Assembly (NCBI GenBank): GCA_027603945.1
Contig: JADIIU010000100.1
Location: 1 to 47,170 of the forward strand
From: Terramyces sp. JEL0728
Lineage: Eukaryota; Chytridiomycota; Chytridiomycetes; Rhizophydiales; Terramycetaceae
DNA: 47,170 nucleotides
Direction: 5' to 3'
Shown: in pieces, positions 1-47,170 of the stretch
Layout of the letters: every line of letters starts with the position of its first letter
How positions within the stretch are numbered: the stretch's first letter is position 1
Translations under genes and position numbers: made by a program
Notes under the pieces: model-generated
The model's input: only the letters and a program-made list of their open reading frames with translations
What the model was told of the DNA's origin: nothing
Databases searched by the model: none

Positions 1-9
1 TTAAAGACA

Positions 10-3000
10 CTATACCCCAAGTCGTTCCATCTCTTTTGCCACGATTTTGAACAGTTTCCTCTTTTGTTTCTCGTTCAAACTTATTTTTAACTGCTCTTCA
101 ACGTATCTCCGGATTTCACCTTTGGTTGCTGTGTTGATGTCGTTGTTTGTCAAGAACTGATCTACGTGCTTTTTCAATACTGACGAGCGGATATCAGTTT
201 CTTGCAGGGCGGATATATGCGTAGACGACACATCACTGTAGTTTGATCTGTCGTCCATTAATTTCAAAGAGCTGGTACTGGACATACTCGATCTCTTTTC
301 CATTCGAGGAGCGTCCTTTGAAGTGCTGGATCCAATGAATGTCAAGCTGGACTGAGAATTATCCCTGTATCTAATCGCAGAAGTCTGCAAAACAACTGCA
401 TTTTCACCAATGGAATTTGGGACGATAGTGGTGGAAGGTGATACTGCCCTGTGGTAGGCCATTTGAGGTTTTGCTACTGGGGGCTTTTTGCTTTCCATTC
501 CATCCCAAGTAGTTAATGGAATCGTATCAGGGTCGAAAGCAGTTTCGTCCAACTGCTTCTCCACCTTCTTTCCTTCTTCATAAACCACTCTGGTATTTCC
601 CCAAGAAAAATCGTCCATATTCCATATGGAGTAGAATGGGAGGTAAATGCCAAATACCGGCATTGCTACTAAATACTACGGTTAATGCAAATGCTTACCA
701 CCAGCATCCATCCAAACTTTTCAACTTCAGCATTTAATACAAACAATACGATTTGAATTCCAAATACAGCCGCTATCATGATTATTGAAACAAGGGGTAA
801 TAAAGCATCTGGATTGGCAATGTTGTAATAAATCAGGTACACAATATACACTATTGATGATGGCATCGCAAATGTCACCAGCAAATCTAAAAAGACAATG
901 ATCCGCATGGAAAAGCAGCAGGCATTGCAAAGATTTTCTTGATACAAAAGTTCCACCAAGTTGTGGATGGTAGAGTTGATCCATCTTCTTCTTTGAGATT
1001 TCAATACTGTAAATGTGTCTGGGGCGATAGTTTTGCAAGTAGCATCGGAGCGGTACCCGGTGCTATTCGATGGAAAGTGTTTCAGTAATAATGTGGTCAA
1101 GAATCTATCCTCACCTAAATACAGCAAATTCTTCAGATGCAGAGTGTCTAATTGATTCAGTGAGTATTCACTTAGCAATTTTTTGTGGATTAGATACGGC
1201 TTCTTTTCATATTTGATGCGGTACAGTGAAAAGCAACCAGGTAAACAAGTCACGGAGCCAAACATAGATTCAAAGGCTTTGGTCATGTGTTGAGAAATAA
1301 AGTATTCGTAAATCTGAATCATAGTCACCCAGTTGTCTTTTTCGTTTTCAATTTTAGTGTCTCCGGCCACCCCAATTACTTTACGGTTCTGAACCATGTG
1401 TCCAACCAGTCGATTTAGACTAGAACGTTCAATTGAAGTGTCTGCATCAACCATTAACATGTATTCGTACATGTTTGGATCTACACCCATAATATTCTTG
1501 AATGTGTGATACAAGTGGAATTCAAGGGGATTGAACAGCTCCTGGTAAAACAGCCGCGATAGGAATTGCATCAAAATTAACTGAGAATCTCTTTTACCAC
1601 TAACGTTAGCAAATAATTACCGATTGCCTGCTCTAGAAGTTTCACTAGGCTTTCCAGTCTTGATTACAACGATATATGGAACTAACTTTCCTTCAATGTC
1701 ATAAAGCCCGGAAAATACCTTGGCGTAATTCAGCTGTTGATATCCACTCCCCAACGATTGATAAGCGTACGGCTCAGAATCCATTTCAGCGTCAACCCCT
1801 AAAATGTCCAAGACAATTCTCGGTGTTGGTCTGTCATTTCCTCCACCAATAATCATACCATCGCAAACAATAAACAGCATTCTATGCTTGTCATCATAAT
1901 CAGCGGTGGCAACTGAGTTGATTGTTCGCTTGAGTGAATCCTCGTCTTCGGTGTAACAAGGAATCAAGCAGAGTAAAAACCTGGATTGTGCTTCAGGGTT
2001 GTACGTTACGCCAATTCTTAATGCAGCCAAGAATTTGATCCCAATAATGAAAACCATTATACACGAAAACCCAAACAAGATGTAGTTAGGGATTAGGCAC
2101 TGCAAGTCATTTCTGTGGTCAATTGCACCAACGTAAAACATACCGTTGAGACACTGCATAGTTTGCGCATACAGCTGAGCATCAACTTTTTTCAGTTTTT
2201 CCATTATAAATGTAAGATCCGATCCAGTTGTAGTTTCTTTACGATCAAATATCTGGCCAATTGTCGGACCCATAAAGTTATAAAGCGTTTGGTTTGGGAA
2301 TACATAGAAAGGCGTGATATCAAATACTTTGCCGTATGCAATTAGCAGTTTTGCATTTTCTGTGCCAGACAAGTAATCCGAGATTGTTTGCGAGCCCCAG
2401 ACAACAGTTCCCGCTACACTGCTTTGTAATTGAGGCAAGTAATCATGCTGCACATGAGCTTCCCACCCAAATGGCAGATTGCCGTAGTGTAGCTGGAAAG
2501 AAACGGGTTTAGAAAAGCCGGGACAGTATGTATCCCAATAATTTTCTTTTGGGAAAAGAGCAGAGACATCCCTTCCAAGTACATCGTTCGTCCAGAAAGC
2601 TTCATTGCCCTGGGTATACACTTGTTTCACATGATCGCTGGCAATGCTGTTAATGTGATAATACTGCCCGTACATATAAACCACACCTTTTCCAAAATCA
2701 ATTTGAGACTGCAGCTGCCCAGGAGATAATTGCCTGCCTGTTGGACAGATAATAGGGCCAAGAGCAGCAATCACAAACAGAACAATCAAGTTTAATACGA
2801 CAAATATAATCATCAGCGCTAATTTTTCCCTCCAAGCTGTTCTCCGGTCCTGTCTTTTCATTTTTCCAAGCTTTTCAAGCAGGAAACCTGGGATATAAAA
2901 TGTCAATACGTTTGTCATTGCGAGCCATATCTTTCTTTTTAATGTCATTGGTTTTGCTTGTATGTCGTTTTGTTTTGTGAATTTTGCAGCTTTCTGGGTA

Positions 3001-5363
3001 TCCTGCGCAACATCTGCCAAATGCATAACCGTTTCTTGTTCCCATGAAACTTGAGTCTCATTTAGAGAGTTTCGTTTGCTGCTGGATACCATACTGTCTC
3101 TTTTGGAATCTAATTTAGGAATCTTTGTTGCATTGTTATCGCTGAATAGTCTATACAGTTGTCTGAAAGCTTTGTTGGACAGTAGAATATGGTCTGTCCC
3201 ATTCAGCGCATCTTGCTTGCCCCATCCTTTCTTGAGGATCAGCAAACTACACGCGATCGCAGGGTCTTCGAGTGAAATATTAAGATGTGTCAACACATTT
3301 GAAAACCTTTTCACCACCAACGAATGACTTGGATTTGCAGAATATGGCGATGCAGGATGGTTCGCTATTGAAGGCAAGTACCCCGCATTGATTTGTCTCT
3401 GGACCATCTTATCGTCCCACGATCTAGAGTAGGACATGCTCTTGTTTGGGTTGATATGCTGAACCATCCACATTTTTGTTGATGTTATGCATGACAGCAG
3501 ATCTTCTAATACTAATTGATACTAGAGTTAATGAAAAAGTACTTGGAAAGTAGTAGTATTCTCAACTTCTACTTTGCCTCTCTTGATAGTCATTGATCGA
3601 ACAGAAGTATTGATGGTGCTGGAAGCTGGCGATCGCGAAATCGTTTTTGTTTGTGCGGCAATAACGGTGTACGGATCCAAATCATGCACCAAGGTTTCAA
3701 TAATTTTATCAGAAAATAGGGTGCGCAAGAATACGTTTGTAGTGCCAGGTTCTTCAGGCGATCCTCTAATCAGTGTAACAAATTCACTTTGAATAGCTTC
3801 CAGGTTTTCGCAATTCCAATCTACGACATCGTAGTTGTATAATGCTCCTGAATGTGATATAGCGAATTGGTGGTCTCGCTTTGGTAAAAATATTGGTGAA
3901 TCGCCATGGATCTTTTGCAAGTACTGACAATAAGCAAAATCATTTTCAACACCAATCCCTCTGCATGTTTGCTGGTTAAGTAATCGTAAAGAACCGGTTT
4001 CTAATTGGCAGTAGAAATCCATTATCGTAGAATTTGATTCTACTATAAATTTATATTGTGGAATCTTTTGACTGGATAAAAAGTCATTTGCCGCACTAAT
4101 GCTTGTACTGTAGAGCAATTCTGTCAATTTTTCATTTGTATAGTTGTACAAGAATCTTTGTAATCGTGATTTTTCATTTTGCTCGTCTGGATTATCAAAT
4201 GAAACCATTCCTGGCACATCCAACACTGCAATATAATTGTTGTATTCTCCATCATTTTTACACACCTTTTCATTGACAAAGTTTGTCATCCATGAAACCA
4301 AATTTGAATACAGATTCCTTGCAAGGTTGTCCCGCTGCTTCTTGGCATCTTCAATATTCAGTAGTTTCGATACTCTATCCGTCTTTAAAGTAACTGTTTT
4401 TGAAGTTAGAGTGGTTTCCAGTGTGCTTGGATCTAATCCCAACAATTTAGCCGCAATCCCCAATACATTCTTATTTTTGACCACGCTCTTTGGCTCATGC
4501 TTTCTTCTCAGTAAAGTGGATTCATAATTGCCCCTTCCGATGTCGATATTGCCCAAGTGCAATATCGCAGCAAGAATTTGGAATATTCCGGTTTGTACAT
4601 CCTCTCCTAATCCTAAAATCTTGAAATCGTTGATCAGTTGCTTGTATTTTGAAGCATCATCACTCATCTCCATCTTGAAATCGTGACTATCAAGGTATTG
4701 GAAATCTGTATTAAGGGATAGACGGTCTCTATCTGCAGACGGCATCCCTTTGAGCAGATAAAAGATGTCAAAATTCCTTGAAGATGCTGGCTTACTAGTC
4801 AATAAATGTATATCATGGAGGTAGTTGATTGTCTTTGTGCCAACAAACTTGCCAGTAGCGCTAAACTGATATTCGTTGTACCGGATACAAGTTGTGCTTG
4901 CAGAACCGTTTGAAGAATATGCACTGGTAAATATGGAAAGCATATTTACCGCTTTTGCCGTTAAAGTCGCAGTCCTTGTCTTTTTCCCTCCAACTCTTGC
5001 TAAATCCATCAGGTGCGTTACAATCCGATCAAACGAATATGATTTTCCAGAGTTTGAGTCACCAAGTAGCACTATACTCTGGTCATTTTGCAACAGTTTA
5101 AGCTGCAGGTATGCGTTTGCGGTCAAATCAAATACGGTTTGGAATTCGATTTCGGGATCTAGACTGAACTCTGCAGCCATTTGTTTTGAATCGCTCTTGA
5201 TGCTAGAGTGCGGTCGGATATGCACTAGTGTATTCGATCCGATTTTTGTATTTATAATGCCGGCATTCCAGTTCTCTTTTAGTTTTGTGAGAATTGTGCC
5301 TGCGCTTGTCGGGTGTGTATCGTACAAGTCCGCAACTGCATCTCTGGTATTCCTATTTTTCAT
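10..5363 (-). CDS. Chitin synthase with N-terminal myosin motor (class V/VII type)
   Basis: Plasma-membrane glycosyltransferase that polymerises UDP-GlcNAc into chitin; its myosin-like head is thought to help deliver it along actin. Four exons with introns at 3522-3542 (21 nt), 1600-1620 (21 nt) and 676-698 (23 nt) give 1762 residues. The head (about residues 1-607) has a P-loop GDSNSGKS at 101-108 and a switch-II-like DVPGMVSF. A cytochrome-b5-like segment (LLIAYGKVFDITPF) and membrane helices follow. The catalytic domain has KTGKPSETSRAGNRGKRDSQ (restored by the 1600-1620 splice), VDADT, GEDRFLT and QRRRW. A DEK_C-like domain ends the protein (LKKHVDQFL...MERLGV). Switch I is degenerate, as is common in this class, so the head may be a weak motor. 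Start chosen as the first ATG of the open frame; TAG stop at 10-12. Confidence 0.95.
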
Positions 5364-6080
5364 TGTAACGGTAAAGCTAAAGAGCCAGCCTTATCTTGTA
5401 GTCCTTTGACGCATTTGTACAACCGTGTTCACCAAATTAGGACAGGGGCTCATTTTGCCTTTTCCCACATTAAAAATCAAAAATTTAATTTCCGCAGTGG
5501 TTGGGTTAGATTAAAACCAGACGGCCAAGCGGAAGAGATCAGTGCTTTATTACGTTTAATTTTGTGTAAACAGGTTTCCATTTTCGAAAAGCAACTTTCA
5601 GACATGTGGGAAAATGCTGGCGAACCTTATTCCAATTGCGGTGAATATTTATTTCATTGTGGTGACATTTGATTGAGAAATAAGGCTGAGAAATAACTGT
5701 CGGAATCTCCGCTCGAGTCGTATTTGCTCAATAGTGACATTTGCACTACCGAAATTCAGCAGATTTGGCAACATTTGCCTGGATTAATAGGATACATTCG
5801 GATAAGGCATTCAAGGATCCTTGTTTCTGCCTCACTCATCTGAGAAGTGATAGCGTTTCCATTATATCTGAAACGATCTTTTTTCAACCAGGTTGTCCAC
5901 AAAACACAAACTATGCTTATCAGGAAGCGAGTCCAATTAGAACTCAACCTGTGAGTCAGTCGGAACTCTAATCTCATGGTGGAAGATCGGCTGGCAATAC
6001 CCGGCGTTTTTCCTGAATCACTTGAAACACAAAATGTAACACTTGGCAACCAGATTTTTCACCAAAAAACTTGCATCAAA
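5364..6080. other. Intergenic region between divergent chitin synthase and transcription-factor-like genes
   Basis: About 0.7 kb with no convincing gene. Short open frames on both strands match no family and show no supporting splice pattern. It presumably carries both promoters, but no TATA box or operator could be placed with confidence. An ATG at 5976 is in frame with the downstream gene, but the paralogue comparison favours 6081. Confidence 0.5.
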
Positions 6081-7917
6081 ATGGATCAGCTATCAATGAT
6101 GCTTCAGACACCTTGGCATAATCCAAAGGCAAAGCCAAAGGAAAAGAAGGAAAAGAAACGAAAGCTAATCCAAAGCAGCGAATCGCCAGAATCACTCTCC
6201 ACCAATTCTTCGCCTGAATTCGGATTCCAATTCGATCCTTCTTTCTTCCAACAACCAGTAGACTTTGATCAATTCATGACGAATCCGTTAGATTTTCATT
6301 TACCTAATCAAATGGGCCCTGTTGGACAAATTGGAGGAGTGGAATTTGACAATTTCTTTAATGAATTGGACTTGGAGCGACACTTGGTGGAAAATAGTTT
6401 TCTGTTTAATTGCGGATTTTCAGTTGCAGAAGAATCCAGCCAATCAATTATTCCTTGTCAAAGGCATTTTGTCTTAATACTAGATTTTCAACCTCTGCCA
6501 ATTTGAAAAAAGCACTGTGTTTCCATTCTACATTCTTTTCAACCCACCCCCTGCTATTCCCATCAAAGAAACCTACTTTAGCAGAGAAATATCAGAAAGC
6601 ACAGGCGTATGTGATCAAGGAGACTCCAAAAGTGTATACAAATAACCAGGAATTGTGTGATGATGTTCGAGCCCTGTTGATCCAGGCAATGTCACTGTTC
6701 AGTCTTGGGAATTGTGAAGAATCTCGGAAATTGACAAGTCAAGCATATTTCACTGGAAAGACACATGGACTGTTCACAGCTGAAACTTTTCAAGGAGGAA
6801 ACTCAATTATTTCTGTTGATGATTTGAATTCTCAAGTCGCACTAATGTCGATAACCCAAAAATCATTTTATTCAAATGCATCTGAAGTAGAGATTACAGA
6901 AGGATTGGCCATCATTGCGTTCTGTTTGCGAGCCGATACTTTGAATTCAATTGCAAGCGGGCAAGGTACTTTACACTAATATTAGGGTTCTTGATTGACG
7001 AAGCAGAATATCCAAGTATGCACAAACCCGCATTTGCCAGACCAGCAACCACATCTAGCAGACATCAAAATGTACCACACAACCTTGCACAAAATTCAAT
7101 TTGGGAGAATACTCAGTGGGCTCCAATGTATGACGATATCAAGCAATTGTCTGTATCAATCGGCGATTGGTTACCAGACGCCAAAATGAGAGCATACTCT
7201 GAAATATTCTTGTGGAAAATTGTGCGAAAAGCCCTTAGATTTACCCGCACATACAAATACTCACAGATCTGTTCCAAAAAAGACAAGGCATTTTATAAAC
7301 GAAGGAAATTCAACTACATTATTGTCCGCCAATTCTGCGACACACCAGAAAACTTTGCACCGTTTACAGATCTGACTGTATTTGACTCTAGCAACTACAT
7401 GAATCCCAAACCATTCCCTAAAATTAGAAATTCGCCTGATATCATAAACCTGTATCTTACTCTGCTAGTAATGACCTGCTACCTTCATCTATCTGGTGAT
7501 CAAAACGACTGCAGCAATCTATACAGCTTGAAGATTGATCAACCGAGTGCATACACTTCAAAACAAATTCTATTCTGCTGCATGATGGCTCTAGATCATA
7601 TCTTGCGAATGTGCAATACACCAAACGTACCAAGAGACTCATTCTTTGGTGCATATGATTACAATACCATTCAACTAACTCAGGCAATGATGACACCAGA
7701 TGACCACCATCCATCGCCTATTTTCACAGATGCGTACTCTGCTCTGCTTATTTACAGTATATCTAGCAGCTGCTTTATGGCACACACCAAAGACCCGCTT
7801 TGCCAAGTGATTAAAGACACGATACAGTCTAGTGTCCTGCCCACATTAAAGCGAATTGGCAATATCTGGCCAATGGCGACCAAGTACCATGATTTCCTTG
7901 AAGCTCAAATTAATTGA
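6081..7917 (+). CDS. Fungal transcription-factor-like protein lacking the Zn2Cys6 cluster
   Basis: Member of the regulator family also seen at 20068-21878 and in the duplicated block. Introns at 6464-6483 (20 nt, GC-AG) and 6966-6985 (20 nt) give 598 residues. Start MDQLSMMLQTPW is shared with the paralogue (MDQLEAMLSSPW), which is why 6081 was preferred to the in-frame ATG at 5976. The N-terminus has a lysine-rich, nuclear-signal-like KKEKKRKL but no cysteine cluster. The rest is the family's helical middle-homology-like region, with landmarks KKALCFHSTFFSTHPLLFP, NQELCDDVRALL, SGQGFLIDEAEYP, WAPMYDDIK and SALLIYSISSSC. It should be nuclear but has no visible DNA-binding domain, so it may act through a partner or as a competitor (inference). 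It ends about 60 nt before the convergent SET gene. Confidence 0.85.
6464..6483 (+). other. 20-nt GC-AG intron
   Basis: Sequence gcattttgtcttaatactag. Removing it joins IIPCQ-R to FSTSANLKKALCF, which aligns residue for residue with the paralogue SMQR-QNLSPLLRKALCF. No GT donor gives an in-frame product here. The branch-like ttaat lies close to the AG. Confidence 0.8.
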
Positions 7918-7978
7918 ATATAATAAATTTTTACACTCGAAATGGTCAGTAATAAAATAAAATTTAGTGATATACAAA

Positions 7979-9486
7979 TTAACGCTCCCAGAATCTATCA
8001 ACATCCACACCGTAGTCAACAAACAACTCTTGCCCCCTTTCAATCTTTTTGATTGTATTGCAAATAATCTGGTTGACGACTATACCTTCTACAAACTGAA
8101 CATTTACGTGACCCTTCCTTTCGTTAATGTAGTAGAATGGACAGTCAACGCCATCTTTTTTTGTGTACAGCGTTCCGTCATCGTTGGTAGCGTCTAGGAC
8201 TGTATTGCGGTAGCGATGAGAGTATACCGATGCTTGACCTTTTCCTTCTTTGAGTGAATCAAACTCATCTTCAGTCATCGGCACTCCAAAGTAAAAACCA
8301 AGAAACGTTGATTTTGGGATGGTGCGTTTTGCAAATAGTCCATTTCCAGCATTCGGAATTAAGCTTTGCTTGATTTCAAATAAATCACCAAAATTGTCTG
8401 GGATAATGTATTCCTTTGGTTTTTTGAATATATTGGTCTCGTCTACGTTAGGAACAAGCTCTTCAGGAGTCAAGCAGGCCGGATCAATAAACTCTGGTGT
8501 CAAGCATGCTGGATCTATAAATTCCGGTGTAAGGCTTGTCGGATCCAAGAGTTGATCTTGAACAGATAAAATATCATTGGTAAATACAGTAAACTCAGGT
8601 TCTTTTTGCAGGTAATTAAAGTCTTGTTCCAGCGAAGCATTGAAATCTTTGAAGATTCCTTTTTGGGGGGTCTATATGAGTAATAATTACCAATGACAGA
8701 GAAGGCAGGCCGTCCAGCTCTAATCGATCAGATTCCTGTAATATTTCGGGAAACAAATCGTCCAGCTGGAGGTCATTGTTCTTTTGTTTCTTTGGGGTAC
8801 TCTTTTTTGGTGATTTTCTTCTCTTTTTGGGCGTAATAATATCTGTTTCCTTGATATCCGGAACCTTTTGCGGACTTTCACTTCTCCTTTCCACCTCCTT
8901 TTCGTCTTTTATTTCTTCAAGTTTGTTTTCTGAATCTTGCAAGAGCTGAAACGTTTCTGCTTTTTCAATTGCTTTACGATCTCCAAAAAAGTATGGCCAG
9001 TCCAAGGTAGTCAGTTTCTGTGTCCATTCGTTGTAGTTCTTTAACGCTGATTCAAAATTACCAGTTTCAAACGCAAGTTTGAAATGCTGTTTTGTATGTC
9101 CAGGAATGTCTATTCTTACAAAGTACTTGTCTTGTCTTAGTGATTCAATTACCTACAATCAGCGAATATTACCATGATTAGTAGTTAATCGTCCAGATAC
9201 AGTATTCGCAGGAGTATTGCCGTGGAATAACGGAGGAAGATTCCTCTGCTGTGCTAATTCCTTGTCCAGTTTCAACGTTTCCGGTATGATTTCTGCTCTT
9301 GACAGCGGGCGATTGGCTTTTCTGAGTACAAGGAAAATTAAATAGCTTGTCAGCAAATTCCTACCTCTGATTCCACCATCTCGGCTTATCTTTTCTTTTG
9401 GCGATTTCCTTGATTTGCTTCTTTACCGGTTTCTTTTCCTCTACTTGTGGTTTTTCAAGTTGTTTTTTGGCTCGCAGAGATCTCAT
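7979..9486 (-). CDS. SET-domain protein with N-terminal HARE-HTH-like domain
   Basis: Probable chromatin or protein lysine methyltransferase. Introns at 9346-9364 (19 nt), 9131-9172 (42 nt, 20+22 with internal AG|GT) and 8672-8690 (19 nt) give 475 residues. The start MRSLRAKKQLEKPQVEEKK is lysine-rich. A HARE-HTH-like winged-helix segment follows (SYLIFLVLRKANRPLSRAEI ... GNTPANTVSGRL ... DKYFVRIDIPG), then a basic low-complexity stretch (KKRRKSPKKSTPKK). Three 10-residue repeats (DPACLTPEFI type) precede the SET domain, which shows GNGLFAKR, a central YINERKGHVNV and the C-terminal ERGQELFVDYG. The usual NHS/C motif is not canonical, so activity is uncertain. Using only the first 20 nt of the 42-nt intron leaves a frameshift and a stop, so the long form is required. 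Confidence 0.8.
8464..8553 (-). repeat. Three 30-bp tandem repeats coding DPxCLTPEFI
   Basis: Three in-frame units just before the SET domain read DPTSLTPEFI, DPACLTPEFI and DPACLTPEEL. The nucleotide copies differ mainly at third positions, so the array is not brand new. Confidence 0.85.
9131..9172 (-). other. 42-nt twin intron (20+22 nt, internal AG|GT)
   Basis: Read on the minus strand it is gtaatattcgctgattgtag (20 nt) followed directly by a 22-nt GT...AG unit starting gtaattgaat and ending agacaag. Each half looks like a complete local intron. Only removal of both keeps the frame, giving RLTTNH-DKYFVRID. Confidence 0.75.
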
Positions 9487-9643
9487 TTTTAACTTGCAAG
9501 AAAAGCCACCTGATAATTTCGTTCATTAAAGGATTCCAAGCTGATAGAAAGCCTCCCAGTCGCTGCTTAACCAGTACAAGCACTTTGCTTTGACAGACAA
9601 GGATTCGCGCAAACCATGGAGCTAAATTTCCAAAAGCATTATA
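9487..9643. other. Short intergenic gap
   Basis: About 160 nt between the start of the SET gene and the stop of the EF-hand gene, both on the minus strand. No other feature is seen. Confidence 0.5.
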
Positions 9644-10193
9644 TTACAGTTCCATTTTACACAGTTTTCTGAATTCAGACATTGACACTGATGCTGAATG
9701 ATTCGTATCCCACAAATTGATCATCTGGACAACATTTTCTAGCGGCTGCGGGTCGCTGGATTAGCTTTTTTTACCCAATCTCCTCAAACAAGGCCATCAA
9801 ATCGTTGATCCCAATACTCCCATCGTTGTCAGTATCACAAATGGTAAACGCTTCATTAATATCTGCATCGGTCTGCAGGAATTTCTTGTTTTGCCGATAC
9901 CTAACCATAATTTTGATAAACTCTTCTATTGATACGTCTCCGTTTCCGTCTTGGTCCACTTCCTTGATCATCAGTTTTGATTGTTCCAGGGTGATATCCA
10001 TTCCAATACCTTCCATTGCAGCTTGTAATTCATTTTCTGAAATCGAGCCGTTGCTGTCGAGATCAAATGCGCAAAAAGCCTCAATGTAATAATCGCATTC
10101 TTCCTTTGATAGTCCAGGAAATAGATTTACGTGACTCAGTTTATCACGAAGTTCTTTGACTGGGTTCCGTTTCCTTATATTTATCCCTCCCAT
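9644..10193 (-). CDS. Calmodulin-like four EF-hand protein
   Basis: Predicted calcium sensor of 176 residues. A 19-nt intron (9756-9774, gtaaaaaaagctaatccag) restores the fourth EF-hand, which is lost if one stops at the apparent TAA in the intron. Loops are DLDSNGSISENE, DQDGNGDVSIEE, DTDNDGSIGIND and the degenerate DTNHSASVSMSE. The last lacks some calcium ligands. The start MGGINIRKRNPVKE was chosen as the first ATG followed by family-like sequence; an in-frame extension upstream looks like leader. The spacing fits the calmodulin/centrin superfamily, but no diagnostic centrin motif was seen, so it is left as calmodulin-like. Confidence 0.85.
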
Positions 10194-10457
10194 TTTGTTG
10201 TTTAGATTTTTCTTTTTCAAACCTGTATTATTTTGTATTACCTTGAATGAACTCTGAAAATGTAAACGAGTGTCGCGGCTCTTCGTCGTTATCAAGATTT
10301 GGAATCGGGTGGTTTTCTTGGTTAGCAGAGTTTACCAAATATACTGAAATTCTTTCCTTGTGTTACTGAGCTACCGTCTGTATTTGTTCCCAATGCAAAT
10401 CTAATGGCCGCGCTTTCGTTAATTGGATTTACATGTCTTCAATTAGCGAATCTTTTC

Positions 10458-10823
10458 TTAATGGCTGTGTAAATCATAATTTACTTCATATCCGCGTTCA
10501 TAGTCCTGCAATATAGACTTTTTCCTTCCTGGTGGTTGCATGCTCCACTGCGATAATCTTACAGGTTCCTCCAACAGCGGTAAGCTGAATCTTGAAGAAT
10601 CTTCCTTGGCAACCGAGCTTCTTCCTCTGCTTGTTACTGACTGTCGAAGTAGACTTATCCTCCCACTGTTTGGACGCGAGTCTGCATTCCCAGCAGTTTC
10701 TGCTTGACGTAGTAACGAAGGCCGGAAAGGTTTGGTATTAGTTTCGTGTACAGCTCCCAATCCACCATCAGGCCGTTCTTTTTTCAAAGCATGCGAAGAA
10801 GGTCGGGGTTTCGTTAAAGACAT
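10458..10823 (-). CDS. Small basic protein of unknown function
   Basis: A 121-residue open frame starting MSLTKPRPSSHALKKERPDG, rich in Ser, Arg and Pro. Two similar short segments (RPSLLRQ, RISLLRQ) occur near the middle. No family is recognised. It is divergent from the CH-domain gene with only 58 nt between start codons, so the two may be co-regulated. A 20-nt GT-AG segment at 10465-10484 (gtaaattatgatttacacag) could be an intron. If spliced, the protein would end PLRKDSLIEDM at 10429 (124 residues) instead of VNYDLHSH. The sequence does not decide between them. Confidence 0.55.
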   Translation of the reverse strand: MSLTKPRPSSHALKKERPDGGLGAVHETNTKPFRPSLLRQAETAGNADSRPNSGRISLLRQSVTSRGRSSVAKEDSSRFSLPLLEEPVRLSQWSMQPPGRKKSILQDYERGYEVNYDLHSH

Positions 10824-10881
10824 GAAGTGACGTGTTTTATTTTCAAAAAATGTCTACTTCACCACCGAGGGAAATAATAAA

Positions 10882-13416
10882 ATGGCTGCAGAGCTTGGAT
10901 TTGTCATTGCCGATAAAGAATTACAAGAGGCACGTCTTATTAATGAAAGGGATTTCGCGAATGGATATATAGTTGCAGAGATACTCTCGAAATATTATCC
11001 CATAGATGTACAGATGCATTCGTTTGACAGCGGAACCGCAATTGGAGCTAAAAAGAATAACTGGGGAATACTGGAGCGTATATTTACCGTATTATTGGAT
11101 TAACCCAGAAATACAGCATCCCCATTCCCAGAGAATTGTATGTTGCCGTGACAAACTGCGATTCCAAGAGTATTAGTATCCTACTGTCAATTATTTATGG
11201 ACACGTCAATAGCAAAACGTAGATATAGTTAACACAGACCACCACCAGATGGCATAATGGCAACAAGTATTAATCTAATCCCTGTCAGAAAAGAATTCAC
11301 CCCAAACAGAGGTTCGAGTAAACCACAATGGGAAGAGAGAAATGATTTTACAGTTTCATCAGACAGAATCACCATCCATTCGGATATCAAAGAATACATA
11401 TCCGCCGACCCACTGTCAATAAATCAAATGCCAATGTCAAAGCTTCCGATTGCTGAACCAACCGAGAAGGAGGATACAGGAAAGGTAGCTTTTGCTAACG
11501 CAGCTAATGTGTATCAGATGTATATGCTCGATATTTGGTATTTCCGAACCGCAAATAACTTTTTACAGAAACATGTTCCAATCTAACACGGTGCGGGAAT
11601 TGATTATTGCTAATATCGAGAAAAAACCAGCAGCCTTCAAAGAAGAGCTGATGGCAAGGATGATTACCGAAAAGGTGCATTTGAACTAATGATAGGCTCA
11701 TGAATTATCAATGCATGTTGCTTCCAATAGTGCTAGTGAATTCCAGCTTCTATTTGATACACTTTTGCCATTGATTCTTCAATCAAACTCCAACACAATC
11801 ATATTCCAGGCAGTAGGAAAAATCCTCTGTTTTTTAGGTGAGATTGGACAACGGTACCTGCCTATTGGAGAACCCTATCGGCGATTATCAAATTCAAGAG
11901 ATTTCCAGGTAATGATCAGGCAGATTGGTATAAGAAATGCTTCAAAAATACCATACCTGTCCTGTATTTTATTTTCATTCGTTGGAAACAAAATGTCTGA
12001 TTTGGATCTGGTAAATATATTTTTGGAGCTTAAAGTAAATGATACTAATATAGAATATCATCCTTACAGATAAGAACAGTACTGGAATGCCCAAATCACC
12101 TGGAAGTGAGTACATTTTCTTTTTATCAGCATTCAGCGCAATTGGGGAATTCAAAGCACATTCTTCTACAAACCAACTGACTGTATTCCACTTGTCTGAA
12201 TGTTTGACGATAATAAACTCTTACAAAGGGTCAGAGCAGCGTAGATCACTGCTAGAAACAGATCAAGTCAAAACAGCCGACCAGTCAAGTGCTTTATACT
12301 ACCCTGCATATGAGGTTACAGCGGTGCTGCATATATTGGCGTCAATAATCAAGTGCAACGTTTCATTGAAGCTTCGGGTACTATCAGACGTTATCTGTTC
12401 TGCACTGCGCATATTCTTTAAAATCGCACTACACCAATTATGTCCTAAAAATATTAGAAAGGCGTATGTTGCAGTCACACTGGCGTTACTGGATCCAAAG
12501 TATGAAGCCTACAATGACATACAAGAAATGGGAATTATTAATGATTTACTCGGTGTTTTGACTCTTAGTTTACGGAGATTCGACGGTGAATGCCTTAGAG
12601 ATTGCAAGTTTTTTATTTACCTAGTGATTTACCTCATATCTCCCCATTTATTTACCCACCAATGTCTCTGCACCTTGATAGTAAGAGCAATGTTGGAGTT
12701 GGAAAACCCATTTTTTGATCAATTTATAGCTCTGGCAGGATTGAAAGTTAGGGTATCCTGGGATGTACCGTTCCTGTTCCAAATTGAACAAAAGCCACTG
12801 CTAAAGTCTTGGTACAGTTTTGGCATTATCATGGGTAGCTAAAATTGACACTAGGAACTCTTAAATCTTCGCAGGATCCAAAGGTACTGTTGGACTACAA
12901 AACCCTGCAAATACTGCTGACTATTATGCTATATCAAAAGGAGCTGCCAAAGATGGAAAACGACGAATCGATTGAAGATGTCCAGCTGTTTGACCCGGCA
13001 AGTAGAATACCGATTCAAGCAATGAACTATATCTTTAACGTATTCAGCGACCATATCATCACCTGCTTATCATCAATCGAACTTTTTCAACCGGCCTGGC
13101 AGTTGTTGATGACATTCATGGTGCTTTGTGACCATTCGTTAGTAATTAAAGTAATTGGTTGTTGACAAAGAAATTTCCTGCAATTTTAGCAATATTGTTG
13201 CATGCACACACCTTGGATCGGAGCAAGTGCAAGAGGAAATTACTTTCTCGATTAAGAAAGCTGGTGACTTTTACAAAAAAGGAGGATGAAGATAGAAATA
13301 TCCCATTTAATTCGATGGACCCGCGAACCGTCGAAATATACCAAACAGAAGCTATTCGTATCTTGAGAGTATTCAGGACTGATTTCCCATTTATTGCAGC
13401 CAATAAAGTTCAATAA
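10882..13416 (+). CDS. SPEF1/SPATA4-type CH-domain protein with helical repeat region
   Basis: A 798-residue protein from eight exons. The seven introns are all tiny: 11089-11108, 11219-11237, 11485-11503, 11675-11695, 12035-12053, 12835-12854 and 13151-13170 (20, 19, 19, 21, 19, 20, 20 nt). The first about 110 residues match the CH-like domain of axonemal proteins: LINERDFANGYIVAEILSKY, MHSFDSGTAI, NNWGILERIFTKYSIPIPRE and SILLSIIYGHVNSKT, the last completed by splicing. The remainder is all-helical and resembles ARM/HEAT-type repeats (for example LLFDTLLPLILQSNSNTIIF). This domain family is linked to cilia and flagella, so the gene argues for a flagellate life stage (inference). Confidence 0.85.
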
Positions 13417-13489
13417 TTGAATAGGCTTTGAGCAATTTTAATTAACAATCATGAAAATGTGCATTTATTTCTAAATTTACAGGTGCCGA

Positions 13490-14512
13490 CTAGCAGAACC
13501 AAGGGTAAGTCCACCATCCATAGTAACCAGTGATATGATCAACCAAATTCAGCAATATCAAGTCAGATCCACAGTTGTTGCTTTCACCAGCCGGGCCAGT
13601 AGTAGTGCAGTAGTTGGTAGAAGTTCCAAATCTCTTGATTTCATAATTATCAACGTGGTGAGCAAAGTTGAAGAAATCTTGTGGTGGCAAGTGTGGTACG
13701 ATATCCCCAGACTTGGCGATTCTAAAGATCCTGCCTGCATATGGAAGACTATCGATATAATCTGCGAAATCAACGTTACCGGCACGAGGTTCACCAAAAG
13801 TGTAGGTGGAAATTCTGTCGCCGTATTGCGGGTTGTTTTGATAAAAGTCCATTGCAGCCAGGTTTACTACTGCACCTCCTAATGAATGGCCAGCGAAAAC
13901 AATGCTGTAGTTTGGGTACTTGGCAGCCAAAGTTTCCAATCCGGACTGGAGGGTTGGTTGAAGGTCCAAATAAGTAGTTTTGAATCCTTGATGAATTTGA
14001 GCTGAAGATGGAGCTTTGCTGTTTGGGAATCCTCCAAAATCAGCTGGGGTCTTCCAGAATATAATGTCCTGGATGCATGATTGGATGTTTGCGGTACCTC
14101 TAACAGCCACTACAATCATTTTTTGCTTGGTGTTATATCCAACAAACCCAGCTGCTCCAGTTCCGTAGTTTTCGTGAGATCCAACAATAACGGTTCCAGA
14201 TAACGAGCCCCCACAGCGAACACCGCAGTTCCATGTTTTTGAATTAGTGGTACTTGGACAATAGGAAGAAACTGCAAGTTGCATCATTAATCCAAAGTTT
14301 GCAGCAGTGCCAGAATCTACTTGTCCATTCCAGTCGCGTTTGGTGAGGGAGTTGGTATGATGAACATAGAAGTGGGACGAAGGCGCCATTTGTTGAGAGT
14401 ATTCTGCATAAGTCATGTTGGCGTCCAAGTTTTCATTTGCAGGTGGGGATGGCCAACCCTTATCTACAGCTTGAGTGGCAGCAGCGAGAGTAGCAAGGAG
14501 TAAAATTGACAT
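13490..14512 (-). CDS. Secreted class 3 lipase
   Basis: Extracellular triacylglycerol lipase or esterase of 340 residues without introns. It has a signal peptide (MSILLLATLAAATQA) and a likely Kex2-type site LTKR at 57-60 that would release a propeptide. The catalytic triad is readable: Ser210 in GHSLGG, Asp270 in SGDIVPHLPP and His326 in VDHITGYYGW. Other family landmarks are VVAVRGT and TFGEPRAGN. Several cysteines fit a disulfide-bonded secreted enzyme. A TATA box lies about 30 nt upstream. A broken copy of the 3' end of a similar gene is at 15555-15600. Confidence 0.95.
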   Translation of the reverse strand: MSILLLATLAAATQAVDKGWPSPPANENLDANMTYAEYSQQMAPSSHFYVHHTNSLTKRDWNGQVDSGTAANFGLMMQLAVSSYCPSTTNSKTWNCGVRCGGSLSGTVIVGSHENYGTGAAGFVGYNTKQKMIVVAVRGTANIQSCIQDIIFWKTPADFGGFPNSKAPSSAQIHQGFKTTYLDLQPTLQSGLETLAAKYPNYSIVFAGHSLGGAVVNLAAMDFYQNNPQYGDRISTYTFGEPRAGNVDFADYIDSLPYAGRIFRIAKSGDIVPHLPPQDFFNFAHHVDNYEIKRFGTSTNYCTTTGPAGESNNCGSDLILLNLVDHITGYYGWWTYPWFC

Positions 14513-14540
14513 TTCTAATGATAATGCACAAATATCAGGC

Positions 14541-14548
14541 TATTTATA
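14541..14548 (-). promoter_or_regulatory. TATA box of the lipase gene
   Basis: TATAAATA on the minus strand, 28-36 nt before the ATG. With usual TATA-to-start spacing the mRNA leader would be almost absent. Confidence 0.6.
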
Positions 14549-15523
14549 CAAGGATCAAAGCGTCAAAGAGTCCCCACAAGACCAAACATGTAATTAGGTA
14601 GAAATTTCAAAATATCGCAAATTTGTTGGATTTTGTTTTGGGAATTTCTCCCAAATGGCATAAAAATGAAATCTCGAATGGGAGAACTTGAATTCGTTGG
14701 TATTTTGTCGTTTCTTTGTTGAAGAATAGGCACGATTTCACAGTGCATGGACCATCACACGTCACCGTTATGTTCCACAAACGCACGACCGCTCGCTGTG
14801 AAGTGCGGTTTAGCTGAATTCGCATTGGAATGGTAATCAAGTGCGTAATAACAATGATCCGACGGGGAGTGCGCTTTATTGTGCAATGTCACCATTGTAG
14901 TTGAGCGAATGCTCGGGAAATCACGAAAAGATATTCTCTGCCGCATCTTTTGAGTTTCCTTTTTCGATCTCTAATCCACCTACTGAAACAGCTGATCTAT
15001 TTAATCTGTTCCAGTCTGTTGCATATCACCAAAGGAAAAAATGTTGAACTACAGTATTAAACACTCAAGTGGTAACTTGCAGCACTGTCAATTGATCGAT
15101 AAGAGCCAATTGGGTTAGATATGGGCAGTTCATTGATCATTTTGTAAGTGCATGATCTTTAAAGCAGCTTATGATATAGAGCTGCGACCTCAAAAATGTA
15201 CAGCTATATTAAACTGAATAATGCAACTTGCCAGTTGAATGGGTGGATCGTGCCAAATGGTGGTCAGGTTCCATCATTGTCGTGTGTCAAGTTATTTCTT
15301 CTGATAAGGTATAGCAGCACGCGACCAAAACGAGCTGATTATTGTAGGATGTAAAAGACTTGCTACCGAGGCGGCAAATTAATTGTTGTGGAATACTTTG
15401 CAGGAGACCCGCTGCGCACTGTTGTCAGTGTTCATCGGCATAAACGTCAATGATCAGCCAGTGTCAAATGTTCAAAGTCACGATCAAGCGCAAACCGTAG
15501 AAATCCAGAATAAAATGAAAGGA
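14549..15523. other. Gene-free region between lipase and lipase remnant
   Basis: About 1 kb with no supportable gene, RNA or repeat. Short open frames are present but show no family resemblance. It could be decayed sequence from a former lipase duplication, but no further lipase similarity was found by eye. Confidence 0.4.
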
Positions 15524-15554
15524 ATGCATTTATTGGGGCAAAAAGGTCATTTGT

Positions 15555-15600
15555 TCAACAAAACCAGGGGTAAGTCCACCAACCATACTAACGCCTATTG
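15555..15600 (-). pseudogene. 3' remnant of a second class 3 lipase gene
   Basis: On the minus strand the end reads YGWWTYPWFC then TGA, identical to the last ten residues of the lipase at 13490-14512, with silent changes. Just upstream an in-frame TAG and scrambled sequence replace the catalytic-His segment. A similar aataaatgca element follows the stop in both copies. Only the tail of the gene survives. Confidence 0.75.
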
Positions 15601-15754
15601 CTCAACTCTTTTCGATGACTTTGAATTCTTTCTCACATGCAAACAGTTTGGATAAAGCCGAAATCCAACAATTAGACTACTAACATATTAGGCTCGAAAG
15701 TTATTCAGAATTCCTCACAACCCTAGCTGCAATATCAAAGTGGAACAATCCAAT

Positions 15755-17332
15755 TTATTCCTTATTTTGGACCTTTTTTCTTGAAAACATGCTGAGCATA
15801 CTCCAACTTGCCAAGGTGGGACGAGGCTGGCCCTCTTCATCTTCAAGGCCATCCACAGCTTCGTACTTTATGACGGATATTCCCCACCATAAAGGACTAG
15901 TCCAGTTAATAAGTGAATCAATATTCAGCCCATAGAGTTTCTTGAGGTAACGCAAAGTCCAAACAGGCCAATTTGGAATTGACAGAGCAACACCCTGAAA
16001 AGTCCAATTGTCAGAGAGAGCAGAACAGAGAAGCCAAGAGTTGAAATCAACCGTTGGTACATCAATCCAAGTGGTCAGTATATCTGAGATAAATAGCAGA
16101 AACAACACTGCTCCCCCAAATGCAAAAAATGCTACAAAACCATTTACAGCCTTTGCTTCTGAACCTGGAACGGAATAAAAAATAACAGCCTGCAGTGGAA
16201 CGGTAAAAATATGGACAAATGTCATATGAAATACATACAAGTTGAATGAGATTCGACCAAGAAAGAGTAGGGGCGAGAAAGTGAATATGCGTTGCAGAAC
16301 TGCTGTAGTTTCGATCAAAAAGATAATAACTGCTGCAACGATCATGTATCTGACCTTGTTTCCTTCTGTTAACCCAAAGTCAGGATACGGTCCCCAGTTA
16401 CCACCTATTTGGAATTGTCGCAAAAAATCATCACAAGACTTTCCAATAGTCCATTCAAAGTCCATACATGTGTAAAAAGCGATCAGGGCGATAAAGACAT
16501 TCCCGGCAAAGGAAAAACTTTTGGTTTGGTATTTCGCCAGCATCCCTGATGAATTTAATTCCGCCAGCATCAAGCCAAGCATAAAGTAGGCGGACCAACG
16601 ATGGGTAATAAAGTTCCAGAGGAAGAAAGCAAAGAGTATGGTCCATCGACTGAGACTGTTTTGAGGGTAGTTGATCATACATAATGTTGCAAGGTATACC
16701 GCGATGGACCCCGTAAATTCAACTGGTATGGTCCAACAAGCTTCGGGAATAAGAGCCAAGTGATTGTATCCGGCGACGATAAATAGAAATGGACCAACCA
16801 AATATTGAAACGCTGTACCAGTGTACCGATTTTGTTCCCCTTTGATTACACCCGTTCTGTAGATGACATTGTTGACAAGCAAAGTACCAATAACTGGCAA
16901 AACGAGCCGGAAAGGACGCCGGATGATAGAAGAGACTAACTTTAGGTGACTTTTGTTCTTTAGGATTGAAGCCGTGAGCACTCTTCCTGAAAGCACCAAG
17001 AATATAGGAACAGCGATGGTTGCGTTTTGGTAGAAGAGCAAGAACCGGTTGCGAGACTCGCCAAAGACATAGGTTGAAAAATGCAAGATCATGACCCAGA
17101 ATGCAGCCAGTCCTCGAAGTCCATCTAGATAGTCTACTCGTGCTATCGGAGTCTACAATTAGCGAAAAGTGTCTACCTGGACACAAGTTGGTGATTTTTG
17201 TAGAGCTTTGATTAGTGAGTCTTCAGAATGGAGAACAGGCTCATCAGAAGAGATTTCAATGTTGTGAGAGAATGTAGCTTTGTTTTTTTTACTGTGAGTA
17301 ATTTTGCCATTTACTGTGAGTAATTTTCCCAT
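15755..17332 (-). CDS. Acyltransferase-3 family membrane protein
   Basis: A multi-pass integral membrane O-acyltransferase that would transfer acyl groups to an unknown acceptor. One 24-nt intron (17153-17176), the longest of the ultrashort class here, gives 517 residues. Splicing creates the family signature RVDYLDGLRGLAAFWVMILH at the first membrane segment. Further landmarks are RRPFRLVLPV, CWTIPVEFTGS, FLGRISFNLYVFHMTF and around ten hydrophobic helices. Start MGKLLTVNGK was chosen; an in-frame ATG at 17407 would add 25 residues. The N-terminal coding sequence contains a 22-bp tandem repeat. Confidence 0.85.
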
Positions 17333-17334
17333 TT
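17291..17334 (-). repeat. 22-bp direct tandem duplication at the start codon
   Basis: Two adjacent 22-bp units (actgtgagtaattttSccattt on the plus strand, S = g or c) differ at one base. Each unit contains an ATG on the minus strand, but the two ATGs are out of frame with each other; the outer one opens the acyltransferase frame. Confidence 0.85.
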
Positions 17335-17506
17335 TAATTGTGTTCTTTTGTGTTCTAATTTTTGTAGGACACAAACTGACAAAACTAAGCCACATGTTTA
17401 CTACCAAATTTGAAATCTTGGATTTAAGCGCAGTTGTGTTTTTACCTTTGCAGTGTTATTGTACGTGATATTTAGCCAAGAATAGTTGCTAATAAGGCTG
17501 GGCACC

Positions 17507-17661
17507 CATGGTATGAGGATAATGAAAGTCTAAAGTCTTTATCAACAAGGATTAATCTCGCGGTTCAAGTCGCGTATCCACTGTCCAACAAACATCGACA
17601 GTGGATACAGAGATTGGTACTTGTTGATAAAGTCTTTAAGCATTCATTAACCTCATACATG
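17507..17661. repeat. 155-nt imperfect foldback (long hairpin)
   Basis: The left arm 17507-17585 pairs with the right arm 17597-17661 around an 11-nt loop. Matching blocks are gtatccactgtc/gacagtggatac next to the loop, aatctc/gagatt, tttatcaacaag/cttgttgataaa and tatgagg/cctcata. The left arm has an extra block of about 14 nt (gcggttcaagtcgc). No terminal target-site duplication or open frame is evident. It could be a foldback MITE or a hairpin RNA gene. Confidence 0.75.
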
Positions 17662-17836
17662 AGTAGAGTAAGAGCACATGGAATCATACAATAAATCAAC
17701 GAAATCCGCATTTTTTTTGAATAAACAAGATTGCTCTACTATTCTTTTATGAAAATATAACATCTTAGAGCTTTGAAGCCCCCAAATCAAATTCAGTGGC
17801 TTTACCACAGATTTCCTGGTAAAGTGGCTCAGTTGA

Positions 17837-17843
17837 TATAAAA
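17837..17843 (+). promoter_or_regulatory. TATA box of the CBM19-like gene
   Basis: TATAAAA 32 nt before the ATG, the same spacing as in the lipase gene. Confidence 0.6.
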
Positions 17844-17868
17844 TCGAAAAAATCAATCGAATCTCAAA

Positions 17869-18751
17869 ATGCAAACCATTCTTGTACTCGCTGTTGCTCA
17901 ATCAGTATTCGCCGATCCCCGCTATCGCTACTCCAAGCAGCATCCCTCCAAATACCATTCCAACAACAGGTTCTCCAAACAGTTTGCAGTAGCTGTTGGT
18001 CAATCATGCAACTATGGACCTGATATCTCTGCGTGCACTGGAAACTATTTCTTGACTTGCGATCCGACTACCCAAAGATGGTAACTGGTGCTTTGATTAT
18101 AGGACTATCCAAAATACTTGTGCAAACCTGTGTTCGATCGATGTTGGTGCGTACAACTGCAACAATAACTCTGGAGGTGGTGCTCCTCAACCACCACCGC
18201 CTAATCCAAACAGTGGGATTACTGTTGGTCAGTCGTGCAATACTCAAAATGGAGATGTTTCTGCTTGCAATGGACACAACTTTTTGACTTGCGACAAACC
18301 TACTCAACGATGGGTGTTGCAAAACACTTGTAATCCAAGTACTTGTGATCAGATTGTTAACCCGCACGACTGTACAAACTACAATCAAGGTGGAAATGCA
18401 AACCCACCACCAAACAACCCACCACCAAACAACCCACCGCCAAACAACCCACCGCCAAACAATCCGCCGCCAAACAATCCTCCACCAAACAATCCTCCAC
18501 CAAACAACCCTCCTCCTAATAACCCTCCAGTTCAAGGAGTTCCTCAATCTGGTGGCCCATGTAATACACAAAAAGGAGACGTCTCTGCTTGTAACGGAAA
18601 CCAGTTCTTGATGTGCAGCAATGGCGCTTGGTATGTTCAAAATATGTGTCCATCCACTTGCTCCAACTCGATGCCGTCCTTCTATTGCACCGCGTATTCA
18701 AAGCAATCCAACAGCAACTTTATGAGCAACTATGACGACGATGATTACTAG
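17869..18751 (+). CDS. Secreted protein with three CBM19-like cysteine-rich modules
   Basis: Extracellular, probably carbohydrate- (chitin-) binding protein of 286 residues, with one 22-nt intron (18081-18102) inside the first module. It has a signal peptide (MQTILVLAVAQSVFA). Three modules share the pattern GQSC-x-G-D-I/V-SAC-N-G-FLTC-...-RW-x-x-QNTC-...-C: GQSCNYGPDISAC, GQSCNTQNGDVSAC and GGPCNTQKGDVSAC. A short PQPPPPNPN spacer separates modules one and two, and a (PPPNN)8 linker separates two and three. No catalytic domain is present. The CBM19 assignment rests on cysteine spacing only. Confidence 0.8.
18404..18523 (+). repeat. Eight 15-bp repeats coding PPPNN
   Basis: In-frame minisatellite forming the proline/asparagine linker of the secreted protein. 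Synonymous drift between units (cca/ccg/cct) is visible. Confidence 0.9.
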
Positions 18752-19107
18752 CCTTTTCTTTAAATATATCCATTAACCATGTTTTGACTAACTTTATTTG
18801 AAATAGCCATACAATTCTGGTGGAGTATGAGGGCAGAACTGGCCACATTAAAGGTAGAAATGTATTTCTTGGATACCTGTGGAATATTCTGTCATTGATT
18901 GCCACTCTACGATAGAATGAAAAATGATTTTGACAGCTAGGCGGAAACCACTTCCCTCACCAGATACATTAAACAGAACAACCCTGGCTGAATTACTTGT
19001 TGCTCCAGAATAACTCAACTATCAAGGCTTTGCTTTACGACTCTTGTAATAGCGCCATGACGCCTCTCCATGATAAAGATCTGATAATCAGTCCCCCAAA
19101 CCCAAAC
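18752..19107. other. Intergenic region upstream of the 7TM gene
   Basis: About 355 nt. An ATG at 19057 and non-ATG codons further up extend the next gene's frame, but comparison with the paralogue argues they are leader. Nothing else was identified. Confidence 0.4.
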
Positions 19108-20061
19108 ATGCCAAATCAATCCGTAATTCAATCGTACAGCAACCAGCCATGGAAACAAGTCCTGGTAGGCTACACCGTCGGTCTCCTCCTAACTGCACTC
19201 ATTGTCTTGTCGATAGCAATAATAAACAAATCATACACACCGTTCAAAAGTAAACAGCTGCCTGTCCTAGTAGTCGGGTATATAGCAATGATATGCTACT
19301 CTATTTCCTTGTTGCAGATGCTTCAGATTGTAGATTCAACAGGGATATTCCAGTACTGCTCATTATGGTTTCTTTGGATGCAAATTGTCTTTGGCTGTTC
19401 ATTAACCTTACTCGTAATGTCGTACCGAATGCGCAGGCTGTACTATATAATCGTTCTTGCACAAACAGCTGAAGGATACAAATTCTGGACACCGATGCTC
19501 GTTCCTTACTCTATTCCAGTTTTCCTTGCAGTGTTGGGATCAGCAGTACCGGATAAATTTGAAAGCTCGAGGCCGATTGTTACCAGTTCGACTATAGATA
19601 ATATACCTGGATGTACAGTTCAGCTAGATCAACTTTGGTTCCTGTACGCGCTGTTCATCTCTGTTTTTGTGCAGCTGGTTCATACGTGGATACTAACTTT
19701 CCTTGTGTCTAGGGTACGATCAGCGTTCAATGAATTCAAGGAAAACTTTTTAATCAATATTCTTGCGACGATACTGATTTTCCTTTGTTTTGGACTGGTG
19801 TTTAGTGGGGCTAGTTTTTACCAATGGGGAAAGATTAGTATACTGATGTGTGGCAGTTTGTATACGTTTGTTGCTGATGTTGGCCCGTTAGTTGCACCAT
19901 TGATTGGATTCTTGGTTGATAAGGACACGTACGAGCGGGAATGGAAGAGAGGTTTGCGAGACGAATCTTTGCCACAAGAACTGAATTATTCTATTGGCGA
20001 TGCAACCACAATCTATTCAATGCCTTCGATGGGTCGACTGAAATCAAAAATTTACAAATAA
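19108..20061 (+). CDS. Seven-transmembrane (GPCR-like) protein
   Basis: Intronless 317-residue membrane protein with seven hydrophobic helices, beginning VLVGYTVGLLLTALIVLSIA and ending with a helix that contains GPLVAPLIGFLV. A conserved MSYRMRRLYYII sits after helix 3 and LVSRVRSAFNEF after helix 5, where cytoplasmic loops are expected. It is paralogous to the gene at 28941-29888 over its whole length. Start MPNQSVIQSYSNQPWKQ was chosen because the paralogue starts MSVNQTNIDLQSYANQPWKQ. Ligand and partner are unknown. Its stop lies 6 nt from the stop of the convergent factor gene. Confidence 0.8.
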   Translation: MPNQSVIQSYSNQPWKQVLVGYTVGLLLTALIVLSIAIINKSYTPFKSKQLPVLVVGYIAMICYSISLLQMLQIVDSTGIFQYCSLWFLWMQIVFGCSLTLLVMSYRMRRLYYIIVLAQTAEGYKFWTPMLVPYSIPVFLAVLGSAVPDKFESSRPIVTSSTIDNIPGCTVQLDQLWFLYALFISVFVQLVHTWILTFLVSRVRSAFNEFKENFLINILATILIFLCFGLVFSGASFYQWGKISILMCGSLYTFVADVGPLVAPLIGFLVDKDTYEREWKRGLRDESLPQELNYSIGDATTIYSMPSMGRLKSKIYK

Positions 20062-20067
20062 AAACGA

Positions 20068-21878
20068 TTAAAATTTACTTGGTTCAAATTTAACAACGAG
20101 GTTATGAAGTTGGATCTGGTACTTTTCAACAACATTCCAGACACTGCAGATTCGTGTCAGACATGGTAAAACAACAGTCTTGGTCATTTGCACTACTTGT
20201 GCGCGTTCGTTAGCATTACCTCCTATACTATACGATATCAGACAGCTACTATTGATGGAATATATGAGCATTGCAGTGAACCCATCCGATAAATGGGGGG
20301 TTGGCGTTTGCGGTATTCCTGGATACATTAACGCACTTGCTAGTTCCATCTGGTTATATTTAGGCTGAAAGACAGAATCTTGTGGATGGCTAGGCGATTG
20401 TGTCATTTGAATTATATGGCAGAGCGCTTTCATGCACAAAAACAGGATGTCTCTTGATGTGTATTTCGCTTCTCCGTTGTGTTCAATTGGGAATAATAAT
20501 GTATCGTCTGATTGTAGGCCGGCTAAATGAAGATAACATAAAGATACAATTAAGGCTAAAAACATGTTGTGGATCTCCATTGCGTTTCTAATTCTTGGAA
20601 AGAATGGCTGCTTGTCGAGTGTAAACTCTGCCAATGAATGGAATGGTGCAAATCCAGGGGGAGTTTCATCAATCTGCTGTAAAATGGAATTTCCCAATTG
20701 CAGTCTCCTCTTGTCATCATAGGGTTTGCATGGTTTGTTTAGTTTGCAAGATCTAACAAATCTAATTATTTTGCGGACGTTTCTCCACAAATAAATTTCT
20801 GCTGTCGCTCTTTGATTGGCTTCTGGCAACCAATCACAAATTGCAATTGAAGTTTGTCTAATTTCATCACACATTGGTGCCCACTTTGTCTTTTCCCACA
20901 AAGTATCTGATGCCAAATCGTGAGTGACGTCTTTGTGTTTCTGTTCCTTTTTCTTTGGTTTAACAGGTACATCGGGCAAATGAGGAAACTCGGATTCATC
21001 AAACACAAATCCATCACCATTTCCAATGGCCAATAATGTATCCACTCTCAAACAATAAGCAAGCAAAGCTAATCTCTCCGCTGATTCAATTGCTGTAGTT
21101 TTCCCCACCTTTGCTACAGATAAATCCGCAATCCTCGAGTTCAGTTCATCAATAGTCAACATTTTTTCGCTGGTTTCTAAACTGAAATCTCTGGTATTGA
21201 ACAGTCCATTTCTCTTTCCAGTGGAATAAGCCTCAACTAAAGTCAATTATCTAGTTACCAAACATTTTCTTTGCAACTTCCAAATTTCCCAAATTGAACT
21301 GTGAATTTGCGTGCAGCAACAGTGCCCTGATATCGTCACACAATATTTGGTTGTCCATCATTTTATATGAACAGCCATTGATTTCGAACCGCTTTGAAGC
21401 AATCAATCGTTCATGCTTGGATGGTTGCTTGTTGGAAAACAGCTTTTCACTGGTAGAATAAAAAACAGAGTGGAAACACAGTGCATTCCTTAAATTATCA
21501 CTGACTTGCTCCCTACATTAAAAACAATCACCTCCTGTAAGGCGGAATAGACTGCAAATCATCATCGCAACTGAACCCAGAGTAATACAAGTAACCAGAG
21601 TTCACTAAATGCCGAAACAATTTAATTGAATCCAACCCCTTTTGTTTCTGCTCCGCAATTACCATTGAATTGTTTTCATAATATATTGCATCCATATCCA
21701 AAGCAAAGTTTTGAACAAACTCGTCAGGATCAAAGACTGTTCCGCCTTCGCTGAGCGGTGAACCCACACACTTTTCGGTAGAGAAATCAGTGTCTGAGGA
21801 TGAATGAACCTCTAACTTTCGTTTTTTGTCTTCCTCCTTTTTCCAAGGAGAAGAAAGCATCGCTTCAAGCTGGTCCAT
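20068..21878 (-). CDS. Fungal transcription-factor-like protein lacking the Zn2Cys6 cluster (paralogue 2)
   Basis: A 589-residue paralogue of the protein at 6081-7917. Introns are at 21513-21531 (19 nt, gtgattgtttttaatgtag) and 21237-21258 (22 nt). N-terminus MDQLEAMLSSPWKKEEDKKRKL has a short basic nuclear-signal-like patch but no cysteine cluster. Family landmarks follow: LRNALCFHSVFYST, NQILCDDIRALLLHANS, KRNGLFNTRDF, GNGDGFVFDESEFPHLP, WAPMCDEIRQ and TAMLIYSINSSC. The second intron position is absent from the paralogue, where this region is continuous. A nuclear role is inferred from family only. Confidence 0.85.
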
Positions 21879-22317
21879 TTTGTAAAAGTTTTTTGACTTT
21901 CATTTGTGTTTGATCCGAGTGGCGGCATGTGTCACCAGTTAAAACAGTTAAAATTAGGCAGGATTAAAAGGGAATTTAGATCATTCAGTTGCTAGGGATT
22001 TCTCATAGCATCCTGCTAGTATGATGTTGAAGCCAGCCTTCTAATCAATATATTTCTTGTTTTTCATAGCAGTTGATTTATACATGAATTTCTTCAGTTC
22101 AAATTATTAGTATTGTAGAAAACCCCGAGATACTTTGAGCTATACAAGCAAGATTAAAGTGCGGATTCAGTGGACCGTAAATAAACGCAGAAACTGGTCA
22201 GTCGCTTGCAATTGGACGCTCATTCGACATTTGCAAGCAGTTGATAGTATCCAATGCATCCAGTCGTGAAAACCAGCAAATACGGATTCTTACACAGAGA
22301 TCTTTTGAAAAAAAATT
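21879..22317. other. Divergent intergenic region
   Basis: About 440 nt separating the starts of the factor gene (minus) and the Nma111-like protease gene (plus). It is AT-rich, and no RNA gene, repeat or clear TATA element was recognised. Confidence 0.4.
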
Positions 22318-25255
22318 ATGGAGCATCAGGCGAAAAGGATAAAGACTGACGAGAATGAATGGAAAAATACAATAAACAGAGCAATCAATGCAATCGTAGC
22401 AATCAGATTCAGCCAGGTCAATTCGTTTGATACAGAATCTGCAACTACATCTGAAGCTACCGGATTTGTAGTTGACAAGACCGAAGGAATTATCCTCACC
22501 AACCGGCACGGTAAGAAATACATGGATCAACCCATAAATTATAATTGCAGGCTAACGATAGTCGCTTGTGCAGGACCATTCAGAGGCGAGGCTATTTTTC
22601 TAGACCATGAAGAAGTAGAAGTATATCCAATATATAGAGACCCAGTAACTATTGTTAATCCAGGTGCACGACTTTGGATTCCTCAAATTTGACCCAAAAG
22701 CGCTGAAATACATGGCTGTCAGTGAAATTAAACTTGATCCCTCAAATGCAAAGATTGGTGTTGATATTAGAGTGGTTGGTAACGATGCAGGAGAAAAACT
22801 CTCGATATTAGCTGGGTCTTTATCCAGGCTCGATCGTAATGCGCCAAGTTACGGCGAATTGACTTATAACGATTTTAATACTTTTTATCTGCAAGCTGCT
22901 TCATCTACTTCTGGCGGTTCAAGCGGGTCTCCAGTATTGAATATCGACGGGAATGCAGTTGGGTTGCAAGCAGGCGGAAATACCAAAGCCGCGACTGATT
23001 TCTACTTTCCATTGGATAGAGTTAAACGGGCATTGCACCTGATTCAGTACAAGAAACCAGTTACTAGAGGAACAATACAGATATCGTTTCTGTACAGACC
23101 ATTTGATGAAGTACGCAGATGCGGATTGACTGCTGCCACCGAAGCTATTATTAGAAAACAAGACCCTACTGAAATTGGAATGTTGATGGCAGACACTGTT
23201 CTTCCTGACGGCCCAGGTTCCCAATATTTTGAAGAGTCTGATATTTTGATTAGTATTAATGATACCATCGTTACTAAATTTGTTCCTTTGGAAGCATTCC
23301 TCGATGAAAAGTATTTCCTGTTAACGCTAGTGTTGGAAAAGGTTTGAAATTCAAGGTGGAAAGAGGTGGAAAAGAGATTACCTTTGATTTGGCAGTCCAA
23401 GATTTACACTCTATTACTCCCGATAGATACTTGGAAATTGGAGGAGCAACTCTTAATAATTTATCATTTCAATTGGCCCGTCAATTTGCGCTACCTGTCA
23501 AAGGAGTTTATGTTTCCAATCCGGTCGGGATGTTGCGGTTGGATGGATCTGCAGATTCTGGATGGATTATTTCAGCTGTAGATACAATCCCAGTATCCAC
23601 TTTGGACGAGTTTATCGCAGCTATTAAAGATATTCCAGATAAAGCGCGCGTCCCAATTACTTATTTCAGCATAGTCGATATTCATTGTAAATGCGTTTCA
23701 ATTGTCAACATTGATCGTCATTGGAATACATTCAGATTAGCGGTTCGAAACGATACTACTGGATTGTGGGATTTCAAAGAATTCGGGGATCCAAACCCTC
23801 CAAAACCGCTTGAAATTTTGAATGCTTCTTTTCCAGAACTGGACAGCAGCTTGGATGTTTCCAGATTCATTCTTCACAGCCTTGTTAAAATCACAATGCA
23901 TATTCCATTTAGAATAGATGGATTCCCCAAATCAAAGAAAACTGGGGCTGGGTTGGTTGTTGATGCTGAAAAAGGACTAGTAATCGTTTCAAGAAATGTA
24001 GTTCCATTCATGATTGGAGATGTTACAGTAACAATCGCAGAATCGATCGTGGTTCCTGGATATATCGAATTCTTGCATCCAACACAGAATATTGCGCTTG
24101 TGTCTTACGACCCAAGATCAATTGGTACTACGCCAGTGAAAACTGCGCCAATATCTAAAATACCACTTTCGCAGGGCCATAAAGTTAGCCTAGTTGCTTT
24201 TAATCATTCCCAAAGACCTGTTTGTATTCTCACTACAGTGACTGATATTGCGCCAGTTACTATTCCACCAAACATTACCCCCAGATTTAGGGCCATTAAT
24301 TTTGATGCAATTTCACTTGATACTCCGTTGGCATCCCAATGCTCATCTGGTGCAATTACCGACCAGCATGGACATGTTCAGGGTATTTGGTCAAGCTTTC
24401 TAGGTGAACGTAATCAAAGCGGACACGATAATCAATACTTTTTAGGCTTTGATTTCCGCTCCACGATGGAAACCATTTTGAGCAAAATTACCAAAGGGCC
24501 GTCAGTTCAACTGTCAGGTACACTTTCTTAATATAGGCCTTGCTGCCGAATTCTCCAGTTGCCATTTAGCACAATGTCGTGAAATGGGACTGTCGCAAAA
24601 GTGGGCAACCGAAATCGAACGAGTTTCGCCCCGAAGACAGCTATTAATGGTGAGGAGAACGCAAATGGGATCACTCACTGCTACAGTCCTGAAAGAATTG
24701 GACATAATCCTTACAATAGATGGTGAAATTATCACAAACATGTCGCAAATAGAAATACACCAAAATTGGTAATTGTTATTGATCCAGGGCTCCAATGGTC
24801 AACGTATTGTTGATTCGAGACAAAAAAGAAGTTCAAGTTCAAGTGCCTACAACTGTAATGGATGGAGACGTCATTGACCGTTTAGTTTGCTGGAGCGGAG
24901 CGCTGCTACAGGAACCACACAGGGCAGTTCTTTTCCAGTCAACTCAGTTGCCGTCTCAAGTATATGTTACAGGCCGGACGCGAGGTTCACCAGCATTTGG
25001 CCATGGGATCGCAAGCACTCAATGGATAACACATGTAAACAATCAGCCAACACCAACGCTCACCGACTTTCTGTCTGTAGTCAAAGATTTAAAAACGGGC
25101 ACCTATGCCCAGATTAAAACCATTAGTTTTGATATGGTGCCGTGCCTTATTGGCGTGCGTGTAGATAACCATTATTGGCCCACTAGTGAGGTAAGTTGGG
25201 TTTAATGTAGATTGTGCGAACCAAGGATGGGTGGAAGATTAATGTAGTCAAGTGA
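22318..25255 (+). CDS. NMA111: Nma111-type HtrA serine protease with PDZ domains
   Basis: Nuclear HtrA-family serine protease, pro-apoptotic in yeast. Six introns (22511-22561, 22645-22663, 23311-23330, 24518-24536, 24769-24787, 25191-25210; 51, 19, 20, 19, 19, 20 nt) give 929 residues, near yeast Nma111. The triad is His64 (LTNRHV), Asp95 (RDPVHDFG) and Ser181 (GGSSGSPV); the first two motifs are completed only by splicing. [13 protein letters not shown] and SRLDRNAP are family hallmarks. PDZ-like segments and a second degenerate protease/PDZ half follow, as is usual. The N-terminal AKRIK may be a nuclear signal. The last 20-nt intron replaces an early stop and gives the ending [18 protein letters not shown]. 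Confidence 0.93.
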
Positions 25256-25318
25256 ATTCCAATAAACATTTACATTATATTTCTTTTGCGAGCTAATTTT
25301 TTGATTGCAGAATCAAAA

Positions 25319-26743
25319 ATGAAAATACTGGTGGTAGGAAGGTGTCCAAATAGCGAAAAGGCAGTCTCAAAGATTGACAGCATAACAAAAAAGAATCCAT
25401 TCGACATGGTGCTGGTGCTTGATCAAATCACAAACACCACCATTGAACTAAATTGTCTTGGGAATGGAGGGCACGGATTGGGAGATTATGGAATATACAC
25501 CACTGCCCAGCAAGTGTCAATTGCATATGTAACTCACCCATCATTAGATGCGCTCGAATATTTCAAACAGAAATCCAAAGTCGATGTATTGATTTCACTG
25601 GATTGGCCTGCAAACATAACCAAACGATCAGAAAAGGGGGCAGATTTAGCATACAAAAGTTCAGAAATCCTGAGCGCGATTGCAATGCTGCTCCAACCAC
25701 AGTACCATTTTGCTTCTGGAAATACTTTTTTTGAACGTGAACCTTATGAATACGAAAAATGCTATACGAGGTTTATTGGATTGGCAGCATTTGGGAATGC
25801 AGAGAAAGCAAAGTGGTTTTATGCGGTTAATGTCGAGCCTGGAAAGAATTCTGCAACTGGTGCAACTTTGTGCCCGTTCCCAGCAACAAAAGAAGCCGAC
25901 TCTGTAACAACTGACTAACTCAGGGATTCTTTTTTACGGATAAAAACAAAATGCCGCCCAAAGGATACGTGTGCAAGATCTGCCAGAAGGAGGGCCACTA
26001 CATTAATGACTGTCCAAATAAAGAGACAAAGAAGCGAAAGTTGCGCGATGGATATATCTGCAAAATTTGCAACAATGAGGGTAATTATTTGTAATATAGG
26101 CCATCACATATCGGAATGTCCAAGAGGTACCAAGAAAATCAAGAGAGATTCAAGCAAATGCTGGTTTTGCTTGTCAAACCCCGAAATCGAATCGCATCTA
26201 ATCATTTCTATCATTAATGACACGTACGTTACATTGGCAAAGGGCGGTATAGTAGAAAACCATTTATTAATCGTCCCAATTGCACATTTACCTCATTCCA
26301 AAGATATTTCAGATATCGAATCAGAAATCAAAATGATTGAGGCTAAAGTACAAGAAATTGAAGGCAAAAAGGATAATGTGCTGGTAAAGTTTGAAGTTTA
26401 TGGTGGGCATAGTATGCACCACTTGCACATCAACCTCGTTCCTATTCCAGATGCACTACAAGACTTGCTATACCCAACAATCAAACAAGAAGCAGAGCAA
26501 GAGGGTCTAAGGGTCTTGGATGAGATACCTGAAGGGCCGTTCTTGAAAATGTCACTGGTTGGCCAAGAATCAATCATTATTGGCGCCGCGGAAGGCGTGC
26601 CTTTCAATAACAATATTGGGAGGTATATTATCGCCAACTTGCTGGGCAATATGGATTTGATTGACTGGAAACGATGTGTGCTTGAACAAGATCAAGAGAA
26701 TGAGCTTGCTGAAAAGTATCAAAAAGAATATATCTTTGAATGA
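25319..26743 (+). CDS. CWF19L1/Drn1-like protein (intron-lariat metabolism)
   Basis: Spliceosome-associated protein of the CwfJ family; yeast Drn1 modulates the lariat-debranching enzyme. Introns 25904-25923 (20 nt, gtaacaactgactaactcag) and 26081-26099 (19 nt, gtaattatttgtaatatag) give 461 residues. The N-terminal half is metallophosphoesterase-like (MKILVVGRCPNSEKAV, MVLVLDQI). Two CCHC knuckles follow, CKICQKEGHYINDC and CKICNNEGHHISEC; the second is created exactly by removing the 19-nt intron. The C-terminal half has CWFCLSNPEIESHLIIS, the HIT-like HSMHHLHINLVP and the CwfJ_C2 region. It starts 63 nt after the protease gene in the same direction. Confidence 0.93.
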
Positions 26744-26897
26744 TTCGTGTTGCAGTTTTCAAATTGAGATTGCCTCCGAGACTTGCCTGGGAAAACATGC
26801 TCTTGATAATCATTGTTCATATCGCTCTTTGCTCCACCAAAATGTATTAGCACAAACCATGTGACTATTCCGGCCTGGGAACTTACGGGACTATAAA

Positions 26898-28922
26898 ATG
26901 AATCCCCACAACACTCTTTTAAAAATCAGAATGCCTCACCCAATTGACGAAACAACGATGGATTTTTCAGTGTCGCCAGCAGATTCATTCTACCACTACT
27001 GCAATGGCGGTTGGCTCTATAAAACAAAAATCCCTTCACATTTATCTAGTTTTGGAGCATTCTCAGGGCTGGACGAGGCAGTCAGAGATCAATTGGCTGA
27101 ATTATTCAATGAATTAGCTCAACCTGGGTCCACCTCAATCTTGGCTGAATTATTTCTATCAGGTTTGGATACAGAAGCTGTTGAAAAGCACGGATATGAA
27201 CCAATCAGGGAATATTTGGAACTGATTGATTCTATTACCACCGTTGAAGATGTTTACAGGGTAGGAGCAAATTTAACTGTCAATTGCTACTTTGATGGGT
27301 TTTTTGGAGCGATAGTTTTCCCTGATTTCAAAGATGCAACCACGAATATGTTGTTTTTGCTTCAATCGTAATCCTGAATTGATAATAGCGGGTTAGGATT
27401 ACCAGACAGGGATTACTACTTGCTTGACGAACACAAGGAAAAACAAGAGAAATACAAGGAAAATATCACCAAGATGTTTGGTTTGATTGGATCAACTGTT
27501 AATGCCGATGAAATCTTTGAATTTGAAAAGAAGATTGCCGGATTTTCCTTGAGCAATGTTGAAATGCGCAATTGGGAACAACTCTACAACAAAATGTCTT
27601 TCAACGAGCTCAAGGAAAAATTCCCTTTGATTCCATTCGAAATGACTTTGAAAGAATTGCAATTGGCTGAACCAAACGGTGTTTCTCCTCATAATTTCAA
27701 TTTTTACAACCAGCTTTCTGAGCTTGTTGCTTCAACTGACATCTCTTCCCTCAAAGTTTACTTGAAATCCCACCTATTAACCAAAGCTGCCCCATATCTA
27801 TCTACTCCTTTTGCAGATACTCACTTTGATTTCTACTCTGCAACTTTGCGCGGAACTAGAGAAAGGAAACCTAGATTAAAAGAAGTTACTGAAACTGCTT
27901 CTGGAAGCTTGTCTGACCTCATCTCTAAACTCTATGTGGAAAAGTACTTTTCACAAGCAGCAAAGAAGAATGCTTCCGATATGATTTTCTATATCATTAA
28001 AGCATTTGAACAGAAAATCAAATCTTTGGATTGGATGAAGGAGGAAACCAAAGTCAAAGCTATCCAAAAACTTGCGACTATGCAAGTCAAAATTGGGTAT
28101 CCTGATAAATGGAAAGATTATTCCTCGCTAGAAGGTGTGATTTCAAGAAACAGTGCTTATGCTGCCAACGTTAGAGCAGCCAAAAGATTTGAGTATCTTT
28201 TAGAAGTTGCTGATCTGAACAAATCAGTAGATAAAAAGAAATGGAACATGCCTCCATATATGGTTAACGCATACTACAATCCAACTGGTAATGAATGTGT
28301 ATTCCCTGCAGCCATATTGCAAGCGCCATTCTACTACGCTCCAACAAAAGACTTGCCTCATGGTTATCCAGCCCTCAGCTTTGGTGCTATTGGCGATACA
28401 ATTGCCCATGAACTCTCTCACGGTAATTGCTGACTAATGGCAGGGTTTGACGATATGGGACGTAAATTTGATTTTGAAGGAAACATGAACGACTGGTGGT
28501 TACCAGAAGATACTGAAGAGTTTGAAAAAAGATCAAAGAAAATTGTAGAACAGTACAACAACTACCAATCATTTGGAAAGAACCTGAATGGAGAATTAAC
28601 CCTTGGCGAAAACATTGCAGATTTTGGCGGTGTGTCTCTTTCATTCATGGCATTCAAAAATTTCCTTGATGAACACAGAGAAGACTGTCCAGATCATCCA
28701 AAGTTTACTCAAGAGCAACAATTCTTTATCGCAAAAGGGCAAATCGAACGAAACTTGTCTTTGAAAGAAAATGCTCTAGAAAAAGTGCTTATCGACCCAC
28801 ATTCACCAGCAGAGAGTAGGGTTAACGGTCCGTTATCTGTTTTTCCTGAATTCCACAAAGCCTTTGGGATCTCAAAGGGCAATATGTTTGTCAAAGAAGA
28901 AAAGAGAGGGTTGATCTGGTAA
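26898..28922 (+). CDS. M13 family zinc metallopeptidase (neprilysin/PepO type)
   Basis: Zinc endopeptidase of 660 residues with introns 27368-27388 and 28423-28443 (21 nt each). The second intron splits the zinc site, and splicing gives IAHELSHGFDDMG with HELSH as ligands. The third ligand and Asp are in LGENIADFGG. Other landmarks are FYHYCNGGWL near the N-terminus, PYMVNAYYNPTGNE before the active site and a C-terminal Trp (GLIW). There is no signal peptide or membrane anchor, unlike animal neprilysins, so it is probably cytosolic like PepO-type enzymes. An in-frame ATG at 26932 is an alternative start. Confidence 0.92.
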
Positions 28923-28940
28923 TGTGAATGCAATATATTC

Positions 28941-29888
28941 TTATAAAATTGATTTGCTATTGTTTGATGAATTAAGAGTAGAAGCATCTTTGACAGAGTA
29001 ATTGAGAGCATCTGGAAGAGCTTGATCGCGCAGCCCGTTTTTCCATTGCTTCAAGTATTTTTCCTTGTCAGCAATAAACCCAAACATTGGTGCGAATAGA
29101 GGTCCTATACCTGCAACAAACGTACTCAAAGTACCACAAACCAAGATAAGCACCTTGCCCCATTGATAGAACGACATTTGCAGGGTTACCAGTGCAAACC
29201 ACATGAATATTAGCACTGTTGCAAACGAATTGATGAACAGGTTTTCCCTGAATTCGTTGAACGCAGATCTAACCCTTGACACTAGGAAGGTTAGTACCCA
29301 AGTGTATACCAGTTGAACAAATATCGACAAGAACAGCAGATAGAGGAACCAAATTTGATCAAGTTGAATTGTGCATCCTGGGATGCCGTCCAAAGTTTGT
29401 GAAGTTATAATTGGCCCTGTGCTCACAAACTTGTTTGGAACAGCTGAACCAAGTAAAGCCCAGAATACCACAAATCCATATGGAATCAACATTGGAATCC
29501 AAAACCGGTATCCTTCAGCTGGTTTTGCGAGTACAATAATGTAATACAACCGACGCATTCTGTACGATAAGACCAGCAGTGAAAGTGCACATCCAAACAC
29601 CAACTGCATCCATAGAAACCAGAACGGACAATTCGCAAATCCGCCAGTGGAATCCACAATCTGTAGCTCCTGTAATAAAGCAAGCGTGTAGCATATCATT
29701 GCCATATTGGCCGCTACCAATACCGGAAGTTGTTTGCTTTTAAATGGCGGATAGGTACGGTTGTAAATTGCAACACCTAAAATAGCTAATGCGACTGCCC
29801 AGAGCGATACCGTGAATCCAACTAATCCCTGCTTCCAGGGTTGGTTGGCATATGATTGAAGATCAATGTTTGTTTGGTTGACTGACAT
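28941..29888 (-). CDS. Seven-transmembrane (GPCR-like) protein, paralogue 2
   Basis: Intronless 315-residue paralogue of the protein at 19108-20061. It has the same seven-helix layout and conserved segments TYPPFKSKQLPVLV, YRMRRLYYIIVLA, GIPGCTIQLDQIWFLY, LVSRVRSAFNEF and FYQWGKVLIL. Most differences lie in the helices and the C-terminal tail. It converges on the metallopeptidase with 18 nt between coding ends. Confidence 0.8.
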   Translation of the reverse strand: MSVNQTNIDLQSYANQPWKQGLVGFTVSLWAVALAILGVAIYNRTYPPFKSKQLPVLVAANMAMICYTLALLQELQIVDSTGGFANCPFWFLWMQLVFGCALSLLVLSYRMRRLYYIIVLAKPAEGYRFWIPMLIPYGFVVFWALLGSAVPNKFVSTGPIITSQTLDGIPGCTIQLDQIWFLYLLFLSIFVQLVYTWVLTFLVSRVRSAFNEFRENLFINSFATVLIFMWFALVTLQMSFYQWGKVLILVCGTLSTFVAGIGPLFAPMFGFIADKEKYLKQWKNGLRDQALPDALNYSVKDASTLNSSNNSKSIL

Positions 29889-30368
29889 TGGAAATTCAGG
29901 AACAATAACATTACGTGGATTTGCAACAATGCATCCATTGTTTGTTCTTGAATACCCGCTCAGTCTGCGAATTTACACCAAAGGACTTTTAAACAATCCT
30001 GTTAAGCTGAATTTGTGGTAAATACAGGGCTGCAAATGGGTAAATCTAGATAATCAGAGACAACTATCCCAGTGAGATGGAAACGATTGGATTGCATGTC
30101 TTTGTTGTAGTTATTTTCTATATTTACTCGAGTGAAATTGAATGTGAGAAGAGCACAACCTTTATCATAGTTTTCCATGAACACTGACCATTATTCGTTG
30201 CAAACTACCGTGCCGATTTCTTTACCGGAATACAATCAGAAATTGTCTGAATTTTGTTGAGAATTCAATGATTATGTGGATAAATTGGTTTCTCTGATAT
30301 TTCTACTGCTTGTCCCTTATACCAGACTCCTCAATACACGTTCAGTTTCATATAAACCAAGCGATTTA
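29889..30368. other. Intergenic region, no gene seen
   Basis: About 480 AT-rich nt between the start of the 7TM gene and the stop of the FKBP gene, both on the minus strand. Short open frames have no family resemblance and no supporting splice sites. Confidence 0.4.
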
Positions 30369-30845
30369 TTACAATTCGGTTCTCTTGTTTACAATTTCCA
30401 ACAATTCAACGTCGAATACAAGAGTTGCACCACCAGGAATCGCACCACCAGCTCCTGAAATTAACACAAAGTACCTCTGTCGCCGTAGCCAAGAGATGGA
30501 GGGATAGTCAACTTGCGCTTTTCACCAACACACATCCCCAACAATCCTATATTTAATCTATTCCGGATTGAAACAGCCAGCAAGCTGACCTGCAATCTTA
30601 CCTTGATCCCATCCCTTAATAACTTGTCCCGAACCCAATACAAATTCAAATGGTCCTCTGCCAACTGAAGAATCAAATTGCTTTCCTTCAAACAACTTGC
30701 CAGTGTAATGCATCTTCAACTTGTCTCCATTCTGAGCCGCAACACAATCCTCAGGTGCAATCTTGTGTTTAACCCCGATTTGCAGTGTCTTTGGAGGATC
30801 CTTTGCTAATACTGCTGCAACCAAAATCACTGCTTGTAATTTCAT
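30369..30845 (-). CDS. FKBP-type peptidyl-prolyl isomerase, ER/secretory
   Basis: FKBP13/Fpr2-like proline isomerase of 133 residues. Introns 30547-30601 (55 nt, the longest in the window) and 30455-30474 (20 nt, gtactttgtgttaatttcag). A signal peptide ([16 protein letters not shown]) directs it to the secretory pathway. Domain motifs are [37 protein letters not shown], then [20 protein letters not shown] and [19 protein letters not shown]. The last two junctions exist only after splicing. The C-terminus KRTEL loosely resembles an ER-retention signal. The 55-nt intron is open for 16 codons, so reading through it would give a truncated protein. Confidence 0.92.
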
Positions 30846-30875
30846 CTCTTTAAAAAGCCACAATTTTCATTAAAA
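30846..30875. promoter_or_regulatory. 30-nt divergent start-codon interval between FKBP and MPC1
   Basis: Only 30 nt separate the two ATG codons, starting with tctttaaaaa next to the FKBP ATG. A full bidirectional promoter cannot fit, so transcription must start very close to or inside the genes, or the leaders overlap. Confidence 0.5.
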
Positions 30876-31237
30876 ATGTCCAATCCAGTTGCAGCTAGAG
30901 GGTTACTAAAAACATTTGGATTCCAATCTGGACAAGAATTCCGATCTTATATCTTTAGCACACACTTTTGGGGACCGATAGCCAACTGGGGATTACCACT
31001 AGCTGCCATTGCGGATACAAATAAATCACCAGAGTACATTTCAGGCAACATGACTGGTGCGTTATCTGTTTATTCTTGCTTGTTCATGGTATTCGCATTA
31101 AAAGTACAGCCTAGAAATATGTTGTTGTTTGCTTGCCATGCTACTAATGAAGGTAATTTGAGTTAATTTTAGCTGCTCAGTTGGTTCAAGGATACAGATA
31201 CATTGATTACCATTATTTGAATAAAAAGAAGGAATAG
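30876..31237 (+). CDS. MPC1: Mitochondrial pyruvate carrier subunit MPC1
   Basis: Inner-mitochondrial-membrane subunit of the pyruvate carrier. 113 residues after removal of one 20-nt intron (31153-31172, gtaatttgagttaattttag). Family motifs are [60 protein letters not shown] and [16 protein letters not shown], the last formed by splicing. The length is typical for MPC1. It is divergent from the FKBP gene. Confidence 0.95.
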
Positions 31238-31690
31238 GCAGTTGTATTTGTTCTTGGATCTGCATTTGCCGTGGTATCCGAAAGATTCTGGCGCAATTTG
31301 TTGGCACATTAGTTTGAATCCGGTATAGGATATGGTTTGGATTTGCATATATATTGGAATAAGTGGTTGCCGGCCTCCTGTGCACTTTATAATCCATAGC
31401 TTGATAGCCAATTGTGGAACCAGATAAGGTTGAAACAAGCAGAAATTCTCGGTATGCATTCTGAGACTGGCTCCGAACTTGTCAGGCTATTAATCCAACC
31501 ATATTCCTAACCTTGTGTGCACTTTAATAGCGCTGGAAAATCCAAACCTTCCATCGTGCTTTTAGGGTTTTACCTGGCGATAGAATGTACCGTGAGGTTG
31601 AAAAGAGAGTTTCAAGTTGGTAAAATAAACCATTTCTGCTTTTCTTCAAGTGTTGGATCAAAGTAGAACCCGCGTCTTTGATCCAGTGTG
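31238..31690. other. Gene-free stretch
   Basis: About 450 nt after MPC1 with no recognisable gene on either strand. The open frames present lack homology and canonical start context. Confidence 0.4.
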
Positions 31691-31698
31691 TATAAATA
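31691..31698 (+). promoter_or_regulatory. TATA box upstream of a 66-codon ORF
   Basis: TATAAATA 33 nt before an ATG, the same motif and spacing as the lipase and CBM19-like genes. This is the main reason the small ORF is listed. Confidence 0.45.
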
Positions 31699-31723
31699 GA
31701 GTTCCATCTATTGCTTTTACACC

Positions 31724-31924
31724 ATGAGCCCGTTTTTATGCGATCCAATTATTGAATACTCTCTCAGTTCTGCAAACGCCGGGTTGCCATTTTTCAAACA
31801 TGTCAATGGCGGAATGCTTCCCCGACTCTATCCGCAAGACTCGATTACTAAAAGTTTAGCAAAACTAGATTGTAAATCCGATAAATCAAGTCATCCAAAG
31901 GCTGATTTACCTCGCAATTGTTGA
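31724..31924 (+). CDS. Small hypothetical protein (66 aa)
   Basis: Uninterrupted frame starting MSPFLCDPIIEYSLSSANAG and ending LPRNC, with no family resemblance. Support is limited to the well-placed TATA box and an AATAAA a few bases after the stop. It ends just before the left boundary of the tandem duplication and is absent from the second unit. Confidence 0.35.
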   Translation: MSPFLCDPIIEYSLSSANAGLPFFKHVNGGMLPRLYPQDSITKSLAKLDCKSDKSSHPKADLPRNC

Positions 31925-32076
31925 CTGTTTAATAAATCTGTCGTTCATACGAAATAGAACGGTTCAATTTATTTATTGCCAGGTATTCGTCGAAATGCTT
32001 AATTTATGATAGTCTTGTTCAGGCAGATTACGTCCAAATATAACATGGTAAGCGTGGCTGTTTTGATGAAAGTTAA

Positions 32077-32945
32077 ATGAAAAAAGTTTCCAAAATGATT
32101 GTACCAAAAATAGTTGCCAATCTAGGTCCAATCACATCTTTTCCAAGTCAAGTCAACGTTGAAAACCCACAGTTTACTCCTGAGCAGACTAGTTTAATTG
32201 ATCAACTCTCCACGCAAGCCCCACAACTTGCACAATCGGACCTAGAAAGGGAATGGCTGGATAGGGGTTGCTTGACCAGATACTTGAAGGCCACCAAATG
32301 GGATTTACCGAAATCAAGTACTATTAGTTAACAAGAGTTGAACGATTGGAAAAAACCCTTGAATGGAGACGCGAATACAAACCAGATGAAATTACTGCAG
32401 AAAATGTTGAGGAAGAGGCAATAACCGGAAAACAAATAATTTCCGGATTTGATAAATGCGGGAGACCGATACTCTACTTGATCCCAGCGAGAGAAAATAC
32501 AAAAACCTATGATCGTCAATTGCGATACACTGTCTACAACTTGGAAAAGATAATCAAAATGATGCCGGAGGGAGTAGAAACGTTTTGTATTTTGGTAGAC
32601 TACCAAGATCTGAGTGTGATGACTGCACCACCACTTTCAGTCTCCAAAAAGTTTTTAGAAATATTTGGCAACCACTATCCTGAACGCATGCATATCTCAT
32701 TCATTGTCAATCCATCTTGGTATATCTGGGTCTTTTTCAAGTTGATTAAACCGTTCATTGACCCAGTCACCGCTGCCAAATTGCATTTTGTAGGACAAAA
32801 TCAATCTAAAAAGGAAGATGGAATGGGGGGATATGTCGAGCTTACTGACTATATAGATGAGCATATGTTGCTCAAGAACTATGGCGGCACTCATGATTGG
32901 GACTGGGATTTTGAATACTACTGGAGTAAAATAAAACACATCTAG
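32077..32945 (+). CDS. SEC14-like CRAL-TRIO lipid-transfer protein (copy A)
   Basis: Probable phosphatidylinositol/lipid transfer protein of 282 residues. The 20-nt intron 32318-32337 (gtactattagttaacaagag) joins LKATKWDLPKS to IERLEKTLEWRREYKP. Using the earlier AG (18 nt) breaks the frame. The CRAL-TRIO N-domain is LEREWLDRGCLTRYLKATKW. The lipid-binding domain follows: CGRPILYLIPARENTK, VDYQDLSV, FLEIFGNHYPERMHISFIVN and KLHFVG. The ATG at 32077 was taken; an in-frame ATG at 32095 (MIVPKIVANLG) is possible. Confidence 0.9.
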
Positions 32946-33012
32946 TGCGAATAATTAAGACTCTTGCTGGTACCCCAAAAGTTACTCTTTGGTGACTTTT
33001 TTAGTTGCCAAA

Positions 33013-34820
33013 ATGAAGCAACGAAAAAACTACAATCCGTGCAGTAAGAGTAAATTAACGTACAGCAACTTGCCGGAAACGCAAAGTGAAATGCGATGGA
33101 GAATTGCCATGCTACAACTGCCAGAAATACCGCAAGCAAGTGAAATGCGAGTACGAAGAGTAATGTTCTTTAATGCAGAATACAGTACACGCTGCAACAG
33201 CGAAAAGTTGATATTCAGAGTTTGTTTGCAGATGAAATTGTTGTTCCTGATACCTTGGTGGTTTCCAATCAGTTTGAGTTTGGATCTCCATTCAGTTCAA
33301 ACACTGCGTATGGGTATCAATCACCAAGCAAACAAAATGCAGTTGTAAATCAGAATGTTCCGGTTCAACCTGGATTTATGGATTCACCACCAGCATTCCC
33401 GCCAGCCAGCATTGATCCATTCCACTATTTCAACGATCCAGAAATCTACTCGCATTTGCTTTCGCTCTCGACGTTTGTGTACTTTCCCTTTTCAGTTTTC
33501 AACGGAAATTTACACTTGACGAAATTGGAGGAAGCGACATTAATATATAAAAAGGCGATTATATGCAACTCTATATTCTTTTCAATCCACCCAAAGTTGT
33601 TTCCGTCAGTGTTATTGGGGATTCCCCCGTCATTTCAGGATAAAGTGAATCTCTCTTGTTTGATTTACATGGACAGTTCACTAATCAAACCAAAAGAAGA
33701 ATATAAATCAGACCATGAAATGATTGAAGATTTCAAAGGAATGTTTACGTATTCCAACTCTTTGTTTGGCATTGGATTTCCCGATAGATCACTGTCACTA
33801 TTTCAAGAAACCTACATCCTGGCCATGCGATACAGATTGTTCAATCCAAATGACACAAGATCGGAAAATCTTACAATTGACGATCTAGCAAAGATGGTAG
33901 AGTTTGTGGATTTGCAGGTTAATGTAGTGACTCCAGACGAATGGGACAACAGACTAATCCTGTATAACTTGTGTCTTTCGAGTGATACATATATTAGCAT
34001 GATATCAGGGGTGCAATTCATAGTGGATGACACATTATTTGATCATTATCTAGAAAAATCAGAGCCAAGCTCATTCATGTCGATTCCAAGACGAGATTTT
34101 CCAAATATAACAGTTCCAAATGATTATGCACATGCTGAAAACACAATATGGCAAGGAACTGAAAATGCTGCTACTTATGAAGTAATCAAGCATTCATTCA
34201 AATTGATAGAGTATGTCAACGCGCGGGAATTTTGCAAATCAGGAATCTATAGAACTAAAGTTTATCGTCGGATCATTACATACTCGAGATCCAAATCTAA
34301 ATCAACCGAAACGAAGGCAGAGTTACTGAAGGATCTCGATAAACACTTTAAATTAGAAATGTTTGAACCTGAATTTGCAGATTTGGCCAATTTCATCACT
34401 GGAGAGCTTGATATCCAAAACAAAAAGATTAAATTTCCACATAGCTTTACTATCCCACTCTCCAATCTGATAATGTACTGTTATTTAAATCAGCATGAGG
34501 TAGAGGACCAGGAAATCAAACCCCAAGGGCCAAAGTACCCAATCAAGACCATTTTTACAGCAATTTTCAACTATCTCATCACCATTATTGAATCGGCAAA
34601 GGAGGGCGATGGTGTAAACCCTCATTTACAACCGCCAACCATAATCTTTTTGGTTTATTGCATTAGCAGCAGTTGTCTAGTAAAAGCAGGTTCTAATGAG
34701 ATGAAGGAAAAGATTGTCAGTAAAGTGTTGCCTGTATTGGACAATGGTAGTAGCGTGTGGGAACTGTGCAGGACTTATGCAACTCAAATGCGTCGCTTGT
34801 TGCAGATAATCAATTTTTAA
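33013..34820 (+). CDS. Zn2Cys6 transcription factor a (copy A)
   Basis: Fungal binuclear zinc-cluster regulator of 588 residues. Introns are 33044-33065 (22 nt) and 33160-33178 (19 nt, gtaatgttctttaatgcag). The first lies one base after the codon of the first cysteine. The spliced cluster is C-TT-C-RKRKVK-C-DGELP-C-YN-C-QKYRKQVK-C, a canonical C-X2-C-X6-C-X5-C-X2-C-X8-C. The long C-terminal region matches the related factors (FSIHPKLFPSVL, MIEDFKGMF, TPDEWDNRLILYNLCLSSDTY, AENTIWQGTE, FLVYCISSSC). The nuclear DNA-binding role is from the family; targets are unknown. Confidence 0.9.
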
Positions 34821-34865
34821 ATATAATCGAGCCATCGTTTTCAAGTGGCTTTATTTCCCAAAACT

Positions 34866-36562
34866 ATGAAGCAACGAAAAAATTACAACCCCTGCAGTAC
34901 TTGTTAATAACCCAGGTGTATGCCGTAGACGCAAAGTAAAATGCGATGGTAAATTGCCCTGTTACAACTGTGAAAAATACAAACGAGGAGTGAAATGCGA
35001 ATACCAAGAGTAGCCCTAATTAACCTAGTGTGCCATACACGCTTGAACACAAGGTCAACCTTGAAAGTCTGTTTTTTGATCAGATTCAAGTGCCAGATAC
35101 TGTTGTAACAATGGAATCGGATGCAGCAGCTGCATTGACTGATTCATCCCAAGACACTATTCTTGATGGGTATGCCAGCAATATGGATGCATTTCAGCTA
35201 TTCATTGATCCTGATATCTACTCTCACTTGATTTCCCTTTCCTTGTATTGGTACTTTCCATTCACGGTCAAAAATGGTTTATTGTCACTATTGGATGCCG
35301 AAAGGACTTCGCTGGTATACCAGAGGGCAATTATTTGTAATGCAATTTTCTATTCGACACATCCCAAACTATTTCCGTCTGTACTTTGTGGGGTCTATCC
35401 TACTTTTCAGGATAAAGTCAATTTGGCTTCGCTGATTTACCTGGACTTGTCGTTTATCAAACCAAAGGAAAGATATGCGGAAAAGGAATTAATAGAGGAT
35501 TTCAAAGGGATTTTTGCATACAGCAGTTTACTAGCGATGCTTGGATACCCCGATAAAGCAGTATCGCAATTTCAGGAAGCTTATTTATTAGCAGTCAGGT
35601 ATGGCCTGTTCAATCCAAACGAAATATCTGATGCGATTACTTTGGACGACTTGGCAAAGCTAAACATACACAAGGAAAGAACACCATCTTTGACACCAGA
35701 TGAATGGGACACGAGGTTGCTTCTTTACAACTTGTGTTTATCCAGTGATACGTATCAGAGCATGATTCACGGGATACAATTTGTGGTCGATGATACATTA
35801 TTTGATCAGTACTTGCAAGTAACCCAAAAACCATTCCGCCAGGCAAGAGAAATGCCTCGATTCAAGCCAAATGCAGCTACGTTTGCTGAGAATACCATCT
35901 GGCAAGGAACAGACTATGCACGCACATTTGAAATATTAAAAAAGTCTTGCAAGGTCTTTGAGTATATCAACGCTCAAGAGTTTTGCCATTCATCAATCAA
36001 AAGAACAAAGATACATCGCAGGATAATGAAATTTTCCAGATCAAAGCAGAAATCAAGTGCCTTAAAACAAGAATTGCTTGCTGAATTATTCCCGTGCTTT
36101 CAGCTTGAAGTATTTGAACCGGAATTCCACGATTTGACAAATTTCGTCCAGCCGATACAAGTGAACAATACTAGATTCAAAGTTCCGCATTGTTATACAA
36201 TACCTTTATCCAATTTGATCATGTACTGCTACTTGAACCAGCACGAAACTGAACCTCAAGAAATCAAACCCAGCAGCGAAAAATACGATATCAAAACTAT
36301 CTTTACAGCAGTTTTTAATTACCTGCAAGCTTTAATCGTGTCTTCAAATGAGGGCAGAGGGGTTAATCCACATTTACAACCACCAACTGTAATTTTTCTC
36401 GTTTACTGTATTGCAAGCAGCTGTTTGCTGAAAACACGCTGCAGCAAGATTAAAGAAAATATCAAAACTGTTGTTCTGCCGGTGCTGGATAATGGTGCTT
36501 CTTTATGGCATGTATGTAAACCCTATTCTGATCAAATGCGCAAATTACTAGACATGAATTAA
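34866..36562 (+). CDS. Zn2Cys6 transcription factor b (copy A)
   Basis: A 552-residue tandem paralogue of the preceding factor, starting 45 nt after its stop. Introns are 34897-34915 (gtacttgttaataacccag) and 35010-35028 (gtagccctaattaacctag), both 19 nt and in the same positions as in its neighbour. The cluster is C-SV-C-RRRKVK-C-DGKLP-C-YN-C-EKYKRGVK-C. Downstream landmarks are FYSTHPKLFPSVLCG, LIEDFKGIFAYSS, TPDEWDTRLLLYNLCLSSDTY and FLVYCIASSC. Its stop is 8 nt from that of the convergent factor c. Confidence 0.9.
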
Positions 36563-36569
36563 AATTATA

Positions 36570-38198
36570 TTAAAAATTTAAAAGCATCTTTTCTAGCCCT
36601 GCTTTATACTGATTTGCTAGCGGCCAAATGGTTCCAATCTTTGACAGCATTTTCAAAACAGTTGCACATCCGTTGGTCAGGGTTTCTCTAATCATTGGAT
36701 CCATTGTGGAATTACTGGCTGCGTATAGAGTGCTTGTAGCGATGCATTGGATAAAGTAAGCCATCATTACGTTTCCAAACAACGGATTTGGCAGGGGAGA
36801 TTCAACAAAATCGGCAAATTGGATCAGGTATATCATTGCATTGAAAACAGCAAGGAATATTTCTACATTTGAAAACATTTCCATTCCGTTCAACTCCAAA
36901 CAGTAGAATGTATTGTCATTATTCAGCACTCCCGATAAGTGTGTGTAGCAGAACCCCACGAGTATTCCGCACAATTTCATGTAGTGGTCCCTAATGTTTT
37001 GCAAATTTGTAGGCTGTTTAACTACAGGTAGCTGCCCATATACAAACGGAACAAGCGAATTAATAATTGCAAAATCCGGTTGGATACTACTGAGAGAATT
37101 AAGTAAAAACAGGTGATACTCTTTCCTGAACATTGAATCTGATTCAAATATTTCGTATTTTTTCCTTCTAGAAAAGTCTATGATTGTGCGATATGACTTC
37201 ATAAGCTGCATTTGATTCTTTGCTTTATGTATTGCGTCTGGCAGGTATTGCGGTATTAAGCAAGTGGTTTCTTTGATAGTATCGAAAATTTGTTTCCATT
37301 CCTTGTCCCACAAATGATACTGGCTTTTTCTTATATTTTGGTACTCTACTATATTTACTTTTGGGTTATTGAAAGGGGCAATATTGGGATATTGTGAATG
37401 GTCAATGACAAAGCCTTCGCCTTCAGACATTGAGCAGTACGTGTCTATTTGAAAAATGTAGCAATACAGAGAAAAGCGTTCTGTAATTTCACATTCATTC
37501 AGCTGCGGTGTAGAAATGGTAAGTAGTGAAACTAGGTCGTCGATAGACAGCTGGCTATTGTGATTGAAATTATCTGGATGGAATACTTTGTATTTCTTGC
37601 CGATTTTGAAACAGTCAGACAACAGCTGTCTTTGCATGTCATAATCACCAATTTGATGATAGCCTAAATTAACTGCAAGTACCTATCGATTGATGCAGCA
37701 GCGCATGCAAATCATCGCACAGTTCTTGATTCGTAATATAGCTGGAGAGAGGCTTGATCATTTTTGCATCAATACAGAACCTATTAGCGACCTTTAATCG
37801 CTGTTGGAAAGTTGGATTCGCGGGAAACAGCAAAGGATGATTAGAGTAAAAGGAACTATTAAAGCAAAGGGCTTTTCTCAACAAAGGAGACAAGTTTTGC
37901 CTCTGCATTGAATGGACAGATTGAAACTTTTCATTTACTGAATATCCCTGATGGTACAAGAACGAGAGTTCAATCAGGTGCTGTTCAATTGACTGGTCAA
38001 TCACTGTGTCAACTAGCACCGTTTCCATTGCAATTTCCTTTGGGTTGTAATCGTAAATGCAAATTGGAGTAGTGTCTTTGGAAATTCTCTTGAACGATAA
38101 GCATGCGGAACATGGTTGATGTCCGTCGCATTTGACTTTGCGCTGCTTGCACCTCGCTAATATTAGCTTTTAGTACCACAGGGTTTCTTTTTCTCCAT
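36570..38198 (-). CDS. Zn2Cys6 transcription factor c (copy A)
   Basis: A 529-residue zinc-cluster factor. Introns are 38157-38176 (20 nt, gtactaaaagctaatattag) and 37664-37682 (19 nt, gtacttgcagttaatttag). Start MEKKKPC sits directly before the cluster C-AR-C-KQRKVK-C-DGHQP-C-SA-C-(X13)-C, whose last spacing is longer than in factors a and b. The first intron again follows the first cysteine codon by one base. The body is closest to the cluster-less proteins at 6081-7917 and 20068-21878 (SMQRQNLSPLLRKALCFNS, NQELCDDLHALL, GEGFVIDHSQYP). Confidence 0.9.
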
Positions 38199-38336
38199 TC
38201 TTTTTCGGCAAGGTTTTCGGTTTCGTATTTTGCTTTTGAGGCTAGTGTTTGCGGCTTGAGAATTCTCAATCACATTTAAGTTGTGGCTTTTTAAATCCAA
38301 GACAAAAAAACACATTAGCAGATCAACCGAATATCA

Positions 38337-39208
38337 ATGATATCTCCGCAGCAAATTCAGGATTTAGGCAAAAGTAACGAGTTGGCGTATCCATGCATCG
38401 TTTCCGGAATACTTTTTTTCATTGAAGCCGTATTCTTTCTAGTCTATATTTACAACGATTCCAGGAAACACAGTCGTCAATTCAATACGCCCTTCAACCT
38501 TTCACTGGCAGGTAATTTATATTTGATTCAGGTACAATAATGTGTAATTCCAGGTTTACTCTTAATGAATGCAGCAACAGCATTTGCATTCGGTAATTCG
38601 ACGCTCCTACCAAAATTATCCTTGTATTGTTACATTGCATCTTCTTTCTGGCTTTCTCAGTACAAATCGCTGTTCATTGGTACATTAATCTGATTCAGGT
38701 TACTCTTACTTTAGATCATACACTTTAATTGAGGCAAAAGGATATAAAAAGAGGTTGGAATATGGATTATGGTTTTCCTGCTTTATTTTCCAATTTTCAT
38801 GGTTAATCAAGCTGCTTTTGTTGACAGACACGCAAATCAACGTAATCGGGTTATCCAACCTGTGCGGATTAATTGGGTCTGTAATTGCACTTTTATGGGA
38901 TATGGGGTTCATGGCTATTTTCATGAACCGAATATGGTATAGGACTGAAAAAGACAGCAGAATAGACACGATCGCAGTAAATATTGTTTAATTAGATTTG
39001 TGGCATATACGCCTGTGTATTTTCTATACTTGCACTGGTTGTATCGCTGATACCAGTTGATGCCAAGGAATACGCGTATTTTGCCGGTTTGTGGATGCTG
39101 AATGGATGTTGTTTGTCTCTTGTAGTAATGAAAATCATGCTTATACAAGAAGAAAAACTTGCAAGGTTTGAAATGGACAGCACCTTGGTTATTGCACATG
39201 TAGAGTAA
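38337..39208 (+). CDS. Small seven-transmembrane protein (copy A)
   Basis: A 263-residue membrane protein with seven predicted helices, unrelated in sequence to the other 7TM pair. Introns are 38512-38553 (42 nt twin), 38680-38698 (gtacattaatctgattcag, 19) and 38977-38995 (gtaaatattgtttaattag, 19). Helices run from CIVSGILFFIEAVFFLVYIY to YFAGLWMLNGCCLSLVVM, with a basic loop after helix 3 (EAKGYKKRLEYG) and a charged loop after helix 5 (RIWYRTEKDSR). A receptor role is plausible but unproven. It is divergent from factor c with 138 nt between ATGs. Confidence 0.8.
38512..38553 (+). other. 42-nt twin intron (20+22 nt, internal AG|GT), copy A
   Basis: First half gtaatttatatttgattcag (20 nt), followed immediately by a 22-nt GT...AG unit starting gtacaataat and ending aattccag. 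Removing all 42 joins FNLSLAG to LLLMNAATAF within a membrane helix. The same arrangement is at 45971-46012 in copy B. Confidence 0.8.
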
Positions 39209-39360
39209 AGTTTGTTTTATATGAAATAAAATTAGTTTTCTGAACTTGCAATTCTTGGGTATCAAAAGATGGACGGTTGGTTGTTGTATGTTCAATGTCT
39301 GGAAAGATCACAAAGAATGGCTTATCGGTGTTCAAACATGCTCCTAGTAGCGGAACCACG
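39189..39360 (-). pseudogene. 3' stub of kinase-like gene at the duplication junction
   Basis: On the minus strand it encodes VVPLLGACLNTDKPFFVIFP and the C-terminal tail of the kinase-like gene at 46648-47170. It is cut at its 5' side exactly where unit B begins, so it is a by-product of the duplication. Its stop codon lies inside the 3' end of the 7TM gene on the other strand. Confidence 0.75.
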
Positions 39361-39513
39361 TCTGTCGTTCATACGAAATAGAACGGTTCAATTTATTTAT
39401 TGCGCTTGATTCGTGCCAGGTAATCGTCGAAATGTTTAATTTATGATAGTCTTGTTCAAGCAGATTACGTCCAAATATAACATGGTAAGCGTGGCTTTTT
39501 TGATGAAAGTTAA

Positions 39514-40382
39514 ATGAAAAAAGTTTCCAAAATGATTGTACCAAAAATAGTTGCCAATCTAGGTCCAATCACATCTTTTCCAAGTCAAGTCAACGTTGAA
39601 AAACCACAGTTTACTCCAGAGCAGACTAGTTTAATTGATCAACTCTCCACGCAAGCCCCACAACTTGCACAATCGGACCTAGAAAGGGAATGGTTGGATA
39701 GGGGTTGCTTGACCAGATACTTGAAAGCCACCAAATGGGATTTACCGAAATCAAGTACTATTAGTTAACAAGAGTTGAAAGATTGGAAAAAACCCTTGAA
39801 TGGAGACGCGAATACAAACCAGATGAGATTACTGCAGAAAATGTTGAGGAAGAGGCAATAACTGGAAAACAAATAATTTCCGGATTTGATAAATGCGGGA
39901 GACCGATACTCTACTTGATCCCAGCGAGAGAAAATACAAAAACCTATGATCGTCAATTGCGATATACTGTCTACAATTTGGAAAAGGTAATCAAAATGAT
40001 GCCGGAGGGAGTAGAAACGTTTTGTATTTTGGTAGACTACCAAGATCTGAGTGTGATGACTGCACCACCACTTTCAGTCTCCAAAAAGTTTTTAGAAATA
40101 TTTGGCAACCACTATCCTGAACGCATGCATATCTCATTCATTGTCAATCCATCTTGGTATATCTGGGTCTTTTTCAAGTTGATTAAACCGTTCATTGACC
40201 CAGTCACAGCTGCCAAATTGCATTTTGTAGGACAAAATCAATCTAAAAAGGAAGATGGAATGGGGGGATATGTCGAGCTTACTGATTATATAGATGAGCA
40301 TATGTTGCTCAAGAACTATGGCGGTACTCATGATTGGGACTGGGATTTTGAATACTACTGGAGTAAAATAAAACATATCTAG
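39514..40382 (+). CDS. SEC14-like CRAL-TRIO lipid-transfer protein (copy B)
   Basis: 282 residues with its 20-nt intron at 39755-39774. Two substitutions relative to copy A (N to K in NVEKPQFTPEQ and I to V in LEKVIKMM). All structural motifs are intact, so both copies look functional. Confidence 0.9.
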
Positions 40383-40459
40383 TCCGTGTGTATGCGAATA
40401 ATTAAGACTCTTGCTGGTACCCCAAAAATTACTCTTTGGTGACTTTTTTAGTTGCCAAA

Positions 40460-42267
40460 ATGAAGCAACGAAAAAACTACAATCCGTGCAGTAAGAGTAA
40501 ATTAATGTACAGCAACTTGCCGGAAACGCAAAGTGAAATGCGATGGAGAATTGCCATGCTACAACTGCCAGAAATACCGCAAGCAAGTGAAATGCGAGTA
40601 CGAAGAGTAATTTTCTTTAATGCAGAATACAGTACACACTGCAACAGCGAAAAGTTGATATTCAGAGTTTGTTTGCAGATGAAATTGTTGTTCCTGATAC
40701 CCTGGTGGTTTCCAATCAGTTTGAATTTGGATCTCCATTCAGTTCAAACACTGCGTATGGGTATCAATCGCCAAGCAAACAAAATGCAGTTGTAAATCAG
40801 AATGTTCCGGTTCAACCTGGATTTATGGATTCACCACCAGCATTCCCGCCAGCCAGCATTGATCCATTCCACTATTTCAACGATCCAGAAATCTACTCGC
40901 ATTTGCTTTCGCTCTCGACGTTTGTGCACTTTCCCTTTTCAGTTTTCAACGGAAATTTACACTTGACGAAATTGGAGGAAGCGACATTAATATATAAAAA
41001 GGCGATTATATGCAACTCTATATTCTTTTCAATCCACCCAAAGTTGTTTCCGTCAGTGTTATTGGGGATTCCCCCGTCATTTCAGGATAAAGTGAATCTC
41101 TCTTGTTTGATTTACATGGACAGTTCACTAATCAAACCAAAAGAAGAATATAAATCAGACCATGAAATGATTGAAGATTTCAAGGGAATGTTTACGTATT
41201 CCAACTCTTTGTTTGGCGTTGGATTTCCCGATAGATCACTGTCACTATTTCAAGAAACCTACATCCTGGCCATGCGATACAGATTGTTCAATCCGAATGA
41301 CACAAGATCGGAAAATCTTACAATTGACGATCTGGCAAAGATGGTAGAGTTTGTGGATCTGCAGGTTAATGTAGTGACTCCAGACGAATGGGACAACAGA
41401 CTAATCCTGTATAACCTGTGTCTTTCGAGCGATACATATATCAGCATGATATCAGGGGTGCAATTCATAGTAGACGACACATTATTTGATCACTATCTGG
41501 AAAAATCAGAGCCAAGCTCATTCATGTCGATTCCAAGACGAGATTTTCCAAATATAACAGTTCCAAATGATTATGCACATGCAGAAAACACAATATGGCA
41601 AGGAACTGAAAATGCTGCTACTTATGAAGTAATCAAGCATTCATTCAAATTGCTAGAGTATGTCAACGCGCGGGAATTTTGCAAATCAGGAATCTATAGA
41701 ACTAAAGTTTATCGTCGGATCATTACATACTCGAGATCCAAATCTAAATCAGCCGAAACAAAGGCAGAGTTACTGAAGGATCTCGATAAGCACTTTAAAT
41801 TAGAAATGTTTGAACCTGAATTTGCAGATTTGGCCAATTTCATTGCTGGAGAGCTTGATATCCAAAACAAAAAGACTAAGTTTCCACATAGCTTTATTAT
41901 CCCACTCTCCAATCTGATAATGTACTGTTATTTAAATCAGCATGAAGTAGAGGACCAGGAAATCAAACCCCAAGGGCCAAAGTACCCAATCAAGACCATT
42001 TTTACAGCAATTTTCAACTATCTCATCACCATTATTGAATCGGCAAAGGAGGGCGATGGTGTAAACCCTCATTTACAACCGCCAACCATAATCTTTTTGG
42101 TTTATTGCATTAGCAGCAGTTGTCTAGTAAAAGCGGGTTCTAATGAGATGAAGGAAAAGATTGTCGGTAAAGTGTTGCCTGTATTGGACAATGGCAGTAG
42201 CGTGTGGGAACTGTGCAGGACTTATGCAACTCAAATGCGTCGCTTGTTGCAGATAATCAATTTTTAA
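40460..42267 (+). CDS. Zn2Cys6 transcription factor a (copy B)
   Basis: 588 residues with introns 40491-40512 (22 nt) and 40607-40625 (19 nt, gtaattttctttaatgcag). The zinc cluster is identical to copy A. Eight substitutions occur, all in the C-terminal region (for example TFVHFPF for TFVYFPF and IAGELDIQNKKTKFPHSFII for ITGELDIQNKKIKFPHSFTI). The frame is fully open. Confidence 0.9.
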
Positions 42268-42313
42268 ATATAATCAAGCCATCGTTTTCAAGTGGCTTTA
42301 TTTCCCAAAACTA

Positions 42314-44022
42314 ATGAAGCAACGAAAAAATTACAACCCCTGCAGTACTTGTTAGTAACCCAGGTGTATGCCGTAGACGCAAAGTAAAATGCGATGGTAA
42401 ACTGCCCTGTTACAACTGTGAAAAATACAAACGAGGAGTGAAATGCGAATACCAAGAGTAGCCCTAATTAACCTAGTGTGCCATACACGCTTGAACACAA
42501 GGTCAACCTTGAAAGTCTGTTTTTTGATCAGATTCAAGTGCCAGATACTGTTGTAACAATGGAATCAGTCAATGCAGCTGCAAACGAAGCTGCATTGACT
42601 GATTCATCCCAAGACACTATTCTTGATGGGTATGCCAGCAATATGGATGCATTTCAGCTATTCATTGATCCTGATATCTACTCTCACTTGATTTCCCTTT
42701 CCTTGTATTGGTACTTTCCATTCACGGTCAAAAATGGTTTATTGTCACTATTGGATGCCGAAAGGACTTCGCTGGTATACCAGAGGGCAATTATTTGTAA
42801 TGCAATTTTCTATTCGACACATCCCAAGCTATTTCCGTCTGTACTTTGTGGGGTCTGCCCTACTTTTCAGGATAAAGTCAATTTGGCTTCGCTGATTTAC
42901 CTGGACTTGTCGTTTATCAAACCAAAGGAAAGATATGCGGAAAAGGAATTAATAGAGGATTTCAAAGGGATTTTTGCATACAGCAGTTTACTAGCGATGC
43001 TTGGATACCCCGATAAAGCAGTATCGCAATTTCAGGAAGCTTACTTGTTAGCAGTCCGGTATGGCCTGTTCAATCCAAGCGAAATATCTGATGCGATTAC
43101 TTTGGACGACTTGGCAAAGCTAAACATACACAAGGAAAGAACACCATCTTTGACACCAGATGAATGGGACACGAGGCTGCTTCTTTACAACTTGTGTTTA
43201 TCCAGTGATACGTATCAGAGCATGATTCACGGGATACAATTTGTGGTCGATGATACGTTGTTTGATCAGTACTTGCAAGTAACCCAAAAACCATTCCGCC
43301 AGGCAAGAGAAATACCTCGATTCGAGCCAAATGCAGCTACGTTTGCTGAGAATACCATCTGGCAAGGAACAGAGTATGCACGCACATTTGAAATATTGAA
43401 AAAGTCTTGCAAGGTCTTTGAGTATATCAACGCTCAAGAGTTTTGCCATTCATCAATCAAAAGAACAAAGATACATCGCAGGATAATAAAGTTTTCCAGA
43501 TCAAAGCAGAAATCAAGTGCCTTCAAACAAGAATTGCTTGCTGAATTATTCCCGTGCTTTCAGCTTGAAGTATTTGAACCGGAATTCCACGATTTGACTA
43601 ATTTCGTCCGGCCGATACAAGTGAACAACACTAGATTCAAAGTTCCGCATTGTTATACAATACCTTTATCCAATTTGATCATGTACTGCTACTTGAACCA
43701 GCACGAAACTGAACCTCAAGAAATCAAACCCAGCGGCGAAAAATACGATATCAAAACTATCTTTACAGCAGTTTTTAATTACCTGCAAGCTTTAATCGTG
43801 TCTTCAAATGAGGGCAGAGGTGTTAATCCACATTTACAACCACCAACTGTAATTTTTCTCGTTTACTGTATTGCAAGCAGCTGTTTGCTGAAAACACGCT
43901 GCAGCAAGATTAAAGAAAATATCAAAACTGTTGTTCTGCCGGTGCTGGATGACGGTGCTTCTTTATGGCATGTGTGTAAACCCTATTCTGATCAAATGCG
44001 CAAATTACTAGACATGAATTAA
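42314..44022 (+). CDS. Zn2Cys6 transcription factor b (copy B)
   Basis: 556 residues with introns 42345-42363 (gtacttgttagtaacccag) and 42458-42476, both 19 nt. Relative to copy A it has a net four-residue insertion near the N-terminus (ESVNAANEAALT for ESDAAAALT) and about ten substitutions. It is the most diverged of the five duplicated pairs. The zinc cluster is intact. Confidence 0.9.
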
Positions 44023-44029
44023 AATTATA

Positions 44030-45658
44030 TTAAAAATTTAAGAGCATCTTTTCTAGCCCTGCTTTATACTGATTTGCTAGCGGCCAAATGGTTCCAATCT
44101 TTGACAGCATTTTCAAAACAGTTGCACATCCGTTGGACAGGGTTTCTCTAATCATTGGATCCACTGTGGAATTGCTGGCTGCGTATAGAGTGCTTGTAGC
44201 GATGCATTGGATAAAGTAAGCCATCATCACGTTTCCAAACAGCGGATTTGGCAGGGGAGATTCAACAAAATCGGCAAATTGGATCAGGTATATCATTGCA
44301 TTGAAAACAGCAAGGAATATTTCTACATTTGAAAACATTTCCATTCCGTTCAACTCCAAACAGTAGAATGTATTGTCATTATTCAGCACTCCTGATAAGT
44401 GTGTGTAGCAGAACCCCACGAGTATTCCGCACAATTTCATGTAGTGGTCCCTAATGTTTTGCAAGTTTGTAGGCTGTTTAACTACAGGCAGCTGCCCATA
44501 TACAAACGGAACAAGCGAATTAATAATTGCAAAATCCGGTTGGATACTACTGAGAGAATTAAGTAGAAACAGGTGATACTCTTTCCGGAACATTGAATCT
44601 GATTCAAATATTTCGTATTTTTTCCTTCTAGAAAAGTCTATGATTGTGCGATATGACTTCATAAGCTGCATTTGATTCTTTGCTTTGTGTATTGCGTCTG
44701 GCAGGTATTGCGGTATTAAGCAAGTGGTTTCTTTGATAGTATCGAAAATCTGTTTCCACTCCTTGTCCCACAAATGATACTGGCTTTTTCTTATATTTTG
44801 GTACTCTACTATATTTACTTTTGGGTTATTGAAAGGGGCAATATTGGGATATTGTGAATGGTCAATGACAAAGCCTTCGCCTTCAGACATTGAGCAGTAC
44901 GTGTCTATTTGAAAAATGTAGCAATACAGAGAAAAGCGTTCTGTAATCTCACATTCATTCAGCTGCGGTGTAGAAATGGTAAGTAGTGAAACTAGGTCGT
45001 CGATAGACAGCTGGCTATTGTGATTGAAATTATCTGGATGGAATACTTTGTATTTCTTGCCGATTTTGAAACAGTCAGACAGCAGCTGTCTTTGCATGTC
45101 ATAATCACCAATTTGATGATAGCCTAAATTAACTGCAAGTACCTATCGATTGATGCAGCAGCGCATGCAAATCATCGCACAGCTCTTGATTCGTAATATA
45201 GCTGGAGAGAGGCTTGATCATTTTTGCATCAATACAGAACCTATTAGCGACCTTTAATCGCTGTTGGAAAGTTGGATTCGCGGGAAACAGCAAAGGATGA
45301 TTAGAGTAAAAGGAACTATTAAAGCAGAGGGCTTTTCTCAGCAAAGGAGACAAGTTTTGCCTCTGCATTGAATGGACAGATTGAAACTTTTCATTTACTG
45401 AATATCCCTGATGGTACAGGAACGAGAGTTCAATCAGGTGCTGTTCAATTGACTGGTCAATCACTGTGTCAACCAGCACCGTTTCCATTGCAATTTCCTT
45501 TGGGTTGTAATCGTAAATGCAAATTGGAGTAGTGTCTTTGGAAATTCTCTTGAACGATAAGCATGCGGAACATGGCTGATGTCCGTCGCATTTGACTTTG
45601 CGCTGCTTGCACCTCGCTAATATTAGCTTTTAGTACCACAGGGTTTCTTTTTCTCCAT
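44030..45658 (-). CDS. Zn2Cys6 transcription factor c (copy B)
   Basis: 529 residues with introns 45617-45636 (20 nt) and 45124-45142 (19 nt). Only two substitutions from copy A were seen (SNSTV for SNSTM and ETLSN for ETLTN). The zinc cluster is unchanged. It converges on factor b with 7 nt between stops. Confidence 0.9.
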
Positions 45659-45795
45659 TCTTTTTCGGCAAGGTTTTCGGTTTCGTATTTTGCTTTTGAG
45701 GCTAGTGTTTGCGGCTTGAGAATTGTCAATCACACTTAAGCTGTGGCTTTTTAAATCCAAGACAAAAAAACACATAGCAGATCAACCGAATATCA

Positions 45796-46667
45796 ATGAT
45801 ATCTGCGCAGCAAATTCAGGATTTAGGCAAAAGTAACGAGCTGGCGTATCCATGCATCGTTTCCGGAATACTTTTTTTCATTGAAGCCGTATTCTTTCTA
45901 GTCTATATTTACAACGATTCCAGGAAACACAGTCGTCAATTCAACACTCCCTTCAACCTTTCACTGGCAGGTAATTTATATTTGATTCAGGTACAATAAT
46001 GTGTAATTCCAGGTTTACTCTTAATGAATGCAGCAACAGCATTTGCATTCGGTAATTCGACGCTCCTACCAAAATTATCCTTGTATTGTTACATTGCATC
46101 TTCTTTCTGGCTTTCTCAGTACAAATCGCTGTTCATTGGTACATTAATCTGATTCAGGTTACTCTTACTTTAGATCATACACTTTAATTGAGGCAAAAGG
46201 ATATAAAAAGAGGTTGGAATATGGATTATGGTTTTCCTGCTTTATTTTCCAATTTTCATGGTTAATCAAGCTGCTTTTGTTGACAGACACGCAAATCAAC
46301 GTAATCGGGTTATCCAACCTGTGCGGATTAATTGGGTCTGTAATTGCAATTTTATGGGATATGGGGTTCATGGCTATTTTCATTAACCGAATATGGTATA
46401 GGACTGAAAAAGACAGCAGAATAGACACGATCGCAGTAAATATTGTTTAATTAGATTTGTGGCATATACGCCTGTGTATTTTCTATACTTGCACTGGTTG
46501 TATCGCTGATACCAGTTGATGCCAAGGAATACGCGTATTTTGCCGGTTTGTGGATGCTGAATGGATGTTGTTTGTCTCTTGTAGTAATGAAGATCATGCT
46601 TATACAAGAAGAAAAACTTGCAAGGTTTGAAATGGACAGCACCTTGGTTATTGCACATGTAGAGTAA
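45796..46667 (+). CDS. Small seven-transmembrane protein (copy B)
   Basis: 263 residues with introns 45971-46012 (42-nt twin), 46139-46157 and 46436-46454 (19 nt each). Three substitutions from copy A (MISAQQ for MISPQQ, IAILWD for IALLWD, FINRIW for FMNRIW). Its last 20 nt overlap the 3' end of the kinase-like gene on the other strand. Confidence 0.8.
45971..46012 (+). other. 42-nt twin intron, copy B
   Basis: Identical in structure to the copy A element, with AG|GT between the 20-nt and 22-nt halves. Confidence 0.8.
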
Positions 46668-47170
46668 AGTTTGTTTTATATGAAATAAAATTGGTTTTCT
46701 GAACTTGCAATTCTTGGGTATCAAAAGATGGACGGTTGGTTGTTGTATGTTCAATGTCTGGAAAGATCACAAAGAATGGCTTATCGGTGTTCAAACATGC
46801 TCCTAGTAGCGGAACCACGTTCAGATGTGGTTTTAAATTGTACCATAGTTGAAATTCCCGTTCAATCGTATCTGCGATTGCCTGACCTTTGATCTCCTCG
46901 ACTGCCTGTTTTAAAGCGAATCCAGAAGTATATTCATATATGGGAACTAACCAACTGGATGAGTCACTATATTTGTCTGATATACTCCCAAATTGGCCAT
47001 AACTTGATCTATAGCAAAATCAAACTGTAGAAAAGTGTTTGCTTTGAGCGAAACTTCAAGACTATATTTAAAAGAGATATACTTTTCCATGCCTCGTGCT
47101 GTTAGATCTTGAATTGAGGCACTTTTCAGATTTGATGCGACAATTCCAAACATCTAGTTAGTAAAAGTTA
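46648..47170 (-). pseudogene. Truncated kinase-like gene, 5' end outside the window
   Basis: The minus-strand frame has kinase N-lobe features: SSSWLVPIYEYTSGFALKQA (Lys of an ALK-like motif), EREFQLWYNLKPHLNVVPLL and GACLNTDKPFFVIFP. These resemble the TKL-type kinases frequent in chytrid-like fungi. It stops (TAA) before any catalytic loop or DFG motif, so it is a fragment or a degenerate gene. An upstream exon (MFGIVASNLKSASIQDLTAR...) ends at 47026 and is preceded at 47154-47170 by taacttttactaactag, which looks like the end of another intron. Joining the two exons in frame needs a 17-nt intron at 47009-47025 (gtttgattttgctatag). The model is tentative. Confidence 0.5.

Follow-up and report, generated by a model that had tools for sequence, protein, structure and literature searches.

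The chytrid fungus Terramyces sp. JEL0728 (Chytridiomycota) has a class of predicted introns that are mostly 19-24 nt long, as gene models and splice-site statistics drawn from its genome sequence confirm. These segments are very probably U2-type spliceosomal introns removed by a conventional spliceosome with its landmarks at minimum spacing, a reading that includes the proposals on intron length as a ruler and on U2AF65 made below. The window, an entire contig of 47,170 bases, contained 39 introns in our gene models, all of 19-24 nt (19 nt, 16; 20 nt, 13; 21 nt, 5; 22 nt, 3; 23 nt, 1; 24 nt, 1). A duplicated unit was counted once, which dropped the seven introns of its second copy. The gene model permitted only introns of 17-28 nt, so that longer ones could not be counted by it. 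The first-pass annotation had placed 39 of 43 introns at 19-24 nt, and the gene models return the same number in that range. The features are listed below; each comes from a gene model unless another source is named, and gene coordinates are given at first mention.

676..698, minus: 23-nt intron, chitin synthase/myosin gene (10-5363); contiguous in 119/119 relatives
1600..1620, minus: 21-nt intron, chitin synthase/myosin gene, restores GNRGKRDSQ; contiguous in 118/119 relatives
3522..3542, minus: 21-nt intron, chitin synthase/myosin gene; Boothiomyces P0002 supports 21 nt, deposited P0001 skips more
6464..6483, plus: 20-nt GC-AG intron, gene 5976-7917
6966..6985, plus: 20-nt intron, gene 5976-7917
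8672..8690, minus: 19-nt intron, SET-domain gene (7979-9175)
9153..9172, minus: 20-nt intron, 5' end of SET-domain gene, start codon uncertain
9756..9774, minus: 19-nt intron, EF-hand gene (9644-10823)
10223..10241, minus: 19-nt intron, EF-hand gene
10317..10335, minus: 19-nt intron, EF-hand gene; flat-length model chose nearby 31-nt intron 10344-10374
10413..10432, minus: 20-nt intron, EF-hand gene
10465..10484, minus: 20-nt intron, EF-hand gene
11089..11108, plus: 20-nt intron, CH_2-domain gene (10882-13416)
11219..11237, plus: 19-nt intron, CH_2-domain gene
11485..11503, plus: 19-nt intron, CH_2-domain gene
11675..11695, plus: 21-nt intron, CH_2-domain gene
12035..12053, plus: 19-nt intron, CH_2-domain gene
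12835..12854, plus: 20-nt intron, CH_2-domain gene
13151..13170, plus: 20-nt intron, CH_2-domain gene
17153..17176, minus: 24-nt intron, gene 15755-17395
18081..18102, plus: 22-nt intron, repeat-rich protein gene (17869-18751)
21237..21258, minus: 22-nt intron, gene 20068-21878
21513..21531, minus: 19-nt intron, gene 20068-21878
22511..22561, plus: longer, 51-nt intron, HtrA-like gene (22318-25255); flat-length model and Trypsin_2 score
22645..22663, plus: 19-nt intron, HtrA-like gene, restores RDPVHDFG
23311..23330, plus: 20-nt intron, HtrA-like gene
24518..24536, plus: 19-nt intron, HtrA-like gene
24769..24787, plus: 19-nt intron, HtrA-like gene
25191..25210, plus: 20-nt intron, 3' end of HtrA-like gene; flat-length model chose 57 nt
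25904..25923, plus: 20-nt intron, CwfJ-like gene (25319-26743)
26081..26099, plus: 19-nt intron, CwfJ-like gene
27368..27388, plus: 21-nt intron, peptidase M13 gene (26931-28922)
28423..28443, plus: 21-nt intron, peptidase M13 gene, restores HELSHGFDD
32318..32337, plus: 20-nt intron, CRAL-TRIO gene
33044..33065, plus: 22-nt intron, Zn2Cys6 gene (33013-34820), same codon position as 34897-34915
33160..33178, plus: 19-nt intron, Zn2Cys6 gene
34897..34915, plus: 19-nt intron, gene 34866-36562 (paralogue of Zn2Cys6 gene)
35010..35028, plus: 19-nt intron, gene 34866-36562
37664..37682, minus: 19-nt intron, gene 36570-38315
38157..38176, minus: 20-nt intron, gene 36570-38315
38977..38995, plus: 19-nt bridging span outside gene models; bridging scan
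39755..39774, plus: 20-nt second-copy intron (excluded from the 39)
40491..40512, plus: 22-nt second-copy intron
40607..40625, plus: 19-nt second-copy intron
42345..42363, plus: 19-nt second-copy intron
42458..42476, plus: 19-nt second-copy intron
45124..45142, minus: 19-nt second-copy intron
45617..45636, minus: 20-nt second-copy intron
46436..46454, plus: 19-nt span, second copy of 38977-38995; bridging scan

The family motifs GNRGKRDSQ, HELSHGFDD, and RDPVHDFG are restored by introns in the gene models, as had been claimed from the letters of the window. The last of the introns claimed there, 46436-46454, was found by the bridging scan and is absent from the gene models. To extend the comparison of lengths beyond the window, twenty 10-kb pieces (200 kb) were taken from other contigs, and they gave 201 further predicted introns with the same short peak at 19-21 nt (19 nt, 52; 20 nt, 80; 21 nt, 47; 22 nt, 13; and 9 more elsewhere in the 17-28 nt range). 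The commonest length in this sample was 20 nt, and thus the statement that 19 nt is the commonest holds for the window (16/39) but not outside it. Window and sample together, 235 of 240 predicted introns were 19-24 nt long, and the distribution broke off sharply below 19 nt. A length of 19-24 nt is likely to be close to the smallest intron that a spliceosome can remove.

The size peak was compared with chance in a frame-bridging scan, in which GT..AG spans with a branch motif were counted against six control dinucleotide pairs (GT-AC, GT-TG, GA-AG, CT-AC, CT-AG, and GT-CG). There were 127 bridging GT..AG spans at 19-22 nt (41, 56, 20, and 10 at 19, 20, 21, and 22 nt), while each control pair had 0-5 in total at these lengths and none of the control pairs had a length peak. 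The branch-motif weights in this comparison were trained on ultrashort candidates, and the branch was required to lie 4-8 nt from the end. A second scan, which used no length prior and took a plain motif lying 2-12 nt before the end, had the same 19-22 nt peak, and so did a gene model with a flat length cost. The first settings of the gene finder were too permissive (3175 introns, mostly noise) and stricter ones were used instead. If retained, the introns would break the frame in 184/240 cases and introduce a stop in 48 of the other 56. Stops were more frequent in introns of 3n length (48/56) than in the rest (101/184; Fisher p 1.8e-5), which may be an artefact of the model reading stop-free 3n introns as exon.

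In chitin synthase, topoisomerase I, and U2AF65, proteins of relatives back 11 ultrashort junctions, plus one 64-nt intron. Relatives are contiguous across two chitin synthase junctions (118/119 and 119/119), across five in topoisomerase I (119, 116, 116, 119, and 116 of 119), and across two in U2AF65 (119/120 and 116/120), where a corrected third intron was added. For these three proteins, 10 of the 13 checkable junctions in the gene models were right. Two were wrong, since topoisomerase I has the single 64-nt intron where the models placed introns of 25 and 21 nt, and one in U2AF65 was misplaced at equal length. Because the misplaced junction was still contiguous in 112/120 relatives, contiguity is evidence for length and frame and not for exact borders. 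A further candidate intron in U2AF65, of 33 nt, was dropped because Terramyces has what reads as coding sequence at that place. When the introns were left out, pairs of partial Pfam matches became single higher-scoring ones in SF1-HH (66.2+42.9 to 113.5 bits), Slu7 (139.2+104.2 to 289.2), Prp18 (109.1+55.5 to 178.5), and LUC7 (101.6+64.9 to 187.3). Two copies of a VTT-domain-like gene (29.9 bits, just below the cut-off), which we take to be VMP1 by name, are 98.9% identical in DNA and have identical predicted proteins; they differ by nine coding bases and no coding indel, and one intron is 21 nt in one copy and 20 nt in the other.

The true introns might instead be longer, with the same donors joined to farther acceptors, as in several deposited Terramyces and Boothiomyces models. 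The deposited chitin synthase P0001 is without 21 residues of our model at junction 1, blocks are omitted or retained at several junctions of P0121 and P0122, and introns of 51 and 64 nt do exist. However, Boothiomyces P0002 conserves the residues absent from P0001, YQLVLEDLLSCITSTKMWMV, with two substitutions, and 116/119 relatives align without a break across topoisomerase I junctions 352 and 465. Moreover, GT..AG spans above 24 nt, although more numerous than in most single controls, were within the controls' range in every bin. We consider longer introns at these places highly improbable. As a practical matter, the deposited gene models of both fungi are, judging from these alignments, wrong at several ultrashort introns.

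The 5' ends were GT in 238/240 and GC in 2/240, in models that allow only GT or GC, and AG. The third position was A in 218/240 introns, and the fifth was G in only 50/240. G is usual at +5 in fungal introns, and its low frequency here is left unexplained by the minimum-spacing model. A scorable branch motif was present in 236/240 (TTAAT, CTAAT, TTAAC, or CTAAC in 151/236), with the predicted branch A at position 14 in 109 and at 15 in 93 (together 202/236), and with 5 nt (108) or 6 nt (93 of 236) from it to the last base. The first-pass annotation had put the branch A 11-14 nt from the donor and 5-7 nt from the AG; the donor distance is slightly longer here. Its argument that the landmarks are crowded stands as geometry. 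Both distances have sharp lower limits, at position 14 and a tail of 5, and a scan without length prior placed the branch A at 13 in one span and at 14 in 59. They are independent of each other (chi-square 1.06, p 0.90, 3x3 core table). On average 1.5 nt separate the final YAG from the five-base branch motif, and there is nearly no room between branch site and AG and no pyrimidine tract. The AU content of the introns is 69%. The GT-AG or GC-AG ends, together with a branch motif complementary to GUAGUA of U2, are those of U2-type introns; with the relatives' alignments across junctions, they support the earlier interpretation of ultrashort introns in a fungus. That the organism is a fungus follows from 100% identity, across the searched region, with Terramyces sp. 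JEL0728 HDV01_000368.

Genes for SF1, U2AF65, Slu7, Prp18, Luc7, and Prp8 were found, all six with their main Pfam domains, and U2 snRNA was ordinary (140.2 bits, with GUAGUA). U1 snRNA had no Rfam match and U1-70K no match to PF12220 in Terramyces, and neither blank equals absence. Luc7 is a U1-associated protein, and since it is present, the idea of U1 loss was dropped. No U6 snRNA was found by Rfam family, by a 28-base core pattern with three mismatches, or by BLAST with human U6, and this blank does not equal absence either, because more than three bases of a fungal U6 may deviate from the pattern. Two weak Rfam U6 matches (27.4 and 26.9 bits, below the cut-off) were rejected, as they lie inside both copies of the VTT-domain-like coding gene.

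Segments kept in mRNA and skipped in translation, non-spliceosomal excision, or assembly errors are another conceivable origin, and skipping of inserts during translation is known in some yeast mitochondria. Yet the GT/GC-AG ends, the branch motif at fixed spacing, the U2 snRNA, and the splicing proteins fit a spliceosome, and one consensus common to 240 places is not expected of errors. Such origins are hardly credible, even less so than longer introns.

In U2AF65, RNP1 of RRM1 reads NKEHCHVEF in Terramyces and Boothiomyces, with HCH in place of F/Y-A-F. The first outer position is F or Y in 118/120 relatives, and the third is aromatic in 118/120 (117 F, 1 Y). Among the sequences listed, the change occurs in two Terramycetaceae proteins (one of them our model), and a metagenome protein is altered differently. 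The Boothiomyces RRM1 is predicted to fold (blocks 261-340, pLDDT 93-98). This change might be drift unrelated to the introns, or RRM1 might bind another RNA or a protein, with the introns real and U2AF65 working as in other fungi. Its narrow distribution and the retained Tyr of RNP2 agree with such readings. On the other side, the aromatics of RNP1 are lost in one RRM only, in a lineage without a pyrimidine tract, while RRM2 (RNP1 SKGFAFCEY, the sequence of the listed chytrids), the tryptophan motif, and the start of the UHM match those of relatives. Together these alternatives are a genuine possibility, but we think them the less probable account.

In the conventional spliceosome that we prefer, with the predicted branch A at 14 or 15 and the end 5 or 6 nt later, position 14 may be about the closest fit of the 5' splice-site/U6 helix beside the U2/branch helix, and therefore the intron length itself would be a ruler. 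U2AF65, the protein expected to read the pyrimidine tract in other species, contacts U2AF35 through its ULM and SF1 through its UHM. Without a tract, it might depend on RRM2 and these two protein contacts, RRM1 would be released from tract binding, and the 3' AG would then be chosen immediately downstream of the branch A. If so, the loss of the pyrimidine tract would be linked to a change in a single protein, U2AF65.

Ultrashort introns are already known from heterotrich ciliates, mikrocytids (rhizarian parasites), and relict algal nuclei, and the comparisons here draw on parts of the cited papers. Introns of Stentor coeruleus are 15-16 nt, with the branch A at position 10 or 11 and a 5-nt tail (PMC9505925). 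As in Terramyces, they are nuclear, of one narrow size class with a fixed branch A, and AU-rich (75.6% vs 69%); 5 nt is also the lower limit of the tail in Terramyces, and SF1, U2AF1, and U2AF2 are listed as present (PMC9505925). Terramyces differs in its length (mostly 19-22 nt) and branch position (14 or 15), and in having Slu7 and Prp18, which were not found according to the Stentor table (PMC9505925). The numerous chlorarachniophyte nucleomorph introns, in a narrow range of 18-21 nt (Gilson 2006, cited in PMC10245619 and PMC5014332), are nearest in size, and 214/240 predicted Terramyces introns fall in that class. However, they belong to a relict endosymbiont nucleus, whereas ours lie in a fungal main nucleus (15.0-Mb assembly). 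The sizes that the first-pass annotation had quoted for Stentor and nucleomorphs agree with these papers. Mikrocytid introns are likewise uniform, tiny, and numerous (16 nt in 217/224, the remainder 17 nt), but they are shorter than those of Terramyces and are served by a reduced spliceosome of 17-19 identified proteins with U2, U4, and U6 (PMC10245619), whereas the six spliceosomal proteins found in Terramyces have their main Pfam domains. The microsporidian Encephalitozoon cuniculi, a fungal relative, has some very short introns with GT-AG ends but not one sharp size class (22-76 nt, 37 in all in the study; PMC3629993). Other fungi share U2-type introns with Terramyces, but their short introns are about three times as long (mean 63 bp in Cryptococcus neoformans), and no fungus with a mean around 20 nt is named in the consulted parts of a survey covering 644 fungal genomes (PMC8476143). 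A literature search limited to CC-licensed PubMed Central found no description of ultrashort introns in any fungus or chytrid. A fungus in which the second-step factors Slu7 and Prp18 and the early factors SF1 and U2AF65 are all kept would show that introns of 19 nt are within reach of a conventional spliceosome without their loss, and it would offer a test system nearer to yeasts, the organisms in which splicing has been studied best. The two sharp limits, a branch A at 14 and a tail of 5 as in Stentor, would be a direct way to approach the spliceosome's geometric minimum.

The earlier claim that nearly all introns are ultrashort holds for the 19-24 nt peak, but longer ones also exist, and thus the length ruler is not absolute. 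Leaving out 22511-22561 raised the Trypsin_2 score from 87 to 95.4 bits and removed a 17-residue insertion, and this 51-nt intron is likely to be real on that alignment. It is conceivable, though unlikely, that the Terramycetaceae spliceosome measures its introns, with the 14-15 nt loop and the 5-6 nt tail as the signal, the tract gone, RRM1 retired from RNA, and some longer introns removed stepwise as head-to-tail units of about 21 nt. The frame-bridging test found four double arrays, compared with at most one in a control, but two of the four are copies of one site and another consists of the topoisomerase I case's first two units. Tandem introns were therefore rejected as a general rule. 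The topoisomerase I case alone was kept as a lead: its 64-nt intron splits into 22+21+21 exactly at AG/GT boundaries.

The first-pass annotation had claimed that nearly all introns in the window are ultrashort, and the claim was borne out in a larger sample. The window is the complete contig C100 of the Terramyces sp. JEL0728 assembly (15.0 Mb, 231 contigs). Its chitin synthase model is 100% identical to HDV01_000368 of this fungus over the region searched, and the topoisomerase I gene on contig C17 (165781 bases) also matches a Terramyces sp. JEL0728 protein. Terramyces (Fungi, Chytridiomycota, Rhizophydiales, Terramycetaceae) is a free-living soil saprobe, and Boothiomyces is the other named genus of the family. 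We scanned both strands of the window and of twenty 10-kb pieces from other contigs (247,170 bases in all) for spans joining a pair of open frames, each 60 codons or longer and closed by a stop within 40 codons. GT..AG spans peaked at 19, 20, and 21 nt (49, 75, and 28 spans), while the peak was weak or absent in the controls GT..AC (13, 12, and 8), GA..AG (12, 18, and 8), and CT..AC (22, 25, and 6). With a branch filter and the duplicated copy in the window masked, 127 GT..AG spans of 19-22 nt remained, versus 0-5 for any one of the six control pairs. Among spans longer than 24 nt, those with GT..AG ends outnumbered most single controls, yet they stayed within the control range in all bins, and many of them share their acceptor with an ultrashort candidate.

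The peak persisted in a gene model whose length cost was flat up to 150 nt, where 213 of 328 predicted introns were 19-22 nt long. The 100 introns above 26 nt in this model were scattered thinly across all lengths, and some apparently join neighbouring genes. The final gene models, restricted to introns of 17-28 nt, gave 92 genes and 247 introns from the same sample. After removal of seven from the second window copy, 240 predicted introns were left (39 from the window, 201 from the other contigs), with a mean length of 20.2 nt and a median of 20 nt. With 247 introns in 55,191 codons, the coding sequence is interrupted about 1.5 times per kb, whereas a survey covering 644 fungal genomes (PMC8476143) gives a mean of 3.93 for two chytrids.

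Three proteins were compared with their relatives at the predicted junctions. In chitin synthase, 118 of the 119 listed relatives are contiguous across junction 2 and all 119 across junction 3; junction 1, in a variable region, is contiguous in 27 of 60, including Boothiomyces. The five internal ultrashort junctions of topoisomerase I are contiguous in 116-119 of 119 relatives; this check covered the protein outside its variable N-terminal tail, which holds four more junctions. Two other predicted introns of this gene (25 and 21 nt) were wrong, and the relatives' proteins indicate one 64-nt intron instead. In U2AF65, two junctions are contiguous in 119 and 116 of 120 relatives, and a fourth, at residue 3, fell outside the check. 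The third was contiguous in 112 of 120 even though the model had misplaced it at equal length, and thus contiguity alone leaves exact borders unfixed. The corrected third intron is 20 nt long (GTGCATTTTGCTAATACTAG); the product then resembles that of Boothiomyces and aligns without gaps with human U2AF65 at this junction. Ten of the 13 checkable predictions were therefore right, two wrong, and one misplaced, and on protein alignment the corrected set supports 11 predicted ultrashort introns plus the single 64-nt intron.

The 64-nt intron (locus L018) divides exactly between AG and GT into units of 22, 21, and 21 nt, all three with an intron-like start and end. Such an exact three-way split occurs in 1 of 1418 64-nt GT..AG spans in the sample, L018 itself counted. 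Either recursive splicing in steps or the gain of introns in tandem may explain it.

Domains and gene copies were also consistent with removal of the short spans. Separate genomic Pfam pieces of SF1-HH, Slu7, Prp18, and LUC7 each fuse into one domain without the introns. Two copies of one gene, presumably VMP1-like, lie on different contigs (L029 on C199 and L030 on C111). Their DNA is 98.9% identical and the predicted protein is identical despite nine base differences in the coding sequence; of their five introns, one differs in length between the copies (21 versus 20 nt). Paralogues at 33013 and 34866 of the window, the first with a Zn2Cys6 domain (Pfam), carry introns at the same codons, the first intron being 22 nt versus 19 nt. 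Retention in mRNA would cause a frameshift for 184 of the 240 predicted introns and bring in a stop for 48 of the remaining 56. Elsewhere in the analysis of the window, about 7.3 kb proved to be duplicated in tandem (32001-39330 and 39431-46790). The copies differ by 112 substitutions, three of them within the seven shared introns, and by indels, all of which lie outside these introns.

The predicted introns begin with GT (238 of 240) or GC (2), followed by A at +3 in 218, A at +4 in 138, and T at +6 in 150. Position +5 (T 103, A 57, G 50, C 30) is not conserved as G, despite the presence of a Luc7 gene. A scorable branch motif was found in 236 introns, and in 151 it is TTAAT, CTAAT, TTAAC, or CTAAC. 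The predicted branch A is at position 14 in 109, 15 in 93, 16 in 20, 17 or 18 in 12, and 11 in 2; no intron has it at 12 or 13. It lies 5 (108), 6 (93), 7 (15), 8 (3), 4 (11), or 3 (6) nt from the last base. In a scan with no length prior, in which the branch was sought 2-12 nt before the end, the A was at position 13 in one span and 14 in 59, and the tail was 4 nt in 10 spans and 5 nt in 83. These lower edges are sharp, so the length prior is not their source. Position of the A and tail length vary independently (p 0.90). The gap between the five-base motif and the final YAG averages 1.5 nt, which leaves scarcely any space for a pyrimidine tract there.

The assembly encodes Prp8 (PROCN, 774 bits; the part of its gene that was read has three ultrashort introns), SF1 with helix-hairpin, KH, and zinc knuckles, Slu7, Prp18, Luc7, U2AF65, and a U2 snRNA (140.2 bits) with the branch-recognition stretch GUAGUA. 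Searches of the whole assembly gave no match for U1 snRNA (Rfam family), U6 snRNA (family, pattern, and BLAST), or U1-70K (PF12220), blanks that do not prove absence; the U6 gene could be interrupted by introns or missing from the assembly. In U2AF65, the tryptophan motif that contacts U2AF35, as well as RRM2 and the start of the C-terminal UHM, are like those of relatives. RNP1 of RRM1, however, is NKEHCHVEF in both Terramyces and Boothiomyces. Among the best 120 matches (Boothiomyces included), 118 have F or Y at the first HCH position, and at the third 117 have F and one has Y; Globomyces, Kappamyces, Batrachochytrium, and Spizellomyces retain aromatics at both. A metagenome relative (P0243, 54% identity) has S and I there; with RNP1 AKNSAIVEF and RNP2 RLVFHNLP, it lost the RRM1 aromatics by a different change. 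The Boothiomyces RRM1 is predicted to be well folded (blocks 261-340, pLDDT 93-98), while the overall pTM is only 0.33. The Boothiomyces U2AF65 record (P0241) additionally includes a ribosomal L24 domain (PF17136), which is a separate upstream gene in our Terramyces models.

The spacing of these landmarks suggests a packing limit. The 5' splice-site/U6 helix takes about six or seven bases and the U2/branch helix about seven, and these would be packed with five nucleotides from the A to the end. In the part of the Stentor study available, the branch A is at position 10 or 11 with a 5-nt tail (PMC9505925); thus Terramyces and Stentor seem to share the tail limit, and their loop limits are four positions apart. 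We infer that U2 and SF1/U2AF read branch and AG as a single block, that U2AF65 would do this with no contact between RRM1 and a tract, and that the length of the intron would itself belong to the recognition signal. Of this picture, the sequences show the size limit, the motif, and the protein change, and the order of reading and the part played by RRM1 are proposals.

As far as the available texts go, introns of 15-21 nt are established outside fungi (PMC10245619, PMC5014332, PMC9505925), those of Encephalitozoon cuniculi are 22-76 nt (PMC3629993), and 63 bp is called relatively short in the survey of 644 fungal genomes (PMC8476143). No fungus with 15-21 nt introns as the rule was found in the searchable literature. 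Terramyces has the step-2 factors Slu7 and Prp18, which the Stentor study, in its accessible part, could not find (PMC9505925). What appears to be new here is thus predicted ultrashort introns in a fungal nucleus, with step-2 factors kept and a lineage-specific U2AF65 change.

Deposited Terramyces models include some ultrashort introns, such as two of three in the chitin synthase P0001, which lacks 21 residues at junction 1. The Terramyces topoisomerase I P0121 retains a stop-free 21-nt intron as seven residues, and conserved blocks are missing from both P0121 and its Boothiomyces counterpart P0122. Two of the blocks missing from P0122 (20 and 30 residues) start exactly at Terramyces intron positions, which suggests that Boothiomyces may likewise carry ultrashort introns there. 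In P0001, P0121, P0122, and P0241, ultrashort introns appear mis-spliced in the deposited models, including by longer false introns. Two ultrashort introns also split a CwfJ-like gene in the window (25319-26743; PF04677 and zinc knuckles), a relative of lariat-debranching cofactors.
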